From a virus: a stretch of 64,000 nt of DNA. The notes below the pieces were generated by a model. That model ran no database searches. It saw only the letters and a list, made by a program, of their open reading frames with translations, and was not told the origin of the DNA. Location of the stretch: positions 1-64,000 of the IMG/VR virus record IMGVR_UViG_3300025087_000002, one strand, 5' to 3'. A program made the position numbers and the translations under genes. This document shows, piece after piece, positions 1-64,000 of the stretch; the stretch's first letter is position 1, and every line of letters begins with the position of its first letter.

Positions 1-369
1 AATGGTTATGCTTTGAAATATGTTGAACATCAAACTCCCGAATTATGTTTAGCTGCTGTTAATCAATATGGTTATGCTTTACAATTTGTTAAGCATCAAA
101 CAGAAGAAATATGTTTAGCTGCTGTTAAACAAAATGGTTATGCTTTGAAATATGTTAAACATCAGACAGAAGAAATATATTTAGCTGCTGTTAAAGAGAA
201 TGGTATGGCTTTACAATTTGTTAAACATCAAACAGAAGAAATATGTTTAGCTGCTGTTAAGGAAAATAGTTATGCTTTACGTTTGGTTAAACCAGAGATT
301 AAAACAGAAGAATTCTTATTACGTTGTTTAGAAAATAATATAGCTTGTATAAAATATATAGAAGTATAA
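1..369 (+). CDS. DUF4116-type repeat protein (5' partial)
   Basis: The reading frame is open from base 1, so the true start lies left of the window; the first start-like codon (TTG at 13) is internal to a repeat. The protein is built of about four 22-residue repeats with the pattern YVKHQTEEICLAAVKENGYA, which matches the DUF4116 repeat type found in phage and parasite proteins. A non-repeat C-terminal tail of about 35 residues follows. Function is unknown. The last part is almost identical in DNA to the gene at 13745-14089, so the two are recent paralogues. The next gene starts one base after the stop. Confidence 0.8.
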   Translation, partial: NGYALKYVEHQTPELCLAAVNQYGYALQFVKHQTEEICLAAVKQNGYALKYVKHQTEEIYLAAVKENGMALQFVKHQTEEICLAAVKENSYALRLVKPEIKTEEFLLRCLENNIACIKYIEV

Positions 370-370
370 T

Positions 371-829
371 ATGAAAAATAAGAGAAAACTTAGACTTCTT
401 CTTAAATGGTTAGGTCCACTTAAACCTAGAATAGTATTCAAACCACTCAAAGGTATTTCTGGTTATATAAATGATACTTCAACTGTTATATATGTTAATA
501 ATAAAAAAGAAAGTTCTTCTTGGATTCTAACAACAATAATACATGAGTATATACATTTTCTAGCTAGTTTATATAACATAAAAGGGTATAAGTTTGAAGG
601 TAATTATATAGAAATTGCAAATCTAAATGATATGTTTAAAGTTGTAGATTTGATTAAATCTGATTTATTAATTGAAACACATACAGAATTATTAACTTTA
701 CTAATTTACATAGAATTTTGTAGACAACATGATATTGTTTGTGATAATATTAATTTTAGTAATTATTTAGATGCTAATGAAGATGATTTAATAGAGGATA
801 CATTTAAAAGAATTTATAAGGAAAAATAA
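371..829 (+). CDS. Putative HExxH zinc metalloprotease-like protein
   Basis: This 152-residue protein contains IIHEYIHFLASL at about residues 56-67, a zincin-type HExxH motif in a hydrophobic helix context, as in SprT/ImmA-like metalloproteases. A third zinc ligand is not obvious; the acidic stretch around residues 95-105 (ETHTELL) could supply one. The N-terminus is basic. It sits tightly between the DUF4116 gene and a small membrane protein, sharing an ATGG junction with the latter, so it is cotranscribed. The protease assignment rests on the motif only. Confidence 0.55.
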   Translation: MKNKRKLRLLLKWLGPLKPRIVFKPLKGISGYINDTSTVIYVNNKKESSSWILTTIIHEYIHFLASLYNIKGYKFEGNYIEIANLNDMFKVVDLIKSDLLIETHTELLTLLIYIEFCRQHDIVCDNINFSNYLDANEDDLIEDTFKRIYKEK

Positions 830-1101
830 TGGAAAATGTAGTATATACTATTCTTATGTTAATAATTTTATGTTTATTTATGTTAGTGATTGTACCACAG
901 GAATATAGTCTTACATTTGTCTCACTTATTGTTATACAATTTATAATGATGATTTATATTATGATATTCTTTCCTGCACAAAATGATGACTTTTGTGTAA
1001 TAAATGTTGATGGTAAAGAAAAATTAATGTTATATAAACATATAATAGAAGATAAAACAATACATGATAAAGATAATATTTTATATTTAAAGATTAAATA
1101 A
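829..1101 (+). CDS. Small membrane protein
   Basis: This is a 90-residue protein with two closely spaced hydrophobic segments (about residues 5-23 and 27-48), predicted to form a membrane hairpin, followed by a charged C-terminal domain. No family is recognised. It overlaps the previous stop by one base, which implies translational coupling. Confidence 0.6.
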   Translation: MENVVYTILMLIILCLFMLVIVPQEYSLTFVSLIVIQFIMMIYIMIFFPAQNDDFCVINVDGKEKLMLYKHIIEDKTIHDKDNILYLKIK

Positions 1102-1111
1102 GGAGATATCT

Positions 1112-1489
1112 ATGTCTAGAAAATTAATTAATTTTTCAGAATTAAAAAATGTTACTTTTAATGCTATTGATAACACAGATGATATTATAACATTTTATTG
1201 TGATAATGGTGATAGATACGAAATGTATCATGAACAAGATTGTTGTGAAAAGGTATATATTGAAGATATAAATGGTAACTTAGATGATTTATTGAATTCT
1301 CCTATTCTTTTAGCTGAAGAAACAACTAACAATGAAAATCCAAAAAATACTTATGATGATTCGTTTACTTGGACTTTCTATAAATTAGCAACAATAAAGG
1401 GTTATGTTGACATTCGTTGGTACGGTGAATCAAATGGATATTATTCAGAAAGTGTTGAAGTGTATAAAATTAGTAAGGAGAAGGAATAA
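1112..1489 (+). CDS. Hypothetical protein (125 aa)
   Basis: This is an acidic, soluble 125-residue protein with Asp/Asn-rich N-terminal half and an aromatic C-terminal half. It has a clear AAGGAG ribosome binding site and an overlapping TAATG junction with the next gene. No family is recognised. Confidence 0.65.
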   Translation: MSRKLINFSELKNVTFNAIDNTDDIITFYCDNGDRYEMYHEQDCCEKVYIEDINGNLDDLLNSPILLAEETTNNENPKNTYDDSFTWTFYKLATIKGYVDIRWYGESNGYYSESVEVYKISKEKE

Positions 1490-1689
1490 TGAAAAATATT
1501 ATTAAAAAAATTCGATTATTAATTTTTAAAATAAAAATATGGTATAAACAACCAAGGTATTGTGACTATCCTGAAGCTGCTACTCCTCTTTTTGGATGTT
1601 GGGGATTATTATACAATAAAGATTTTCCAAAATGTTGTAAAGATTGTGAATTAAATAAAGATTTAAAAAAGGATGAATATGAAAGCTAG
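1489..1689 (+). CDS. Small cysteine-rich protein
   Basis: This is a 66-residue protein with a basic hydrophobic N-terminus and five cysteines, including FGCWG and a CCKDC cluster near the C-terminus, so it may bind a metal. It is preceded by AAGGAGAAGGA and overlaps the upstream stop. No family is recognised. Confidence 0.55.
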   Translation: MKNIIKKIRLLIFKIKIWYKQPRYCDYPEAATPLFGCWGLLYNKDFPKCCKDCELNKDLKKDEYES

Positions 1690-1885
1690 AAATGGTGAAC
1701 ATTTTGATTACTATACTTGTGAAGATATAGAAAAAGAATTAACAAAAGAAGAATTAAAGCAATTTTCTAAGTGGATTAATGGACAAACTTGTGGTATAGT
1801 AGATAATCAATGTGTGTATTATAGTGAAGATGTTGAGAGATTTATAAGAATGGTTAGAAAAGGAATACCAACATATTTTGATTAA
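1679..1885 (+). CDS. Hypothetical protein (68 aa)
   Basis: The start at 1679 is preferred over the in-frame ATG at 1673 because the AAAAAGG ribosome binding site then has normal spacing. The protein is small and acidic with no recognisable domain. It overlaps the end of the cysteine-rich gene. Confidence 0.5.
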   Translation: MKARNGEHFDYYTCEDIEKELTKEELKQFSKWINGQTCGIVDNQCVYYSEDVERFIRMVRKGIPTYFD

Positions 1886-1898
1886 GAAAGGACAAAGA

Positions 1899-2162
1899 AT
1901 GAAAATAATACTAACTCCTATAGAAGAAGTAATATTAGAAAAATTATTAAAAGGTGAGATTGTTGGAAATTTAACATATACAATAAACGAGTCAATTATA
2001 GATAGATGTCTAAAAGAACATGGAAAATGTTTAGGTATAGGACATACTGATGTTGTAAAGTGGAAAGAGGTTACAGAAAGATGGGTTGCTTTAGAAGAAG
2101 GAAAACATGAAGAATTTACAATAAATGGTAAAAAAGTTATGTTTCATGCTGTAAGATGGTAG
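1899..2162 (+). CDS. Hypothetical protein (87 aa)
   Basis: The start at 1899 is chosen because AAAGGA lies seven bases upstream. An ATG at 1878 in the same frame lies inside the preceding gene without such a site. The N-terminus (MKIILTPIEEVILEKLL) looks like a short amphipathic helix. Family is unknown. Confidence 0.5.
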   Translation: MKIILTPIEEVILEKLLKGEIVGNLTYTINESIIDRCLKEHGKCLGIGHTDVVKWKEVTERWVALEEGKHEEFTINGKKVMFHAVRW

Positions 2163-2194
2163 GATATAAATTATTTTAACAAAGAGATAAACTT

Positions 2195-2461
2195 ATGGAA
2201 ACATTAGGAATGGTATTATTTGGTATTGTCTTAATATGGTTAATTAGTATAGAATTTAGAATGGGTAATAATGAATTATTTGACAAATGGTTAAACAGTT
2301 CTATGTTTGAAGATCGATATGTATCTAAGTCTAATTTATTAGATTATATTTTAAGAAAAAATATAGTTGACTATCAAAAAGATTCGTGTAAAGATAGTAT
2401 AAAAGATTATAGCGAAAGAATACAAAATCTAGAGGAAACTATTAAAAAATTGGAAGAATAA
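2195..2461 (+). CDS. Membrane-anchored coiled-coil protein (88 aa)
   Basis: One N-terminal transmembrane segment (about residues 3-21) is followed by a short charged region and a C-terminal coiled coil (about residues 62-88). No family is recognised. A membrane-anchored regulator or superinfection factor is possible, but nothing in the sequence decides it. Confidence 0.5.
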   Translation: METLGMVLFGIVLIWLISIEFRMGNNELFDKWLNSSMFEDRYVSKSNLLDYILRKNIVDYQKDSCKDSIKDYSERIQNLEETIKKLEE

Positions 2462-2476
2462 TCAATAAGGATTTAT

Positions 2477-2920
2477 ATGCAAATATTTGCTACATATAAC
2501 TGTCCTATTAAATCTGCAAAATATCTAGATAACAAACGCGTTATTAAACAAGTTTTAGAATCAGCTCAATTACTTTCAAATGCAATACATTTAAATAATG
2601 GTGTTGGACCTTACAAATTAACCCACAGACACCATCCATTAACTATATCAGTAAAATCATCTAGAAGTAACTATAAATGGTTACTAGAGCATTTCTATGC
2701 TTTATGTAAGGAGTATACTAGAAGGTTTAACAAAGTACATAAATGTCGCTATTTGAGTACTTATTTTGAGACTAACGTAAACCTAATACCAGACAATGAA
2801 TTATATTTTGTTAACTGTACAGATTTTAAGGATATACAAGATGTACATTTAGCATACCGAATTTGCTTGAGAAAAAAATGGAAGAATGATATAATAAAAC
2901 CTAGATGGAGGAAAAAATGA
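2477..2920 (+). CDS. Pyrimidine-dimer DNA glycosylase-like phage protein
   Basis: The 147-residue protein resembles phage proteins usually annotated as pyrimidine dimer DNA glycosylase/endonuclease V-like (PF03013 type). Visible features are an N-terminal block with LDNKRVIKQVLESAQLL, then YKLTHRHHPLTISVKSSRSNYKWL, a His/Arg-rich core typical of that group (shown here in two parts: YKLTHRHHPL and SRSNYKWLLEH). If active it would excise damaged bases. Catalytic residues cannot be assigned with certainty, and several annotations of this family are by similarity only. Confidence 0.5.
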   Translation: MQIFATYNCPIKSAKYLDNKRVIKQVLESAQLLSNAIHLNNGVGPYKLTHRHHPLTISVKSSRSNYKWLLEHFYALCKEYTRRFNKVHKCRYLSTYFETNVNLIPDNELYFVNCTDFKDIQDVHLAYRICLRKKWKNDIIKPRWRKK

Positions 2921-3276
2921 GTTCAGGACTAAGTTGGGCATATGAACAGATAAAAGAAGAGGAAAGAAGTAATAAATTAACAGAAAAACAAAGACAAAAA
3001 GAAGCCGATGAAGAAAAAAAGAAGTGGTTAAGAACACAGGAAGTATTTGACCTTCAAAATGAACATAAAAATAGTGATGAATATAGAGAATCTTTAAAAC
3101 TTATTGAAGAGAAAAATTTAATTTTAACTATATTACAAGAAGATTATAATTTAAAAGTAAAAGAAATAAATAACAAATATTGGAAAAATATTGAAAATTT
3201 ACAAAACATAGCTAAAAATAAAAACAAAGAAGAGTATGAGAGAAAATTAGAGTTAATAAATAAAAAATATAAATAA
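2917..3276 (+). CDS. Coiled-coil hypothetical protein
   Basis: The start at 2917 forms an ATGA overlap with the previous stop and has GGAGG upstream. The in-frame ATG at 2905 would lie in front of that site. The 119-residue protein is almost entirely charged helix, rich in Lys and Glu, and predicted to be a coiled coil. No family is recognised. Confidence 0.55.
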   Translation: MSSGLSWAYEQIKEEERSNKLTEKQRQKEADEEKKKWLRTQEVFDLQNEHKNSDEYRESLKLIEEKNLILTILQEDYNLKVKEINNKYWKNIENLQNIAKNKNKEEYERKLELINKKYK

Positions 3277-3295
3277 TCCATAGATGGAGGAAAAA

Positions 3296-3532
3296 ATGAA
3301 AAATTATAAAAAAGGAACAAAATTAAAGTTTGATAAAACAGGCTTAGAATTAAATGGTGGATATAATGCTAATTCTACATGTGAATTTATTTTTATAAAA
3401 AGTAGAATAGGAAGAATATATAATGTGGATTTTATGGATAAATATGGAAATGTTATACATTCAGATACAGAAGAAGATATTAAAGATTTAGAATTTGTAA
3501 CAACTCCTATACAATACTTTCCTTGGGGGTAA
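3296..3532 (+). CDS. Hypothetical protein (78 aa)
   Basis: The start at 3296 follows a GATGGAGGAAAAA ribosome binding site, the same upstream string as the preceding gene, which indicates a local duplication of the translation start region. The protein is beta-rich in appearance (KKGTKLKFDKTGLELNGGY) and may be a small SH3-like fold. Unknown function. Confidence 0.5.
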   Translation: MKNYKKGTKLKFDKTGLELNGGYNANSTCEFIFIKSRIGRIYNVDFMDKYGNVIHSDTEEDIKDLEFVTTPIQYFPWG

Positions 3533-3534
3533 AT

Positions 3535-3714
3535 ATGATTGTTTCTTGTTGGATTTTATATTTTAATTTAATGTCATTATTACCTTTTAATGATTATACT
3601 ATGTTAACAAAAATGTATATTATGAATAAAGATGAAAAAATAATTGTTACTGAAATATTATTTCTATATCAATCTAATTATGTAATAGAAAGTAAAGATA
3701 TGTTTTGTTATTGA
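3535..3714 (+). CDS. Small hydrophobic protein (59 aa)
   Basis: Start 3535 is chosen because GGGGG lies just upstream. The N-terminal third is hydrophobic (IVSCWILYFNLMSLLPF), which could be a membrane or signal segment. No family is recognised. Confidence 0.4.
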   Translation: MIVSCWILYFNLMSLLPFNDYTMLTKMYIMNKDEKIIVTEILFLYQSNYVIESKDMFCY

Positions 3715-3745
3715 TAAGTACATTAAATTATAATTAGGGGTATTT

Positions 3746-3973
3746 ATGGGTAAAGATGGATGTGGAGGAGCTGTAGGAACTGAAGTTAGATATCAGAAAA
3801 TAGATATTGTATATATAGTTTTATATGATGGATATCTTGTTGAAGTATTTAGCACAAAAGAATTAGCTAATCAATTTATAAATTATTTAGTAAATGAAGA
3901 TTATGAATATAAATCTTATCATAAAGATGGTTTTGATATAGTGGAAAAATATATAAGGGAGGATTTACCATGA
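3746..3973 (+). CDS. Hypothetical protein (75 aa)
   Basis: A Gly-rich N-terminus (GKDGCGGAVG) precedes a region with VYIVLYDGYLVEVFSTKELA. Similar small proteins with a beta strand followed by a helix beginning STKE or TFEEA recur in the window (4239, 10787 and 12378). It ends with an ATGA overlap into the next gene. Confidence 0.5.
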   Translation: MGKDGCGGAVGTEVRYQKIDIVYIVLYDGYLVEVFSTKELANQFINYLVNEDYEYKSYHKDGFDIVEKYIREDLP

Positions 3974-4242
3974 AAGTAACTCTTAAAGATAGATTTGGAT
4001 TCACTAAAATTTATAAAGATAAATATATCAAACATGTTATTAAAAAAGGAAATTTATTAACATATGAGATAAGATATCCTTATATTGATAAAGATTCTAT
4101 ATTGGAATCAAATGAAGTATTTATTAGACCATATTCCATTTTAGAATCAAATGAAAATTATAAGGTCTTAATTTTTGTTTGGGATAGAATAAGTAATTTA
4201 GAAGATAAAAAGATAACTTTTATAGAAAAGGATTTACTATGA
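3970..4242 (+). CDS. Hypothetical protein (90 aa)
   Basis: The protein contains two copies of the segment SILESNE (about residues 41 and 56), a short internal duplication. It overlaps both neighbours by four bases (ATGA). No family is recognised. Confidence 0.5.
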   Translation: MKVTLKDRFGFTKIYKDKYIKHVIKKGNLLTYEIRYPYIDKDSILESNEVFIRPYSILESNENYKVLIFVWDRISNLEDKKITFIEKDLL

Positions 4243-4415
4243 AATATTTTGTGGCATACAACGCTAGTCCTGGTAATCTTTTAGCAAATTACGAAGGACA
4301 TCTATCTGTAGAATTTAGTTCTTTTGAAGAAGCATATGAGTTTGCTATAAAAACTAAAGGAATTATTTATAAAGGAATTGCTATTGTAGATAAATCTATA
4401 GAAATAAAGGAATAA
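4239..4415 (+). CDS. Small hypothetical protein (58 aa)
   Basis: The gene begins with an ATGA overlap at 4239 and encodes MKYFVAYNASPGNLLANYEG and so on, ending in SIEIKE. It shares the strand-then-SFEEAYEFA-helix plan with the 51-residue protein at 10787. The ribosome binding site AAAAGGA lies in the preceding gene. Confidence 0.5.
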   Translation: MKYFVAYNASPGNLLANYEGHLSVEFSSFEEAYEFAIKTKGIIYKGIAIVDKSIEIKE

Positions 4416-4416
4416 C

Positions 4417-4539
4417 ATGAAAACAACAAAAGAAATTAAAAATTTAGAATTAAAAAAGGAAAAATTAAATGGGTATAATATATTTTATAATGGTTTTATT
4501 TTAAAATATAAAATTGGTTATAAACAAAACTTGGTTTAA
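4417..4539 (+). CDS. Small basic hypothetical protein (40 aa)
   Basis: A short ORF begins one base after the previous stop, with AAAGGAA as ribosome binding site. The N-terminal half is a Lys/Glu helix. It is supported by tight operonic spacing only. Confidence 0.35.
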   Translation: MKTTKEIKNLELKKEKLNGYNIFYNGFILKYKIGYKQNLV

Positions 4540-4551
4540 TATGGTGAAGTA

Positions 4552-4677
4552 ATGATGTGTTATATTATACTTTTAGTAGTGGGTGTGTTTTTTATTAAAG
4601 TAATACACTATTACTTTTTTCATTATGAATATAAGATAGATAAAGTTAGAAAATATATAAAGAAAAGGAGTAGTTAA
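4552..4677 (+). CDS. Single-span membrane peptide (41 aa)
   Basis: The peptide has an N-terminal transmembrane segment (IILLVVGVFFIKVIHYYFF region) and a basic tail ending KRSS. Its stop overlaps the next start by one base, supporting expression. No family is recognised. Confidence 0.4.
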   Translation: MMCYIILLVVGVFFIKVIHYYFFHYEYKIDKVRKYIKKRSS

Positions 4678-4925
4678 TGAAAAATATTGTTAAAAAAATT
4701 ATATTAAAATCTTATATAAAATTTGCATATCATAATTTACATTGGTTATCTGGTAGTGATTCTTATATTAAAGTTTACATATATAAGTTTTTATTTAACT
4801 GTTTTAAAATTAAAAAACATATAGATTTTGAAAGATGGTGTGTTTGGTTTAATCCTAAAAAGATAAATAGATATTATAAAAAAACTATGAATATTAATTT
4901 AAAACTTACTAGTGACTTTATATAA
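4677..4925 (+). CDS. Hypothetical basic protein (82 aa)
   Basis: This is a Lys/Tyr-rich protein of 82 residues with AAAAGGAG upstream and a one-base overlap with the preceding peptide. It is the last gene before the polymerase promoter. No family is recognised. Confidence 0.5.
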   Translation: MKNIVKKIILKSYIKFAYHNLHWLSGSDSYIKVYIYKFLFNCFKIKKHIDFERWCVWFNPKKINRYYKKTMNINLKLTSDFI

Positions 4926-4934
4926 AAGGAATGC

Positions 4935-4963
4935 TTGATAATAATCCAAATTTAACATATAAT
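4935..4963 (+). promoter_or_regulatory. Sigma70-type promoter for DNA polymerase
   Basis: TTGATA at 4935-4940 and a perfect TATAAT at 4958-4963 are separated by 17 bases. The polymerase start codon lies about 28 bases beyond the expected transcription start. Confidence 0.65.
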
Positions 4964-4997
4964 GAAGCATATATAATAATCTTTAACAAAGGTTTAT

Positions 4998-6770
4998 ATG
5001 TTATACAAAATACTTAAAAGTGAATACCAAGACTTCCTAGACTATCTTAAAGACACTTCAATCAAATCATTTACAGAAAATTCAATACTTACGTTAGATA
5101 ATAACGAATACATATTTGAAGACATATCACAGTTTAATGAATTAAAGAATCCTAAAAAGAAAGATAACTCACAATTAAATGATACAACTATGTATAACAA
5201 GTGTCAATTAAATGACACAACTGATATAACTACGTCGATTGATAAAGATTTAATCTATGGTAAAGATCCAACTGAACGTATTGTTAATATATCTATCGAT
5301 GATAATTTGGTATATATCTATAGAGAATTAGAAGATGGTACAATAGATACTCAGGTTAAACAAGCTAACTACTGGATTATTGGTGCATCTAAGCCTGCTG
5401 GTAAGTATATTACTTTAGAAGGAAGTCAACCATATAAATACTTAAAAGAATATTCAGACTATGAAGATTATAAAGTAGCTAGAATTAACTGTTATAAGAA
5501 GAAGTCTGATGTATATTCTATATCTAATTTAGTTGAAAGTTACATGGTTAGAAATGGTTATACATATTTTAAGGGAATGAAGATTAGTGAAGTTTCTGTA
5601 CTTTCGTTTGATATTGAAACTACAGGATTAGATCCAAAGCTTGATGATGCTAGAGTGTTACTGATTTCCAATACTTATAGGAATAACAAAGGTGTGATAA
5701 CTAGGAAGTTGTTTAGTTTAGATGACTATGAGAATGATGCTGAGATGATCGAGGATTGGTGTTCTTGGGTGAGGAAAATGAATGCTAGTATATTACTAGG
5801 TCACAATATTTTTTCTTTTGACCTACCTTATTTAAACCATCGTGGAGGAGGGTTAGAACTAGGAAGAGATGATAGTTACTTAACTTTCGAAGAAAGACCA
5901 TCGAATCTAAGAGTTGATGGTAGTCAACAGTATACTTATTTTAAGGTACATATACAAGGAAGGGAATTGCTGGATACTTGGTTTTTATCGATAAAGTATG
6001 ATATACAACGAAAGTATCCTAATTATAAACTAAAAGATATTATAGAATTTGAAGGATTAACACAAAAAGACAGACAGTTTTATGATGCTAGTAAAATAAA
6101 AGATAATTGGCATCTTCCAGAAGAAAGAGTTAAGATTAAGGCGTACTGTATAAGTGATAGTGACGATAGTTTAAAATTGTTCGATTTAATGGGACCATCT
6201 TTTTTTTACTTTACAATTCACTGTCCTAAACCTTTTCAATTAATGTTGGAAAGCGCCTCTGGATCACAAATCAATAGTATGATGGTTAGAAGTTATTTAC
6301 AAATTAATAAATCATTACCAAAAACCACAGAACTATCCCCAGTACAAGGTGCCATAAGTTTCGGACTGCCTAAATTTAGATGCAACGTGTTAAAATTAGA
6401 TTTTTCTGGGCTTTACCCCTCAATAATACGAACTTGGCAATTATATGATCCAATAAAAGATCCAAATAGAAATTTCCTAAAGTTAACCGATTATTTTGCT
6501 GAAGAAAGATTAAAACATAAGAAAATAGCAAAAGATACTGATGATAAATACTATAAAGATTTGGAACAAATGGAAAAACAGACAGCAAATTCAATGTATG
6601 GTATGTTGAATTGTCAAGGATTATTATTCAATAATAGTTTAATCGCTGGTGAAATAACAAGAAATGCTAGAGAATTATTAAATAAAATAACACTATTTTT
6701 TACATCAATTGATATAAATAAATGGAAGGAAAAATTAGATACTGAATCCGAAGAAGTTGAAAATGAGTAG
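4998..6770 (+). CDS. Family B DNA polymerase, N-terminal piece (exonuclease, motifs A and B)
   Basis: This replicative polymerase fragment has 590 residues. The 3'-5' exonuclease starts with SFDIETTG at about residue 203 (catalytic D205 and E207), followed by further exonuclease blocks including LLGHNIFSFDLPYL. Polymerase motif A, LDFSGLYPSII, is near residue 467, and motif B, KQTANSMYGML, is near residue 526. The IAGEITRNARELL helix follows. The ORF then stops at TAG before the catalytic DTDS motif C, which is encoded by the next gene in the -1 frame. The two pieces would have to associate, or be joined by frameshifting, to give an active enzyme. Together they make about 830 residues, normal for phage family B enzymes. 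Confidence 0.92.
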   Translation: MLYKILKSEYQDFLDYLKDTSIKSFTENSILTLDNNEYIFEDISQFNELKNPKKKDNSQLNDTTMYNKCQLNDTTDITTSIDKDLIYGKDPTERIVNISIDDNLVYIYRELEDGTIDTQVKQANYWIIGASKPAGKYITLEGSQPYKYLKEYSDYEDYKVARINCYKKKSDVYSISNLVESYMVRNGYTYFKGMKISEVSVLSFDIETTGLDPKLDDARVLLISNTYRNNKGVITRKLFSLDDYENDAEMIEDWCSWVRKMNASILLGHNIFSFDLPYLNHRGGGLELGRDDSYLTFEERPSNLRVDGSQQYTYFKVHIQGRELLDTWFLSIKYDIQRKYPNYKLKDIIEFEGLTQKDRQFYDASKIKDNWHLPEERVKIKAYCISDSDDSLKLFDLMGPSFFYFTIHCPKPFQLMLESASGSQINSMMVRSYLQINKSLPKTTELSPVQGAISFGLPKFRCNVLKLDFSGLYPSIIRTWQLYDPIKDPNRNFLKLTDYFAEERLKHKKIAKDTDDKYYKDLEQMEKQTANSMYGMLNCQGLLFNNSLIAGEITRNARELLNKITLFFTSIDINKWKEKLDTESEEVENE

Positions 6771-6802
6771 GTATTAATAATCAAATATATGGTGGTATCA
6801 TT

Positions 6803-7516
6803 ATGATAAAAAAATATAATTTTGAATTAGTTAACTGTGATACTGATAGTATCAGTATTTGTAATTACGATCAAAGTAAAATAACAAAAGAAACCCAAAT
6901 ATTAATGTTAGAAGAAATTAATAAACTATTACCAGGAAAAGTTATATTAGATCACGATGGTTATTTTCCTAAATTCCTAGTTATTAGATCAAAAAACTAT
7001 GTGATGGTTAAAGAAGATGGTAAAATAAAATACAAAGGCAGCTCAATTTTAGACAAAAAAAGAGAGCTAAGTACCCGAAATCTCATGAATGAAATCATTT
7101 CTTCCATCTTAGAAAACGATATTAACTACGACTTAATCAATGCTATCTATGAAAAATACATAATAGAAGCCAACAACGTTACTGACATCAATCAATGGGC
7201 TGTTAAACGTACATACACCAAAGCAATCATGACTAGTGAAAGAACTAATGAATCTAAGGTGCGTGATGCTCTTAAAGATGAAACAATGTCTGAGGGTGAC
7301 AGGTTCTATATTTATACAAGTAAAGGTAATACTGTGAAACTAACAAAACATTGGGTTAAAGGTGACGAAGATTGCGAAAAGCTAACAAAACGCGTGTTTG
7401 ATACGTTAAACATTTTTAAAGAAATACTTGACATGTCTAAATTTACGAAGTATCATTTAAAGACTAAACGAAAAGAATTGGAGAAATTACTAAATGAAAA
7501 TGCAACAATTTTATAA
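6803..7516 (+). CDS. Family B DNA polymerase, C-terminal piece (motif C)
   Basis: This 237-residue fragment begins MIKKYNFELVNCDTDSIS. CDTDS at residues 12-16 is the family B motif C with both metal-binding aspartates. VIRSKNYVMVKEDGKIKYKG is the following K-x-Y-type block, and the rest is the thumb. The start at 6803 has only GGTGG as ribosome binding site. The same frame stays open back to 6767 and encodes VGINNQIYGGII directly upstream, which reads like continuous polymerase sequence. The split may therefore derive from a single-base indel in an intact gene. Confidence 0.88.
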   Translation: MIKKYNFELVNCDTDSISICNYDQSKITKETQILMLEEINKLLPGKVILDHDGYFPKFLVIRSKNYVMVKEDGKIKYKGSSILDKKRELSTRNLMNEIISSILENDINYDLINAIYEKYIIEANNVTDINQWAVKRTYTKAIMTSERTNESKVRDALKDETMSEGDRFYIYTSKGNTVKLTKHWVKGDEDCEKLTKRVFDTLNIFKEILDMSKFTKYHLKTKRKELEKLLNENATIL

Positions 7517-7670
7517 TATTATAGTAACAATATGCCTTATAATAGCAATATATACTATTTTAAATCTTAACAAAAGTTATATAGAATTAGCACAAAAATA
7601 TAATAATCTTTATATGTGCACATTTAATATTACGGAAATTGAACCTAAAGAATGGTGTGAAAATATTTAA
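7494..7670 (+). CDS. Small single-span membrane protein (58 aa)
   Basis: The gene overlaps the polymerase end by 23 bases and has TTGGAG upstream. It has an N-terminal transmembrane segment (about residues 7-23) and a C-terminal soluble part ending EPKEWCENI. No family is recognised; the layout of anchor plus short domain is typical of small phage membrane proteins. Confidence 0.45.
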   Translation: MKMQQFYNIIVTICLIIAIYTILNLNKSYIELAQKYNNLYMCTFNITEIEPKEWCENI

Positions 7671-7680
7671 TGGGGGTTAA

Positions 7681-7905
7681 ATGTTATTAAAATTTAAAAA
7701 TGTTAAAAATAAAACAATATTAATAGATTCTAAGGATACTTTTTTAAAAAGTTATAAAAATAAAGGATCATATTTTATTATTTCCTTAAAATTTAATAAA
7801 GAATGGAAAATAACGAGATATTTTTTTATAAAAATGTATAATTCCAAAATGAATACAGAATTTACTTCTATAAAACAAATATATTTAAATGATAATATTA
7901 AATAA
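7681..7905 (+). CDS. Hypothetical basic protein (74 aa)
   Basis: This is a Lys/Phe-rich small protein preceded by GGGGG. No recognised domain. It is followed by a 77-base gap without a clear promoter. Confidence 0.4.
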   Translation: MLLKFKNVKNKTILIDSKDTFLKSYKNKGSYFIISLKFNKEWKITRYFFIKMYNSKMNTEFTSIKQIYLNDNIK

Positions 7906-7982
7906 GTTTACAAAATACCATTTAATGAATAAATATTTCCGATGAAATAGAGTAATTATTTACGATAACTTAGAGAAAATAT

Positions 7983-8420
7983 ATGAAAATAGTAAACGAT
8001 AGTATATTTAGTTATTCAGCAACACACACTATAGTTCATTGTATTTCTTTAGACTGTGTTATGGGTAAAGGTATAGCTAAACAAATAGTGGATTTAAATC
8101 CTAATTTACGTAAATTACTATTAAATGGTCCTTTCGATTTAGATATTGGTAGATCTTACTATATTGAAGATATACATAAAGTTATAAACATGATAACAAA
8201 AGAATTTTATTATGATAAACCAACATACTTAGATTTTATTAATGCTTTAATTGATATTAGAAGAATAGTAGAAGAAAATGATATAAAAAAAATAGTTATG
8301 CCTAAAATTGGGTGTGGTTTAGATAAACTGGAATGGACTAAAGTTAAATTCTTAATAGAACAAATACTAGATGATGTTGTTGAAGAATTAATTGTTTGTG
8401 ATTTAAGTAAATGGGATTGA
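7983..8420 (+). CDS. Macro-domain protein
   Basis: The 145-residue protein has the macro-domain layout. A first strand and loop read THTIVHCISLDCVMGKGIAK (about residues 15-34), the ADP-ribose-binding Gly-rich loop. A second loop reads MPKIGCGLDKLEW (about residues 103-115). Such proteins bind ADP-ribose or hydrolyse ADP-ribose-1''-phosphate or ADP-ribosyl modifications. Phage copies could process tRNA-repair by-products or counter host ADP-ribosylation. The window also encodes RtcB RNA ligase (61106), although 53 kb away. The specific substrate cannot be read from the sequence. Confidence 0.78.
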   Translation: MKIVNDSIFSYSATHTIVHCISLDCVMGKGIAKQIVDLNPNLRKLLLNGPFDLDIGRSYYIEDIHKVINMITKEFYYDKPTYLDFINALIDIRRIVEENDIKKIVMPKIGCGLDKLEWTKVKFLIEQILDDVVEELIVCDLSKWD

Positions 8421-8469
8421 CAGAACATAGCAAATTATGCTACTATATTTAAATTGGAGTAATTACTAA

Positions 8470-8688
8470 ATGTTAATTAAACATTATGAAATTTTAGATA
8501 TTCAATGTTGGTATGCACATATAAAACCAATGACATACCAAGTTGGTGATTTTTATGAAGTTATTTTAACTAAAAGAATGAATGTATTCACTGTTACAAC
8601 AACTGATGGTTATACTTTTGGATTTTATAAACAATATTTAAATTTTGAAGAAGCAAACAAACAGTTTAAAAAATTATTAAGGGGTTGA
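8470..8688 (+). CDS. Hypothetical protein (72 aa)
   Basis: Small soluble protein with a beta-rich core (MNVFTVTTTDGYTFGFYK) and a final helix containing NFEEANKQFKK. It lies just upstream of the phosphoesterase, with TTGGAG as ribosome binding site. No family is recognised. Confidence 0.5.
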   Translation: MLIKHYEILDIQCWYAHIKPMTYQVGDFYEVILTKRMNVFTVTTTDGYTFGFYKQYLNFEEANKQFKKLLRG

Positions 8689-8689
8689 T

Positions 8690-9874
8690 ATGTCAAGTTA
8701 CACAGATAGTATGATTATTTTTATAAGGGAACTAAAAGATAAAGGAAATACTTGGGATGAAATAGCTGTTAAATTTAATAAAAAGTTTGGTGAAGAAGAA
8801 AGAAAGACAGCTAATGCTTTAAGAAAAATATACTCACGTTATTCTGATATAGACTTTACCGATGAAACTGTGATAAACAGTATTCAAAGTAATGAAACTT
8901 CAAAAAAGAAGTCGTCTATTTTAGCTAAAGAAAATAGAGCTTTAGTTAATTATGTATCTGGTAGGAAGAATTTATTAGAAGAAATTAGAGAAATGTTATC
9001 TAGTAGATCATTTACACAATATAAAGTACCAATATATAAACCAGATAAGTCTAAACGAAATATGACAATGGAAACATTATTAAGTGATTTGCATGATGGT
9101 AAAAGAACACCAACATTTAATAATAGAATACTAAAAGAAAGATTACAAAAATATACTTCAGTTATTATTGGTGAAATAAATAGATATGAAAAAATATATA
9201 ATGTTGAACGTATTGTTGCACCTATTTTAGGTGATTTAATAGAAAATTCATATATGCATGGTATAGAATCTTTAGCTGGTTGTGAATATCAGAATCCTGA
9301 ACAAATTAGACATGTTACCCAATTATTATTTCAAGATTTTCTTATACCATTATCATTAACTGGAAGGCAGATAGTAGTTCCTTGTCTGACAGGAAATCAT
9401 AGTAAATATTCCTTTAAAGATACATATATTGATCCAGGAAAAAATAATTTAAGTTGGATAATTTATAACATGTTAGAAATGCTATGTAAAGCATCTAAAT
9501 TAACAAATATTGAATTTATAATACCTGAAGGTATATATTGTGTCTATGAAATATATGGAGATCCTATATTATATGAACATAAAGTTGACAGTTATCAACA
9601 AAAAAATGTAGAAGCTCATATACATGATAGATCTAAACAAGTCAAGAAGATGATAAAATTTGCTAGATTTGGTCATTTTCATGAATCATTATCTTATGGT
9701 AGGGGTAGAATTATATTTAATGCTTCATTTAGTGGTCTTGACTCTTATTCTGAGATAAAAGGATATTCATCTGAGCCAAGCCAGACCATAAATTATTATA
9801 TAGAAACAGATACTAGATGTGATAGCTATTACCACTCATTTATAGTGAATTTAAACAAATATGAAAAAGTGTAG
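8690..9874 (+). CDS. Calcineurin-like metallophosphoesterase
   Basis: The N-terminal 60 residues look like a helix-turn-helix (KDKGNTWDEIAVKFNKKFG). The C-terminal two thirds is a binuclear metallophosphoesterase. Its motifs are LLSDLHDGK (about 130-138), ILGDLIEN (about 179-186), LTGNHSKY (about 233-240) and FGHFHES (about 327), which supply the D-x-H, GD, GNH and GHxH metal ligands. Related phage proteins are annotated as DNA repair exonuclease or phosphoesterase. Fusion with a DNA-binding-like N-terminus suggests a nucleic-acid substrate, but that is inference. The next gene, a homing endonuclease, starts inside its last codons. Confidence 0.8.
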   Translation: MSSYTDSMIIFIRELKDKGNTWDEIAVKFNKKFGEEERKTANALRKIYSRYSDIDFTDETVINSIQSNETSKKKSSILAKENRALVNYVSGRKNLLEEIREMLSSRSFTQYKVPIYKPDKSKRNMTMETLLSDLHDGKRTPTFNNRILKERLQKYTSVIIGEINRYEKIYNVERIVAPILGDLIENSYMHGIESLAGCEYQNPEQIRHVTQLLFQDFLIPLSLTGRQIVVPCLTGNHSKYSFKDTYIDPGKNNLSWIIYNMLEMLCKASKLTNIEFIIPEGIYCVYEIYGDPILYEHKVDSYQQKNVEAHIHDRSKQVKKMIKFARFGHFHESLSYGRGRIIFNASFSGLDSYSEIKGYSSEPSQTINYYIETDTRCDSYYHSFIVNLNKYEKV

Positions 9875-10523
9875 TAAATGTAAAAAATTAAAAGAAAATT
9901 CTGATTTTACAAAAAAACAAAAAGATGGAGAATCGTTAAGATCTCAATGTAAAGAATGTGAACGAGAATATAGTAGATTATATGATACTAGAACAAAAAA
10001 CAAGGTATCAAAAAAATATGAAAAAACAATAAATGGTTTTATAATGAGAGTATATAGAAATATGAAATCTAGAGTTTTAGGTATTCAAAAACAAAAATTT
10101 CATTTATATGAAAATTTAGAACTTTTAGATAAGGATCTATTCTATGAATGGTCAAAAAACAATATAGATTTCTTAACATTATTTAAAAATTGGGAAAATA
10201 ATAAATATGTAAGAAAATTAACACCTAGTATTGATAGAATAGATTCAAAAAAGGGATATGTTTTTAATAATATTAGGTGGGTTATTTTTAGTGATAATTG
10301 TAAAAATATCCAAAGATTACAGTCAAATAACACAAGTTCATATCGTGGTGTATATTTTAATAAATCTAACAATAGATGGGTTTCTCAAATAAGTCACGAT
10401 AAAAAACATTATTTTTTAGGATATTTTGAAAATATTGAAGATGCTATAGAAACATATAATAAAAAAGCAATTGAATTATTTGGAAAATTTGCTTTTATAA
10501 ATATTAAAAAAATAGAAAATTAA
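9861..10523 (+). CDS. HNH homing endonuclease with AP2 domain
   Basis: This 220-residue protein starts with a zinc ribbon (CSKCKK at 4-9 and CKECE at about 31-35). A central HNH-type nuclease core contains TPSIDRIDSKKGYVFNNIRWV. A C-terminal AP2/ERF DNA-binding domain reads SSYRGVYFNKSNNRWVSQI, then YFLGYFENIEDAIETYNKKA. Together these are diagnostic of free-standing phage homing endonucleases. The start codon lies 14 bases inside the phosphoesterase gene, so it depends on that transcript. It is a mobile gene rather than part of the replication machinery. Confidence 0.88.
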   Translation: MKKCSKCKKLKENSDFTKKQKDGESLRSQCKECEREYSRLYDTRTKNKVSKKYEKTINGFIMRVYRNMKSRVLGIQKQKFHLYENLELLDKDLFYEWSKNNIDFLTLFKNWENNKYVRKLTPSIDRIDSKKGYVFNNIRWVIFSDNCKNIQRLQSNNTSSYRGVYFNKSNNRWVSQISHDKKHYFLGYFENIEDAIETYNKKAIELFGKFAFINIKKIEN

Positions 10524-10547
10524 TATATACAAACAAAGGATAGTATT

Positions 10548-10778
10548 ATGAAGTTTTATAAATTTGCAAATGGTCAGCTAATTAACGTTGACTATATCAA
10601 AGAAAAGTTAGCAATCATTGATATCGTTGAACAATCTTATGGTTGTAATGAATGGTTTTTTACTATTAAGTTTAAAGCTGATACAGGATTAGAAAGTATA
10701 CAACCAACGTTTGATAACGAAATATTAGCTAAGGAACAACTTAAAGAGTTTATATATTATCTGGAGACTAATTTATAG
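10548..10778 (+). CDS. Hypothetical protein (76 aa)
   Basis: Small soluble protein with AAAGGA upstream. It contains a central beta region (EWFFTIKFKADTG) and a final helix. No family is recognised. Confidence 0.5.
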   Translation: MKFYKFANGQLINVDYIKEKLAIIDIVEQSYGCNEWFFTIKFKADTGLESIQPTFDNEILAKEQLKEFIYYLETNL

Positions 10779-10786
10779 GAGATACT

Positions 10787-10942
10787 ATGAAAAATAAAAT
10801 AACGGTAATAGTTAGAAACTATAACGATTATTGTTTTCATGTAAAACAATTTGAAACCTTCGAAGAAGCAAAAAATTACTTGATTGATAACTGTGGTAAT
10901 GGTATAATAATCATAGGAACAGAATACCATATTATAAACTAG
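10787..10942 (+). CDS. Small hypothetical protein (51 aa)
   Basis: The gene has an AGGAGATACT ribosome binding site and encodes a 51-residue protein with two strands and a FETFEEAKNYLI helix, resembling the peptide at 4239. The next gene follows after nine bases, with AGGAGG overlapping its stop. Confidence 0.55.
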   Translation: MKNKITVIVRNYNDYCFHVKQFETFEEAKNYLIDNCGNGIIIIGTEYHIIN

Positions 10943-10951
10943 GAGGAAGAT

Positions 10952-11503
10952 ATGGCAAAAAAAGATAAAGAATCAACACAGTATTGGATAGAGAAGGGAA
11001 TAGATGTTGAAAATCGTATACTAGATATTGATGATTATATAGATTCAGAGACTGTTTCACCTAAGATTAGAGCTTTACGTTGTATGCAAAGAAAGAGTAA
11101 CGACCCAATAACAATCAATGTTAATAGTATGGGTGGTTGTGTTTATAATTCATTCGCATTATATGATACAATACGAGACATATCGAACTCTGGAATTCTT
11201 ATTAGAACAATGGCTTATGGTAGTATAATGAGTGGTGGTTCCATTATTTTTTTAGCTGGAGATGAGAGAAGTATGTTGATAAATACCACCACAATGATAC
11301 ACACGATCAACTTCGGGGTCGAGGGTAAGGTTAAAGAAGTAGAAATAGAAATGAAAGAATCTAAGAGATTAGAAGAAAAGATGATTGAAATATATGCATC
11401 TAGAACTAAGAAAAGTAAACGTTTTTGGAAGAAACAAATAAAATATATAGACAATTATTATGATTATAAAACTTCTAAAAAACTAGGAATAATTAATAAA
11501 TAA
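10952..11503 (+). CDS. ClpP-like serine protease
   Basis: This 183-residue protein has the ClpP/crotonase fold layout. It contains PITINVNSMGGCVYNSFALYDTI (the NSPGG-like oxyanion strand at about 52-74, here with Met for Pro). The nucleophile segment is AYGSIMSGGS with likely catalytic Ser94, and the His segment is TTMIHTIN with His117. The third catalytic residue is not obvious. Phage ClpP-like enzymes are often prohead or cytoplasmic proteases. This one lies among early genes far from the capsid genes, so a head-maturation role is uncertain. AGGAGGAAGAT gives very strong translation initiation. Confidence 0.75.
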   Translation: MAKKDKESTQYWIEKGIDVENRILDIDDYIDSETVSPKIRALRCMQRKSNDPITINVNSMGGCVYNSFALYDTIRDISNSGILIRTMAYGSIMSGGSIIFLAGDERSMLINTTTMIHTINFGVEGKVKEVEIEMKESKRLEEKMIEIYASRTKKSKRFWKKQIKYIDNYYDYKTSKKLGIINK

Positions 11504-11515
11504 CTTTAACGAATA

Positions 11516-11698
11516 ATGAGATATATGGAAGAACTACTTAAACAATTTAACATTACTAAAGACGAAGTAATTAAAATACTTCAAGATGCTATACTAGATA
11601 CTACAGATACTAATATAATGAAATTACTAAATTTCAGCAAAATATTCAATTGTCACCCAACAAATGCTATTAAATTCTTTAGAAAACCTTGGGAATAA
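11516..11698 (+). CDS. Hypothetical protein (60 aa)
   Basis: Small helical protein (MEELLKQFNITKDEVIKILQ) which might be DNA-binding. The start could also be the ATG at 11525. No family is recognised. Confidence 0.45.
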   Translation: MRYMEELLKQFNITKDEVIKILQDAILDTTDTNIMKLLNFSKIFNCHPTNAIKFFRKPWE

Positions 11699-11700
11699 CT

Positions 11701-11886
11701 ATGGAAAACAACGAAACAAATCCCACAATAATAAATTGTGATGAAAATGATATATGTTACGAATGTCTATTCTTTGATAGACAAGACGAATACTGTAACT
11801 TATATAGTGTTAATAATCTTGATGCACAAAAAAGTAAACATAAATGTTGTAAAATTAAAAGAATTATTATACAATATAATGAATAA
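11701..11886 (+). CDS. Small cysteine-rich protein (61 aa)
   Basis: Start 11701 is preferred because TGGGAATAACT is a normal ribosome binding site and spacing. Seven cysteines, including CYEC and KCCK, suggest metal binding. Function unknown. Confidence 0.5.
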   Translation: MENNETNPTIINCDENDICYECLFFDRQDEYCNLYSVNNLDAQKSKHKCCKIKRIIIQYNE

Positions 11887-11895
11887 GGGGTAAAT

Positions 11896-12363
11896 ATGAA
11901 TTTTAATCATTATTTGATGGTATTTAACTATCTTGATATCTTTGAAAAATGTTTTTGTATTTTTATAATATTATTATGTGTTGGTATTTTATCTGTTATA
12001 TCATATAATATTTATTGGCATTTAAACTATAAATATGAATACTCTGACGCAAAAGAAACTACAGGAATTGTTACTGATATGAACTATAGAGCTTCGTATA
12101 TGATAACAGTTTTTAATGGAAAAACAATAAATACTATTCATCATCCAGAAAAAAATGAAGTATATATTTATATTGAGTCTTTAAATTTAAAGAAAGAATT
12201 TGATAGTTCAAAATTATATCAACTTGTTCGAATTGATGATACCATTAAAATAACATATAAAGAGTGTTATATAGTAAAAAAAGATTACTCTAAAAAGAAA
12301 ACTTTAGATTCATATGAAATATTAACAATAACAACACCAAAAGGTAGAATTTGGGAGAATTAA
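11896..12363 (+). CDS. Single-span membrane protein (155 aa)
   Basis: The N-terminus carries one strong transmembrane segment (about residues 20-42, CIFIILLCVGILSVISYNIY). A C-terminal soluble domain of about 100 residues rich in beta strands follows. AAGGGG lies upstream. No family is recognised; the soluble domain probably faces the cytoplasm or periplasm. Confidence 0.55.
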   Translation: MNFNHYLMVFNYLDIFEKCFCIFIILLCVGILSVISYNIYWHLNYKYEYSDAKETTGIVTDMNYRASYMITVFNGKTINTIHHPEKNEVYIYIESLNLKKEFDSSKLYQLVRIDDTIKITYKECYIVKKDYSKKKTLDSYEILTITTPKGRIWEN

Positions 12364-12377
12364 TTTAGGGAGAAAAA

Positions 12378-12674
12378 ATGAAAAAAATATTTATAGTATA
12401 TAGATCTGATTATGACTATAATGAAAATATTATAGCCTTCAATTCTAAAGAAAAAGCAGAAGAAATGATACTAAGAAATAAAGAAGCTAATTATCAAACA
12501 TATTTAAAGGATTTTAATGATTTTTTAAATAATAAGGAATCCCTTTTTTATAAAATTACTAGAGATGAAAAAATTAGAAGAAAAGAACCCTGTTCTATGA
12601 AGGAAGTCTTACAAAGTTGTTCATATGCATCTGATATGTATTTTGAAGAAATAGAATATGATGAGGAGAATTAA
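12378..12674 (+). CDS. Hypothetical protein (98 aa)
   Basis: Begins MKKIFIVYRSDYDYNENIIA, then AFNSKEKAEEMI, the same strand-plus-helix plan seen in several small proteins here, followed by an extended charged helix. Its stop abuts the kinase start. No family is recognised. Confidence 0.55.
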   Translation: MKKIFIVYRSDYDYNENIIAFNSKEKAEEMILRNKEANYQTYLKDFNDFLNNKESLFYKITRDEKIRRKEPCSMKEVLQSCSYASDMYFEEIEYDEEN

Positions 12675-13367
12675 ATGAGTAATATCATTGGTATAGGTGG
12701 TAAAGCTAAACATGGTAAAGATTCTATTGCTAACGTTTTAATTGATAATTTTGGTTATAAACGTATATCTTTAGCCGATCCACTTAAAAAAATACTTTAC
12801 ATAGGCTTAAAAGAATACTTTACATTAAACGATTTCTACGATCAGAACATCAAAGATTTAACGTTTGATAAATATACTAGTTATCCAGAATTAGTTTTAA
12901 CCAAAGTCCAAATAGAGCGTATTGTGTGTGCTATAAACATCAATTACAATCTTACTGGTGTTGAAATGGATATAATACGTGAATGGTTTAGAAACGAAAA
13001 ATTCTATTCTTTACGTGATTTAATGCAAAGATTTGGTACTGATTTATGTAGAAACCTAATTAATAAACAAATATGGATATTGACCTCACAAAAACAAATT
13101 AATCATACATCAATAAATAGTCCAGAAATTAATTTTGTAATATCTGATATTCGCTTTCCAGAAGAAAGACAAATGGTTAAAAATCTTAATGGGTTACTAT
13201 TACTAGTAAAACGTGATTTAAAAATTGAAGGTGAGGTTCATACATCTGAACAATCTTTAGGTGATGATAGTGAATATAATACTATTATACATAATACATC
13301 AACATTAGAAGATCTAGAAAAAAACATCATTAAATTACACAAATCTAAATATCCTCTTTTTAAATAA
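12675..13367 (+). CDS. Deoxynucleoside monophosphate kinase
   Basis: The 230-residue protein has a P-loop GGKAKHGKDS (about residues 8-17). The following YKRISLADPLKKIL block, LMQRFGTDLCRN (about 115-126) and ISDIRFPEERQMVK (about 157-170) are all typical of phage T4 gp1-like dNMP kinases. It would phosphorylate dNMPs to dNDPs for phage DNA synthesis, working alongside the dUTPase and the HAD nucleotidase in the right-hand region. A promoter immediately follows the gene. Confidence 0.85.
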   Translation: MSNIIGIGGKAKHGKDSIANVLIDNFGYKRISLADPLKKILYIGLKEYFTLNDFYDQNIKDLTFDKYTSYPELVLTKVQIERIVCAININYNLTGVEMDIIREWFRNEKFYSLRDLMQRFGTDLCRNLINKQIWILTSQKQINHTSINSPEINFVISDIRFPEERQMVKNLNGLLLLVKRDLKIEGEVHTSEQSLGDDSEYNTIIHNTSTLEDLEKNIIKLHKSKYPLFK

Positions 13368-13372
13368 TTCTC

Positions 13373-13401
13373 TTGTCTTTTCTATATTTATATCATATAA
13401 T
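13373..13401 (+). promoter_or_regulatory. Sigma70-type promoter
   Basis: TTGTCT at 13373-13378 and TATAAT at 13396-13401 have a 17-base spacer. The predicted transcript starts near 13408, just before the ribosome binding site of the 13438 gene. Confidence 0.6.
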
Positions 13402-13437
13402 GAAAATAACGTTGTTAACCTTAACAAAGGAATAACT

Positions 13438-13743
13438 ATAGAAACTGAATTAAAACAACTAAAAGCTGAGAATGACCGCCTTAAAAAAAGATTGAAAATC
13501 TTGGAGAAGAGATTAGGTAAGTTTCGAAGTAAGAACAAAGAGTTATGTGACGAAATAGAAGAACTAGATGTTGAAGCTGAAACAAAGAAAGCATTAAAAA
13601 CAACACCACTTAAAGAAGATGGATGTCCTAAGTGTGGTAGAGATTTGAACGTTAGTTCTGTTCCTCATGGTGAATTGGAGATATGTACAAATCCTGATTG
13701 TTCTTATAGAAAAGTTAATAGAAAAAAAGTAAAGGAAAGATAA
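13438..13743 (+). CDS. Coiled-coil zinc-ribbon protein, probable AUA start
   Basis: The frame is a continuous coiled coil from 13441 (ETELKQLKAENDRLKKRLK) to about residue 55. It ends in a zinc ribbon, GCPKCGRDLN with CTNPDC. No ATG, GTG or TTG exists in frame between the promoter and the coiled coil; the first conventional start, TTG at 13492, would cut the heptads in half. The ribosome binding site AAAGGAATAACT precedes ATA at 13438, exactly where neighbouring genes have ATG. Initiation at AUA is therefore inferred, giving 101 residues. A base error or mutated start is the alternative. Confidence 0.65.
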   Translation: METELKQLKAENDRLKKRLKILEKRLGKFRSKNKELCDEIEELDVEAETKKALKTTPLKEDGCPKCGRDLNVSSVPHGELEICTNPDCSYRKVNRKKVKER

Positions 13744-13744
13744 A

Positions 13745-14089
13745 ATGACACAATATGAAAAAGACTTAGCTGCTGTTAAACAAAATGGTTATGCTTTACA
13801 ATATGTTAACCATCAAACAGAAGAATTGTGTTTAATTGCTGTTAAAGAATATGGTAATGTATTACAATATGTTAAACATCAAACACCAGAACTTTGTTTA
13901 GCTGCTGTTAAAGAGAATGGTTATGTTTTACAATATGTTAAACATCAAACAGAAGAAATATGTTTAGCCGCTGTTAAGGAAAATAGTTATGCTTTACGTT
14001 TGGTTAAACCAGAGATTAAAACAGAAGAATTCTTATTACGTTGTTTAGAAAATAATATAGCTTGTATAGAACATATGGAGATAAAATGA
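13745..14089 (+). CDS. DUF4116-type repeat protein
   Basis: This is a complete 114-residue paralogue of the gene at the left edge of the window. About three and a half 22-residue repeats (YVKHQTEEICLAAVKENGYVLQ type, given here as YVKHQTEEICLAAVKENG) are followed by the same tail with KPEIKTEEFLLRCLENN. About 90 bases of DNA in the tail are identical to bases 261-350. Function is unknown. Its stop overlaps the resolvase start (ATGA). Confidence 0.8.
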   Translation: MTQYEKDLAAVKQNGYALQYVNHQTEELCLIAVKEYGNVLQYVKHQTPELCLAAVKENGYVLQYVKHQTEEICLAAVKENSYALRLVKPEIKTEEFLLRCLENNIACIEHMEIK

Positions 14090-14583
14090 TCATAACAATA
14101 GATTTATCTGTACATTCAACGGGATATACAGTTTTTGATGAAGAAGTCTTAATTGACTATGGAATAATAACACCAGAAAGATACCCAAAACAATCAATAG
14201 ATCGTTATCCTATTAAGTCTGTTAATCAAGTAAAGTCAACAGCTAAACAGGTACATACTCTAATTGAGTCATATTTGCCTCAAATTGAAGCTATTGTAAT
14301 AGAAGAGATAAATGGTGCTGGTAGAAGAAACATCATTGGTACAAAGGCATTGTGTGGCATTCACTACGTTTTAATGTCTTTGATGGATTTGGAAACATTA
14401 AAGAAGGTTGTTTTCATTAAATCATGTGAATGGAGAAAGGCTTTAAACCTTAAACGTAATGGTGATTGGAAACAATCTGCTGTTGATTTTATCAATGAAA
14501 AGCATGGTACTGAGTTTATTAGAGAAGAAAATGATTTGACAGATGCTTTGTGTTTGTACTACGCTTATCTAAAACTTAAGTAA
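14086..14583 (+). CDS. RuvC-like Holliday junction resolvase
   Basis: The 165-residue protein opens MIITIDLSVHSTGYTVFDE with the first catalytic Asp at residue 6, has VIEEINGAGRRN with the catalytic Glu (about 72), and ends with ENDLTDALCLYYAYL carrying the C-terminal acidic residues. This is the RuvC/RNase H fold of phage junction resolvases. It probably resolves branched DNA before packaging. The start at 14086 gives an ATGA overlap; an ATG at 14062 in the same frame lies within the repeat gene and lacks a ribosome binding site. Confidence 0.8.
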   Translation: MIITIDLSVHSTGYTVFDEEVLIDYGIITPERYPKQSIDRYPIKSVNQVKSTAKQVHTLIESYLPQIEAIVIEEINGAGRRNIIGTKALCGIHYVLMSLMDLETLKKVVFIKSCEWRKALNLKRNGDWKQSAVDFINEKHGTEFIREENDLTDALCLYYAYLKLK

Positions 14584-14606
14584 AATTATGAGAATAATAT
14601 ACCTCG

Positions 14607-14626
14607 TGTTCATCAATTAGTGAACA
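14607..14626. promoter_or_regulatory. Operator-like palindrome 1
   Basis: The sequence is TGTTCA, eight bases, TGAACA, a perfect 6-bp dyad. The same dyad with the same spacing recurs at 14696-14715, and half sites lie at 14639-14644 and 14678-14683. This is typical of a dimeric repressor or activator site. Confidence 0.55.
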
Positions 14627-14695
14627 TATAAGTAAAAGTGAACATTTGTATAAATTATCGAGTAGTTATAGTGTTTTTGTTCACATTTATCATTA

Positions 14696-14715
14696 TGTTC
14701 AGTAAGAAGTGAACA
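14696..14715. promoter_or_regulatory. Operator-like palindrome 2
   Basis: TGTTCA-N8-TGAACA again, extended to a 7-bp dyad (ATGTTCA/TGAACAT). It lies 18 bases before a short ORF at 14733. The binding protein is not identified. Confidence 0.55.
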
Positions 14716-14732
14716 TTAAAAGAAGGTTAAAA

Positions 14733-14792
14733 ATGAATTGTGAAAGCTTAGAACTCTTATCTTTAGTTATATTTTTAATAATTAATCCTTAA
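14733..14792 (+). CDS. Possible hydrophobic micropeptide (19 aa)
   Basis: AAGAAGG is followed by an ATG and a 19-residue ORF with a hydrophobic core (LLSLVIFLIIN). It lies just after operator 2 and its stop overlaps the stop of the opposing transglycosylase gene. It may encode a toxin-like or leader peptide, or be chance. Confidence 0.25.
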   Translation: MNCESLELLSLVIFLIINP

Positions 14793-15343
14793 AAATATTT
14801 CATTGTTAATTTTTCATATTCTTTTCTAGGTTTTTGATTAAAACTATGATAACAAGTCCAGGGATTCTTCTTATTTTTACAAGCGTTTATTTTATCCTTT
14901 AGTATCTTAAAATGACTATCAAACATATATTCTAAGTTATTCTTAAGCTTTAAAGGGTCAAGGTTGTAGTTTTGAATCGTTTTAACATGGATTTGGAATA
15001 ACCCTAAGTCTGTTTTAGCTTTAACTATCTTAGCAGTCTCTGTACATTTGATAGTATCATCAGAAATAGCCACACAATTATTCTCATATATAATAACTTC
15101 AGTTTTCCTATGTGTTTTATGGTTGAGATTACTCTCTTGTTTTGCTATAGATATTGATATATTTGGGTCAATGTCGTACTTTTTGCTGTATTTTTTAAAT
15201 AGATTTGTGTATTTTTCGGCTAATTTTAAGTCTTTTACTTCCATTAAGTTGTATATCTTATTACAAAGTTTATCTTTTTTACATTCAAAAGCGTTAATTT
15301 GATTAGATAATACTAAAAAACTTATAAATAATAATTTCTTCAT
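14789..15343 (-). CDS. Exported lytic transglycosylase
   Basis: The 184-residue protein has a Sec signal peptide (MKKLLFISFLVLSNQINA). An SLT-type transglycosylase domain follows, with ISIAKQESNLNH holding catalytic Glu70, then TDLGLFQIHVKTIQNY and the C-terminal NPWTCYHSFN block. It would cleave the glycan strands of peptidoglycan in the periplasm. It is the last gene of the lysis-type cassette, with AAAGGAG upstream. A virion or lysis role is possible; the signal peptide favours action from inside the host. Confidence 0.8.
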   Translation of the reverse strand: MKKLLFISFLVLSNQINAFECKKDKLCNKIYNLMEVKDLKLAEKYTNLFKKYSKKYDIDPNISISIAKQESNLNHKTHRKTEVIIYENNCVAISDDTIKCTETAKIVKAKTDLGLFQIHVKTIQNYNLDPLKLKNNLEYMFDSHFKILKDKINACKNKKNPWTCYHSFNQKPRKEYEKLTMKYF

Positions 15344-15352
15344 TAAACTCCT

Positions 15353-15517
15353 TTAACCAGGTTTAATTAAACTTACATCAACAATCTTAAACCATCTATA
15401 AATGTTATCTATTTTTATACGTAAACAATACTCATTATCAGCATCAATAGCTCTTATTATTCCTTCATTTCCATTTATCCAAACTTTCTGGTTAATTCTG
15501 AATCTTTCAATGTTCAT
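15353..15517 (-). CDS. Small protein (54 aa)
   Basis: ATG at 15517 encodes MNIERFRINQKVWINGNEGI and ends with VSLIKPG. The KVWING-NEGIIRAI pattern looks like a small SH3-like barrel. It has no strong ribosome binding site. It lies between a terminator and the transglycosylase, whose ribosome binding site begins at its stop codon. Confidence 0.45.
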   Translation of the reverse strand: MNIERFRINQKVWINGNEGIIRAIDADNEYCLRIKIDNIYRWFKIVDVSLIKPG

Positions 15518-15535
15518 ATTAGTCTCTAAAATAAT

Positions 15536-15566
15536 AAAGAGGACTAGGGTTTAATTAGTCCTCTTT
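15536..15566 (-). terminator. Hairpin terminator (bidirectional shape)
   Basis: AAAGAGGACTA (15536-15546) pairs perfectly with TAGTCCTCTTT (15556-15566) around a nine-base loop, with T/A tracts on both sides. It lies downstream of the 216-residue gene. Confidence 0.7.
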
Positions 15567-15615
15567 TTAAACAAGGAGGTTGCAAATGAAAATAGATCCG
15601 ATTGTGTCGTTCGGA

Positions 15616-16266
15616 TTATTTAATAATAGCAGTTTTTTTCTTTTTTGTCAATCTCTTTTTTTTAACTTTATTTACTTTTGTTATTTCAGGATCTAGAGCT
15701 TCCTGTTGTTCTTGTTCCGTTAACATATTAAAGTGTTCATTCATCTTTTCTTTAAGAATATAAGCATCTTCTGGAGACATATAATCGAAATTAGCTTCAT
15801 CCTTCATATCTAAAGTATAATTACCAGAATACAATTCATCATCATTTAAAAGTATTCTAAAGCTATTCTTCTCCTTTTTACTTTTAGTATAATAATCTCT
15901 ACTCATTGAATTAGCTACATGATTACATTCTTTTCTTTGTTCTGAGGTATTATGTACATTATCTTTAGAGTATTTATATGAATCATCTGTGGTAAAATTA
16001 CCATTTTCATCTTTGTAGTATTTAACTTCTTTACGGAATTTTCTTAAATCTCTATCATTAATACAAACATATTCACCATTTTCTATGATATATGTATCCC
16101 TAATAGTAAAAGCTGCACCATAGTATTCGTCACTAAATTTAGATAACCACTTCTTAGCTTCTGGGTCTAGATTTTTAACATAGTCAAAATCTATGAATTC
16201 TTTTCTTTCTTTTGGTAAATATTTTTTATTAAATGATTTATCGTTATCTCTTATTTTCTTAGTCAT
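15616..16266 (-). CDS. Hypothetical protein (216 aa), Lys-rich tail
   Basis: Charged soluble protein with no recognised domain. The C-terminal 20 residues are strongly basic (KVKKKRLTKKKKT), which suggests nucleic-acid or membrane binding. It lies in the lysis-type cassette, upstream of a hairpin terminator. Confidence 0.6.
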   Translation of the reverse strand: MTKKIRDNDKSFNKKYLPKERKEFIDFDYVKNLDPEAKKWLSKFSDEYYGAAFTIRDTYIIENGEYVCINDRDLRKFRKEVKYYKDENGNFTTDDSYKYSKDNVHNTSEQRKECNHVANSMSRDYYTKSKKEKNSFRILLNDDELYSGNYTLDMKDEANFDYMSPEDAYILKEKMNEHFNMLTEQEQQEALDPEITKVNKVKKKRLTKKKKTAIIK

Positions 16267-16298
16267 CCTTGACTCCGTAAATGTAAGTTAAATGAACG

Positions 16299-16664
16299 TT
16301 ATTTTGATGTGTTTTTGATTATTTTAGAGGTTGTATAGAATCCAACACCAGTAACTCCAACACCTAGAAAAAACCATCCTATTCTTTCCCAAGTACCCAT
16401 TGGAGCTAAATCCTTAGTTTCATCAACATACTTCTTATAACCATCTAATCTTAGTTCCTGAATCTCTATCTTTCTATCTTTTAAAACATTTAAATCTTCT
16501 AATTTTATCTTTTCTTCATTAGTTTGTCTTAGTTTAGACTCCTCTTCAGAAGTAAATAAATACCCATCGTAAGGTACTTTATCATCCTTCTTAACAGGAG
16601 TCATAGCTAAGATATTCGTAGTCAATAGAGACAATAAAACAAAGGTTGTGATTATCTTTTTCAT
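16299..16664 (-). CDS. Exported membrane protein, spanin-like candidate
   Basis: The 121-residue protein has a signal peptide (MKKIITTFVLLSLLTTNILA) and a charged helical middle (EESKLRQTNEEKIKLEDLN). A C-terminal transmembrane segment lies near residues 96-112 (IGWFFLGVGVTGVGFY). Its start overlaps the stop of the upstream membrane coiled-coil gene by four bases. Such pairs beside a murein hydrolase often form the spanin complex that disrupts the outer membrane, but the usual lipobox is missing here, so the call is tentative. Confidence 0.5.
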   Translation of the reverse strand: MKKIITTFVLLSLLTTNILAMTPVKKDDKVPYDGYLFTSEEESKLRQTNEEKIKLEDLNVLKDRKIEIQELRLDGYKKYVDETKDLAPMGTWERIGWFFLGVGVTGVGFYTTSKIIKNTSK

Positions 16665-16930
16665 AAGTTTCTCTTCCAGTAGTCAACTTTTTGATCATCA
16701 GTTAAATCTTGAACACCCTCAGTCTTAATTTTTTCTAGTTCCTTTTCTTTCTTATCAATTTCGGTATCAACTTTAGCTTCTTCTTTTGTTAGAATTTCTT
16801 CTTTAGTTTCAATCTTTATATTAGCGTTTTCTATTTTATCTGAATCATTAATCTTTTTAAAGATCAAGATACCAATTATAGCTGTAACTATACCTAATAT
16901 ATACTTTAGTATTTCTTTTACTTTTTCCAT
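16661..16930 (-). CDS. Membrane-anchored coiled-coil protein (inner-membrane spanin-like)
   Basis: Start 16930 (MEKVKEILKYILGIV) has GAAGG upstream. A GTG at 16960 in the same frame lies inside the previous gene. One N-terminal transmembrane segment (about residues 8-25) is followed by a Glu/Lys coiled coil to the end, the plan of an i-spanin. The following exported protein would be its partner. No sequence family is recognised. Confidence 0.5.
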   Translation of the reverse strand: MEKVKEILKYILGIVTAIIGILIFKKINDSDKIENANIKIETKEEILTKEEAKVDTEIDKKEKELEKIKTEGVQDLTDDQKVDYWKRNL

Positions 16931-16943
16931 ATTTACCTTCAGT

Positions 16944-17696
16944 TTAATAAAGATGTTCACTATTTGATGTATCTTTCTTGATTTCTTTTATTTCACCAAT
17001 GGGTTTTCTAAGTAGAGGACACCCTGAATAAACAACGGTTTTTGTTGAACTAAAGAAAAAGAATCCACTAGTTTGTTGTTCTTCTAGTCTTTGATTTAGA
17101 AGTTCCTTAGAGCATTTAATTTGTATAACTTCATCTGCTGCATTTTCTTTAACAGCATTTTTGTCATATAACCACATTTCATTTTGTATCTTTTCTTTAT
17201 ACTCTTTAATAGATATTCCCATTCTTTTAGAAACATCTTCTTCCATATCTTTAACAATAGATTTCCATAAATTAAGCTGACTCTCAACTTCACCTACTTC
17301 AAATTGACCTGAAAATCCACCACTAGCCCTATGACCCATCATAACACCTTTATTGTTTATAAAGCGTTTATCACCATGTTGTGAGATCATGAAAGTCATA
17401 GATGCAGCAAAGATTGTGATTGTGTGTATTTTTTGAGGAATTAGTTTAAACGTATTGATCATATCTATTCCAGCATATACACTACCCCCTGGAGAATCCA
17501 GGACTAGATAAATAATCTCACTTTCAGGTAGTTTCGATGACAATTCTAGGAGTTTTCTTTGAGTTTTATTAACACTATCACCAGATACTTCATCACGTAA
17601 TAATACCATATTGTCTGGTGTTAATGTTATTTGTGTTTGAGAATAACAAGACATTGAAAAAAGTAGAATAAAAAGCATTAAAAATAGTTGACGCAT
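16944..17696 (-). CDS. Exported ClpP-like serine protease (SppA/Clp fold)
   Basis: The 250-residue protein starts with a hydrophobic signal ending in LLFSMSCYSQ, which could be a lipoprotein signal with Cys17, although the box SMSC is imperfect. The mature part has a Clp fold: IIYLVLDSPGGSVYAGIDMI, then IFAASMTFM with Ser99, then MMGHRASGG with His122. It would cleave proteins in the periplasm or at the outer membrane. Its place at the head of a lysis-type cassette, behind a strong promoter, suggests a role in envelope disruption or superinfection; this is inference. Confidence 0.72.
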   Translation of the reverse strand: MRQLFLMLFILLFSMSCYSQTQITLTPDNMVLLRDEVSGDSVNKTQRKLLELSSKLPESEIIYLVLDSPGGSVYAGIDMINTFKLIPQKIHTITIFAASMTFMISQHGDKRFINNKGVMMGHRASGGFSGQFEVGEVESQLNLWKSIVKDMEEDVSKRMGISIKEYKEKIQNEMWLYDKNAVKENAADEVIQIKCSKELLNQRLEEQQTSGFFFFSSTKTVVYSGCPLLRKPIGEIKEIKKDTSNSEHLY

Positions 17697-17744
17697 AATA
17701 TCACCATTTGTTTTATTTGATAAAAAGGTATTAACCTTATATAC

Positions 17745-17773
17745 ATTTTAACAAATTTCGATATCAATGTCAA
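17745..17773 (-). promoter_or_regulatory. Sigma70-type promoter of lysis cassette
   Basis: Read on the minus strand, TTGACA (17773-17768) and TAAAAT (17750-17745) have a 17-base spacer. A weak AAGGT/ACCTT hairpin with T tract (about 17737-17721) lies in the leader. Confidence 0.72.
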
Positions 17774-17797
17774 GTATAATTTGTATTTAAATCAATA

Positions 17798-18109
17798 TTA
17801 TTTGAGATAGTTGATTAATTCAAAGATGGCTACAGCTATACCTATTGGTATTGCAATAAATTTAAAAAACTTAGATATTTTTTCGTAGATGTATTTTCTA
17901 ATTTCTATAGGTTTTTCTATTATATCTACTCGATTTTCAAGCAATTCTGTACGTTTCATATGCTCAACCAATGATGTCTTATTTTGTGCAATATCAAACC
18001 CTTGAGTGATTTGTACACCTTTCATCTGTTTTAGGTCATCAGCAGAATCCTTGACTATATCATATATTAGATTTACTTTTTCATTTAATAAGTCTATCTT
18101 ATCATTCAT
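17798..18109 (-). CDS. Coiled-coil tail-anchored membrane protein (103 aa)
   Basis: A long N-terminal coiled coil (about residues 1-70) is followed by a transmembrane segment near the C-terminus (FFKFIAIPIGIAVAIFELI). It directly follows the internal virion protein genes with one-base spacing. It may be a virion or holin-like protein; neither is proven. Confidence 0.5.
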   Translation of the reverse strand: MNDKIDLLNEKVNLIYDIVKDSADDLKQMKGVQITQGFDIAQNKTSLVEHMKRTELLENRVDIIEKPIEIRKYIYEKISKFFKFIAIPIGIAVAIFELINYLK

Positions 18110-20335
18110 CTAAGGCTCCTTCTTTTCAAGATCAACACCAAAAGTTTTTAATAATAGATCTTTAGTATTAGGATTTTGCATAGCACTAAATAATAATGCT
18201 CTACGAGATTGTTCATTTTCAGTAGCAGCTAAGTTTCTAAACAATTGAGCTATCTTTGGATTTTCAGCTTTATCAGCTAATTTAGCTAAGTTATTAGGTA
18301 ATGTGTTTACTATCTCTTTAACCATCTTCCCTGTCCAATCTGAAGCCTTCTCAATACCTTTAGAAACCTTACCTAATCCAATAGCACCTCTAATACCAGC
18401 AGCTTCAACACCACCAATAAAAGCTTTAGATACTTGTAATCCAGAGTTAGCTGCTGATTGGTTGATATCATATAGTTGGGATAGCTTATTTACTGCTGTA
18501 TATAATTCATCAGCTTTTTCCTGTCCTACAATATCTCTATAGTATTTCATGAATTTTTCAAACTTTCTCTGTGCTTTTTCACCAGCAGCAGTTTCCAATT
18601 TGATATTCTTTAACATGTCAGTTAAATCGTCTATAGCATTATCTTTAGTTACAACGTCTTCACTTATTAAATCTTTCTTTTTTAGTTTTTTAGTAGCACC
18701 ATACATTGATTCATAAGATTTCATTACTTTACTAAATTCATCTAACATACCCTTTTCACCTAAAAGACTATCGAAATCTTTTCTAACACCCTTAGCTAAT
18801 TCTCTTACTCTACTTTCAATAGTACCTTTATCTTTACCAGCTATTAGTTTTAATGAATCACTAAATTCTTTCATTTCCTTAGGTTTAAGATTTATAGCAT
18901 TTTGTATTTCTCTAGTTTCAACTTTAGTTGGTATCTTACCCCAATAAACAGAATTTACTCTACCTCTAGCATCTTTAAAATAAGCTAACCCCTTTAGATC
19001 ATCAACAATAATCTCACCAGGTTCAAATGTTTTAGCTACAGCTTTCATTTCTTTTGGTAAAGACATTTCAACACCTAATTCAGGTATCAATTCTTTTTGT
19101 TTATATTTCAATCTAACAACGTCTTTTAGTATATCAGTAGCTTCTTCTCCTGATATATTTAACAATTTAGAAACTTTAATTGTATCAATTTTGGCTGGTT
19201 GTATATCACCCTCTATTAAAGCATATTTGTCTAACATTTTAGCTATTTCTTTAGAAGCTCCTTCCCCTTCAGAGTCTGCTAATTCCATTAACACTTTCTT
19301 CTTTTCCAAAGCACCTAAAGCTGTTTCTTTAGCTGTATAATCAGGTACAATAACATCTTCTTTTGTTATGAATTTCTTTTTAATATTATTCAATTGTTCT
19401 AATACTTTACCAGCTTTCTTTGCTGTATCATCAGTTAAAGCATTCTGATGTTCTAACTTAAATTCATTAGATAGATTATCTATATATGTAGTATAATCTT
19501 TTTTCATTTGTTCAGCTTCAGTTTTTTGCCATAGATCATCAAATTTCTTAACACCCTCTCTTTTAACATTTTCTAAATTCTTTTGAATTTCAGTAGCTTT
19601 AGAACTCAAATCATCCATAATAGTTTGTTGTATTTTTTGCCCTATTATCTCTTCACCTTCTTTAGCTAATTCACCAGCTTCAAACATTTTTCTAAATGAA
19701 GATGTTGATTTTTCTCTTATATATTCTCTTAAAGAATTAAGTTTTTCCATTCCAGGTTTAATTGCTTTTTGACCAATATAACCCATACCAGCACCCAAAG
19801 CACCACCAGTAAGTGATCCCATACCAATTTCTTGTACAGCTTTTGGTACTTCAGCTTGAGTTAAATCAGCTTCACCATAACCAAGTCCAGCAGCTGCACC
19901 ATATTTAGCTCCAGTAGCAGCACTTTGTTTAACTGCTTCTTTTAAACCTAGTTTACCTAACGTTGCAGCAGCAGTAGCACCACCAGTAAAGAAAGCAGGA
20001 GCTATACCAGATCCAATTTCAGAAGCTGTAAATATGATAGGATTAGCTTCTTGTGCAGCTTCCATCTTAGCTCTTTCTGTATCTCTTTCTCTACGATATG
20101 TATCCATAAAATTAGATAATTCATCTTGTCCAAATAAAGTACTTCCAACAGCTTTACCAGCACCAATAAGTTCATCACCAAAACCTAAAGTTAAACCTTG
20201 TACGCCACCACGTATAGCAGATTCTGTTTGTGATATTTCTTCATTAGATTTTGATTCTAAATCAAAATTATCATCTTCTATTGGTTCTAAATCTAATTTT
20301 GTATCTTCAATTGGTTCTAAATCTAATTTATTCAT
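18110..20335 (-). CDS. Large internal virion (ejection-type) protein
   Basis: The 741-residue protein begins with a duplicated acidic motif (LDLEPIED at about 4 and 13). An Ala/Gly-rich amphipathic region follows (about 40-190, for example GGVQGLTLGFGDELIGAGKA and AAAGLGYGEADL). Long helical regions make up the rest. Such glycine-zipper helix-rich proteins in podoviruses travel in the head and cross the envelope during DNA ejection. It is first of five large neighbouring genes of this type, reading from low coordinates. Assignment rests on size, composition and context. Confidence 0.6.
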   Translation of the reverse strand: MNKLDLEPIEDTKLDLEPIEDDNFDLESKSNEEISQTESAIRGGVQGLTLGFGDELIGAGKAVGSTLFGQDELSNFMDTYRRERDTERAKMEAAQEANPIIFTASEIGSGIAPAFFTGGATAAATLGKLGLKEAVKQSAATGAKYGAAAGLGYGEADLTQAEVPKAVQEIGMGSLTGGALGAGMGYIGQKAIKPGMEKLNSLREYIREKSTSSFRKMFEAGELAKEGEEIIGQKIQQTIMDDLSSKATEIQKNLENVKREGVKKFDDLWQKTEAEQMKKDYTTYIDNLSNEFKLEHQNALTDDTAKKAGKVLEQLNNIKKKFITKEDVIVPDYTAKETALGALEKKKVLMELADSEGEGASKEIAKMLDKYALIEGDIQPAKIDTIKVSKLLNISGEEATDILKDVVRLKYKQKELIPELGVEMSLPKEMKAVAKTFEPGEIIVDDLKGLAYFKDARGRVNSVYWGKIPTKVETREIQNAINLKPKEMKEFSDSLKLIAGKDKGTIESRVRELAKGVRKDFDSLLGEKGMLDEFSKVMKSYESMYGATKKLKKKDLISEDVVTKDNAIDDLTDMLKNIKLETAAGEKAQRKFEKFMKYYRDIVGQEKADELYTAVNKLSQLYDINQSAANSGLQVSKAFIGGVEAAGIRGAIGLGKVSKGIEKASDWTGKMVKEIVNTLPNNLAKLADKAENPKIAQLFRNLAATENEQSRRALLFSAMQNPNTKDLLLKTFGVDLEKKEP

Positions 20336-20337
20336 TT

Positions 20338-21927
20338 TTATTCCACCAATTTATAACCTTGTTTAATTGAATCTTCTAATTGTTCTTTTGGTAATTTAAA
20401 TTTCTTACCTTGACTATCCATAACAGTCACTTTATTTTCTATATTTTTAACTGTTCTATTTTCTTTAATTTTTTTCATATTTTCTAATCTATATTTTTCA
20501 GCATCAGGATTTGATACATTATAAAAATCCACAATATCATTATACTGCCTTTTAAACGTTTGGTCAAATGAATTTAATCTTGACATAAAAGTATCGGCAG
20601 TAACGTTAGGATTTGCAACAATATCTTTTAATCTTTCATATTCAGCATCTGTAACAGCTAATCCAGATTGACCTTTAATATAATTGGAAAGAAATGAATT
20701 CAATTTCGAATAAAATGCAGATCTATCTTTATTTGTGTTCCATATTTTTTCTGAGGTACTACCTAATCTTCCATCAACTGGTCCAACATATGATTTTTTA
20801 AATAATGATTTCAACTCATCTAAATCATTACTAGTCACATAAGCGTTTTTAGTAATTTCTTGTTGTTTAGATGTTAATTCGTCCTTCTCTTTTTGAGTCC
20901 ATTTAAATCTTTCTTCACTAAGATTAGCTTTTTTTGTAGCAGCATCAGCTTGCTGTTGTCTAATTTCAAGAAGTTTAGCTGCGTTATCACTTTGAAGTTG
21001 TTGCATCTTGAGTTTCATTTCTCTATCGTCTTGAAGTAATAATAATTTTTGTAACTCTTCAAGTTGTGGTTTATTCATACCATCTAAATCTTTAAGATAT
21101 GGGTTTAACTTATCTTTAAAAGATTGATTGTTTTTAATTAATGTTCTATATAATTCAGAAGCTTTACTATTTGGATCTAGTTCGGCAGCTTTACCTTGCA
21201 TAGCAGCTTCTTCTAAAGCTTCTTTTACTAATCCTTTAGATTCCTTTCTTTGTTGTTTACTCATTTCTATCTTAGACATAGCATCAGACATCACTTTCTT
21301 AGCGTCTTCTTTAAGTGATTTACCAGCATTAGGATCACCTTCAACTCTAGCCATACCAGCACTTATCTTTTCTAAACCACCTCTAAGACCACCCATGAAG
21401 TCTACCCAATTAGCCATTTTTTTAGATTCTTCATATATTTCATTTTCTTTGTTCTTAGCAGCTTCATCATCTTTTTGTAAACGTTTTAATATAGAATTAA
21501 AACCTTCTTCATCTTTTACTTCTTCTTTTACTTCTTTAACTATAGGTTTATCTTCCTTAACTGGAGATGGTGTAATTTGTTTAGTTTTAGATGGTATAAC
21601 TGGTGGTGTAACAGGAGCAACATTAACATCTTTTGGTATGTTTATCGGCTGTTGTGGTATGTTTGTTTGTGGTATAGATGGTTGTGTACTACCAAAATCA
21701 AATCCTTGTTTATTTGGTTGTAAAGGAATATCTTTTGATAAATTAGTTTGTAGATTATACCTATTTAGTAATTCATCTAATCTATTTTGTTCTAAGTTTT
21801 CTTGACTAATAAATGGTGTTGGTTGTTCACCTGTTTGATATGGAATATTAGATGATATAGTTTTACTACCATTTAATAAATCATCAAGAAACTTACTATA
21901 ATCTATATTATTTTTATTCTCAGCCAT
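20338..21927 (-). CDS. Internal virion protein candidate (529 aa)
   Basis: The N-terminal 140 residues are Pro/Gln-rich and low complexity. The middle is helical, with a coiled coil (LLQDDREMKLKMQQLQSDNA region), and the C-terminus holds a compact domain (about 360-480). It lies two bases from the next gene in a block of virion genes. Peptidoglycan hydrolase motifs are not seen. Confidence 0.55.
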   Translation of the reverse strand: MAENKNNIDYSKFLDDLLNGSKTISSNIPYQTGEQPTPFISQENLEQNRLDELLNRYNLQTNLSKDIPLQPNKQGFDFGSTQPSIPQTNIPQQPINIPKDVNVAPVTPPVIPSKTKQITPSPVKEDKPIVKEVKEEVKDEEGFNSILKRLQKDDEAAKNKENEIYEESKKMANWVDFMGGLRGGLEKISAGMARVEGDPNAGKSLKEDAKKVMSDAMSKIEMSKQQRKESKGLVKEALEEAAMQGKAAELDPNSKASELYRTLIKNNQSFKDKLNPYLKDLDGMNKPQLEELQKLLLLQDDREMKLKMQQLQSDNAAKLLEIRQQQADAATKKANLSEERFKWTQKEKDELTSKQQEITKNAYVTSNDLDELKSLFKKSYVGPVDGRLGSTSEKIWNTNKDRSAFYSKLNSFLSNYIKGQSGLAVTDAEYERLKDIVANPNVTADTFMSRLNSFDQTFKRQYNDIVDFYNVSNPDAEKYRLENMKKIKENRTVKNIENKVTVMDSQGKKFKLPKEQLEDSIKQGYKLVE

Positions 21928-21942
21928 AAATTATTCCTTTAA

Positions 21943-23010
21943 TTATTTACTATAAGGATTAGATCCACCAAAAATACCAGTAGGAGCTTTAGCTGTTGTC
22001 ACATTAACACCTGATTGTGTTGGAGCAGCAGAACTACCACTACCAGAAAAAGCTTTACCGGCACTCATTGCTATATCAGCTAATCCTGATCCCATAGATT
22101 GTATACCAGCAGCTTTGTTTGCACCAGCAGCACTTGTTGCAGCAGCATTACCAGTTAACGCACTCATTTGTAAACCAGCTTTCTGTACTTCTCTATCATA
22201 TTTTCTACCAGCAGCTTCGGCGTTCCATTGAGATACCTGATTTGCAGCATTAACTCTGTCAGCTTCAAGTTGTTGAGCTAAACTTTGTTTAGTTAGATTT
22301 GCTGTATTTAAACCAGCTACATTACGTTGTTCAACTCCTGCTTTTTGTAAAGCATTAAATTGAGCTATGATATCTTCAGCACTAGCCTTTTGTGCTTCTT
22401 CACCAAACTCTTGAGATCTCATTTGTGTACTATAATCACCCAATTGACCTAAAGCTGCTAGTTTAGCTTGTGCTGATGTTTGAGCTATACGATCAGCTTG
22501 TTCAGCTTGAGCTAACATAGCTTGTTGGCTTGACGACTGTCTTTGTGCTAACTCAGCACCAGAACCCAACATACCTCGTTCAGCCATAGATTGAAGTATT
22601 CTAGCATCTCTAGCTTCAGCTTGAGATCCAGTGCTACGTCTTAGTTGTTCAAACTCAGCCATATCAGCACTAGTTAAACCATCCATACTTCTTTCTTGTA
22701 TACCACTTAATGCTGCAAGTTGAGCTTCTTTCAATCTAGGGTCAACACCAATATCTGTCATTGATGTTTTCTGTAGTTGAATAGCTTTCTCTTCTTCTGG
22801 TAAGAAATCCCAAACTAATTCAGGACTTTCAAGTATAAGTTTTTCAGCTTCTGCTGTTGGTATTTGAAGACTATTAGCTATATTTAATGCTGCTTCTCTT
22901 AAAGCTTGTGATCTTGCTTCAGCTTCTTCAGCAGCATTTCCAGCCATTATACCACTAACTAATGACGACCCAATTCCTGCTGCTGCTCCTGCGGCTATCA
23001 TTCCAGCCAT
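21943..23010 (-). CDS. Ala-rich internal virion protein (355 aa)
   Basis: Begins MAGMIAAGAAAGIGSSLVSG, a small-residue membrane-active helix, followed by Ala/Gln-rich helices and a Gly/Ser C-terminus. This composition matches podovirus internal core or DNA-transfer proteins (T7 gp14-like in style, not in detectable sequence). It would be ejected with the DNA. Confidence 0.6.
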   Translation of the reverse strand: MAGMIAAGAAAGIGSSLVSGIMAGNAAEEAEARSQALREAALNIANSLQIPTAEAEKLILESPELVWDFLPEEEKAIQLQKTSMTDIGVDPRLKEAQLAALSGIQERSMDGLTSADMAEFEQLRRSTGSQAEARDARILQSMAERGMLGSGAELAQRQSSSQQAMLAQAEQADRIAQTSAQAKLAALGQLGDYSTQMRSQEFGEEAQKASAEDIIAQFNALQKAGVEQRNVAGLNTANLTKQSLAQQLEADRVNAANQVSQWNAEAAGRKYDREVQKAGLQMSALTGNAAATSAAGANKAAGIQSMGSGLADIAMSAGKAFSGSGSSAAPTQSGVNVTTAKAPTGIFGGSNPYSK

Positions 23011-23034
23011 ATAAAACTCCTTAAATAATATATT

Positions 23035-24918
23035 TTAAGATAAACCAAAGAATTGTCGAAGTTGATTAAAATAACCACCTTCTCTTGCTGTTGTTTCACC
23101 TTTTACTTTATTACGTTGTTCTACTGTTTTTTCTATGAATTGATTTTTTAAATTAAGTATATTATTAATTTTAGCTTGTCTATTAGCTATTTCACTTTGT
23201 ATTTCTGGCATTGCTAATATTTGTTCCTCTGTAAAACCAGAATAACGATCAGGACCTAATTGATAAACAATATTATTTAAATTCAAAATTGATCGATCTA
23301 TTGGAAACAATCTAGTAACAGCAGGATCATTATCCATAGCAACTCTAATTTCATTATCTGATTTATTAATCCATTCATTATTAGGATTTAAATATTGATA
23401 ACTAGCTGTTGTTGCATCCTTATCGCCAGGTTGAAATCCATATCCTGTTCTTTCACCTAAAACATCATAATACCATTGGTTCATTGAAGTAGAAGCTTCT
23501 AACGCTTCTTCTTCTTTAGTTTTGTTTGTTTTAGTTTGTCTATCTAGTATTTCTTTTTCTAAGTTAGATACACCTAATCCTTCTAAACCAACTTGATTAG
23601 CTTGCAATCTTCTTGCTGCTTCAACTTCAGATAGATTACTACCTAATTGATCTTGAAATAATTCCTCTAACGCTTGTTGTTTAGCTACTTCTTCTGATGT
23701 AGCAAATCTTGACTTTTCAGCTAAGGATTCACCTATATTAGCTGTATTAAGAAGTTCAGCTAATTTAGCTTGATCTAGAGTTCCATAATTATATAAACTA
23801 GATTCAGCTTCTCCTGGTGCCTTTCCTGCATAATATGCTGATGTACCACCAACGTTCCATCTACCTTCAACCCCTGTACCGAATTCACCTTGATAACTTA
23901 AGTTGTTAGCAATGTTTAACATTTTATCAGCAGCTTCTCCTGATGTATTTTGTCTTAAGAAATTTTGTTCATCAGAACTAATAGCTTGACCCGATAGTAA
24001 TTTAGTATATAACTCAGATACTTTATTTTTATTAGTATTATATTGTTTTAACTTTTCAACAACATTAGTTTCAATATTACCGAATGCTTGTTCTGCACCA
24101 GTAGTTACAGCAGACTTTGTTGCTTCAATTTCTTCTAAAGTTTTACCTTTAGCTAATTGTTGTAATTTTTCTAGATCTGTAAGTTGTCTAGAAACATCAG
24201 TTCCTGCTATTTTAGAATAGTCTTCTAAAGCTTGTTTTTCTTGTTGTTTAGATTGTAACAATAATTGATCTAAAGATTGTTGTCCTGTAGTATATGTTTT
24301 ATCAGGACGACTAAACATTTCACGAAGTAATTGAAATCTACCAGCTTCACTAGTTCCTAATCCTGCTTTTTGTTGAAAAGCATTAACATCTTGTTTTAAT
24401 GTAGGTAAAGCTTGAGATTCGTATGTATTGAATCCACCTTGTTTAGCTGTTAGATATTCTTGATATTCTGGTGTATCCATATATGAACGAATATCGGCAG
24501 CATTTTTTTCATATAGTCCAGGTAAGTCTTGTTGTACTTTTTGTATACGAGCTATTTCACCACCACCAATTTGTTTTAGATTATCTTGATCTAATCCAAA
24601 TCCGGTTTTAGTTTCAATATCGCTTCTTTCTGTAGCAGTTTTTGTTGCTAATCCAGTTTCTTCTTCTTGAAGTTTACCTGTTATTTTTTCAGCTAATTTA
24701 GGTTCTTGATGTGCTTGAACATATTTTTGAGCAGAAGTACCTTTCATACCAGTACCTAATTTTCCTGCTGTACTAGCTTGAGTAGCAACAGGAGAAACAC
24801 CAGCACTAACAGAAGATGGTGATCCACTAACTGATATATCACCAGTTTGTTCTAGATTACCAGCTTTCTTCTTTTTCTCTTCTTCAGTTTGTTGAAGTGT
24901 ATCTGCTATATATGGCAT
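23035..24918 (-). CDS. Internal virion protein candidate (627 aa)
   Basis: Large helical Gln/Glu/Leu-rich protein with a low-complexity N-terminus (GDISVSGSPSSVSAGVSPVA) and a mid-region of repeated short helices. It lies in the ejection-protein block with normal spacing to both neighbours. No enzymatic motif is seen. Confidence 0.55.
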   Translation of the reverse strand: MPYIADTLQQTEEEKKKKAGNLEQTGDISVSGSPSSVSAGVSPVATQASTAGKLGTGMKGTSAQKYVQAHQEPKLAEKITGKLQEEETGLATKTATERSDIETKTGFGLDQDNLKQIGGGEIARIQKVQQDLPGLYEKNAADIRSYMDTPEYQEYLTAKQGGFNTYESQALPTLKQDVNAFQQKAGLGTSEAGRFQLLREMFSRPDKTYTTGQQSLDQLLLQSKQQEKQALEDYSKIAGTDVSRQLTDLEKLQQLAKGKTLEEIEATKSAVTTGAEQAFGNIETNVVEKLKQYNTNKNKVSELYTKLLSGQAISSDEQNFLRQNTSGEAADKMLNIANNLSYQGEFGTGVEGRWNVGGTSAYYAGKAPGEAESSLYNYGTLDQAKLAELLNTANIGESLAEKSRFATSEEVAKQQALEELFQDQLGSNLSEVEAARRLQANQVGLEGLGVSNLEKEILDRQTKTNKTKEEEALEASTSMNQWYYDVLGERTGYGFQPGDKDATTASYQYLNPNNEWINKSDNEIRVAMDNDPAVTRLFPIDRSILNLNNIVYQLGPDRYSGFTEEQILAMPEIQSEIANRQAKINNILNLKNQFIEKTVEQRNKVKGETTAREGGYFNQLRQFFGLS

Positions 24919-24920
24919 TG

Positions 24921-26144
24921 TTATTTACCTTTACTGAAAGTATTTAATACGATATCTTCAATAGCTTTTAATCTTAGTTCTTGTTCTTTCTGTTTCTGAC
25001 TTATATTAGTTTCTTCTGGAGTAGATTTTCTAACTATTGGATTTTCATTCTTAAGTGATTCAAATGGTATTTTACCTTGAATTGCTTCCATTAATCTTTG
25101 TTGACCTTCTAGATTAACAACAGACTCACCTTCATTAACTTGAGCATCAACATTATCACCAACATAATTCATACCATCATCTTCAATTACACCACCATTA
25201 CGATAGTAGTTAATTTTATCCATTGCTAGTTTTTTTAACTGATCTTGCATTGGATCAACGTTATAAGCAACACCACCATCTTCAAATTTAGGTAACACTC
25301 TTTCTTGTGTTCCTTGAGTTTTTTCAGCTAACATTCTTCTTAAATATTCAGTGACAGGATCTTGAATTCCTGGCATTTGTGGAGGTAAAGTATAACTAGA
25401 AAGATCTTGTGAAGGCATAAATGAATTTAAATTAGGTATTTGAAGACCAGAAACTATACCACCATCTTGATATGCATTTCTAGATGGTATCTTTTTTTGT
25501 GAAAGTTCATTTTCATATTTTTCAGAATCTTTTATGTGTTGTATTAATTCTGAATCACTTAAATTTTTATATTCTGGAAGTGATCTAAATTTTTCAAATT
25601 TCTCAGCTATTCCAAATTTAGAATCTAAATTCTCTGAAATATTAGCACCTAACTTAGAAGTATTTTCTGTATCTCTATTCATATAAACATTTCCACCATC
25701 TTCATATTTCTTAACTACACCACCACATTTATAACCATTATTAGACTTAAGTATTTCCATTTCTTCAGGTGACAAACTATCTCCAGATTCTAATTTATAA
25801 GCTAAGGTTCCTTCTTTTGGACCCAATGGTTGTACTTCTCCTGCTTTTTGAATGGCTTCACCTAAAGCTGCACCATATACATTACCAAATAAATTCTTAC
25901 CACCAGCCATTCTTACTGTTGGACGAGAAGTTCTAATCATATTTAATTCTTTTTCTAAATTCACTTTTTGTTCTGGAGGAGTTTTTGGATTATTCAATGA
26001 CTTAAGTATTTCACTTTCTCTTAGAAATGATTGAGTTTCATTAGATACAATCTCACCTCTAGGTAAAGGTTTAACCACACCACCTTCCGCATATTTAGGT
26101 TTTTTAAATTTATCTCTTAAATTTGAAAAATTGTCACTTTTCAT
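24921..26144 (-). CDS. Virion protein with repeated (Y/F)xxGG(V/I/N) motifs
   Basis: The 407-residue protein carries six scattered short motifs: KYAEGGVV, GYKCGGVV, KYEDGGNV, AYQDGGIV, KFEDGGVA and YYRNGGVI. Similar GG-centred motifs occur in virion proteins that co-package with head or ejection proteins and may act as interaction or cleavage tags. A C-terminal part reads NEGESVVNLEGQQRLMEAIQ. It is the first gene after late promoter-like element 1. Confidence 0.6.
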   Translation of the reverse strand: MKSDNFSNLRDKFKKPKYAEGGVVKPLPRGEIVSNETQSFLRESEILKSLNNPKTPPEQKVNLEKELNMIRTSRPTVRMAGGKNLFGNVYGAALGEAIQKAGEVQPLGPKEGTLAYKLESGDSLSPEEMEILKSNNGYKCGGVVKKYEDGGNVYMNRDTENTSKLGANISENLDSKFGIAEKFEKFRSLPEYKNLSDSELIQHIKDSEKYENELSQKKIPSRNAYQDGGIVSGLQIPNLNSFMPSQDLSSYTLPPQMPGIQDPVTEYLRRMLAEKTQGTQERVLPKFEDGGVAYNVDPMQDQLKKLAMDKINYYRNGGVIEDDGMNYVGDNVDAQVNEGESVVNLEGQQRLMEAIQGKIPFESLKNENPIVRKSTPEETNISQKQKEQELRLKAIEDIVLNTFSKGK

Positions 26145-26166
26145 GTCTTCCTCGAATATAGTAATT

Positions 26167-26183
26167 ACATTAATACTTGATAA
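26167..26183 (-). promoter_or_regulatory. Late promoter-like element 1
   Basis: Minus strand TTATCAAGTATTAATGT, identical to copies at 40740 and 51015. It lies 22 bp before the start of the 26144 gene. Confidence 0.65.
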
Positions 26184-26188
26184 ACCCT

Positions 26189-26590
26189 TTAATTACTGTA
26201 TATTATGATAGTTAATGTGTAAGTTGTGTTTGCTAGTAAACCTGTAATATTACTAACTTTTATTATTTTATTTTCTTCGGTATATGTTATAAAGGGATGT
26301 GAAGTTATAGCACCACCTAGAACTCTTATGATTTGTGTTCCTGTTGACTTTAAAGCTAAATTATGTTTAAAAGAGATTGAAAATACAGGATTACCACTTG
26401 CATCAACTTTGATGTTATTAATAGTTTTAATTTCTTGATTAAGATTTTCTGATATTGAAAGATTCTTATTTAAAGCATTGTAAACACTTTCAGCAAAGGA
26501 ATTATAACAAATACCAATCTTTTCAACTAGTTCCTTTTCATCGTCTTTAAAATCTTCAACGTTTAATCTTTTTGGGCTATCTATTTTCAT
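26189..26590 (-). CDS. Small structural protein candidate (133 aa)
   Basis: The 133-residue protein has an N-terminal helical part and a C-terminal beta-rich part (SFKHNLALKSTGTQIIRVLG). It overlaps the large nozzle gene by one base, so it is probably a tail protein. No family is recognised. Confidence 0.5.
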   Translation of the reverse strand: MKIDSPKRLNVEDFKDDEKELVEKIGICYNSFAESVYNALNKNLSISENLNQEIKTINNIKVDASGNPVFSISFKHNLALKSTGTQIIRVLGGAITSHPFITYTEENKIIKVSNITGLLANTTYTLTIIIYSN

Positions 26591-29484
26591 TATTTATATG
26601 CTCTCGGTGTTGTTTGTTCGTTGTAAGTTACTGAATATCCAATAATACCAAACTTCTCTCTGGCTACGTTATGTTCAAATTTCAAATATATATAACGACA
26701 TCTTTGTTTATTTCTAGGCACATACGTTCTAAATGGTCTTTCTCCACCATCACCACCATAAACATACTCACCATATGTTTGAGTACCATAATCACCATTA
26801 CCTTCTGCTTCAAATTCAATACCTTCTAAATGAGCACTTATATCACTTCTAAAAGACATAGTACCATATGTAAAGTTATATTGATCAAACATTAACGTTG
26901 ATTCTCTAAATTGTTTCATTAATGATGAATCACCTAAAGTTTCCGCGGAATATTGCGTTTCAGTACTTATACCATTGAATATAATACAATCACCAACTAG
27001 AATTGGTATTTCGTTATAAAGAATAACTTTACCTAAAGAAAATATTACATCTTTAATAACGGCTTCGTAAGTTATAGCTGTTGTATATTTTTCATAGTTA
27101 GTAAAGGCAATACCAGTTGATGTATTTAGTTCGTCTACAAGAAGATTAAACCCATCTCTAAGGTCTTCTATATCGTTACTACCAGAATAACTAGTATAAG
27201 TTTGTAGAACGTCATCTAGGGCTATTTTTGACACTAATGCTTGTAGTCTACCACCTAGATCATTACCTGTTGATAATTTCAATTCGGTATAGTAATCTGA
27301 ATCATCTAACATCCAATCTTTATCTAACTGATTTAATAATCGATTAAATCTAACAATAGTAATATATTGTATTTGATATAATACATCATGAATGTTAACA
27401 TTAAGTATGTTACTTGGAAAAATTATATCACTTCTAATTGTTGATGGTGATAATGTTTTTTCATATTCTCTATCAGCATAGTCTGTTCTTTCAAAGTTTT
27501 TTCTTTCAATTTCTATCTGGTTAATATCTGATGGACCTAAATAAAGTCTATCATTACCACTATTTACAATACCACAAGTTTTACTCATTATCCAACGAGT
27601 CCAAGTCCTTGTAAATACGTTAAAACGATAACATTGTGTTGCTGTTGTATCTGTTGGTAATGTTGGTAAAAACAATAGATAAGCTCTATCACTTTCATAA
27701 GTTATACCAAAAGACTTCTTAGAGAAATTAGGAAAATTACTAGATGTTGGTTTTAGTATTAAGTCTTCTATCTTTCTAGAAATAATACTAACAGCACCAT
27801 CAGTAACGGTAACAACACCTTGACTTGTTAACATATATATTTGATTATTCAATACTTGAGCTGTGTCAGCAGCTATTAATGGACTAGATGAGTCTGTTAA
27901 TGTAACAACGAAAGTATCTGGAGTAGTTCCAGTTAATCTATATATACCATCAGTCTTAAGAATAAATAAAGATTCTCTTAAAGACATAACTCTTAGAATT
28001 GGTTTATCTTTAGATCCAATAGCTATGTAATTTAATATTGGAACAGATTCAGGTTGTTCTGCTTTTGAATAATAAATCCTATTAGGATTAACTTCATTAT
28101 CAGACTTAACTGATGAAGTAAATGGTGTTGATGGAACTACCAAGGGTATTTTAGGACTAATATCATTACCAGAAGCTTCTATATTTGTTCCTAAATAAAA
28201 TGGTATGTTAGCCATAACTCTTTTTTCTAACATCAATTGACCTGGAAGATCATTTGGTCCAGAAAGATAGAAAGCATATACTCTAGATGATTGATTACGA
28301 TTAATTACTTTAATCAAAGAATTAACCGTATCGTCTATATTTTGTGAAGGTGTACCAGCTTTAGCTAAAGCAAACTTTTTATTTGGTATATCCTCAACTG
28401 TTGAAGCTTCATAAGTTTCATAACCACTTATATCACCAATATAAAGTTTAGTTGGTCCACCCACATCACCTTCATCTTTAAAATCATCAACAGCTAAAAC
28501 ATCAAAAAATAAACGATGTAACGTTGATGTATTTGCATAAAAGACATAACTTTGATATTTAGTTACATCTTTAGCTAATGGTGGTCTATCATTTGAAGAA
28601 TTTATTCCTTCTCCTGATATTGGATTTGTATATAAAGTAGTTCCAGAAGCTCTAAAATCTTCAGAAACTAAATCAGTAGCAGTTACATAACCATTACTAA
28701 AATCTGTTGAAGTTGGATAATCTTCAAACACTAAATTCATTTCATCTTCTGGAACATTTAAAATAGCACCAACCATGTTATCTTTTTGTACATCTCTATA
28801 GACTTGGTATCCATAGTTGTTTTCAGAAGTTATTGTGTACGCATCAATTATTTCGGTTGGTATTGTAAATGTTAAAGTTGTTGCTTTTGAAGCACCTGAA
28901 GTATTTCTTATTATTCCTATCTGTCCCGGAGATCCTATTTTTAAATTACCATTAACATCTTTTCTAAACCAAACAACTCTATAAGCTGTCATCTTATTGT
29001 TTTCTAACCAATCTGTAGAGGCGTTTAACTCTATTTGTATATCTAACGCTTTAGGAACACCAGCACTAACTATATAACCTGGATCTGTTGTTAATTCTGT
29101 AGCTTCCAATGCTGATATTACTTTGATTCCTTCATTTGTTGTAAAATATAAATTACCATTAGATTCAACACTCTTTATTCTAAGTCCTGATTCTAATTCT
29201 GTATATGTTCCTGAGAATTCAGAAAAAGCACCACTACCATCATCAAACAATAATTTAGTAGCGTAGTGTATTAGTATTCTACCTTTATATTGTAATAGTT
29301 GTTTAGAGACATCCGATGCTGTTCCAAAAGAATCACCATATATTTTCATACCTCTACGAGGTTCAATAACACCATCTTTATCTATTACTATATTATTAGC
29401 TTGAACTAATGCACCATCTTCCAGTGTTAATTCATTTTTAAATGAATGTAATCCCAATGCTGCATTTACTGTTTTTTGTGGCAT
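26590..29484 (-). CDS. Tail nozzle/stabilisation protein (T7 gp12-type)
   Basis: The 964-residue protein begins with NAALGLHSFKNELTLEDGAL and VQANNIVIDKDGVIEPRRGM, the usual opening of podovirus tail tubular/nozzle proteins. Beta-propeller-like repeats follow (GRILIHYATKLLF, NGNLYFTTNEGI and GIYRLTGTTPDTFVV). It would form the lower tail tube below the adaptor, and the adaptor gene lies immediately upstream. The size and position fit. Identification is from the N-terminal pattern and context. Confidence 0.72.
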   Translation of the reverse strand: MPQKTVNAALGLHSFKNELTLEDGALVQANNIVIDKDGVIEPRRGMKIYGDSFGTASDVSKQLLQYKGRILIHYATKLLFDDGSGAFSEFSGTYTELESGLRIKSVESNGNLYFTTNEGIKVISALEATELTTDPGYIVSAGVPKALDIQIELNASTDWLENNKMTAYRVVWFRKDVNGNLKIGSPGQIGIIRNTSGASKATTLTFTIPTEIIDAYTITSENNYGYQVYRDVQKDNMVGAILNVPEDEMNLVFEDYPTSTDFSNGYVTATDLVSEDFRASGTTLYTNPISGEGINSSNDRPPLAKDVTKYQSYVFYANTSTLHRLFFDVLAVDDFKDEGDVGGPTKLYIGDISGYETYEASTVEDIPNKKFALAKAGTPSQNIDDTVNSLIKVINRNQSSRVYAFYLSGPNDLPGQLMLEKRVMANIPFYLGTNIEASGNDISPKIPLVVPSTPFTSSVKSDNEVNPNRIYYSKAEQPESVPILNYIAIGSKDKPILRVMSLRESLFILKTDGIYRLTGTTPDTFVVTLTDSSSPLIAADTAQVLNNQIYMLTSQGVVTVTDGAVSIISRKIEDLILKPTSSNFPNFSKKSFGITYESDRAYLLFLPTLPTDTTATQCYRFNVFTRTWTRWIMSKTCGIVNSGNDRLYLGPSDINQIEIERKNFERTDYADREYEKTLSPSTIRSDIIFPSNILNVNIHDVLYQIQYITIVRFNRLLNQLDKDWMLDDSDYYTELKLSTGNDLGGRLQALVSKIALDDVLQTYTSYSGSNDIEDLRDGFNLLVDELNTSTGIAFTNYEKYTTAITYEAVIKDVIFSLGKVILYNEIPILVGDCIIFNGISTETQYSAETLGDSSLMKQFRESTLMFDQYNFTYGTMSFRSDISAHLEGIEFEAEGNGDYGTQTYGEYVYGGDGGERPFRTYVPRNKQRCRYIYLKFEHNVAREKFGIIGYSVTYNEQTTPRAYK

Positions 29485-29493
29485 TTTTCATCC

Positions 29494-30483
29494 TTATATT
29501 GAACGTTTACCTTTTCTACCGATACCACTACTTCTTAAAATATTATGACGAGATTTAGCTTTGATTGGAGATCCTGATATTCTGTTGTCTAACATTAATC
29601 CGTTATTGTTCTCCATTTTTTCTAAACGTCTAGTAGCAACGGCTAAATTTTGAACATCACCATTAGCTTCTAAAACTAATGTTGCTGTCATTTGTGCTAA
29701 TAATGGGTGTAGTTCACTTGGACAATTAATTAGATCTGTTTCACCAGCTAATGATAATCTATCACCAATAGATAATCTTGGTGGTATGTTCTCGGGATCT
29801 AGTTGTATATATTTACCTGAAGTATTTATCGATATAATAGGAACATCAAAACTTATAATTTTATGAGGTGATTTTGTTCTGACGAAATCATATAAAGCTG
29901 TTGCTGAAAAATTAGTAGGTAAAGCTGTTTTATTTTCATCAGAATTAATTAAAGTTATAATACCGTTAGTTCTATCAATGTTTTGAATTATCGCAACTCT
30001 TTCATTTAATACTAAAGCGTTTGGTTTTATTAAATAGAAGAATAGTAAACCACCAATACCGTCTATATTATCTTCACTAGTGTGTATTACTAGATTCTCA
30101 CCTTCTATATAGTATCTAAAAACTCCATTATTACCATTATAATCAACTAATTCATCTGTTGATACTTGTATCATATCCTGTTTAGTTTCTTCATCATTTA
30201 TGTCACTAATATAAAACACTTCTTGAAATTTAGCTCCTATTGAACGATATGGTATTTCATATCGTTTTACACCAGCTTCTAATGGTATTATTTCTTGAAT
30301 ACGAAAATAGTTCTCTTGTTTTGATAAAATTAAAGGAATTAATGAGCTTGACATCTCATCGTTTGCTAATTTTAATATGTCATTATCATCTAGTAAATTT
30401 TGACTGTCTGGTATATTAGTACGTTTTTTTATACTATCTAATAATTCAATAGATGAATAATAGGATTTGTTTGCTGTAGACAT
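29494..30483 (-). CDS. Head-to-tail adaptor (tail tubular protein A type)
   Basis: The 329-residue protein has an N-terminal helical bundle (SSIELLDSIKKRTNIPDSQN, then DDNDILKLANDEM). Beta regions follow, including AGVKRYEIPYRSIGAKFQEV. This pattern is common in podovirus adaptors that join portal to nozzle. The neighbouring nozzle gene supports the call. Confidence 0.68.
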   Translation of the reverse strand: MSTANKSYYSSIELLDSIKKRTNIPDSQNLLDDNDILKLANDEMSSSLIPLILSKQENYFRIQEIIPLEAGVKRYEIPYRSIGAKFQEVFYISDINDEETKQDMIQVSTDELVDYNGNNGVFRYYIEGENLVIHTSEDNIDGIGGLLFFYLIKPNALVLNERVAIIQNIDRTNGIITLINSDENKTALPTNFSATALYDFVRTKSPHKIISFDVPIISINTSGKYIQLDPENIPPRLSIGDRLSLAGETDLINCPSELHPLLAQMTATLVLEANGDVQNLAVATRRLEKMENNNGLMLDNRISGSPIKAKSRHNILRSSGIGRKGKRSI

Positions 30484-30497
30484 AGTACATCCTTATA

Positions 30498-30845
30498 TTA
30501 TTCTTTTAATTGAGAAGCTAATTCCATTAGTTTTTTAAGTTTAGCTAATTTATTATCTTTTCCTTCTTCCATTCCATCACATTCAGCTTCATCTTCTTTA
30601 CATTCTTCCATTTCTTCTTCACTTCCAACAATTTCTTTAGCTTTCTCTAGTCCTTCTTCTAATCCATCTTTATCTGGAGCGGCTACTGTTACTTTTTTCA
30701 TACCTTTTAATTCTTCACCACCAGCTTCATTCATGATAGAATCAATATCATCAAGCATTGACTCTTTAATCTTCTTAGATTTATCATCAACAAATTTACC
30801 TTCTTTTGCTTTCTTTCTTAGTAGATCTTTAAATTTTTCAATCAT
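30498..30845 (-). CDS. Acidic hypothetical protein (115 aa)
   Basis: Very acidic protein with repeated Glu runs (GSEEEMEECKEDEAECDGME). It overlaps the holin-like gene by eight bases. Function unknown; it could be a minor virion or scaffold-like factor. Confidence 0.5.
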   Translation of the reverse strand: MIEKFKDLLRKKAKEGKFVDDKSKKIKESMLDDIDSIMNEAGGEELKGMKKVTVAAPDKDGLEEGLEKAKEIVGSEEEMEECKEDEAECDGMEEGKDNKLAKLKKLMELASQLKE

Positions 30846-31074
30846 TAGAAACTCCTTTATTTTTATTCTCTAAGTAAGTTTTAGTACCACTTATCAAATG
30901 TTCTGTTAAGTTTGCACCAAAAAAAGATACAGCACAAACCTTTAATAAATCAACTAGCTGAGCACCATCTATATAGTTACCAACTCTAAGTAAAACACTT
31001 AGTAGTGTTATTATTCCCATTATCCAAACTTTACGATAACCCATTAAAAAATCTAGTTTTAATCTAGATAACAT
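30838..31074 (-). CDS. Two-span membrane protein, holin candidate
   Basis: Start 31074 is supported by CTGGAG upstream; an earlier in-frame codon at 31095 is less likely. The 78-residue protein has two membrane segments (WIMGIITLLSVLLRVG and LLKVCAVSFFGANLTEHL) and a charged tail, typical of small holins. It is embedded in tail genes, not in the lysis-type cassette, so a virion membrane role is also possible. Confidence 0.5.
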   Translation of the reverse strand: MLSRLKLDFLMGYRKVWIMGIITLLSVLLRVGNYIDGAQLVDLLKVCAVSFFGANLTEHLISGTKTYLENKNKGVSND

Positions 31075-31075
31075 A

Positions 31076-31471
31076 TTAAACTCCAGTTGTCTCACTTCTA
31101 AATTTAAAAGTTAGACTAACATAACCACTAACGTCAGGTGAAGTATATTGTACTTGACCACTAGATGTTATATCAAATTCTATACCACTATCATCACCTG
31201 TACTATTTACTGACATATACCAACCAGAATTATTTTGTACACCTATTAATTCAAATATTTCAAATTTATCACTAGTAGCTTGCAAATCAACACTAACTAT
31301 AGTTTTAAAAGATCTAACATCAGCATTAGCAAAAGCTAATCCTGTTACGTTAGTAAATGATGTTTGATTGTTGCTACCACTAAAAGACGTTTCTTCGATA
31401 TCACCTGTGCTAGGTGAAGATATAGACACTAATTTTGGTATTCCATTTACAAAATTTACAGCATATCCCAT
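31076..31471 (-). CDS. Beta-sandwich structural protein (131 aa)
   Basis: Its C-terminal 60 residues (GIEFDITSSGQVQYTSPDVS, then GYVSLTFKF) match the C-terminal domains of the fibre-like proteins at 38421 and 40047. It is likely a receptor-binding or capsid-decorating domain. No enzymatic motif. Confidence 0.55.
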   Translation of the reverse strand: MGYAVNFVNGIPKLVSISSPSTGDIEETSFSGSNNQTSFTNVTGLAFANADVRSFKTIVSVDLQATSDKFEIFELIGVQNNSGWYMSVNSTGDDSGIEFDITSSGQVQYTSPDVSGYVSLTFKFRSETTGV

Positions 31472-31491
31472 TTTATATCCTTGTAAAAAGA

Positions 31492-31516
31492 AGAGAAGGA
31501 CTTCATGTCCTTCTCT
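31492..31516 (-). terminator. Intrinsic terminator
   Basis: A perfect 10-bp stem, AGAGAAGGAC/GTCCTTCTCT, with a five-base loop is followed on the minus strand by TCTTTTT. It ends the 33130-31532 gene's transcript. Confidence 0.8.
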
Positions 31517-31531
31517 GCTTAATTATGTTAA

Positions 31532-33130
31532 TTAGATAGCTAATTCAAGATGTGGAGCAAGAACTATTTTACCAAGAGCACTAGCATGTCCAAGTAGTAC
31601 TATGTTTTTATCGGCTGGAGCAGTTTTAGTAGCATTTCCAGCAGTAGCAGAAAGATAAACACGTTTACCTAAATCAAAGTTTCCATCTTTAAGTACAGTA
31701 ACTTCACCAGCTACTTGTACTAGTCCAGAAGCTTCATCTGCTATTTCAGCAATAACAACACCAATAGTACCTTCACAAGTACTTAATGCGTCAGCATCAG
31801 CAAGAATGATTTCACCAGCAACAGTTTGACTTAAACAAACAACAGATCCTGCTGGTATAGCACTTCCTGTATTATTAGTTAATGTGATAGAAACAGATTG
31901 AACAGAACTACGTGCATCTAATTTAGCGATAGCACTTTCAATAGTATCGGTATTTGCTATAACGCCAGCAGAAGCAGCATATGCATCAGAAAGTCCAATA
32001 TCATTAGCTTCAAGTACAACGTCACCGGCTTGACCATTTACAGATGTAACTTCATCGCTAACATCCCATTTTTCCCAAGCACTACCATTGTAAGCTACTT
32101 TATCACCAGAAGCAAGAACTATACTACCTCCAAAAGCACCAAAATCATGTGTTCCTGCTGTTGTAACTCTATATAGAGCACCTTGTACTCTTGCAGCTTC
32201 TAAATCTAAATCTGGACTATTTGTAGTAGCATTATAAGTACCAGCATAGAACAATGGACTTGGTATAGATTCTACTTCAGTTTCCAAAGCTTGTAAAGCT
32301 GCTTTGATTGTTGAACTATCAGCAATAACTGATCCTGTAAATGTTCCTAAATGTTGAGCATTTTCAGCAACACCAGAAAGAGTTACTAAATCGTTAGCGT
32401 TAGCATCTATTTCTTCTTGAGCTGTTTCTAGAGCTTGTAGAGCAGCTTTGATTGTTTGATCATCAGCTATAGTAGATCCTGTGAATGATCCTAGATTATC
32501 AGAATCAACAGCTACACCAGAAAGTGTTACAAGATGTCCAACATCATCAGCAGCACCAGAAGCTACACCGGCAGTTGTTTCATGAGCACTTTCAATTGCT
32601 TGTAATGCGACTTTGATAGTTGAGCTATCAGCGATTGTGCTTCCAGTAAAAGCACCTAAGTGTTGTGCATTTTCTGCAACACCTGATAATGTAATTAAAT
32701 CATTAGCATTTACATCAACTTCTTCATGTGCTGTTTCTAATGCTTGTAATGCAGCTTTTACTGTAGAATTATCGACTATTGTTGATCCAGTAAATTCACC
32801 TAAATTCTCAGCATTAACGGCAACACCAGAAAGTATTACCAAATCACCAATAGCAGTTTCAGCAGTTCCTAAATCTGTATCTAATTTTTCAATACCTGAT
32901 TGAACAGTTACTTGTGTACGAACAGCAGTTAAACCTACTTGATCAGCACCTGAACTACCATCAACTACAGAAGCGATAAGAATTAACTTATCAGCAATAG
33001 CTCCAGTAATTTCAGCACTATTTGCACCTACTTTAATGGAACTTACTTTAAGTATGTCTGTACCACCATTTAGATCGACTTCTTTATGAAACCCATCTAT
33101 ATAACGAATTAATTTACTAATGTCTGTCAT
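31532..33130 (-). CDS. Tail fibre or surface protein with tandem repeats
   Basis: The 532-residue protein holds four tandem repeats of about 46 residues built on DLVTLSGVAENAQHLGTFTG and STIKAALQALETA (about residues 90-290). The repeats look like a trimeric fibre shaft. A C-terminal domain (GSVVCLSQTVAGEIILADAD region) resembles capsid or fibre stabilising domains in which reactive start-up material is removed. Located between other virion genes. It probably forms a fibre or head fibre. Confidence 0.65.
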   Translation of the reverse strand: MTDISKLIRYIDGFHKEVDLNGGTDILKVSSIKVGANSAEITGAIADKLILIASVVDGSSGADQVGLTAVRTQVTVQSGIEKLDTDLGTAETAIGDLVILSGVAVNAENLGEFTGSTIVDNSTVKAALQALETAHEEVDVNANDLITLSGVAENAQHLGAFTGSTIADSSTIKVALQAIESAHETTAGVASGAADDVGHLVTLSGVAVDSDNLGSFTGSTIADDQTIKAALQALETAQEEIDANANDLVTLSGVAENAQHLGTFTGSVIADSSTIKAALQALETEVESIPSPLFYAGTYNATTNSPDLDLEAARVQGALYRVTTAGTHDFGAFGGSIVLASGDKVAYNGSAWEKWDVSDEVTSVNGQAGDVVLEANDIGLSDAYAASAGVIANTDTIESAIAKLDARSSVQSVSITLTNNTGSAIPAGSVVCLSQTVAGEIILADADALSTCEGTIGVVIAEIADEASGLVQVAGEVTVLKDGNFDLGKRVYLSATAGNATKTAPADKNIVLLGHASALGKIVLAPHLELAI

Positions 33131-33158
33131 TTTTTAAATCTCCAAAAAATTGTTTATA

Positions 33159-33677
33159 TTATGCTTTTTTTACCAGTAAACGAGCAATAGCTCCTGCTCC
33201 TGGATCTGCTGACCATGTTAATGTAATTGCATCTACTGCCTGATTAAAAGATACTAAAGCTGTACTATTAGCTCCTGCTGTTTTTTGTGAACAAGCAAGA
33301 ATAACATCACCAGCAGCTAAACCAACAGCAGCAACACTTTCTACAGCACCACCACCAGCAGAAGCTGCGGTATCAATTACAACTAAATCTGCTATATCTA
33401 ATTTTAAAGCTAATGCATCAAATACTACATTTTGTGATGGAGCTTTAGTTGTAACTCCGTCAACTAATGCATCTTCTATATCAGAACTATTAGCTTTCAA
33501 TGCTAATGCATCAAATACTGCATTTTGTGAAGGTGCTTTATCAACAACAGCATTAACAATAGCATCTTCTATAACATCAGCAGCAGCATCTTCAGCAATA
33601 TCAGTAGCTTCAACTAAAACAGCATCGATAGCATCTTGTACGTTTTTTTCATCAATTCCTTTGTAATCTACACTCAT
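33159..33677 (-). CDS. Repeat-containing structural protein (172 aa)
   Basis: Contains two copies of KAPSQNAVFDALALK (about residues 49 and 80; second with V for A). The region resembles fibre proteins with trimeric coiled-coil repeats. The C-terminal 50 residues form a small beta domain (VILACSQKTAGANSTALVSF). Probably a fibre or its adaptor. Confidence 0.6.
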   Translation of the reverse strand: MSVDYKGIDEKNVQDAIDAVLVEATDIAEDAAADVIEDAIVNAVVDKAPSQNAVFDALALKANSSDIEDALVDGVTTKAPSQNVVFDALALKLDIADLVVIDTAASAGGGAVESVAAVGLAAGDVILACSQKTAGANSTALVSFNQAVDAITLTWSADPGAGAIARLLVKKA

Positions 33678-33692
33678 TATTATCTCCTTAGT

Positions 33693-33866
33693 TTATTCAT
33701 CAATTTTTTCAAATTGATATTGAAGTTTTACTTTTAAAGGCAATCCTGACATCTTTAAAAGTTTGTTAACTCTTGTTACTAATAATTTTAACATCTTAGC
33801 TACTTTCTTACCTACTTCCTGAGAAAGTTGTTGAATCTCTTCGTTACTTTTTGATTCTAAATCCAT
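33693..33866 (-). CDS. Small helical protein (57 aa)
   Basis: ATG at 33866 with TAGGAGC upstream encodes MDLESKSNEEIQQLSQEVGK and ends with QYQFEKIDE. It is an amphipathic helix protein. It lies 69 bp after late promoter-like element 2, so it is the first gene of that unit. Function unknown. Confidence 0.6.
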   Translation of the reverse strand: MDLESKSNEEIQQLSQEVGKKVAKMLKLLVTRVNKLLKMSGLPLKVKLQYQFEKIDE

Positions 33867-33935
33867 GAAATTGCTCCTATTTAATGTTTATCACCGTTTA
33901 TTATTCTTCCTAAATAACAGCTACGATAAATACTC

Positions 33936-33952
33936 ACATTAAAACTTGATAA
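33936..33952 (-). promoter_or_regulatory. Late promoter-like element 2
   Basis: Minus strand TTATCAAGTTTTAATGT, one change from the commonest form. It lies in the gap between the 34936-33959 gene and the 33866 gene. Confidence 0.6.
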
Positions 33953-33958
33953 AATGAA

Positions 33959-34936
33959 TTAACTTAATTGAATTATTACATCTGGATCTAGTATAATATC
34001 TTTATTTAAAGGATTATCTTGATTTTTAGAAACCACACCAACTTTTATAACGAAATCTCCAGAAACAAATCCATTAATACCAACTTGAGGTAAAACATTA
34101 GTTAAACCACCAGTTTTACTAACATATAGTATATCACCAAAACTAAAAGCTATTGATACGTTTTTTATAACTCTATCAGACTTAATTTCACCTTGTTCAC
34201 CATCTAAAGTGTCTGAAGCTAATAAACCAATAATACCAACACTATTTGATATAGAAACATCTATCAAATCCATATCACCATTAGTATTAACTCTAACTGG
34301 TGTATTCTCTAGAATAGTACTTCCTGTATTATTTTCTAGAAGTATAGGTGGTGTTTGATTCTGTATCTCTAATAGTTCTTGACTATTTTCCCATTTACCA
34401 CTAGTAAAGTTGAATTTAAGTATATCACTTTCATCAGGACTATATAAATCAACATCAGTTAAACTAGATAAAGAAGCACCAGCACTTACAGCTTTTAAAT
34501 CAATTTCATTTGTCGAAGCATTTCCTGTGATACTAATTGTAGAATCACTAGAAATAAAATTGAAGCTTCTTGTAGACAAATCATCCCCATTAGTACAGCC
34601 AATCTCTACCGATCCACCAATGGGACGTTTAAAAAAACTTGCAACAACTATTTTTGGTATTCCTGAAGCATTATAAACAGAACATCTAAAACGTATTAAC
34701 TCATATGAACTAATATCAACATAAGTGCTATCAACACCAATTATAGTATCGATAGTATCCCAATTAGATTGATTTTTTAGTTTTCCTTCTACAACAACAG
34801 CATTGATAATTCCTACATTTTCAGTTACAACTCTTAGTGAAGGCTGTTCGGCTAAGTCATAACCATCAGAACTACCAAGTATCCCTGTAGATCGAAAATC
34901 AATTTCTAAATTGAGTCTACGATCTGCTGTAGACAT
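33959..34936 (-). CDS. Fibre-like structural protein (325 aa)
   Basis: The 325-residue protein has an N-terminal beta domain (about 1-120), then a junction typical of fibres (LKAVSAGASLSSLTDVDLYS). A C-terminal domain contains PVRVNTNGDMDLIDVSISNS and FSFGDILYVSKTGGL, similar in plan to the C-terminus of the 31532 protein. Probably a fibre or decoration protein. Confidence 0.55.
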   Translation of the reverse strand: MSTADRRLNLEIDFRSTGILGSSDGYDLAEQPSLRVVTENVGIINAVVVEGKLKNQSNWDTIDTIIGVDSTYVDISSYELIRFRCSVYNASGIPKIVVASFFKRPIGGSVEIGCTNGDDLSTRSFNFISSDSTISITGNASTNEIDLKAVSAGASLSSLTDVDLYSPDESDILKFNFTSGKWENSQELLEIQNQTPPILLENNTGSTILENTPVRVNTNGDMDLIDVSISNSVGIIGLLASDTLDGEQGEIKSDRVIKNVSIAFSFGDILYVSKTGGLTNVLPQVGINGFVSGDFVIKVGVVSKNQDNPLNKDIILDPDVIIQLS

Positions 34937-34953
34937 TTGTACCTCCTAATAAT

Positions 34954-35421
34954 TTATAAATTCTTAAATTCTTCGAATGTTAATGGACTTTCTGGTAAAA
35001 CTTGTTCTTGTGTTATATCTCTTAAGTACATTCTATAGTTCTTCATTAGTATTAATTCTTCTGATGTTATAGGGTAATCAGAAAGCATATACTTATCTGT
35101 AGATTGTAGTAGTACATTTCTTTTGTTTCTTAACTGTTCTATGTTATACTCATTAGTAATGTCTTCAATTGTGATAACATAATCAGCTTTGATTGTGTAT
35201 TCTGTATATATAACAGTTTCTCCTAGTATTTCTTCTGTTTTTTCTTCTTGACTAAGGATTCTAGAAAGAAGTTCTTCTGGGACTGTTCTTAGTTTACGTT
35301 CTGGTAAACCTATTACCTTTTCATCAATTTGTTGTTGTAACCAAGAGTCAATTCTTTCATCTTCAACTTTTGATGGATAGTATTTATTTGTTATTTCATT
35401 ATGTATTATTACTTTTTTCAT
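34954..35421 (-). CDS. Tail fibre assembly-type protein (Phage_tail_APC-like)
   Basis: The 155-residue protein ends with LRNKRNVLLQSTDKYMLSDY and then an MKNYRMYLRDIT segment. This R-x-x-R-N-x-L-L...D...YR-x-x-LRD pattern is characteristic of small tail-fibre-associated assembly proteins. It sits directly downstream of a large fibre gene, as such chaperones usually do. Confidence 0.7.
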   Translation of the reverse strand: MKKVIIHNEITNKYYPSKVEDERIDSWLQQQIDEKVIGLPERKLRTVPEELLSRILSQEEKTEEILGETVIYTEYTIKADYVITIEDITNEYNIEQLRNKRNVLLQSTDKYMLSDYPITSEELILMKNYRMYLRDITQEQVLPESPLTFEEFKNL

Positions 35422-35432
35422 ATATTATCCTT

Positions 35433-37718
35433 TTAATCAATATTAAAAATACTTAATCTAGTTCTACTATCACCTGAACTAACATTTAATGTTGAACCAT
35501 AATTGTGATATAATTGTAATTCAAAGTAGTCTCCAGTTACTCCGGTTAATATCCCTGAAACTCTCTGCATTTGGGGTATTGCTGGAGTTAAAAAATCCAT
35601 GTATCTTGGTGATGCTATTCCATTTTTAAGAACTTTCATTGATGCATTCGTTGGATTATTTTCAAGCCAAATCCAAACATCAATAAAAAAACTTCCATTT
35701 CTTTTCAATCTTATCTTTCCATCACTTTCAATCATTCCATGTGTGTCTTTTATTTTTGTTGGAAAAATAACAGTTGTAAATGTACCATCAATTAATGAAT
35801 TGCCACCTGTTGCAACATAATTAACTATTACTTTCTCACTCGCAGCTATTGTAGCTGGACCTGATTCTCTAATTATAAATATACCATTGGCACTGGCATT
35901 GGAACTTAGCGTACCTCCTACTCCCATTGTAATTTTTAACATATCTCCAACATTCAAAGGCAATGCTGTATTAAGGAAAAAATCTGTTTGATCTCCTAAT
36001 CTAAAGGACTTGACAATAGAATAAGATCCTCCGACAGGTTTGTATTGTAATTGTATAGTATCACTTGTCACAGCTGTATATTTTAATTGCGCTCCTATTC
36101 TATAATCGCCTGCAATTTGAGTTGTAAATTCTCCAGTAGAAGAATTATAAGAGGAGTGAGTATCCTTGACTTTTGTTTCATAAATTACAGTTCCACCAGA
36201 AGAAATTGTTTGTCCATTAGAACTAGAGTAAATTGTAGTGTTTACTCTTGTATCTGCTCCATCACTTAAAACTACATTAGAAGACCAACCAGCTACAGGA
36301 ATAAAATTAGTATGAAATCTATATTCAGTTGAATCTTCAAATTGTGCATTTCCATCTACAGCTTGACAAGCGTCTTGTGCCGAACCATTATTTCTAATAC
36401 CAAAAAACAAGGATTTATTAGAACCATTACTATATGTATTAATAATCCAATCAATATTTGAAGTACCATCTTTGTATAGAATTCCGATAGGTGTGTAGTC
36501 ACCATCAATCCCTATTTTATCAAAAGTTACACTAGTGTCTGTTATTTTAGCAGCGGTTGCTGTGCAAGTACCTGTAGTAAACCATCCCATATATTGAACG
36601 CTATCACCAACTCTTCTTTTATAAAATTTAGCAGATGATATTGTACCAAATCCCTCAGTTGTTGGTGTAAATTCTGTCCAATCTGTTGACGGAGTTCCAG
36701 TAACTACACCTTTACTATTAGCTACAACAACATTATCAAATATAAAATCAAAATTCAAAGCACTAGTAGTTGTAAAATGTATATACAATCTATAGTTTGT
36801 ACTAGTATTTGCGTTAGCTTGAAATTCTCCTTTATAACTTCCAGAACCATCAAATATATCTGGCGTTAAAGGAACTATAACATCGGCGTCTTGATCACTA
36901 ATAAAAGCTTTAACATCATTATTTACATAGCTAAAATTAGAAGTTACTTGATATAAAAAACTTAAGAAATGTGGTTTACTAGCATATCCTCTAGGAACAA
37001 CAAAGTCATAATAATAACCTTCACCTTGAACAGATGTTGATCCAGTTTTAGCAATTTTAAATGATGCTATACCATCTAAAACTTCACCAGCGGTTGTTGT
37101 TCTAGTTAAAGCTAAATTACCACTAGGTGCTCCTCCAGGAGTTATTTCTGGTGTTGCTGCTGATGTTGTGTTTTTATATGCTGTCCAACTAGTTGTATCA
37201 TATAACGCTTTACTATTTCTAATATAACTATCTTCTAAGTATTGACTAGTAAAAGTAGTACCATTATATTGTAATAAATCATAAGCAGCAGGACTACCAA
37301 CAACTAAATTATCAGTATCAATACTTTGAGTATTAATTGTTCCAAATATATATTTACCACCTACAGCTATCCATCTAGTAGTTCCACCATCGTTAGTACT
37401 TAATATAAAAGTATTATCATCAGTCTCAGAACTATTAGATTCATAACGATAGAATGATTCTGTTTCAACAACATAAATTAAATCAGGCTCAGAATAACCA
37501 GTAGCTGCTTCAGCTAATGCTACTGTTGTGAAAGTATCTAAACCTCCACCACCTCCACCCAATGATACCCAACTTGTGGTATCTAAATCATATCGCCAAT
37601 ATTCTTTAGCATAACTTCCTAATCCATCACTAGCCCATAACTGCATATCGACAGGATTTGATGGTGGATTGGTTGTTGGTTCAACTCGAATTCCTTTTTG
37701 ATAAGTTCTAATACTCAT
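35433..37718 (-). CDS. Tail fibre protein (761 aa)
   Basis: The N-terminus (RTYQKGIRVEPTTNPPSNPV and DMQLWASDG) is a typical virion-attachment region. The middle contains carbohydrate-binding-like beta sandwich segments (about 180-340). Two C1q/TNF-like jelly-roll domains lie near the C-terminus: one in the STGEFTTQIAGDYRIGAQLK region, one in the SDGKIRLKRNGSFFIDVWIW region. It probably binds the host surface. Confidence 0.68.
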   Translation of the reverse strand: MSIRTYQKGIRVEPTTNPPSNPVDMQLWASDGLGSYAKEYWRYDLDTTSWVSLGGGGGGLDTFTTVALAEAATGYSEPDLIYVVETESFYRYESNSSETDDNTFILSTNDGGTTRWIAVGGKYIFGTINTQSIDTDNLVVGSPAAYDLLQYNGTTFTSQYLEDSYIRNSKALYDTTSWTAYKNTTSAATPEITPGGAPSGNLALTRTTTAGEVLDGIASFKIAKTGSTSVQGEGYYYDFVVPRGYASKPHFLSFLYQVTSNFSYVNNDVKAFISDQDADVIVPLTPDIFDGSGSYKGEFQANANTSTNYRLYIHFTTTSALNFDFIFDNVVVANSKGVVTGTPSTDWTEFTPTTEGFGTISSAKFYKRRVGDSVQYMGWFTTGTCTATAAKITDTSVTFDKIGIDGDYTPIGILYKDGTSNIDWIINTYSNGSNKSLFFGIRNNGSAQDACQAVDGNAQFEDSTEYRFHTNFIPVAGWSSNVVLSDGADTRVNTTIYSSSNGQTISSGGTVIYETKVKDTHSSYNSSTGEFTTQIAGDYRIGAQLKYTAVTSDTIQLQYKPVGGSYSIVKSFRLGDQTDFFLNTALPLNVGDMLKITMGVGGTLSSNASANGIFIIRESGPATIAASEKVIVNYVATGGNSLIDGTFTTVIFPTKIKDTHGMIESDGKIRLKRNGSFFIDVWIWLENNPTNASMKVLKNGIASPRYMDFLTPAIPQMQRVSGILTGVTGDYFELQLYHNYGSTLNVSSGDSRTRLSIFNID

Positions 37719-37781
37719 TTTTTCTCCTTTTTTATATCAGTTTCACAGGAAGTGGAGTACTTCATTGGTTTATACCAAAGG

Positions 37782-38411
37782 TTATTCCTGATATTTATTA
37801 CTTTTTCTTAAATTATCTATAGCAAATAATGGTTGTAAATTAGTATAGTGAAAACATTTCTTCTGTTCTTCTTCATTTGTTAAATCAAATTTACTAATTG
37901 GTTTAATATGATCTATATGCCAAACTATTCCTCTATTTTCCCATGTCATCCCTTCCTTAAATTGTTTTTCTAAATATATTTTTAATTCTTCAATTGTACA
38001 TCCAACCAATTCCATAGTTTTTTTATATTTTCTAGTACCTTTTAAAACTTTATTTATTTTTGTACGAATTAACCACATAAATCTATATTCAGGATCAGAA
38101 TGATATCTTTGGTTAACATATCTTCTCTTATAATCTCTAACCTTCTCTATATTATTTAATCGCCAATTTTTATTTCTTATTTTTATTTTATCTTTATTTT
38201 TTAAATATCTCTCATGACTTTTAATCTTTTTTTCTTCTTCAGTCAATTTAATTTTTTCTTTTTTTGGTTTTCTATTTTTTTCTAAATAAATTTTCCTTTC
38301 TATTTTTCTACATTCTTTACAATCATTTCTTAAACCATCTTTGGATGAAGTTTTTTTACCAAATTCATTTAACTCTTTATCTTTTTTACATTTTGTACAA
38401 ATTTTTCCCAT
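37782..38411 (-). CDS. HNH endonuclease with zinc ribbon
   Basis: The 209-residue protein has an N-terminal zinc ribbon (ICTKCKK at 4-10 and CKECRK at about 32-37) and a basic linker. The HNH nuclease core contains WHIDHIKPISKFDL, then FHYTNLQPLFAIDNLRKSNK, with metal ligands and N residue in place. It is a free-standing mobile endonuclease between two fibre genes. It shares its plan with the broken gene at 47802-48330. Confidence 0.85.
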   Translation of the reverse strand: MGKICTKCKKDKELNEFGKKTSSKDGLRNDCKECRKIERKIYLEKNRKPKKEKIKLTEEEKKIKSHERYLKNKDKIKIRNKNWRLNNIEKVRDYKRRYVNQRYHSDPEYRFMWLIRTKINKVLKGTRKYKKTMELVGCTIEELKIYLEKQFKEGMTWENRGIVWHIDHIKPISKFDLTNEEEQKKCFHYTNLQPLFAIDNLRKSNKYQE

Positions 38412-38420
38412 TTTTATCTC

Positions 38421-40025
38421 TTAATCCAAATATATACTAGTAGCAAAATATTTAATAAATGCAGAACTAAATCCGGCAAAGTTCGGACTTGAATAAGTTA
38501 CTTGACCAGCAGACACATCAAATGTAATTCCTGATACATCACCAGAATGGTTGGCATCTAAAACCCATGTACCATTTTTATTAACTAAATTTAATTTAAA
38601 CATTTGATAATAATCAACAGTAGCATCAACGAAAACATATGCTAGTATTTCAACACAATGAGTATCAACATGAAAATTCATACCTAATACGTTAGTGTTT
38701 GTTTGATTATTTTGTAAATTAGCTACTCCAGTTTTTTGTTTTGCATATTTCCAAGTTTGTGTTCCTGAGATTTCTGGATTAGTATAAGTTTTATTTGTTA
38801 ATTCTTGAGTATCACTTGTTCCTACAATACTTCCTGTTACACCATGAACACCACTTGAAGGATCATCAACTTCAGCACCGTGTTCAAAGTTAGTAAAAGT
38901 ATTATTATCAGCATCCATAGTTTTATTTGTTAAAGTTTGGTTATCATCTTTACCAACTATGTCTGAGGTAGTTCCATGTGTTGTTGTATCTAAAATGTGA
39001 TTATTCAAATCACTTGCAACAGTTCCAGTATTACCAGATACTGTAGCAATTGCTGCATCTAAATCATCTAACACATCTTGTACGTTAGAAGAATTACTAT
39101 ATGTAAATTCATCTATTGTACTTATAGCTGAAGCATCATGAGCATCTGTTACATTAGTTATGTGATTGCTTAAATTAGTTCCAACGGTACTTACAGCACC
39201 TTCAGCGGTTTCTAACCTTCCCTCAACCTCATCTATAGCATCTTGTACATCGGTCGCTACAAGCCCAGAAACAGCGTTATCGTAGGTTATCTCACTAGCT
39301 TGGTCATGATTAGCAATAGCATCGTTGATCGCTTTATAGATACAAGCGGACGTTGCTATATGGGTTTCATTGTTAATCAACCCTGTCGTTGCTGTATCCA
39401 ATATACTACTCTTTATATTTGTAGTATTTATATTACTAATTGTGCTGTTATCAGCATTTATAGTTTTGTTAGTTAATGTTTGGTTATCGTCTTTACCAAC
39501 AATATCACTAGTTACACCATGTGTTGTCTTATCTAATTCATGATTTGAAAGATCTGTTGCTACGTTACCTATGTTTGTTTCTGCTGTACCTAGTCTTCCT
39601 TCAACTTCATCTATTGCAGCTTGAACATCTGTGGCTACTAATCCAGAAACTGCATTATCATAAGATATTTCACTAGCTTGATCTTTTGTTGCAATAGCAT
39701 CAGCTAAAGCTTTGTAAATAGAAGCTGATGTTGCTAAATGTGTTTCGTTGTTGATTAGACCTGTTGTTGCTGTGTCTAATATTGAAGTCTTTATGTTTGT
39801 GGTATTTATGTTAGTTATTGTACTAGTATCAGCATTTATTGTTTTATTTGTTAGTGTTTGAGTTTGTGTATCGGTAATTATTTCTCTATCAGCACCATTT
39901 ATATGTACTTTTATCTTTTCATTATTTTGATTATAAAGATTACCTTCAGAAGATTTATCATATGTTCTAGACGTTAGTTCTTTAACTAATATAATACCTT
40001 TAATCCATGCCCATGCTTTTTTCAT
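38421..40025 (-). CDS. Repeat-containing fibre protein (534 aa)
   Basis: After a basic N-terminus the protein has shaft repeats. A block of about 69 residues including TATTGLINNETH and VSGLVATDVQAAIDEVEGRL occurs twice (about residues 90-160 and 205-275), together with NQTLTNKTINADNSTI units. The C-terminus (SGITFDVSAGQVTYSSPNFA) is a beta domain shared with 31076 and 40047. The two long repeats differ at many synonymous positions. It is probably a trimeric fibre. Confidence 0.65.
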   Translation of the reverse strand: MKKAWAWIKGIILVKELTSRTYDKSSEGNLYNQNNEKIKVHINGADREIITDTQTQTLTNKTINADTSTITNINTTNIKTSILDTATTGLINNETHLATSASIYKALADAIATKDQASEISYDNAVSGLVATDVQAAIDEVEGRLGTAETNIGNVATDLSNHELDKTTHGVTSDIVGKDDNQTLTNKTINADNSTISNINTTNIKSSILDTATTGLINNETHIATSACIYKAINDAIANHDQASEITYDNAVSGLVATDVQDAIDEVEGRLETAEGAVSTVGTNLSNHITNVTDAHDASAISTIDEFTYSNSSNVQDVLDDLDAAIATVSGNTGTVASDLNNHILDTTTHGTTSDIVGKDDNQTLTNKTMDADNNTFTNFEHGAEVDDPSSGVHGVTGSIVGTSDTQELTNKTYTNPEISGTQTWKYAKQKTGVANLQNNQTNTNVLGMNFHVDTHCVEILAYVFVDATVDYYQMFKLNLVNKNGTWVLDANHSGDVSGITFDVSAGQVTYSSPNFAGFSSAFIKYFATSIYLD

Positions 40026-40046
40026 TATGTAATTCCTTTAAATGTA

Positions 40047-40715
40047 TTATACTGAAATTATTGATTTGGCAAAAAACTTTAATAAAGAAGCGTGAGATCC
40101 AACTTCTCCACTTAAAACTTCTGGATTATAGGTTATTGTACCAGAAGAATTTATATCAAATTCAACCTTAGCATCACCTAATCTTCTTTGGGCTAATACC
40201 CAACCTTGAAGTGAGTAGTTTCCAGAAAGGACACCACTCTCTACTAATTCAATATCAAACTTACCACCAACATCAGAACCATTAAATGTTGAAAGAATAC
40301 TAAAAGATGTTGCATTTATTCTAGTAATAACAAATGTACTGTCTATGTTTGAAGTATCTGTTATTGTTACAGTATCACCGTTGTTTAGATTGTGATTATA
40401 TGAAAGTACCACAATTGTGGTAACTCCATTACCAGTATAGGAAGTTATTTCTTTAGTAATCCGTCTTGATATGTTATATGGAGCTTCAAATGATCTAACT
40501 GTTGAAGAATTGAAATGGAATGTTATTATTTCTTTAGCTCCAGAAGTATTTAGTATTGTTTCTGAAGTTTCAATAATGTCATCTGGACCTTGGAGTGTAT
40601 TTAATGCATCAATAATTGCATTTATTATATCAGCTTGTTCCTCACCCCAAGGAGCATTCTCACCTTGAAGTGGTAGGTTATAAGTCTTATTATTAATATA
40701 TACGATTTTAGACAT
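40047..40715 (-). CDS. Fibre-like structural protein (222 aa)
   Basis: The 222-residue protein has an N-terminal segment with WGEEQADIINAIIDALNTL, a short central beta insert (ITDTSNIDSTFVITRINATS) and a C-terminal domain (AKVEFDINSSGTITYNPEVL, then LKFFAKSI). That last domain matches the fibre proteins at 31076 and 38421. It is the first gene after late promoter-like element 3. Confidence 0.58.
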   Translation of the reverse strand: MSKIVYINNKTYNLPLQGENAPWGEEQADIINAIIDALNTLQGPDDIIETSETILNTSGAKEIITFHFNSSTVRSFEAPYNISRRITKEITSYTGNGVTTIVVLSYNHNLNNGDTVTITDTSNIDSTFVITRINATSFSILSTFNGSDVGGKFDIELVESGVLSGNYSLQGWVLAQRRLGDAKVEFDINSSGTITYNPEVLSGEVGSHASLLKFFAKSIISV

Positions 40716-40739
40716 TTGTTTTCCTTGATGTTATTATAT

Positions 40740-40756
40740 ACATTAATACTTGATAA
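40740..40756 (-). promoter_or_regulatory. Late promoter-like element 3
   Basis: Minus strand TTATCAAGTATTAATGT, 24 bp before the 40715 start and just after the capsid gene terminator. Confidence 0.68.
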
Positions 40757-40782
40757 GATTAAATAAATACTGGAAATTAGAT

Positions 40783-40815
40783 AAAAAAAAGGGAGAGCAG
40801 AACGCCCCCCCCCCC
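40783..40815 (-). terminator. Terminator after major capsid gene
   Basis: On the minus strand the end of a G run pairs with CTCCC (40795-40791) around CGTTCTGCT, followed by eight T. A few pairs are G-C plus one G-T. Confidence 0.6.
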
Positions 40816-40822
40816 CCCCCCC
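40805..40822. repeat. Poly-C homopolymer (18 bp)
   Basis: Eighteen consecutive C in an AT-rich genome, located between the major capsid stop codon and its terminator. The length may vary by slippage, or be a sequencing/assembly artefact. Confidence 0.8.
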
Positions 40823-40849
40823 TAAAGGTAGGATAACTGTTTGTTATAA

Positions 40850-42985
40850 TTAGTTAACGATACCAGTGAATACGATATTGCGTCCTAAAGCATTACAGAA
40901 AATTGCTAAGTCACAATAAGTACGATATTCAATACCGTTTTGATTTTCAAGAACAATTAACATTTCTTCATTTTTTCCTGGAAGATTGAAAGTAATATCA
41001 GAAGATCCAACTCTTTCAAAAGATTCAAGGTCAAGTCCGAAAGCTATTCCTTCTTTAACATAAGTACAGCTAATGATTTCAATCAAACCATTTTGGCTAT
41101 GAAATACGATAGTTTGTGAACCATTCTCATATTTCTTGACATCATAAGACTCATCAAATAGTCTTTTTGCTGTTTGTTCATTTAACAAATCAGACCATGT
41201 TTTAGGATTAACGAAAAGAGAAATCTTTCCTTCAAGTCCTTTAGCTACTGCATCAGCAATACCATCAGAAATTTTTTCGAATGATAAAGCTCCACCTACT
41301 GGATAAACGTTACCTGTCCATAAGCTGTAATCAGTAGAAACACCAAAAATGTTACCAGTAGTAGTTGTTAACATTTTATAGATACCCATAAATTCGTTAC
41401 CCTTAGCACCATGCTCATAAATAACTAGTTCATCACCAGCTAATTTAGAAGCTTTCAAAGTAGCTAAGTTATCACCTACAGCAGAAGCCATATCAACATA
41501 AAGTCTTTTGTTTCTGATATCAACTTTAGTAATTTTGATAATAGTAGTGTTCATTGCTGAATCAGTTAGATTATAAATATCTAACTTCATTTTCTCACCA
41601 CCAACCCAAATTCCAGGTGCCCATTCAGCTACTGTAATATCAAAATAAGCAGAAGCATCATCAACAACACTTATAGTAGCCAATCCAGATTGACCATAGA
41701 AACATTGGTATTCATGCTTCTTATAAGTTGAATTTAAAAGGTTACGAACAACATGTTTTGTTGCTTTACCGTAAGCAGCAGCATCATTAATGGAACGTGA
41801 AATAGCTGCGAATGATAATTGGGCTTTCAATATCATTTCACAACCTTTTACTGTTGCTTCTTTAGTAGCTCCTGAAATTGCATCTTTTAAAGTTACAATT
41901 TCTCCAGAATCACCGTTGTAAGAAACTCCGTGCTCTAACATATTGTTATTACTAGCTTTTGATGCTAGTAAGTTTGAGTAATCAAACTCTCAGTTTTATC
42001 TATTTTATAACTGAGATCAGAAACAACTTGAATTTTATAAAGCATATCAGGATGAATATAATCTTTTATTAAATTAATAAATCTTTCTTTATCTTCTTTT
42101 TTTCCAATTCTAATATAAGGATAAAAATTATGTTCAAGATATACTTTACTATGAATATTAAATTTTTCTAATAATAAATTAGAAAGTTTAATAACATCTT
42201 CTTTTGGAAATCCACCTAAAGAAAATTTAAAAGCTTTTAGTTTTCCTTTATGACTTTCTTTTGAACCATCGTCCATAAAAAGTATAGCTAAAGAAATTTC
42301 ATTAAAATGTTTTAGAACATAATCAGTTATTCTTTTTTTACCATCAACAATCATTCTATAATATAAAGAAGTAAATTTATGATGTACAGTTGTCCAAAAT
42401 CTATAAAAATTTTGTCTTTTTCCCGAAGGTGATGTCATAGATTTAGCTAAACACATTTTACTTCCAACACCATATTCTGTTGATATCAAATCTAATTTCC
42501 ATTTACCATAATCTTTTTGTTTCTCACAATGACCAAAAAGTATATGTTTATTTTTTTTTCCAGCAAAAGAAGAATCTCCTAACAATGTCCCTATTAAAAA
42601 CGCTTTTTTATTTTTCTTTAATTCCAACATTCGAACTCCCTATTGGGTTTCTTTTATTTTTTCAAGTTGACTTTCGCATCTTCTTTCGAAGTCCTTTCGT
42701 TAAGTCGTTCAGGCTGGTTTTACCCTTGCCCCTTGTTACCTTTATTATATTATAGAAAGGCTTCCAAGTCAATTAGAAAGGATTTTACTTGGGCTTAGAT
42801 TGCACTATCTATTGTTAACCCAAATTAATCGTATTCTTGTATTCCAATCCCATTCTTTTATTAGGTGATACGAAAGGTATCATCTTAGAAATCTTAACAC
42901 CTTCTGGTATTAAATCAGTTAATTCGCCATAAATGGATTTATGAAAACCATTTAGAGCTGCCATATCATTATGATTATAAGACAT
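40850..42985 (-). CDS. Major capsid protein, interrupted by an intron
   Basis: Exon 1 (42985-42824, AAGGAG upstream) encodes 54 residues, MSYNHNDMAALNGFHKSIYG through GLEYKNTIN. In unspliced RNA it reads on only to LG and a stop. Exon 2 (41938-40850) encodes 362 residues from LEHGVSYNGDSGEIVTLKDA to the C-terminus. Joining the exons gives a 416-residue capsid protein with the EHGV-x-Y block seen in podovirus-type capsids. Highly expressed in the late phase, it has its own late promoter-like element and terminator. The exact splice sites are inferred. Confidence 0.75.
41939..42823 (-). mobile_element. Group I-type intron with LAGLIDADG ORF in capsid gene
   Basis: The 885-nt insert splits the major capsid gene. 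At its 5' end the exon TTAAT can pair with GTTAA in the intron (P1-like, with the U-G pair at the splice site). Hairpins include a CTTC/GAAG stem with a GNRA loop at 42680-42691. At the 3' end an 8-bp stem (41949-41971) and a 7-bp stem (41971-41988) precede the terminal G. It carries a homing endonuclease. Core pairings P3-P8 were not fully traced. Confidence 0.65.
41965..42630 (-). CDS. LAGLIDADG homing endonuclease
   Basis: The 221-residue protein has two LAGLIDADG-type helices: FLIGTLLGDSSFA (about residues 11-23) and LAILFMDDGSKES (about 114-126), with acidic catalytic residues D and DD. The rest is a typical single-chain two-domain enzyme with C-terminal KIDKTESLITQTY. It lies inside the capsid intron and would cut intron-less alleles to spread it. 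Confidence 0.88.
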   Translation of the reverse strand: MLELKKNKKAFLIGTLLGDSSFAGKKNKHILFGHCEKQKDYGKWKLDLISTEYGVGSKMCLAKSMTSPSGKRQNFYRFWTTVHHKFTSLYYRMIVDGKKRITDYVLKHFNEISLAILFMDDGSKESHKGKLKAFKFSLGGFPKEDVIKLSNLLLEKFNIHSKVYLEHNFYPYIRIGKKEDKERFINLIKDYIHPDMLYKIQVVSDLSYKIDKTESLITQTY

Positions 42986-43141
42986 ATAGAAACTCCTTAA
43001 TTTATTTAAAAAATATCATTTATAGACTACCTATAAATGAAAAACCTACTTTGTTTGTTAATTACTCTTTTTCTATTTCTGGTATTTCATAATCCATCGT
43101 TGGGTATATGAAAATCATAATAAATACTAAAATAATAACCC

Positions 43142-43158
43142 ACATAAGTACTTGATAA
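43142..43158 (-). promoter_or_regulatory. Late promoter-like element 4
   Basis: Minus strand TTATCAAGTACTTATGT followed by GGG. It lies between the scaffold terminator and the major capsid start, 156 bp before the latter. Confidence 0.62.
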
Positions 43159-43182
43159 TTATGTTGTACTAAGATAACAAAG

Positions 43183-43205
43183 GGTTACCTATTAGCTAGG
43201 TAACC
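43183..43205 (-). terminator. Terminator after scaffold gene
   Basis: Nine perfect base pairs, GGTTACCTA/TAGGTAACC, with a five-base loop, followed by CTTTGTT on the minus strand. It separates the scaffold and capsid units. Confidence 0.72.
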
Positions 43206-43216
43206 TGTTTAAATTA

Positions 43217-44167
43217 TTATATTTTACTCCAAAAATCTTTTTGTTCTATCGTTTTAAATTTTCGGTCAATAACTTCTTTATTTGGTTTACTTCCAGTATC
43301 CTTTATACTATTACTAGTTGGTGGTGCTTCTTTTTTAACTGGTTCAGCTTTCTTTCTTTTCTTTATTATTTGTCCAACTTTATCTTCACCCAACAATTTT
43401 TCAATAACTTCTAAAGGCATTACACTAGCTATCGATTTGATTTCATTTAGTATTTGATCTTTAACCAAAGGAACGATATCATTAAAACTAACATCAATAT
43501 TATTCTTCAATGCTATTCTCATATATCCAGTCATTCTATTAATAATCTCAGGATTCATTGGTAATTGATTCTTTTCAATAGCAGCCATCAAATCTCTTTG
43601 ATATTCAGCAGCATATCTATCTTGTAGTGCTTTCATTTCAATTTCTTCAGCACGTTTTTTAGCTTTCTGTTCTTCTTCTTCCTTTTGTCTAAGCTTTTCT
43701 TGAAGTTCCATTAACTCTCTATCTTTTGGATCTAGTTGAGCTTTCTCTAATTTGTCATTCATTATCTTTTCAGAAAGTCCATCAATATCAATACCCATTT
43801 TACGTAAAGCATTAGCTGTATCTTTTTGTAAATAGTTAAAGAAGTCTTGTAAATCCTTTTGTACCTTAGCATCTTTCTTTTCTAGTTCAGCAGCTTTTTG
43901 TGCTCTTTTCTGTGACATTTCAGCAAGTTGAACCATTCTAATTAGTTCTTCTTCGTTAGCTAAGTCAATTTGTTTTTCAATTTCTTTACCATCAACTTTA
44001 ATGTTTAACTTTTTTAAAGTTGACTTAACTGCGTCTTTCATTTCAGGACTAGCTTCTGCTGGTTGTTCTGGTGCAGCTTCAACATTACCTTCTTCTGGTT
44101 GTACAACAGCTTCTACATTTTCTGCTGGTGCTTCTTGTGATGGTTGTTCTTGTGTTACTTCAGCCAT
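43217..44167 (-). CDS. Capsid scaffold protein
   Basis: The start at 44167 (MAEVTQEQPSQEA) has AAAGGA upstream; an earlier in-frame start at 44188 is less likely. The 316-residue protein has a Pro/Glu/Ala-rich N-terminus, long charged coiled coils (about 130-200, ELMELQEKLRQKEEEEQKAK) and a basic C-terminal region. This is the classic composition of an internal scaffold. The place between portal and major capsid genes fits head assembly. Confidence 0.78.
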   Translation of the reverse strand: MAEVTQEQPSQEAPAENVEAVVQPEEGNVEAAPEQPAEASPEMKDAVKSTLKKLNIKVDGKEIEKQIDLANEEELIRMVQLAEMSQKRAQKAAELEKKDAKVQKDLQDFFNYLQKDTANALRKMGIDIDGLSEKIMNDKLEKAQLDPKDRELMELQEKLRQKEEEEQKAKKRAEEIEMKALQDRYAAEYQRDLMAAIEKNQLPMNPEIINRMTGYMRIALKNNIDVSFNDIVPLVKDQILNEIKSIASVMPLEVIEKLLGEDKVGQIIKKRKKAEPVKKEAPPTSNSIKDTGSKPNKEVIDRKFKTIEQKDFWSKI

Positions 44168-44275
44168 AAATTTTCCTTTGTTTACCATCCATATAGGATA
44201 GGTGTATTATTTTCTCCATCGATAGTGATAGGAGAATGACGAGTAAATCTTTCGAAAAACTCGTCAAAATGTATA

Positions 44276-46327
44276 CTAACTATTTGATATATTTGTCATT
44301 CCTTCATTTGCTGTTAATGGTGCATTTTCAAAACCTTCAGGCATTCTTGGCTTTTGTAATGTTGTATCTTGTTGATTCAATGCCTGTTCTACTGGTGGTA
44401 GATTTTGGGGTGCTTCCATTTGTGATGGTGATGTTGTCTGTCCTGGATTTGGTTGGGTTATTGGTTGAACTATCGGTTGAATACCCATAGCTTGTAACAA
44501 CATAGGATCTGTATTTTTCCAAGTTTGAATATGTTCATTGATATGAGTTAATACTAGATTAACTAACTCAGCATCAGATTTTAATATAGTATCATTCAAT
44601 ACACCTCTATGACATTGAATATGTTTGGGGTGATTTTCTATAGCTAATACAATAGGTTTTGTTCCCATTAAGAAACCTTCGTTTTCACCACGTATTAAAA
44701 ATTCCTCTTTTACAATATCTTCTGTACCCATTTCTAATTTACCAGTATGTATAATTGTTATGTATTGTTCTGGGGTAAGTGTGCCATATTGAAGTAAATT
44801 ATCAGCCATTTGTGCTCTACCAGCAAGTGTATTAGTTAAAGGATTTGCAACATCAACAATAACTCTATTTATAGAACGTAGGTCTTCTCCTTTAAATTCT
44901 TTCATATACGACCTTCCAGATTTACCAACAATAGCCGCAATTCTTGGAGAGTTAGCAAAATCTTGAAGTATTTCAATTAAACAAATACCGACATTTTCAA
45001 TTAAGTAAATATATTCTTGTTGTAAACCCGACATAAATTGTATAGCATTAGTTTGTACCATAGCCAATGCTGATCCAGAACGTAAAGATGCTTCTGGATT
45101 TCCTCTAGCTGTTGAATTTATAGCCGATAGAGTTTCCATATCTTTAACATAACGATCCATTAAATTATACAATTCAGGAGCTGTTTTTGTTAAGTTTAAA
45201 GCTTCAGGTTTAGCACCACCTTGAGGGTTATAATCCATGATACTTAAACCATTAGCTAATTGTGTGACATCAATATTTGATCCACTAGGATTTAATATTG
45301 TTTGTACACCAAAAGCAACGTTGTTACTTAATGCTGCTGAATTTAAACTATTATGTGCGTCCTGTATTGATAGTAAATCAAATAAAGGACTATATCCTAA
45401 TGGTGTTCCTAGTATTCTTCCTGGATAAATTGGGAATACAGGTATCCTCCTATATGGTAGTTCACCCTCATGGAGTATTGCTTCTTCAGAAACAAATAAC
45501 ATATATTTACCTTCAGGCATTGCCTCACTACGCCTGTGATAAAACTCTAACACAGATATATCATCAGTTTCATCTCCACTATATAAACCAACACGTACTC
45601 TTTTCGAATGATCTTTCGATTCTATAGCCATTATTTCTTTTTCTAAATGTGGATACTTAGCGATCAAGTCATATCTATTTTTAAATGATCTAGTTATAAT
45701 CCAATCGAAATCTCTACCTTCTTTGGAAAGATCCATAACAACATCTAAAGCTGATAGAACATTAAATTCAACATCACCTTCATACTGTGGATCTGGTATT
45801 TCTACTTTCTCTCCATTTTCTTGTAGTTCTTTGTATTCTTGTATTTCTTTTTTATTAGTTACTTCACCTAACATACCATTCCAAGACATTTTCATCCAAC
45901 CCAAAGATGTAGATAATGCATATTCACATGCCATCTTTAAGTATTCTTCTAGTTTCTTTTCTCTCATATAATAGTCAAGTAGACCATTTCCTAGATATGT
46001 CTGTGTAACCGATTTAAAGTCTGTATTTACTGCTCTACATTCCATTGCCGGTCTAGTTGATGTTGTCATAGTCAACATATGTCTAGCTATGTTTCTGAGA
46101 TGATTAACTACTATCTGAGCTAGTTCTCCATCTTCACCAGCAAACGTAATTTGATGAGCTTCACCTATTGAATTATAGTATCCACCATAATATGCAGCAT
46201 ATAAATCTCTAAGTTTATCCATGAATCCACAAGAGTTAAGTGATCTATCCCATGATTCAATTTTAGATAACAAAGCTGAAGCACATTCTTTTGATTCTCT
46301 TGCTGCAAAATATTTATTATTTTCCAT
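44276..46327 (-). CDS. Portal protein
   Basis: The 683-residue protein shows podovirus portal features: AYYGGYYNSIGEAHQITFAG, the NHLRNIARHMLTMTTSTRPA wing helix, GRILGTPLGYSPLFDLLSIQ and a Gln/Pro-rich C-terminus. It would form the dodecameric ring at the packaging vertex and bind the adaptor and terminase. The 107-base gap before the scaffold contains no evident gene. Confidence 0.85.
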   Translation of the reverse strand: MENNKYFAARESKECASALLSKIESWDRSLNSCGFMDKLRDLYAAYYGGYYNSIGEAHQITFAGEDGELAQIVVNHLRNIARHMLTMTTSTRPAMECRAVNTDFKSVTQTYLGNGLLDYYMREKKLEEYLKMACEYALSTSLGWMKMSWNGMLGEVTNKKEIQEYKELQENGEKVEIPDPQYEGDVEFNVLSALDVVMDLSKEGRDFDWIITRSFKNRYDLIAKYPHLEKEIMAIESKDHSKRVRVGLYSGDETDDISVLEFYHRRSEAMPEGKYMLFVSEEAILHEGELPYRRIPVFPIYPGRILGTPLGYSPLFDLLSIQDAHNSLNSAALSNNVAFGVQTILNPSGSNIDVTQLANGLSIMDYNPQGGAKPEALNLTKTAPELYNLMDRYVKDMETLSAINSTARGNPEASLRSGSALAMVQTNAIQFMSGLQQEYIYLIENVGICLIEILQDFANSPRIAAIVGKSGRSYMKEFKGEDLRSINRVIVDVANPLTNTLAGRAQMADNLLQYGTLTPEQYITIIHTGKLEMGTEDIVKEEFLIRGENEGFLMGTKPIVLAIENHPKHIQCHRGVLNDTILKSDAELVNLVLTHINEHIQTWKNTDPMLLQAMGIQPIVQPITQPNPGQTTSPSQMEAPQNLPPVEQALNQQDTTLQKPRMPEGFENAPLTANEGMTNISNS

Positions 46328-46340
46328 AAATCATCCTTAA

Positions 46341-47021
46341 TTAAGAAAACAAAGGTTTTTGAAAAGTTAAACCCCAAGCCGTATATACATCATTACCGTC
46401 TATTTTTCCACTAACTAATAAACCACCTGTCATTATTATTTTTATTTTATATCTTTCACCGCGATAGAAATCAAATTCTATAGCACAAGTTAATTGTGAT
46501 ACATTTTGTAAAGTATCTTTATAGTCTAAAACAAACCATTCTTCATCAGATTCTTCACCAACTTTAAATATACTTAACGTTACTGTACTAACATCAAGTA
46601 AAGATTTTAATTTCATTTGTAAGTCTAATAAATATATACCATCTCTAGGTATAACAAATTCGTCATTATCTGAATCATAATTACCATCTAAATCCCAAAG
46701 TACTCTAGATGATGTTACTGCGGTCCAAGAAGTTGATATGTTTTGATCTGTACCATTTTTATCAACAGCTAATGAAGAATAAAAATCAAAAGGATTCATT
46801 CTATTCATATGTAGAATCGCCTTTTCATACGACAAATCTTCAACACCATCATTTAATATGACTGTACCATTTTCTAATCTAGTTAATACACTCTCACTAG
46901 ATAATAATTTGAACCATTGGTTTGATGGTACATCATATGATTCACCAGAAGGAATATCACTATTTAATATTTGTATAGTCTCTTCTGTATTATTTTTAAG
47001 TATCTTTTTCATCATAATCAT
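46341..47021 (-). CDS. Structural protein, jelly-roll like (226 aa)
   Basis: The start at 47021 overlaps the upstream stop by four bases (ATGA). The C-terminal 120 residues (DGIYLLDLQMKLKSLLDVST and so on) look like a C1q/TNF-type beta sandwich. It is placed between portal and other small virion genes. It may decorate the head or tail. Confidence 0.55.
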   Translation of the reverse strand: MIMMKKILKNNTEETIQILNSDIPSGESYDVPSNQWFKLLSSESVLTRLENGTVILNDGVEDLSYEKAILHMNRMNPFDFYSSLAVDKNGTDQNISTSWTAVTSSRVLWDLDGNYDSDNDEFVIPRDGIYLLDLQMKLKSLLDVSTVTLSIFKVGEESDEEWFVLDYKDTLQNVSQLTCAIEFDFYRGERYKIKIIMTGGLLVSGKIDGNDVYTAWGLTFQKPLFS

Positions 47022-47506
47022 ACTGGAACCCTCGAAACCCATAATGTTAAATCCATATCACTACAGTTAGTACCGTCATCTAAGTATTGAGCATATACAA
47101 CACTACCAGCATCAAAAGTATAATCTAGACCATTAACAAATCCATATCCATCGTTTGGGCTATCAACATCTAATGTATAAAAAATAGTTCCAGTTTTAGA
47201 AACTGATCTAAATTGTACTCTAAAAGATACATTTATAGTTTGATTAGACCAACTTATTTCGTTTATTTTGGTTTTAACAGCAAATACACAAAATGGTGTG
47301 TTTGGTAGTAATTCTGTTGGACCTAACCAATTATTATTACCAACAATACCGTTATATACACCTCTTATTCCTGCTCTAGGAAATCCTTCACCATATTGTT
47401 TAGATTCTTCTATTGCAGACTGAGTATCTGTGGAATTGAATCCATTTGTTGAATTATCAAATGGTGTAGATTTTGCTACTTGAGTTGGGTGTGTACGATG
47501 TGTCAT
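47018..47506 (-). CDS. Structural protein candidate (162 aa)
   Basis: The N-terminus contains TPFDNSTNGFNSTDTQSAIE, a virion-attachment motif common in small fibre or head proteins. The C-terminus is a beta sandwich. It abuts both neighbours by overlaps (stop-start TAATG). No family is recognised. Confidence 0.55.
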   Translation of the reverse strand: MTHRTHPTQVAKSTPFDNSTNGFNSTDTQSAIEESKQYGEGFPRAGIRGVYNGIVGNNNWLGPTELLPNTPFCVFAVKTKINEISWSNQTINVSFRVQFRSVSKTGTIFYTLDVDSPNDGYGFVNGLDYTFDAGSVVYAQYLDDGTNCSDMDLTLWVSRVPV

Positions 47507-47799
47507 TATGCTACCTCTGTTATTCTAACATCAACAGTTCCAGTAGCTGTAATAACCCAAACCCTTAATTCTGGTCCAACTTCAAGTGGAAAAAATTGAT
47601 TACTAAATATTTTAGTACCGTTAGATGTTGTAACACCATTACTATATCCGTAATAAATATCACCATTCAAAGGTTGAATTGTTATTATTTTACGTTCACT
47701 TAATGGAGTTGTATCATAAACAACTTCTTGTGCTGTTGTTGTAACACTCAAAGCTTTATTATAGCCAGGACCATCCAGTTGTGAAAAATTTCCAGACAT
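47506..47799 (-). CDS. Small structural protein candidate (97 aa)
   Basis: Beta-rich protein (ALSVTTTAQEVVYDTTPLSE and RKIITIQPLNGDIYYGYSNG). Such small proteins beside the portal may be head-decoration or fibre subunits. No family is recognised. Confidence 0.5.
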   Translation of the reverse strand: MSGNFSQLDGPGYNKALSVTTTAQEVVYDTTPLSERKIITIQPLNGDIYYGYSNGVTTSNGTKIFSNQFFPLEVGPELRVWVITATGTVDVRITEVA

Positions 47800-47801
47800 A
47801 A

Positions 47802-48330
47802 TTATATCCTATTCCCTTTTTTCATATTTTCTATAGCAGGAAGATATTGTAAATTCCAAGGAACATGTAGTCCAGTAATATTTTTACCTTTTATCGGTAT
47901 TATATGATCAACATGATATCCTTTTGGACAATTTTTATATATTAATTTTAATTCTTCTTTTTGTTCTTTTGTTATCCATTTTGGTTGAACTTTTTTGTTT
48001 CTTCTACTATTTTCTCTTACTTTTGCTCTAGAATTATCTATATCTAAATAATATTCTCTTTTAGAACGTTCTCTACTTTTTTGATGTGTTAATTCTAAAT
48101 CTTCATAATAATATTTTTTTTGCATTAATTCTTCCTAATTCGCATATTCTATCTTTATTTTTTCTATAATATTTTCTTCTTCTAGAATTAACGTTGTCTT
48201 TTGTTTCTCTTATTCTATCTATTTTACATTTTCTACAATATGAACTTCTTCCAGATTTTTTTGCTCTATCAATACAAAAATCTTCTATATTTTTTTCTTG
48301 TTTACATTTAGGACAGAACTTAGTTGTCAT
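47802..48330 (-). pseudogene. HNH endonuclease split by a frameshift at A8
   Basis: The first frame (48330-48103) encodes a zinc ribbon, KFCPKCKQEKNIEDF and YCRKCK. The second (48125-47802) encodes the HNH nuclease, YHVDHIIPIKGKNITGLHVP, with NLQYLP and KKGN ends. They overlap at a run of eight A; removing one A joins them to about 175 residues, matching the intact HNH gene at 37782 in plan. It could be a decayed mobile gene, a transcription-slippage gene or a sequencing error. Confidence 0.7.
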
Positions 48331-48336
48331 ATATAA

Positions 48337-48552
48337 TTATTCTACCTTACTTTCTTTAGATTTAATAATTCGTTTAACTTCTAAAATATTAGCATCTAAT
48401 TTAGGTATAAATTTAGTTTGAATATAACTAAGTAATTTGAAATAGTCGATTATATCTTGTGTTTTGAAATGATTGAATTCTGCTTTTTTAGCTATTGTAT
48501 TTATAAATTCAATAAACTTTTCTTTGTCTTCTTCATTGAAATAATTTTCCAT
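48337..48552 (-). CDS. Helical hypothetical protein (71 aa)
   Basis: Short helical protein (EEDKEKFIEFINTIAKKAEF) with AAAAGGAG upstream. It is just before the HNH gene and after a hairpin. Function unknown. Confidence 0.5.
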   Translation of the reverse strand: MENYFNEEDKEKFIEFINTIAKKAEFNHFKTQDIIDYFKLLSYIQTKFIPKLDANILEVKRIIKSKESKVE

Positions 48553-48570
48553 ATAAACTCCTTTTATATG

Positions 48571-48616
48571 AACAAGGGATTAGAGAGAGTATTTCTACTC
48601 TCCCTTCCTACTTGTT
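48571..48616 (-). terminator. Hairpin between structural genes
   Basis: An inner 7-bp stem, GAGAGTA/TACTCTC, with TTTC loop is flanked by an outer AACAAG/CTTGTT pairing. There is no clear T tract, so it may be a terminator or a processing hairpin. Confidence 0.5.
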
Positions 48617-48622
48617 ATTGAA

Positions 48623-49534
48623 TTATGATAATTCCATGTGTCTAATTTCATGACCTAATGTTGCTGCTATCCATTGAACATCTACAGCAGCTCCTGCTCT
48701 TAGTTCCATAATGTTCGCTGGATCTAGTGGAAATCCGTTTGCTTGTGTAACTGAAGCACCACCAACAAATGCTCTTTTATTTGTATTATTAAAAATATAT
48801 AAATACTTTCTATTAGCTAATGCTGATGCAACAACAGATTCTCTAGTATCTGCAACATCTAGAGTATTAACATCATTTGCAATAGCTGTGTTAGCTAAAG
48901 CTGCATCATTAACAACTATTGAAGAATTGATGATATTAACATCTAATCCAGTATCAGCACCAACAACAGTAGAAGTGATAGATGTTCCTGCTCCGTCTTT
49001 AGTCCAAGAAGATACACTATCAGTAGCAGCAGCTAAGTCTCTAATATCCAAATCTGAAGCATCTACTGTAATTGAATTACCACCATCACCAATAACCCAA
49101 GGATCTGTTCCTTGATAAGCTGTAACACTATCAGATGTATATACTAAATCTCTAATGTCTAAATCTGAAGCAGTTACTGCTATTGAAGAATTAGAAATAT
49201 GAACATCTAATGCAATATCACTGTTTTCAGAAGTAGAAGTAAAATAATTAGTACCATCACCAAGTCTTACAGAATCTTCTGTATGATCTAAATCAACATC
49301 AATTTGAATATCACTAGAAGCAATGTTAACATCTAATGCATTACCGGTAGAAGTAATACCATTACCGGCACTATCAAATAAAGCCGATGCTGTATTCAAC
49401 CATTCTTGAGAATTAATTGTTTGATGGTCAATTAACGTACCATCAGATGATCTTACATATGCACCAACGGAATCACTAGCTAATATAGTGTCAGCGTCGG
49501 TTACATCGAAAATTAGCTTTGTCTTCCAACCCAT
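48623..49534 (-). CDS. Repeat-containing virion protein (303 aa)
   Basis: Contains two copies of a SDLDIRDL motif (ASDLDIRDLVYTSDSV and ASDLDIRDLAAATDSV), and other short beta repeats (ALDVNIASSDIQIDVD). The C-terminus is GHEIRHMELS. This is typical of a head fibre or decoration protein. Family is unknown. Confidence 0.55.
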   Translation of the reverse strand: MGWKTKLIFDVTDADTILASDSVGAYVRSSDGTLIDHQTINSQEWLNTASALFDSAGNGITSTGNALDVNIASSDIQIDVDLDHTEDSVRLGDGTNYFTSTSENSDIALDVHISNSSIAVTASDLDIRDLVYTSDSVTAYQGTDPWVIGDGGNSITVDASDLDIRDLAAATDSVSSWTKDGAGTSITSTVVGADTGLDVNIINSSIVVNDAALANTAIANDVNTLDVADTRESVVASALANRKYLYIFNNTNKRAFVGGASVTQANGFPLDPANIMELRAGAAVDVQWIAATLGHEIRHMELS

Positions 49535-49565
49535 AAAACCTCCTAAAAATTGTTAAAATAATTAT

Positions 49566-49964
49566 CTAGCTCCAACTAGATAATTCTATAGTATCATTTG
49601 CCTTGTTAGATCTAAAGTATACAACTATCGGAACAACTAATTTTAAATTATCTTCAGTCTTTAAATTTCCAGGACTTAATGTTGAAAATGTTGTTCCACT
49701 TTCACCAATCTGAAAAGACCATTGTATCTCTCCAAATTTCCTTGATTTCCATTCAAATCTTTTAGTACCCAAAGGTATTGTAAAACTATATTCTGTATTA
49801 GCTAGAGGTGCCGCTATATTTTGAGTTAAACCAGAATCAACTTCAATAGCTAAACTTATTTCACCTTGAATACGTACAGCAGTATTACCATCACCATCGG
49901 TGGTAAACTTTTCAGACTCCTTTCTGTGAAGCCAGTTATTTAAATGATTGAAAACTCCCTTCAC
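49566..49964 (-). CDS. Small structural protein (132 aa)
   Basis: Beta-rich protein with IPLGTKRFEWKSRKFGEIQW in the middle; starts MKGVFNHLNNWLHRKESEKF. It lies between two larger virion genes. Probably a head or tail decoration protein; family unknown. Confidence 0.5.
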   Translation of the reverse strand: MKGVFNHLNNWLHRKESEKFTTDGDGNTAVRIQGEISLAIEVDSGLTQNIAAPLANTEYSFTIPLGTKRFEWKSRKFGEIQWSFQIGESGTTFSTLSPGNLKTEDNLKLVVPIVVYFRSNKANDTIELSSWS

Positions 49965-49976
49965 AACAAATCCTTC

Positions 49977-50975
49977 CTAGATTATTTTTTCAATAGAAGA
50001 TATTAATTTAGTAACTACATCATAATGTATTCTAACTTTCGCTACTAACCCTCCGATTTCTCCTATTTGTACAGATTTAATCATTCCATGTTCAGTATTA
50101 ACATCTGTAGTTATTGTTGCTACACCATATGTATTATTCTTTATTGTTACTTCATTCGTTCTATATGTAGCAATAAAATAATCTAATATATCTATAGCAT
50201 TATTTGTTTTTTCAGCAATAGTGTTCTCATTATCACTTGATAAAATATTAACAATAATTGGTATACTACCTAGAGGTGATGGATCAACACCTAATCCATC
50301 TAAATTATACCAAACGTGAAATTTAAACTCATCATTTGTTGTATATAAAAAAAAGTATTTATTATTAAGAGTGTTTAAACCTTTTTGTGATGATATACCT
50401 AAACCACTTGTACCATTTGTTGCATCTGGTTTATCACCAACACTATTACTAGCTATAGTTGTCATACACCCAATATTAAGTGATGTAAATTCACTATCTA
50501 AATTCATAACTTCTTTTAATCTAGAAGCTAATAAATTAGAATTATCTGATGAATATATAACAACTTCTAAATCTCTTAAAGCTCCAGTAACTGGATGTAT
50601 TGATGTACCATTAAGATTAAACCATACACCAACAGATCCAACATCATCATATATTATGAAATATTTACCATCTAAATTTATACCAGTTTTACCATTAAAA
50701 GTAACTGTAGTAATTTCGCTTCTACCATCTGGTGTTCCTCTACATGAAATTAAAGTTTCATGAGCAATACCTTCACCATAAAAATTAATATATTCAACTT
50801 CAAACGTTCCATCACTCATATCTTTATATTCATAACTAACTTTAACGTAACGTTTAGGAACAAAGTCATTGGCTAATATAACATCAAACGCTCTTTGTGT
50901 GTCGTTAAATGCAGTTTGAAGTGTTTGTCCTGGATCTAATACTGACAAACTATTTGGACTATTTTTAGAAAACAT
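49977..50975 (-). CDS. Virion protein candidate (332 aa)
   Basis: The protein is beta-rich with two similar halves: INLDGKYFIIYDDVGSVGVW at about 104 and TLNNKYFFLYTTNDEFKFHV at about 200, both followed by a Y/F-NLDG/NLNG segment. It looks internally duplicated. It is the first gene after late promoter-like element 5 and follows the terminase. Confidence 0.55.
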   Translation of the reverse strand: MFSKNSPNSLSVLDPGQTLQTAFNDTQRAFDVILANDFVPKRYVKVSYEYKDMSDGTFEVEYINFYGEGIAHETLISCRGTPDGRSEITTVTFNGKTGINLDGKYFIIYDDVGSVGVWFNLNGTSIHPVTGALRDLEVVIYSSDNSNLLASRLKEVMNLDSEFTSLNIGCMTTIASNSVGDKPDATNGTSGLGISSQKGLNTLNNKYFFLYTTNDEFKFHVWYNLDGLGVDPSPLGSIPIIVNILSSDNENTIAEKTNNAIDILDYFIATYRTNEVTIKNNTYGVATITTDVNTEHGMIKSVQIGEIGGLVAKVRIHYDVVTKLISSIEKII

Positions 50976-51014
50976 ATATTATATTCCAATAACATTAGTT
51001 GTTTAATTTAAACT

Positions 51015-51031
51015 ACATTAATACTTGATAA
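51015..51031 (-). promoter_or_regulatory. Late promoter-like element 5
   Basis: Minus strand TTATCAAGTATTAATGT immediately after the terminase stop, 39 bp before the 50975 start. Confidence 0.66.
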
Positions 51032-53008
51032 TCATCTACGACGCTTAACTGTGAAAATGTCACGAATACTCTGTTGAACGTCCGTAAGTTGTTGTTTTTG
51101 TTTAGGAGAGTAGAATCCACCTTTAGGTAAATCGTAATCTTTAGGGTATGGATTTTTATGATAGTTGATGTTACGTATCAAATAAATCAATGCATCTAAA
51201 CAGTCAAAATGTGAACCATCAGCAGCTTTCTCATATTTAGTTCTTGCTTTATTCCAAGTAGCATTCATTAAATGAAATATTAGGTTTATACATCTAGGAT
51301 TTATCTTTAGTTTTTTACCAGAAACTTTCATACGTAAAGCGTTTATTTGTGCGTTTTTATCATCTTTTCTAGTTGGTATAAACGATAAGTTGTGTAAGTT
51401 ATTAAAGTCTACGATAATTTGCCAACTAGTATCACATATCCTTGACTCTGGTAATTTGTCACCCCAAAGCATCTTTTCCTTTAATTTAATAGCATCAGCC
51501 ATATCAATAGTTGTATATTCTTTACCATTGAATACTAATTCATCTTCAACAACAATTTCATCATTTCTAAAATCATAATACGCAAACAAAAAAGCTGTCC
51601 AATCTAGTATACCAAAGTCACCAGAAGTATAACATGTATAGTGTGCTGGTCGTTTCCATGTTTGTATTATGTCTTTCATTTTTTCATCAGTAGCTTCTGG
51701 TATAACTAATGAATTTGTGTCAGCTAATAATTTACATAAGTATTCTCTTTTAAAATCTATAGAATCTTTACCACCAACAGCATTAGCCATTTCTTCTATT
51801 TCATATCCTTTAAATCTAGGACAATCATATATAGTTCTTCTGGTATATGCTTTTTTATAGTCAGCTTCTTTAATATATTTATTAAATGTATGTGCTGCTG
51901 AAGATGGTGGAGTTGAAATCATGATTGTTAATCTACGCTTAGACGTATTCATAGTTGGAAATAATACAGATTTATAATAGTAGTCAAATTCAGATGAATC
52001 CATAAATCCACACTCATCCATGAATACCCTATCAAATCTTTGACCTCTAGCATTTTCAATATTACCAGAGTCTGTACCAATACAATGAATTTCAGAACCA
52101 TTATCAAATACGAATACGTTTTCTTGAGTATTAAATTTAGGTCTTAATTCTTTAGGACAATCTATACATATTTCATTGAAACGAGATTTAATTAATTTTC
52201 TAGCTTGATTCTGTCTAGGTAAAACGTAAGCTATTTTAAAGTTGGGATTACGAATACATTCTTCGATTGCTAATAAAGAAATTAGGAAAGAGTTATGAGT
52301 TACCAATCCATCACCAGTAAGATATAAATGTGTATCATTATCAACAGTAATATCCCAACATTGTTCCATTCTTCTATTTTCTTTTCTAACACTAACAGAA
52401 TCTGTCACACCATTTACAACAGTTACTATTTTATCATACTCATTAAAATCTTTTAGTGGTTTCTCCAAAAGATTACCTTCACCATTTTTAACTAACCAGT
52501 AATGTTCATCAGTACAACCAGCTAAAACTTTACCATTACCAACTAAATCAAATACTTCTTCAACACCACAATCTATTTTATCAACAACTTTAGTTGGACT
52601 TACACTACCGTCTTTATTATATCCATAAATAATATCACCAATATTAATATCTTTGATTAACTTTGGTCCAGTTTCTGTGATGACGTAAGTACTTGAATTT
52701 ATTGACTTTCCAGTTTGTCTTGAGAGGCACCATACTAACAAATTATTCTTAGTAGTATGGTAATTTTCATATAAACTTTTCTGATTACTATCCAACTTCC
52801 AATGAAGTACTCCTCTTTTCCACAATTTAACAGCAGCTTCTCTTTGTAATCTCTGTTTTTTAGCATCAGGTTTAGTTGTACCTTTAGGTCTACCTCTAGG
52901 TACAATCTTGACTAAATCTTCTTCAGTATTTATTATTTTACTATCAACAACAGGTTCTTTATCCTCAACAACTTCTTCTATGATAGTTTTATCTCCACTA
53001 TTCATCAT
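51032..53008 (-). CDS. terL: Terminase large subunit with in-frame mini-intein
   Basis: Counting from the start at 53014, residues up to 103 lead into the Walker A motif LSRQTGK/S, interrupted by a 138-residue intein (52705-52292). After excision it reads SRQTGKSFLISLLAIEE. Walker B is RVFMDECGFM and the nuclease domain contains SGDFGILDWTAFL and DCLDALIYL. Mature protein is about 520 residues, normal for TerL. The start is ATG 53008 or 53005 (GTG 53014 is also in frame). It packages DNA into proheads. The small-subunit candidate lies just upstream. Confidence 0.9.
   Translation of the reverse strand: MMNSGDKTIIEEVVEDKEPVVDSKIINTEEDLVKIVPRGRPKGTTKPDAKKQRLQREAAVKLWKRGVLHWKLDSNQKSLYENYHTTKNNLLVWCLSRQTGKSINSSTYVITETGPKLIKDINIGDIIYGYNKDGSVSPTKVVDKIDCGVEEVFDLVGNGKVLAGCTDEHYWLVKNGEGNLLEKPLKDFNEYDKIVTVVNGVTDSVSVRKENRRMEQCWDITVDNDTHLYLTGDGLVTHNSFLISLLAIEECIRNPNFKIAYVLPRQNQARKLIKSRFNEICIDCPKELRPKFNTQENVFVFDNGSEIHCIGTDSGNIENARGQRFDRVFMDECGFMDSSEFDYYYKSVLFPTMNTSKRRLTIMISTPPSSAAHTFNKYIKEADYKKAYTRRTIYDCPRFKGYEIEEMANAVGGKDSIDFKREYLCKLLADTNSLVIPEATDEKMKDIIQTWKRPAHYTCYTSGDFGILDWTAFLFAYYDFRNDEIVVEDELVFNGKEYTTIDMADAIKLKEKMLWGDKLPESRICDTSWQIIVDFNNLHNLSFIPTRKDDKNAQINALRMKVSGKKLKINPRCINLIFHLMNATWNKARTKYEKAADGSHFDCLDALIYLIRNINYHKNPYPKDYDLPKGGFYSPKQKQQLTDVQQSIRDIFTVKRRR
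52292..52705 (-). mobile_element. Mini-intein in terminase, Ser1 type
   Basis: The 138-residue element begins SINSSTYVITETGPKLIKDI (block A, with Ser in place of Cys at position 1). Block B has LAGCTDEHYWLV with the T-x-x-H pattern. Block F/G ends HLYLTGDGLVTHN and the next residue is Ser. No endonuclease domain is present. It sits inside the ATP-binding loop, so packaging needs splicing. Confidence 0.88.
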
Positions 53009-53432
53009 CTTCACCTGAAACTATGCGCAATAAATCAGCAGTAGCTTCTTGTTTATCTTCCTTGGATAGTTTAGGAAGCTTATCACCATTCTTTAAAGCT
53101 ACATATGCTTTTATAAGTACGTCAAATTTACGCAAATCAGCCCCTTCTAAGCGTTCTCCTTGCATGACTATACCATCATGCATCCTTTTGAATTCAACCT
53201 CAATAATCTCCATTTGGTGGCTTCTACGAGCCAGTATACCTTCTTCCTGCTTTGGTTGAATTGATGGAACACTACTATTTTTTAGTAACTCTTCTAAATG
53301 TTTGACTTTCTCTTCTAAGTCATCAATATAATTCTTTGCTTCAAAAAGCATATTACATGCTTTCTCAGCAAATTCCTTAGAATTCATTTCATTTTTCAAT
53401 TGCTCTAGATTTAGTATATTTAATGTATCCAT
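52998..53432 (-). CDS. Terminase small subunit candidate
   Basis: The 144-residue protein is mainly helical with a coiled coil (about 33-52) and an acidic C-terminus. It overlaps the terL start by about 11 bases. The size and position fit a small terminase subunit, but no clear helix-turn-helix could be placed. Confidence 0.55.
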   Translation of the reverse strand: MDTLNILNLEQLKNEMNSKEFAEKACNMLFEAKNYIDDLEEKVKHLEELLKNSSVPSIQPKQEEGILARRSHQMEIIEVEFKRMHDGIVMQGERLEGADLRKFDVLIKAYVALKNGDKLPKLSKEDKQEATADLLRIVSGEDDE

Positions 53433-53434
53433 AT

Positions 53435-53722
53435 CTATTTTCTCTTCGATTGTTGAAACTCTAGATTAACTCTAGCTAGTTTACTTTTAATATCGTTTAT
53501 CTCTTCTCTAGTACTTTCTTTAAAGTCTTCTTCAGTTTCTATCTTACGTTTATTATCCATCCAATAAATAAAACAATAAACACCACCTAACACTAAAAGA
53601 TTAGCTGCTGTTTGTAATGTTGGTTGAATCAATAGTAATTTAATAACAAAGAGTACATAGACACTTAAAAGATAGTGTTTGAAACTAGATAAAAATAACC
53701 ATATCCGTTTTAAATAATTCAT
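53435..53722 (-). CDS. Two-span membrane protein (95 aa), holin candidate
   Basis: Two membrane segments (HYLLSVYVLFVIKLLLIQ and TAANLLVLGGVYCFIYWM) are followed by a charged coiled C-terminus. It heads the terminase unit, with AAAAGGAG upstream. Many phages place a holin or membrane anchor here. Not distinguished from other small membrane proteins by sequence. Confidence 0.5.
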   Translation of the reverse strand: MNYLKRIWLFLSSFKHYLLSVYVLFVIKLLLIQPTLQTAANLLVLGGVYCFIYWMDNKRKIETEEDFKESTREEINDIKSKLARVNLEFQQSKRK

Positions 53723-53745
53723 AAAACTCCTTTTTTATGATATAA

Positions 53746-53831
53746 TAGGGTATCGGTAGTTTCGTTAACGGCTTGTATGTGTTAAACACTATGTCAATAT
53801 AGACCTTCCGACTTGACACTACGTAACCCTA
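53746..53831 (-). promoter_or_regulatory. Structured leader of the terminase unit
   Basis: Minus-strand RNA could fold with an outer TAGGGT/ACCCTA stem (53831-53826 and 53751-53746) enclosing TGTCAA/TTGACA (53818-53813 and 53797-53792) and a GTGTT-AACAC dyad. It starts exactly at late promoter-like element 6 and ends 24 bases before the gene. Confidence 0.4.
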
Positions 53832-53847
53832 CAATAACACTTGATAA
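53831..53847 (-). promoter_or_regulatory. Late promoter-like element 6
   Basis: Minus strand TTATCAAGTGTTATTGT followed by AGGG. It is the most divergent copy and lies 108 bp before the 53722 start. Confidence 0.55.
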
Positions 53848-53882
53848 TCAAATAATAGTTTAAAAAATAGTTGTTAGTACTC

Positions 53883-53911
53883 TTTACAAACCAAGAAAAA
53901 TATGATACAAT
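53883..53911 (+). promoter_or_regulatory. Sigma70-type promoter of leader RNA
   Basis: TTTACA (53883-53888), 17 bases, TACAAT (53906-53911). The next gene is 225 bp away and has its own promoter, so this promoter may serve a separate RNA. Confidence 0.6.
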
Positions 53912-53960
53912 AGGAAACAACAGTAGGACGTTAGGTAGTGTTACATCAGTCTTTTCTTGC

Positions 53961-54014
53961 GTTTAACTATGTATAACCTTTCGTAGCAAAAAGCGGAGAA
54001 AGGTTGTGTTAAAC
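53961..54014 (+). ncRNA. Strong two-part hairpin, candidate small RNA
   Basis: GTTTAAC (53961-53967) pairs with GTTAAAC (54008-54014), and AACCTTTC (53975-53982) with GAAAGGTT (53998-54005), giving 15 pairs with an asymmetric internal loop and a purine-rich apical loop (GTAGCAAAAAGCGGA). It is 50 bp downstream of a promoter and outside any gene. No known family recognised. Confidence 0.5.
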
Positions 54015-54076
54015 AATGTAATAAACCTTAGACAAATGGCACGGATAAGTTTAATTAAAATAATTTATTATTTCTC

Positions 54077-54105
54077 TTGATTTCTAATTATAGATATGGT
54101 ATAAT
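54077..54105 (+). promoter_or_regulatory. Sigma70-type promoter of right operon
   Basis: TTGATT (54077-54082), 17 bases, TATAAT (54100-54105), 30 bases before the first start codon, with AAAGGAGTAACT as ribosome binding site. Confidence 0.72.
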
Positions 54106-54135
54106 ATAGGTATTAACAATAATAAAGGAGTAACT

Positions 54136-54504
54136 ATGAAGTTAGAGTTTACTATAGATGAGAAGCAATATCTTAACATGGTAATAAAAGATGCAATACA
54201 AGGAGCTAAGAATAACAAAGCAAGGAATACTGTTAGATATGGTAACAAAGTATTAGCTAAGTTTGACCATAATAATGTCTATAGTGAGTTAAAGTTAAAG
54301 GAATTAGATATACTAGCTAAATTGGTAACTAGTTCTGTTGAAACTCTAGATAAACTATCTCAAGATGACAAACTAAAGGATAAGTTAGATATTATAAGTA
54401 CTAACTTAAAGTTTGCAAAGCAATTCTCTATTAAACTTAACCAACTATATGTTGAACATGCTAATAGATGTTATTTACTTGATAATACTGAGAAACGTAG
54501 CTAG
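54136..54504 (+). CDS. Helical hypothetical protein (122 aa)
   Basis: All-helical basic protein with no recognised domain. It is the first gene after a strong promoter, implying early and high expression. Function unknown. Confidence 0.6.
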   Translation: MKLEFTIDEKQYLNMVIKDAIQGAKNNKARNTVRYGNKVLAKFDHNNVYSELKLKELDILAKLVTSSVETLDKLSQDDKLKDKLDIISTNLKFAKQFSIKLNQLYVEHANRCYLLDNTEKRS

Positions 54505-54512
54505 GATTATAT

Positions 54513-55178
54513 ATGTCATATTTTGATTCAAATGGATTGCTTAACAGTATAGATAACGAAGATGGTGGAGAAAATAGTATGTTATACACATTTGAGTATA
54601 TACTACTATTTAAGTTATGTTATGGATTTAATTGTCATGAATACTTAACATTTACTGAAGCTATGGATAAATGTGAACTAAGTAAAGGTGTGTTTAAACA
54701 ACATCCAACAAATATAGATTCAATGAGTCATGATAACTTAACATCTATGGTATGTTATTCTAAATTATTTAATAAGAAATACCATAAAGATATTTGGGAT
54801 GAAATAAAGAGACAAGGATACTTTAAATATGATAACCAGACACCAGATAAACCGACTAAATGGTTACACCCTAGAGATACAATATACTATGGTATACTAA
54901 ACAATAATGTTATATGTTATATGTTTATACCAATACTATTTATTATGATGTTAGTTAGTATGTTTGAAGAAAAAGAATCTACTTGTGGTAAGATACTATG
55001 GTTTATTAGAATATATAGTTCAAACAATTTATTTTTTAAATTGTTTTTTAAACCAATATATGATATAATACTAAGAGTACAGTATGGAAAGAATCCATTA
55101 CAACAATTATTTAGTATTTACTTTAAGGAAGTTAATCATCCAATACACTATTTAACAAGGGTTTATTATGAACGATGA
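54513..55178 (+). CDS. Phage membrane-associated protein (221 aa)
   Basis: The protein opens with SYFDSNGLLNSIDNEDGGEN, a conserved phage pattern of unknown function, followed by YTFEYILLFKLC. It holds an extended hydrophobic segment near residues 131-149 (VICYMFIPILFIMMLVSMF). It overlaps the next gene by 11 bases. Confidence 0.55.
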   Translation: MSYFDSNGLLNSIDNEDGGENSMLYTFEYILLFKLCYGFNCHEYLTFTEAMDKCELSKGVFKQHPTNIDSMSHDNLTSMVCYSKLFNKKYHKDIWDEIKRQGYFKYDNQTPDKPTKWLHPRDTIYYGILNNNVICYMFIPILFIMMLVSMFEEKESTCGKILWFIRIYSSNNLFFKLFFKPIYDIILRVQYGKNPLQQLFSIYFKEVNHPIHYLTRVYYER

Positions 55179-55530
55179 TAAAGATTTTATACTAGAATTA
55201 GAGAAGAAACTAAAAGAAGCTCAGAAAGAAAATGGTATATATTCATCTTTTGATGAGTGGTATGAAGTAAATAAAGCTAGAGTGAACTGTATTGAAGCTT
55301 ATGTTAACAATGAAGATTTAGTACGTATAGGTTGGGAAGCTAGAACTGAGGAAGTACATTCACTTAAAATGAAATATAATCAATTACTAAATCATGTTGG
55401 TGGTAAGGAGATAATTGAAGGTATTGTTAGTCTTCCTATTCCAGTAAAGGAAATAGATGTTGTAATATCAACATTGTTTAAAGTTGTTGGAGCATTAATT
55501 GTTGTTTTTGGGATATATTACTTCATATGA
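55168..55530 (+). CDS. Helical protein with C-terminal anchor (120 aa)
   Basis: A helical N-terminal part ends in a transmembrane segment (VVGALIVVFGIYYFI). It overlaps its neighbours (ATGA at the end). Family unknown. Confidence 0.5.
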   Translation: MNDDKDFILELEKKLKEAQKENGIYSSFDEWYEVNKARVNCIEAYVNNEDLVRIGWEARTEEVHSLKMKYNQLLNHVGGKEIIEGIVSLPIPVKEIDVVISTLFKVVGALIVVFGIYYFI

Positions 55531-55742
55531 GAGTATTACTAGGAACAACAATAACTAATTACTTCTTTAAAAAATCAGATATGAAAGAAAATATGAATCA
55601 TATCTTTTATTGTGATTTTGAAAGCATTGAAGAAGTTGAAAATTTTATACATAATTCATATAATAATAGATTATTAATATTACTAAATCCAAATGGAGAA
55701 CAAGATGACGAAAGAAGCGAAAGGGAATCTGATTTGTGTTAA
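55527..55742 (+). CDS. Hypothetical protein (71 aa)
   Basis: Short protein with a central CDFESIEEVENFIHNS helix, as in other small phage proteins. It overlaps the next gene by 38 bases. Unknown function. Confidence 0.45.
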   Translation: MRVLLGTTITNYFFKKSDMKENMNHIFYCDFESIEEVENFIHNSYNNRLLILLNPNGEQDDERSERESDLC

Positions 55743-56025
55743 GTGTGGTAAAAAAACATATAGAAATCATAGAGGTGTTGGTTTGTGTAGAGATTGTCAA
55801 CCTTACATTAGAGATATGAGAGATATGTTTGTTGACGAAGCTCTTACTATTGAAAAAAATGGTGAAAAGGAAAGATTGAATGTGAAAGTAACAGGCACAC
55901 TCAATACATCATTGATTGTTAATTTTCTTATCAGTAATAAAAAACCTGAAGATGAATTTGTTGAGTTTAAAAAGAAAAAAGAAGAAGCAATTTTATTAAG
56001 TAAAACTATGGATAAGAAAAAATAA
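55705..56025 (+). CDS. Zinc-ribbon protein (106 aa)
   Basis: Start 55705 is chosen because GGAG lies eight bases upstream. A zinc ribbon, CVKCGKKT and CRDC, starts the protein and a Lys-rich tail ends it. Probably nucleic-acid binding. Family unknown. Confidence 0.55.
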   Translation: MTKEAKGNLICVKCGKKTYRNHRGVGLCRDCQPYIRDMRDMFVDEALTIEKNGEKERLNVKVTGTLNTSLIVNFLISNKKPEDEFVEFKKKKEEAILLSKTMDKKK

Positions 56026-56405
56026 TGAAATTAGCTATATGCGGATCTAGAACTATAACATTAAGTCCAGAAGAATTACATACTTATATTAATAAATTAT
56101 ATTCAGAAAGATTCTTAGATCCATATGCTGAAGATTTTATAAAAATAGTAAGTGGTGGAGCTAAGGGTGTAGATTTGTCTGCAAAAATATATAGTGAATT
56201 ATATAATATTGATTATATTGAATATCTTCCTGATTGGGATAAATTTGGTAAATCTGCTGGATATATTAGAAATAAGGAAATAGCTAAATGTGCAGATAAA
56301 TTATTATTAATATGGGATGGTAGGAGTAGAGGTTCGAATATTACAAAAACATTATTTGAAAAATTAAATAAACCTATATATCAAATAGTTTTGGAGAAAG
56401 TATGA
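56025..56405 (+). CDS. SLOG-family nucleotide-binding protein (DUF2493/YspA-like)
   Basis: The 126-residue protein starts MKLAICGSRTITLSPEEL, with VSGGAKGVDLSAKIYSE and DKFGKSAGYIRNKEIAKCAD. It follows the SLOG Rossmann-like pattern of YspA/DUF2493 proteins: GSR at 7-9 and GGAKGVD at about 47-53. These bind nucleotides or derivatives, but the ligand of phage members is not known. It ends in an ATGA overlap with the dUTPase. Confidence 0.75.
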   Translation: MKLAICGSRTITLSPEELHTYINKLYSERFLDPYAEDFIKIVSGGAKGVDLSAKIYSELYNIDYIEYLPDWDKFGKSAGYIRNKEIAKCADKLLLIWDGRSRGSNITKTLFEKLNKPIYQIVLEKV

Positions 56406-56842
56406 AATTAGAATTTAAAAAATTAAATAGAGATGCTATAATTCCTTCGTATGGTCGTGATGGTGATTCTGGTTTTGATTTTAGTTCTGTTATATCTAGA
56501 AGGATAACAATACAACCAGGAGAGACTATGTTAATTCCAACAGGTTTAAGTGTAAATATACCAGAAAATTATGAGATACAGATTCGACCAAGAAGTGGTC
56601 TTACGTTAAACACTAAACTAAGAATAGCTAATAGTCCTGGAACAATTGATTCGAACTTTTTGGGTGAAATATGTATTATTGTTGATAACATAAGTCAAAC
56701 ACAAACTGAGTATATAAATTTTGGGGATAGGATAGCACAAGGGGTCTTATGTAAAGTTACTAAAGCTAACATTGAAGAAGTTGAAATAATAACAAAAGAA
56801 ACCAATAGAGGTACTAATGGTTTCGGTAGTAGTGGAGTATAA
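56402..56842 (+). CDS. dut: dUTP diphosphatase
   Basis: The 146-residue protein shows all five trimeric dUTPase motifs: DSGFDFSS (about 22-29), RPRSGL (62-67), NSPGTIDSNFLGEI (77-90), INFGDRIAQ (about 105-113) and RGTNGFGSSG (about 136-145). Catalytic Asp83 is kept. The usual motif III Tyr, which lies against the deoxyribose, is Phe86. The enzyme removes dUTP and supplies dUMP, matching the dNMP kinase elsewhere in the window. Confidence 0.92.
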   Translation: MKLEFKKLNRDAIIPSYGRDGDSGFDFSSVISRRITIQPGETMLIPTGLSVNIPENYEIQIRPRSGLTLNTKLRIANSPGTIDSNFLGEICIIVDNISQTQTEYINFGDRIAQGVLCKVTKANIEEVEIITKETNRGTNGFGSSGV

Positions 56843-56845
56843 AAA

Positions 56846-57112
56846 ATGTTTGAAAAAATTATTTATTATTATCTAACGTTAGTTGATATACCTAATATAT
56901 TTAATATTTATAATAAACCTTACGTTGAACAGAACGTTAGAACATATACATTTTTCGAACTTACTGATGTAGAAAATTATAGTGATGAGTATTTAAATAA
57001 ACAGTTATTTTTTCTAGTACACCTAAATGATCCAGAATTTGTATATAACTATGATGAATATTTGTTAACTATATTAAACGAAATAGAATATAGAAAGATA
57101 ATTAACTCTTGA
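56846..57112 (+). CDS. Hypothetical protein (88 aa)
   Basis: Acidic aromatic small protein rich in Tyr and Asp. Its stop codon lies within the following promoter. Function unknown. Confidence 0.5.
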   Translation: MFEKIIYYYLTLVDIPNIFNIYNKPYVEQNVRTYTFFELTDVENYSDEYLNKQLFFLVHLNDPEFVYNYDEYLLTILNEIEYRKIINS

Positions 57113-57137
57113 CTGTTTTTAAAAGCTATGTTATAAT
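57109..57137 (+). promoter_or_regulatory. Sigma70-type promoter with structured leader
   Basis: TTGACT (57109-57114), 17 bases, TATAAT (57132-57137). Transcription would start near 57144, at the base of hairpin 57145-57168. Confidence 0.78.
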
Positions 57138-57144
57138 TAGATAT

Positions 57145-57236
57145 TCTCAGAAAAGCCTCCTTCTGAGATAGACAAGGAAGTCGATAGTATCCTCTTATAT
57201 GGTAGATAAAGAAATGAATTTTTTATCTATCCTTTT
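57145..57236 (+). ncRNA. Candidate small RNA / attenuated leader
   Basis: Hairpin 1, TCTCAGA/TCTGAGA (57145-57151 and 57162-57168), exposes a loop containing GCCTCCT, complementary to AGGAGG-type ribosome binding sites. Hairpin 2, GGTAGATAAA with TTTATCTATCC (57201-57232, one bulge), is followed by TTTT. It is either a free-standing RNA of about 92 nt or an attenuator before the HAD gene. Confidence 0.55.
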
Positions 57237-57250
57237 ATAAAGAGAATTAT

Positions 57251-57934
57251 ATGGGTAATTTAATTACATTGGAAGAGTTTAAAAAACTATTAGATAATAA
57301 AAAATATTTATTATCTGATAAATCAACAAATAAAATTCCTGCGGTTGTTCTAGATATAGATGATTGCCTACTAAATTTTATAGTAACTCTAATACTTCTT
57401 TTTAATAAAATAAATAACACAAATATAAACACAAACCAAATCATAGAATGGAATTTTGAAAGTATCTTACTGAAAGACGATATTAATAATAGTTTTATAC
57501 AAGGTAAAGATATTCGAAATTTTATGAAAAGCTATGAAAAAGAAATTTTAACTTTATTGACACCTCTTCAATATGTTAACGACACATTAAATATAATTAA
57601 CAAATTAGGTTATAAAATAATACTTTTAACAGCAAGAGATAAAAAACATACAAAAACCACAAGGTTTAATCTATCACATAATGGTATTTTATACGATAAA
57701 ATTATTTTTAATTCGAACAAAAAGGAAATAATTAAACAATTATCAAAAAAATACAATATAGAATTATATATCGATGATAATGTTAATAATATAGTTAACG
57801 TTAATAGTCTAGGTTTAGTTAAAAATATATGTATGGTAAATCAAGCTCATAATATATATAAAAATATACCAAATAACATTAAAAGAATTGATGGTATATA
57901 TGAAACAATTTCTTTATTAAAAGAAATAGATTAG
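57251..57934 (+). CDS. HAD-family 5'(3')-deoxyribonucleotidase-like protein
   Basis: The 227-residue protein has HAD motif I AVVLDIDDCLL (Asp35 and Asp37), motif II IILLTARDKK (about 121-130) and motif IV LYIDDNVNNI (about 174-183). Phage enzymes of this type dephosphorylate nucleoside monophosphates or polynucleotide ends. Substrate not assigned. Translation follows the candidate attenuator. Confidence 0.75.
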   Translation: MGNLITLEEFKKLLDNKKYLLSDKSTNKIPAVVLDIDDCLLNFIVTLILLFNKINNTNINTNQIIEWNFESILLKDDINNSFIQGKDIRNFMKSYEKEILTLLTPLQYVNDTLNIINKLGYKIILLTARDKKHTKTTRFNLSHNGILYDKIIFNSNKKEIIKQLSKKYNIELYIDDNVNNIVNVNSLGLVKNICMVNQAHNIYKNIPNNIKRIDGIYETISLLKEID

Positions 57935-57944
57935 AAGGATATAA

Positions 57945-58190
57945 ATGAAAATAAACATAAATCATTATAGAACAGGTAAGAAAATATTAGAAAACTATTT
58001 AAAAATGTTTCCTAATACTGAAAAATCACAACTACTAGCTGAATTTTCAGCAACTCAAGGAGTACCATTATTGATATGTTATTACTTTCTAGGTGAATTA
58101 CAAGGGTTTGATGATTTTATACGTAATAAGATTATAGAATATAAGAAATACTACGATATTGATATGATGGAAGGAGAAACTTATGAATAA
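57945..58190 (+). CDS. Helical hypothetical protein (81 aa)
   Basis: Helical small protein with MFPNTEKSQLLAEFSATQGV, followed by YYFLGELQGFDDFIRNK. GAAGGA lies upstream. Possibly a DNA-binding or regulatory protein; no family is recognised. Confidence 0.5.
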   Translation: MKININHYRTGKKILENYLKMFPNTEKSQLLAEFSATQGVPLLICYYFLGELQGFDDFIRNKIIEYKKYYDIDMMEGETYE

Positions 58191-58524
58191 TCTAGATACT
58201 AATATAATATATGTAACAAAAACTAAAGATTATACTATGTTATATGCTAAAATTACAGCTATTGGTAAACATAATGTTTGTTATGATAGATGTAAAGATT
58301 TAAATGATCTAAACTCTGGATTAGCTATGGAAGAATGTTCTAGTATAGATGATTTTAGGTCTTTTTTTGAAGAATATAAAGAAAAGCCTAAAAAAGTAAC
58401 ATTATATCGTTATTTATATGATGGGGCTGGTGGAATACTTCATTTAAGTGAGTGGAGTAGTGAAAAAAAAGAAAAACAAACATGGATACTTATGGAATTT
58501 ACTAAAGAAATAGATTTAGAATAA
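58183..58524 (+). CDS. Hypothetical protein (113 aa)
   Basis: Mixed alpha/beta protein with three cysteines and VTLYRYLYDGAGGILHLSEW in its C-terminal half. Overlaps the previous gene by eight bases. Function unknown. Confidence 0.5.
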   Translation: MNNLDTNIIYVTKTKDYTMLYAKITAIGKHNVCYDRCKDLNDLNSGLAMEECSSIDDFRSFFEEYKEKPKKVTLYRYLYDGAGGILHLSEWSSEKKEKQTWILMEFTKEIDLE

Positions 58525-58535
58525 GGAATACAACA

Positions 58536-58757
58536 ATGAGTAAAAAACTAAAGCCTGAAGTAACTGATCCTACAACAAAACTAATATTATCTATACAAGA
58601 TGTTGGTTGGGGTTTTATTGTACCAGCTGCTAGTGATAAAGATGATGTGATAAATGGTATGTTAATTGGTAATAATGAATTTTTAGATTTAGTACATAGT
58701 TATTTACCAGAAAACTTCGCTCAGATTCTTAAAGAGAAAATGGAAAAGAAAGGATAA
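58536..58757 (+). CDS. Hypothetical protein (73 aa)
   Basis: Small protein with a short helix at each end and central WGFIVPAASDKDDVI. It precedes the peptidase gene by two bases. Function unknown. Confidence 0.45.
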   Translation: MSKKLKPEVTDPTTKLILSIQDVGWGFIVPAASDKDDVINGMLIGNNEFLDLVHSYLPENFAQILKEKMEKKG

Positions 58758-58759
58758 TT

Positions 58760-59164
58760 ATGATAACACTTAAAGAGGTTATTGGAGATATAGATTTCGA
58801 TGAATTAGACGAACAGATACAAGATAATATAATAGATCTTCTGGATAAAATTAACATAATTAGAAAAGCTTGGAATAAACCAATGATTGTTACATCAGGG
58901 TTTAGAACTATGGAAGATCATATAAGAGTATATAGAGAAAAAGGAATAACTGATGTAACTAAAATACCTATGAAATCGTTACATTTAACAGGAAAAGCTA
59001 TTGACATATATGATCCAAATTTTGAGTTAACAGATTGGTGTAAATTAAATAATAGTAAAATACTAAAAGAAGTGGGGTTATGGTGTGAAGATGATAAGTC
59101 AGTAAAAAGATTACATTTTCAAACGAGTCCTCCTCGTAGTGGTAGTCGATGGTTTAAACCTTAA
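58760..59164 (+). CDS. M15-type peptidase (endolysin-like)
   Basis: The 134-residue protein carries SGFRTMEDHIRVYREKGITD, then SLHLTGKAIDIYDP with His75 and Asp82, and RLHFQTSPPRSGSRWFKP with His119. These are the zinc ligands of peptidase family M15 enzymes (VanY, phage endolysins). It would cut peptide cross-links in peptidoglycan. It has no signal peptide, so it needs a holin, or it acts otherwise. It may complement the exported transglycosylase. Confidence 0.8.
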   Translation: MITLKEVIGDIDFDELDEQIQDNIIDLLDKINIIRKAWNKPMIVTSGFRTMEDHIRVYREKGITDVTKIPMKSLHLTGKAIDIYDPNFELTDWCKLNNSKILKEVGLWCEDDKSVKRLHFQTSPPRSGSRWFKP

Positions 59165-59174
59165 AGGAGTTAAT

Positions 59175-59621
59175 ATGGAATTTATAAGAAATATACAAGC
59201 TAATATTATTGTTTTTTATGAAACGGTTAAAAGATTTTTCTATTATGGTTGGAAACTAAGAAAGAATGGAGATTGGGATTATAATTACTTATATAAGATC
59301 ATACATCTTAAGATTTGTAATATAGAAAAAGCTATAAAAAATGATAAACTACATAGTTGGTCTAAACGAGATTTTAGAGATCTTAAAATAGCTAAGAATT
59401 GTTTAGATAGACTAATAAACGACAGATATACAGTATATAGTAATGAAGATAGATATCTTGAAAGAAAAGTACATCCTGAATTTGGTATAGTTTATAGTAT
59501 TAAACCTGATAAACTTAAATTTTATAAAAAATCTTTAGAAAAAGAACAATATCTACGTAATCAAGATATGGATATGTTTTGTAAGATACTAAAAGAAAGA
59601 AGTACCCGATGGTGGATATAA
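59175..59621 (+). CDS. Hypothetical protein (148 aa)
   Basis: Start 59175 is chosen because AAAGGAG lies eight bases upstream. The protein is basic and helical with a hydrophobic N-terminus (FIRNIQANIIVFYETVKRFF). It lies between the peptidase and the nuclease-like gene. No family is recognised. Confidence 0.5.
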   Translation: MEFIRNIQANIIVFYETVKRFFYYGWKLRKNGDWDYNYLYKIIHLKICNIEKAIKNDKLHSWSKRDFRDLKIAKNCLDRLINDRYTVYSNEDRYLERKVHPEFGIVYSIKPDKLKFYKKSLEKEQYLRNQDMDMFCKILKERSTRWWI

Positions 59622-59625
59622 TACT

Positions 59626-60129
59626 ATGTTAAAGTATATAGTAAACAAAGATACTATAAATCTATGTAAACAGTTTGCTTTAGATTCAGTAGAAAGTAGC
59701 TTAGATGAATATTCAAAACGCAATCAATCAAACAAAGAATTAATCATTCAACAAATATTTGAAGGTAAGGTAGCAGAATTTGCTGTGTATCAATATTACA
59801 AAGATAGACAACTTGATTGTACTTTACCTGATATATCAATTTATACCAAAAGAAAAAAGTCATTCTCATCAGATTTACAAGTAGGTATGTATCATATACA
59901 TGTTAAATCACAAAATTTAAGTTCACAAAGAAGATATGGTAAGTCTTGGTTATTTCAAGCTAAAGATCCTTTGTTTAAAAAAGCTACAGAATACGATATA
60001 TGTGTGTTCTGTACTGTTGATGAAAACGTTGTAACTATTGAATTAAAGGATCAATTTGTTAATCTTACATTTTCAGAACCTAAATTAGATAAATTAAAAG
60101 GAAATAAAAAAGCTTTTTATCTTGACTAA
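59626..60129 (+). CDS. PD-(D/E)XK nuclease-like protein
   Basis: The 167-residue protein has a helix with IFEGKVAEFAVYQYYKD, then SSDLQVGMYHIHVKSQNLSS. The E, D and HVK residues match the order E...D...ExK or HxK of restriction-endonuclease-fold proteins. It could degrade host DNA or process phage DNA. The exact family is not assigned. Confidence 0.6.
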   Translation: MLKYIVNKDTINLCKQFALDSVESSLDEYSKRNQSNKELIIQQIFEGKVAEFAVYQYYKDRQLDCTLPDISIYTKRKKSFSSDLQVGMYHIHVKSQNLSSQRRYGKSWLFQAKDPLFKKATEYDICVFCTVDENVVTIELKDQFVNLTFSEPKLDKLKGNKKAFYLD

Positions 60130-60150
60130 AATTTAAAATTAGTTTATACT
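60122..60150 (+). promoter_or_regulatory. Sigma70-type promoter before pseudoknot leader
   Basis: TTGACT (60122-60127), 17 bases, TATACT (60145-60150). The -35 box overlaps the end of the nuclease-like gene. Confidence 0.72.
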
Positions 60151-60169
60151 TTATAAATAACGACGATGC

Positions 60170-60235
60170 TCAGGTAGCTCCTGACTGATCTATGGGATAA
60201 CGGTTAGCCATAGTAAGAATAACAAAAATCCGTTA
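60170..60235 (+). ncRNA. Pseudoknot leader RNA, candidate riboswitch
   Basis: TCAGG/CCTGA hairpin (60170-60184) is followed by CTATGG/CCATAG (60190-60213). The loop of the second holds TAACGG (60198-60203), which can pair with CCGTTA (60230-60235), giving an H-type pseudoknot with an A-rich third loop. The AAAGGA ribosome binding site starts six bases later. Confidence 0.5.
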
Positions 60236-60251
60236 CAATTAAAGGATATAT

Positions 60252-60377
60252 ATGTTTTTAATTATTTTTTGGTTAGGAGCAGCTACTACAGTTACAGCTA
60301 TTGGAATTGATAGTGATTGGAAGTTTGAGTTAAATGGTATAAAATTATATAAAGAAGAAAGAGCAATAAAGGAGTAA
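60252..60377 (+). CDS. Small membrane peptide (41 aa)
   Basis: Encodes MFLIIFWLGAATTVTAIGID and ends with KEERAIKE. One transmembrane segment at the N-terminus, ribosome binding site AAAGGATATAT, under control of the pseudoknot leader. Function unknown. Confidence 0.55.
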   Translation: MFLIIFWLGAATTVTAIGIDSDWKFELNGIKLYKEERAIKE

Positions 60378-60381
60378 TTTT

Positions 60382-60594
60382 ATGAAAAAAGCGATTTTAA
60401 TTAGTGATAATACATCGATAAATAGAGTTAAAAAAATTTTTAAAAATATAAAGAACATTACAAATGATATTGATACGTTGCGTGGTGAAAAATATGATGA
60501 AATTATAATCGTTGATGGTACAAATATAAAAAATTTTGAATATATTATGGACACATTAAAATCTATTTCTGATAAAATAACATTTTATATATAG
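60382..60594 (+). CDS. Hypothetical protein (70 aa)
   Basis: Basic alpha/beta protein with KKAILISDNTSINRVKKIFK and YDEIIIVDGTNIK. It looks like a small Rossmann-like half-domain. AAAGGAG overlaps the previous stop codon. Function unknown. Confidence 0.5.
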   Translation: MKKAILISDNTSINRVKKIFKNIKNITNDIDTLRGEKYDEIIIVDGTNIKNFEYIMDTLKSISDKITFYI

Positions 60595-60602
60595 AGGAAT
60601 AT

Positions 60603-60962
60603 ATGATACTATACGATGTAGTCAAAAAAGAACTAATAAAATTTAAAGCTGTTACTGATGATAATGGTAATGAAATCTTTGTAGAAAACATATTCGAACA
60701 AGATGGAACACTATACTCAAATAAAGAACAAGCAATAAAAGAACTAACTAGAATTACTGAAGAACATGAAAAAAACTTAAAAGATACTGGTGATTGGTAC
60801 TTATTACTTAATCCTCAACAGCTTCAACAAGGTTATCACTATACATACGATACAGGTAATGAAGTAATTGAATTCTTTATTCTTGAAAGAGAAATAGATA
60901 TAAAACTTTGTTCCTGTCCCCGTCCTTCTGATGATAATGATGGTATGATACAATTTGATTAA
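60603..60962 (+). CDS. Hypothetical protein (119 aa)
   Basis: Alpha/beta protein with DGTLYSNKEQAIKELTRITE and a central DWYLLLNPQQLQQGYHY. The C-terminus contains CSCPRP. No family is recognised. Confidence 0.5.
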   Translation: MILYDVVKKELIKFKAVTDDNGNEIFVENIFEQDGTLYSNKEQAIKELTRITEEHEKNLKDTGDWYLLLNPQQLQQGYHYTYDTGNEVIEFFILEREIDIKLCSCPRPSDDNDGMIQFD

Positions 60963-60971
60963 TGGAGATAT

Positions 60972-61109
60972 ATGACGAAGATTTTAAACCTTCTTAAACA
61001 AAGAATAGAAGTACATTTAAGTGGTTTTAACGTAAGAGAGAAAGATATACCAGAGTTAACGAAACTTATATTAGAAGAAATAGAAGATTTACTGAAGGAT
61101 AAGAAATGA
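60972..61109 (+). CDS. Small helical protein (45 aa)
   Basis: ATG at 60972 with TGGAGATAT upstream encodes MTKILNLLKQRIEVHLSGFN and ends with EDLLKDKK. It overlaps the RtcB start by four bases (ATGA), so it is translationally coupled to RtcB. Function unknown. Confidence 0.5.
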   Translation: MTKILNLLKQRIEVHLSGFNVREKDIPELTKLILEEIEDLLKDKK

Positions 61110-62284
61110 AATATATAGACACTGAAAATGTTATAATTAAAAGTTGGTGTAATGAACCTGAAGAAAGTACTATAGAACAAGCTAAAAATCTAGCAAATCT
61201 TCCTTTTGTATTTAGACAAGTTTGTTTAATGCCAGACACACATATGGGTCATGGTATGCCTATTGGTGGAGTTTTAGCTACTAAAGGTGTTGTAATTCCA
61301 AACGCTGTTGGTGTTGATATTGGGTGTGGAATGTATTGTGTTAAAACCTCATTAAAAGTAAACGAAATAGATACTGAAACTATAAAAAAAATAATGACTA
61401 TAATTAGAAAAAAAGTACCTGTAGGATTTGCTCACCACCAAAAAGAACAGCCATTACAATATATACCAAAAATTGACAATAATTTATTTTTTACTCATGA
61501 GTTATATATTATAAATAATGAATTTTCATCGGCTATGAAACAAGTTGGTACATTAGGTGGTGGTAATCATTTTATTGAAATTCAAAAAGGATCTGATGGT
61601 TATGTATATTTTATGATACATACAGGAAGTAGAAATTTAGGTAAAAAAGTATGTGATTATTATAATAAAATAGCTAGAGATATAAATGATAAATGGTTTT
61701 CTAAAGTACCTAAAGAATGGGATTTAGCGTTTTTACCATTGGATACAAGAGAAGCTAAACTATATATAAACGAAATGACATTTTGTTTAGAGTTTGCGTT
61801 TTTAAATAGAAAACTTATTGCCGAAAGAATAAAAGAATCGTTTTTAGATGTTATTTCTTGCTCTTTTACTGATGAAATTAATATACATCATAATTATGCA
61901 GCTATTGAACATCATTTTGATTCTAATGTTGTTGTACATAGAAAAGGAGCTACATCGGCTAGAGATGGTGAATTAGGATTAATACCAGGATCACAAGGAA
62001 CATCTTCTTATATAGTTAGAGGAAAAGGAAACGTAGAATCGTTCATGAGTTGTTCACATGGTGCTGGTAGAAAACTTAGTAGAACAAAAGCTAGAAATGA
62101 ATTAAATTTAGAAAATGAACAAAAGATTTTAAACGATAAAGGTATTATACATTCAATAAGAAATCAAGAAGATTTAGATGAAGCTAGTAATGCATATAAA
62201 GATATTGATATAGTAATGGAAGAACAAAAAGATTTGGTTGATATTTTAATAAAACTAGAACCTATGGGTGTAATCAAAGGATAA
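61106..62284 (+). CDS. rtcB: RtcB-type RNA ligase
   Basis: The 392-residue protein has RtcB's conserved metal and GMP-binding residues: VGVDIGCGM with Asp71 and Cys74, GGGNHFIE with His155, MIHTGSRNLG with His172, INIHHNYA with His261, and SCSHGAGR with His318, the guanylylated His. RtcB joins RNA 2',3'-cyclic phosphate or 3'-phosphate ends to 5'-OH ends. The role here is probably repair of tRNA or mRNA cut by host defence nucleases; that is inference. Confidence 0.9.
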   Translation: MKYIDTENVIIKSWCNEPEESTIEQAKNLANLPFVFRQVCLMPDTHMGHGMPIGGVLATKGVVIPNAVGVDIGCGMYCVKTSLKVNEIDTETIKKIMTIIRKKVPVGFAHHQKEQPLQYIPKIDNNLFFTHELYIINNEFSSAMKQVGTLGGGNHFIEIQKGSDGYVYFMIHTGSRNLGKKVCDYYNKIARDINDKWFSKVPKEWDLAFLPLDTREAKLYINEMTFCLEFAFLNRKLIAERIKESFLDVISCSFTDEINIHHNYAAIEHHFDSNVVVHRKGATSARDGELGLIPGSQGTSSYIVRGKGNVESFMSCSHGAGRKLSRTKARNELNLENEQKILNDKGIIHSIRNQEDLDEASNAYKDIDIVMEEQKDLVDILIKLEPMGVIKG

Positions 62285-62287
62285 AAA

Positions 62288-62482
62288 ATGAAACAACAAG
62301 TAACACAAAATTCTAATGGTATTGGATTTATAGGACTACTAACTATTGTATTTATTACGCTAAAACTATGTGGAGTCATAGCTTGGAGTTGGTGGTGGGT
62401 ATTAAGTCCTATATTGTTATCAACAGGAATAGCTATTATTATACTTATTGTAATGTTCTTAATATTAATGTTAGCTAAATAA
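62288..62482 (+). CDS. Two-span membrane protein (64 aa)
   Basis: Two strongly hydrophobic segments (GFIGLLTIVFITLKLCGVIA and ILLSTGIAIIILIVMFLILM) flank a short Trp-rich turn (WSWWWV). It directly follows rtcB. A holin-like or membrane stress protein is possible. Confidence 0.5.
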   Translation: MKQQVTQNSNGIGFIGLLTIVFITLKLCGVIAWSWWWVLSPILLSTGIAIIILIVMFLILMLAK

Positions 62483-62492
62483 GGAATATACT

Positions 62493-62825
62493 ATGAATGA
62501 AAAGAAAGAAATTAAAATAGAAGATTTAAGAATAGGTCAAGAAGTTTGGTATCTTGATATAATATATAAAGTTATGGGGTTGTATGGAAGAACTAACTCT
62601 ATAACTATTTCAAATGGTTGTAATACATATTATGTTAAACCTTATGTGTTATCTTTAACTCCACCAAAGAAGAAGATAAAGAAAACTAAAACTTTATGGT
62701 TTAACATATATCCAGAGGATATAATATGTTTACATTCATCACAAGAATTCGCTAAAAGCGTTTCAAGTAATTGCTTAATAGCGACAATATCACAAACAAT
62801 TGAATGGGAAGAAGATGAAAAATAA
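62493..62825 (+). CDS. Hypothetical protein (110 aa)
   Basis: Alpha/beta protein with a Lys-rich middle (PPKKKIKKTKT). The C-terminus overlaps the next gene by 11 bases. No family is recognised. Confidence 0.5.
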   Translation: MNEKKEIKIEDLRIGQEVWYLDIIYKVMGLYGRTNSITISNGCNTYYVKPYVLSLTPPKKKIKKTKTLWFNIYPEDIICLHSSQEFAKSVSSNCLIATISQTIEWEEDEK

Positions 62826-63042
62826 AGAAAAGTTTAACTGTGATAAATGTAAGAAAGCTACACAAGAACTATATGTATTAAATAATAACAATAGTTTAGT
62901 TGCTACTACCGATCCAAGAGATACTTGGATCTGCTACAAATGTGGAGCTGAACATATTAAAGACTTTGAGAAAAGCGTAGGAGCTGCTAGATGCTTTCTA
63001 GAAGCCTTAGGTTACATTCAAAGAGAAGATCAAGAAGAATAA
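62815..63042 (+). CDS. Zinc-ribbon protein (75 aa)
   Basis: Start 62815 is chosen for its GGGAAGAAG ribosome binding site; a TTG at 62800 is less likely. FNCDKCKK and WICYKCGAE make a zinc ribbon. Function unknown. Confidence 0.5.
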   Translation: MKNKEKFNCDKCKKATQELYVLNNNNSLVATTDPRDTWICYKCGAEHIKDFEKSVGAARCFLEALGYIQREDQEE

Positions 63043-63099
63043 TAACATATTAACTAAGAACGCTGAATAAGCCTATTTCTGTGATCCTAGGAGCCTATT

Positions 63100-63567
63100 T
63101 TGAAAATATATCGATATAGCCTAAAAAAGATACCTCGTTCAATACTTGCTGAATTGATTATGATGGATGATCAATTTGAATATGCTAGATGGGATATAGA
63201 TACATGGCATAGCTTAGGTATGGATTTTTATTTAAATCAAGATAAATACGATTTATTTTTAATAGAGAATTGGTATGGTTTTGTTATTGGTTATGCTTTC
63301 TTTAGAAAAGATCCAGAAAGCTATCATCTCATGAAAATGGCTATCGTATCCAAAGATCAGTCTAAAGGGTTAGGAACTAAGCTTTTTGAGTATGTTAAAA
63401 ACTATTACAAAGGAAAGCATGAAACTTATAATATAACATTGGAAGTGAAAGAAGACAATGTCAAGGGTATTGGTTTATATAAAAAGACAGGATTTGAAGA
63501 ATTGCAAAAACTTGAGAACTATTATGCTGAAAACATACATGGTATCAAAATGATACTAAAAGTTTAA
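63100..63567 (+). CDS. GNAT acetyltransferase
   Basis: The 155-residue protein begins at TTG 63100 with TAGGAG upstream. It has the GNAT core: LMKMAIVSKDQSKGLGTKLF (acetyl-CoA-binding Q-x-x-G-x-G motif at about residues 89-96) and GIGLYKKTGFEELQKLENYY. It transfers an acetyl group from acetyl-CoA to an unknown acceptor. It is preceded by a short gap with two AGCCTATTT direct repeats. Confidence 0.8.
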   Translation: MKIYRYSLKKIPRSILAELIMMDDQFEYARWDIDTWHSLGMDFYLNQDKYDLFLIENWYGFVIGYAFFRKDPESYHLMKMAIVSKDQSKGLGTKLFEYVKNYYKGKHETYNITLEVKEDNVKGIGLYKKTGFEELQKLENYYAENIHGIKMILKV

Positions 63568-63581
63568 TTTCGTAATACTCA

Positions 63582-63609
63582 ATAATTGGTTGCGTCTTTT
63601 TCCAATTAT
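63582..63609 (+). terminator. Hairpin after acetyltransferase
   Basis: Eight perfect base pairs, ATAATTGG/CCAATTAT, with a 12-base loop containing TTTTT. Likely transcription end, though without a T tract after the stem. The following 140 bases contain no gene that I can support. Confidence 0.5.
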
Positions 63610-63752
63610 CTCTCCTAAGCCTCGATTCACTATCGTTCATTGTTCGGCTACTCCATCCAACGCTAAGCATCAAATAAACAGAGTTAGTCCTAATTATGCA
63701 TTGCATTAATAAAAGCTAAGTTAAAAATATTTTTTGGCTATGTAATTTACAC

Positions 63753-63781
63753 TTGACAACCTTCGGCTAATATTATATACT
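63753..63781 (+). promoter_or_regulatory. Sigma70-type promoter of right-edge gene
   Basis: TTGACA (63753-63758), 17 bases, TATACT (63776-63781), 29 bases before the last start codon. Confidence 0.75.
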
Positions 63782-63810
63782 AATCAATATACTAAACAAA
63801 GAGGTGCTAC

Positions 63811-64000
63811 ATGACTCTAACACAATTTGAAGAATTTATGGACTATCTAGATAAGAACGATGAAGCTATGCCTACATCTATGTTATTGAAAGAACAAGAA
63901 ATTATAAGTCTAAAAATAGATATGCTTACTCAAAACTACAATTCTTGGGCTGGACTTGTAAACATAACAAACAGTGAGATACTCTTTGTAAATACAACAA
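63811..64000 (+). CDS. Partial gene at right edge
   Basis: AAAGAGGTG precedes ATG at 63811; the frame is open to the window end (63 residues, beginning MTLTQFEEFMDYLDKNDEAM). Helical, function unknown. The rest lies outside. Confidence 0.6.
   Translation, partial: MTLTQFEEFMDYLDKNDEAMPTSMLLKEQEIISLKIDMLTQNYNSWAGLVNITNSEILFVNTT

Follow-up and report, generated by a model that had tools for sequence, protein, structure and literature searches.

A 19-bp block repeated in the virion-gene gaps of an uncultured phage clade is a probable phage-specific late promoter

Introduction

The promoters of T7-like RNA polymerases form one contiguous block, in which an AT-rich part is followed by a purine start; their copies are near-identical within a phage, and their specificity drifts between phages. 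Single-subunit polymerases read such a contiguous block ending near the start. The late promoters of T4 read TATAAATA and are used with gp55, gp33 and gp45. The late and middle promoters of phiEco32, tAATGTAtA, are read by the phage sigma factor gp36, and the late promoters of phage 7-11, GTAAtg-16-aCTA, are read by gp47 and lie at places matching those of phiEco32 (PMC8948821). The genome of SU10, a relative of phiEco32, is 77 kb in size. The late promoters of the non-virion polymerase of AR9 are AACA-6N-TA/G (PMC5312081).

We were interested in a repeated element in the phage record IMGVR_UViG_3300025087_000002, whose positions 1 to 64,000 (the window) had been described in an initial annotation as carrying six copies of a 17-bp intergenic sequence, probably the late promoter. 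Comparison with related genomes suggests that the element probably serves this phage, and its whole clade of uncultured phages of about 80 kb, as the core late promoter, read by a phage-specific factor.

Results

Copies of the element in the phage record

All six copies lie on the minus strand between ORFs, at the positions originally reported and oriented with the virion genes (6/6), with a start codon 22-156 nt downstream when the distance is measured to an ATG (Table 1). The mismatch counts agree as well, the 17-mer being exact at 26167, 40740 and 51015, changed once at 33936 and twice each in the variants at 43142 and 53831. In copies 1 to 6, the 17-mer is followed by A, G, A, G, A and A, in keeping with the A or G noted before. 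At up to three mismatches, the window contains seven matches to TTATCAAGTATTAATGT, each of them on the minus strand, versus a mean of 1.9 and a maximum of 5 in dinucleotide shuffles, of which 0/100 reached seven or more. The whole record of 85,256 bases returns the same seven minus-strand matches and adds, beyond the window, two weak three-mismatch matches to the plus strand (67241 and 67472). The whole-record scan proposed in the initial annotation, with a matrix built from the six copies, scored these at 23.6-26.9, the seventh match at 16.0 and the remainder at 12.2 or less. The seventh match, at 50227, is probably due to chance. The word TTATCAAGT has nine exact matches in the whole record, 9/9 on the minus strand, and a half-copy, TTATCAAGTATCTGTAT, is found on the same strand at 66462, beyond the window and between listed ORFs.

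The two hairpins described beside the capsid gene are both present, just upstream of copies 3 and 4. The terminator role of the one at 40819-40783 is less sure because it is mostly a poly-G tract. The capsid gene itself was named by its length and its place between scaffold-like and tail genes, Pfam and PHROG giving no match.

Table 1. Element copies and neighbouring features in the window.
Feature	Position	Strand	Remarks
Late-promoter element (putative), copy 1 (TTATCAAGTATTAATGTAA)	26165..26183	-	22 nt before ORF 24921-26144; 17-mer exact
Element copy 2	33934..33952	-	One change; 69 nt before 57-aa ORF, ahead of 33159-33677
Element copy 3	40738..40756	-	17-mer exact; 24 nt before ORF 40047-40715, gene after capsid gene
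Element copy 4	43140..43158	-	Two changes; major capsid exon 1 starts 156 nt downstream (42985)
Element copy 5	51013..51031	-	17-mer exact; abuts terminase stop codon; 39 nt before ORF 49977-50975
Element copy 6	53829..53847	-	Two changes; ORF 53435-53722, first terminase-operon gene, starts 108 nt downstream
Weak seventh match	50227..50243	-	Three changes; inside ORF 49977-50975; matrix score 16.0
Poly-G / pyrimidine hairpin, terminator-like	40783..40819	-	Upstream of copy 3; tract length doubtful
Terminator-like hairpin	43183..43205	-	Immediately upstream of copy 4
Major capsid gene	40850..42985	-	Exon 1 in ORF 42815-42985; exon 2 in ORF 40850-41941
LAGLIDADG ORF	41965-42630	-	Between capsid exons
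Portal protein	44276..46327	-	Used for finding the clade
Terminase large subunit	51032..53014	-	Probable mini-intein at 52292-52705

Architecture of the element across the clade

A de novo search of the virion-gene gaps in ten clade genomes (77-89 kb) recovered one element of the same architecture, with the 19-bp consensus TTAWCAA[C/A/G]TATWWWTRGA. The originally described repeat therefore stands as such but not in its extent of 17 bp, the clade comparison giving a block of 19 bp. The de novo score clearly exceeds the best of three shuffles in eight genomes (95-149 vs 61-77), moderately in G034 (101 vs 83) and barely in G035 (58 vs 55). Over 80 aligned sites, from -29 to +50, columns above 0.25 bit are confined to positions 1-19, so that there is no separate -35/-10 pair. 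In the block, positions 1-9 form a near-invariant box, TTAWCAA[C/A/G]T, which is followed by AT-rich sequence at positions 10-14 and by T-R-G/A-A at 15-18; the T at column 15 is conserved (0.81), and column 13 has T at only 0.50.

The exact 17-mer was found in 61 stretches among all viral contigs. Those of the same phage species carry it in the gap, and the rest mostly inside unrelated ORFs, where the matches are due to chance or protein-coding constraint; a word search alone therefore does not reveal relatives. Near-identical records come from samples 3300025009, 3300025117 and 3300025121.

Placement in gaps, genes and held-out loci

In the ten genomes, strict per-genome 9-mers occur 80 times in late-direction intergenic sequence, versus 1.3 for scrambled words, and 15 times (9.6) in late-strand genes. 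On the other strand, the counts are 10 (1.1) in gaps and 4 (8.2) in genes. Occurrences within genes are thus at background level. A motif as common inside genes or on the other strand, the outcome named in advance as speaking against a promoter, is not what these genomes show, and as in late promoters generally, the element is repeated in gaps ahead of virion operons, follows the gene direction and is rare elsewhere. The excess in other-strand gaps of the relatives means that the element is not strictly confined to the late strand.

The same placement appeared in 53 held-out clade loci, with 103 sense-intergenic matches versus 12.8 and 14 anti-intergenic matches versus 12.2, and 38 loci of smaller relatives gave 3 matches versus 6.6 expected. 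Twelve of the 53 loci had no sense-intergenic match, and L331, a clade member by its portal, carries no convincing copy. The family of the gene after the capsid gene is preceded by the element in 10/10 genomes, and the portal, scaffold-like, capsid and terminase-operon genes in 4-5 of the ten each. The distance from element to start has a median of 29 nt (n=80; quartiles 18 and 89), with single cases above 400 nt. Shared architecture, late-direction gaps and held-out loci together lend strong support to the late-promoter reading of the initial annotation, and from them we infer the promoter function and the late timing.

The base at position 8

When any base is allowed at position 8, the late-direction gaps of the ten genomes contain 84 matches, of which 80 carry the majority base (G, A or C) of their own genome, and the four exceptions are unlike the element outside the box. 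Mapped on a portal tree, the base requires at least 8 changes, versus 15-24 in 200 label shuffles. Outside the ten genomes, the uniformity is not absolute: in L330, five good copies have A and a further one, just as good, has G, and both A and C occur in L202.

Search for the factor reading the element

A polymerase or sigma-like gene had been expected outside the window, and the search of the whole record recognised none of the sigma region 2 or multisubunit polymerase type. PF04542 (sigma region 2) matched 0/22 clade records at E 1 with a control positive in 11/14 genomes, in a search that could miss a strongly divergent sigma factor. PF00623 (multisubunit RNA polymerase) likewise matched 0/22 at E 1 (control 14/14), and PF00940 (single-subunit RNA polymerase) matched 0/24 records, with an equally empty control. 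Of the 137 ORFs of this phage, about 83 were scanned with Pfam, PHROG or both, and none was named as an RNA polymerase or sigma factor, one of these scans covering the best 25 of 40 families.

A small gene family (A6, window 15616-16266) was at first the best candidate, being present in 10/10 genomes and 24/24 clade records. Its case was weakened by matches in 2/10 smaller relatives (G011, 5.5e-21; CP017838, weakly, 3e-4) and by a homologue in L117, since the gaps of L117 and of L128, which lies in G011, lack the box (one box-like word in L128 is genic). Its structure models range from poor (mean pLDDT 61) to middling (78). Against the PDB, its profile found no sequence below E 8 and the better model no fold below E 3, and A6 stays an unsupported candidate for the late factor. 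Other small shared families proved to be an M15 peptidase (58760-59164), a dUTPase (56402-56842; in 6/10 genomes by clustering), a PD-(D/E)XK nuclease and an exonuclease; 17798-18109 is holin-like by eye only, without a Pfam match.

Discussion

As the box hardly varies within a phage but shifts in concert from one phage to another, the factor reading the element is most likely encoded by the phage. We propose that a phage-specific initiation factor would read the 19-bp block and turn on the virion-gene operons, with RNA starting near positions 15-18 (T-R-G/A-A), and that factor and sites would co-evolve. Early genes would be transcribed by the host RNA polymerase from sigma70-like promoters, of which we counted 78 in early gaps versus 27.9 in shuffles. 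Such sites also number 29 in late-direction gaps (shuffle mean 12.4, largest 18), and host promoters may therefore serve some late genes. As to the nature of the factor, a small sigma-like or activator protein redirecting the host polymerase, of no family recognised here, fits best, because any gene of polymerase size among the early genes common to all ten genomes already has a named function. It is conceivable, if somewhat short of an even chance, that the TTAWCAANT block represents a new promoter class of a widespread clade of tailed phages, whose phage-encoded initiation factor or polymerase of a hitherto undescribed family has shifted its specificity about eight or more times together with nearly all sites.

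Reading of the late genes by a host-encoded alternative sigma factor with the host polymerase, needing no phage factor, appears improbable. It would account for the empty searches for a phage sigma factor or polymerase and for the few phages that mix bases at position 8 (L330, L202), and related hosts may be common to the clade. A portal search of genome contigs, which gave none with the first alignment and two with the second, placed two portal relatives in contigs of Bacteroidota MAGs; the evidence is weak, as misbinning of such contigs is possible. However, host sites obey one matrix, whereas the box is near-uniform within each phage and yet switches at position 8 between phages. The TTGACA/TATAAT-like sites enriched in early gaps also count against this explanation, since they suggest that sigma70 promoters of the ordinary kind are in use in the hosts. 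The gaps of the ten genomes contain no Bacteroidota-type TTTG-N17-23-TAnnTTTG, which says little with about 3.8 expected in shuffles.

Equally improbable is that a phage activator or single-strand-binding protein binds the block beside a weak host -10, as at activator-dependent late promoters, and that the block is not itself the core promoter. The lack of a recognised polymerase gene and the sigma70-like sites in late gaps would suit such a site, but in the 80 aligned sites nothing resembling a -10 recurs at a constant spacing from the block, as far as 31 bp downstream and 30 bp upstream of it, and with it no host sigma70 layout (TTGACA and TATAAT, 16-18 apart) is seen.

A very divergent single-subunit phage polymerase, perhaps within a virion protein, is slightly less probable again. 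The shape of the element, one contiguous block that ends close to the start, would fit such an enzyme, which would have to sit in the virion cluster, as no shared early gene of its size is left. Against it, Pfam named no polymerase among the large virion proteins, and profiles of the virion-cluster families 18110 and 21943 found nothing polymerase-like among PDB sequences. By eye, the sequences of these two families are like internal virion proteins.

A signal acting in the RNA (a processing site, an antitermination box or a translation enhancer) on transcripts from upstream promoters would suit copies near starts and the two that come after terminator-like hairpins, but is highly improbable given the variable distance to the start, the scant room for another promoter where copy 5 abuts a stop codon and two copies follow hairpins, and the resemblance of the AT-rich stretch and purines to a start site.

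The reading as a core late promoter with a phage-specific factor provides a directly testable transcription map for a large phage group without a close relative in a collection of 50,697 phage records, in which the portal of this phage has two distant matches at E 1e-5. It raises the question of what reads the sites, given that no known polymerase or sigma gene was seen. The natural A, C and G variants at position 8 offer a ready way to the factor and to the residue that sets its specificity, and a new orthogonal pair of promoter and factor, if true, would be a useful laboratory tool.

Among known systems, phiEco32 shares a single-element, phage-specific late promoter in the gaps of a virion cluster lying opposite the early cluster, a similar genome size, and few, highly uniform copies; the 40740 copy reads TAATGTATA. 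However, it is the only copy to do so, the conserved TTAWCAANT lies 5' of the AATGT word, and clade columns 10-18 are not AATGT, a word that is not conserved in the relatives. Unlike in phiEco32, a sigma region 2 gene was not found, and the portal of this phage finds no phiEco32 record at E 1e-5. The AR9 promoter resembles the element in the AACA within the box of most relatives and in a T-purine shortly after it. The spacing differs, with 8 bases from AACA to the conserved T in this clade instead of 6, the box of this phage has ATCA in place of AACA, and the PF00623 search found no multisubunit polymerase genes; nor does the dUTPase of this phage suggest uracil DNA. Both resemblances were dropped after the column profile. 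Searching the literature for motif strings gave matches in only three papers, all on microalgae, for one 12-letter string.

As in phage 7-11, where the late promoters are those of a phage sigma factor, sites differ between related phages, but the 7-11 promoters are bipartite and those of this clade a single block. T4 also reads its late genes from a single AT-rich element, of another sequence; the element here has a 9-bp specific box, and the Pfam and PHROG scans made named no factor of the gp55/gp33/gp45 type. The T7-like promoters differ in sequence and length, and their type of polymerase gene was not detected with PF00940, for which the control was empty too. They share with the element the single contiguous block with no -35/-10 pair, an AT-rich part ahead of a purine start (putative in the element), copies that are near-identical within a phage, and a specificity that drifts between phages.

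Copies of the element in the phage record

The six minus-strand copies of the late-promoter candidate lie exactly where the initial annotation placed them. In a matrix scan of the 85,256-base IMG/VR phage record, whose first 64,000 bases the window covers, these copies score 23.6-26.9, followed by a genic match at 50227 (16.0) and everything else at 12.2 or below. The window holds seven matches at three or fewer mismatches, a number equalled in none of 100 dinucleotide shuffles, and all nine occurrences of the word TTATCAAGT in the record are on the minus strand. The same sites are present in three more, near-identical records of 84,982, 85,057 and 85,259 bases; in one of them all sites are displaced by about 11.3 kb at nearly unchanged total length, as expected of a whole, permuted or circular genome. 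The spacing between copies 3 and 4 (40740 and 43142) is 2394-2405 across the four records, a variation probably due to a poly-G tract.

Features of the window, its record and its relatives
Feature	Position	Strand	Remark
DNA polymerase B family ORFs, two consecutive	4998-7516	+	590 and 237 aa
TGTTCAC/GTGAACA repeats, several	14570-14800		gap between early and late blocks; by eye
Late-direction block	14789-17696	-	Clp-like protease, 15616-16266 gene, SLT transglycosylase
Small shared gene	15616-16266	-	family motif DYDYLxKL..E..L..F..EY
Sigma70-like TTGACA-17-TAAAAT	17745		heads the 14789-17696 block
Element copies (lower coordinate of the 17-mer)	26167, 33936, 40740, 43142, 51015, 53831	-	
Poly-G tract	40790-40830		upstream of copy 3
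Capsid exon 2	in 40850-41941		
Capsid gene interruption	~41942-42820	-	
LAGLIDADG_2 endonuclease ORF	41965-42630		between capsid exons; E 2e-28
Sigma70-like site	42772-42744		between capsid exons
Capsid exon 1	in ORF 42815-42985		
Portal gene	44276-46327		
Terminase insert	52292-52705	-	138 aa (residues 104-241), between GK and S of Walker A
RtcB-type RNA ligase	61106-62284	+	Pfam E 1.6e-113
Element site lacking a nearby downstream gene	66470 (own record)		
DUF4116 protein	76738-77673 (own record; L010:6739-7674)	+	ten DUF4116 stretches
Early-region element copies in relatives	G018:47403, 47486; G001:79420; G016:70915		
G016 ribonucleotide reductase	L298:5741-8626		intein with LAGLIDADG domain

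A shared architecture in late-direction gaps

Relatives in viral contigs were reached via the portal gene, and a terminase search added more. The first group, the clade of the window's phage, shows portal identities of 43-55% and terminase identities mostly of 34-44%, with many contigs of 58-89 kb, and the second, of smaller relatives, shows portal identities of 29-43% on contigs no longer than 53 kb. A portal search of a phage collection at E 1e-5 gave only two matching records, both distant. Two portal relatives, L330 and L331, reside in Bacteroidota MAGs on contigs of 73 and 88 kb; L330 carries five good copies of the element with A at position 8 and one with G, and no clear copy was seen in L331.

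In the 82-kb relative G001 (portal identity 48%), 13 late gaps were picked by hand for a de novo search, which recovered TTAACAAATATATATGWA or a close variant in eight. Ten genomes of 76.7-89.3 kb, searched de novo under a single rule, revealed one recurring architecture in their late gaps under different spellings, each score being compared with the best of three shuffles. The resulting lists include some sites unlike the element, that of G034 most of all.

Element in ten clade genomes (G000, the window's phage), found de novo
Genome	Spelling	Majority base at position 8	Score/best shuffle
G000	TTATCAAGTATTAATGTAA	G	99/66
G026	CATCAAGTATWNTATA	G	137/69
G001	TTAACAAATATATATGWA and close forms	A	127/63
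G016	TTAACAAATATATATGWA and close forms	A	97/61
G017	TTAACAACTTAATGTAGA	C	149/77
G018	TTAACAACTACTTATAGA	C	133/61
G033	TTAACAACTATATATAGA or similar	C	95/71
G034	TTAACAACTATATATAGA or similar	C	101/83
G036	TTAACAACTATATATAGA or similar	C	103/63
G035	TTAATAACTATATAGTAGA	C	58/55 (weak)

When 80 sites were aligned from -29 to +50, columns above 0.25 bit were confined to positions 1-19, and no second element appeared at a fixed distance within this span. The block reads TTAWCAA[C/A/G]T, followed by A/T at 10-14, T at 15 (0.81) and a purine-rich stretch at 16-19. If any base is allowed at position 8, the ten genomes yield 84 late-direction gap matches; 80 of these have their genome's majority base there, and the four exceptions are unlike the element further down. 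This count strengthens the uniformity among the ten genomes; outside them uniformity is not absolute and is weakened by L330 and by L202, which has both A and C. On a portal tree of 105 rows, 51 of them labelled, the base changes at least 8 times, a rough figure given noisy labels at loci with few sites, against 15-24 changes in 200 label shuffles.

The initial annotation would have been contradicted by a motif equally common within genes or on the other strand, and the counts are otherwise. Per-genome 9-mers occur 80 times in late-direction intergenic sequence vs 1.3 for scrambled words (same letters, 60 per 9-mer), 15 vs 9.6 in late-strand genic, 10 vs 1.1 in other-strand intergenic and 4 vs 8.2 in other-strand genic sequence; the element is therefore at background level within genes. 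Other-strand gaps exceed chance by a few matches, and several of the matches there lie in the early region. One fixed degenerate word, applied to 53 held-out clade loci, gave 103 sense-intergenic matches vs 12.8 expected and 14 vs 12.2 in antisense gaps, with at least one sense-intergenic match in 41 loci and at least two in 31; the same word gave 3 vs 6.6 expected in 38 loci of the smaller relatives.

As next gene downstream, the element has a family member of the gene that follows capsid in all ten genomes, a member of family 30498 in six, and the terminase operon's first gene, the portal gene or a scaffold-like gene in five each; the capsid gene follows in four, a count leaving out the window's copy before capsid exon 1, which was scored against the putative intron ORF. 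Element and annotated start are separated by a median of 29 nt (quartiles 18 and 89, n = 80), and a few of the 80 sites lack a nearby downstream gene. Some relatives have early-region copies; the two in G018 form a divergent pair adjoining a gene for a small Cys-rich protein, by eye zinc-finger-like.

Early genes and the candidate reader

With a threshold of 10 matching positions out of 12, the early-direction gaps of the ten genomes contain 78 sigma70-like sites vs 27.9 in shuffles (largest 37), so the early genes look host-read. Late-direction gaps hold 29 vs 12.4 (largest 18), and a few of them may be host-read too. Bacteroidota-type promoters were not seen, but with about 3.8 expected by chance this zero carries little weight. 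The TGTTCAC/GTGAACA repeats are possible operators or origin iterons.

The comparison across genomes supports well the reading of the element as a probable promoter, as initially proposed; the accompanying phage polymerase or late factor was recognised nowhere in the whole record. PF04542 and PF00623 are absent from 22 clade records (controls positive in 11/14 and 14/14), and PF00940 matched 0/24, its control giving no match either. About 83 of the 137 own ORFs were scanned with Pfam and/or PHROG profiles, and no polymerase or sigma factor was named; many PHROGs are nameless, and one of the scans covers the 25 best-scoring of 40 families, with E >0.019 for the rest.

Outside the virion set, the families shared by every one of the ten genomes comprise a primase-helicase, a PD-(D/E)XK nuclease and the small protein of 15616-16266. 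The last occurs in 24/24 clade records, in 2/10 smaller relatives (one weakly) and in the contig L117; its homologues in relatives lie in the early direction, opposite to the window's arrangement. Pfam, PDB and fold comparisons gave no convincing match for it. As a late factor it is an unsupported candidate, for its structure model matches nothing and it also occurs in L117 and smaller relatives where the element was not seen.

Insertions and other genes

The major capsid gene is interrupted, and both exons belong to one family with the capsid protein of G001, which is continuous and has 403 aa. The ends of the interruption would suit a group I intron, and Rfam gave no group I intron there. 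The terminase insert, which ends in HN before S and is missing in two aligned relatives, is probably a mini-intein (Pfam Intein_splicing at E 0.05 only). Both consecutive DNA polymerase ORFs belong to the clade's polymerase B family, so the gene looks split. Further own early ORFs join the DUF4116 protein's family in an iterated profile search, and the RNA ligase has no relative among the nine other clustered genomes.

Comparison with known promoter systems

Searches of the open-licence PMC literature by idea and motif strings returned, in the text retrieved, no description of the element. According to excerpts of published accounts, phiEco32 gp36 recognises a single tAATGTAtA and phage 7-11 gp47 recognises GTAAtg-16-aCTA (PMC8948821; PMC4331800), and AR9 late promoters read AACA-6N-TA/G (PMC5312081). 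As given there, all three differ from the element: neither the phiEco32 motif, nor the bipartite 7-11 motif, nor that of AR9 fits columns 1-19.
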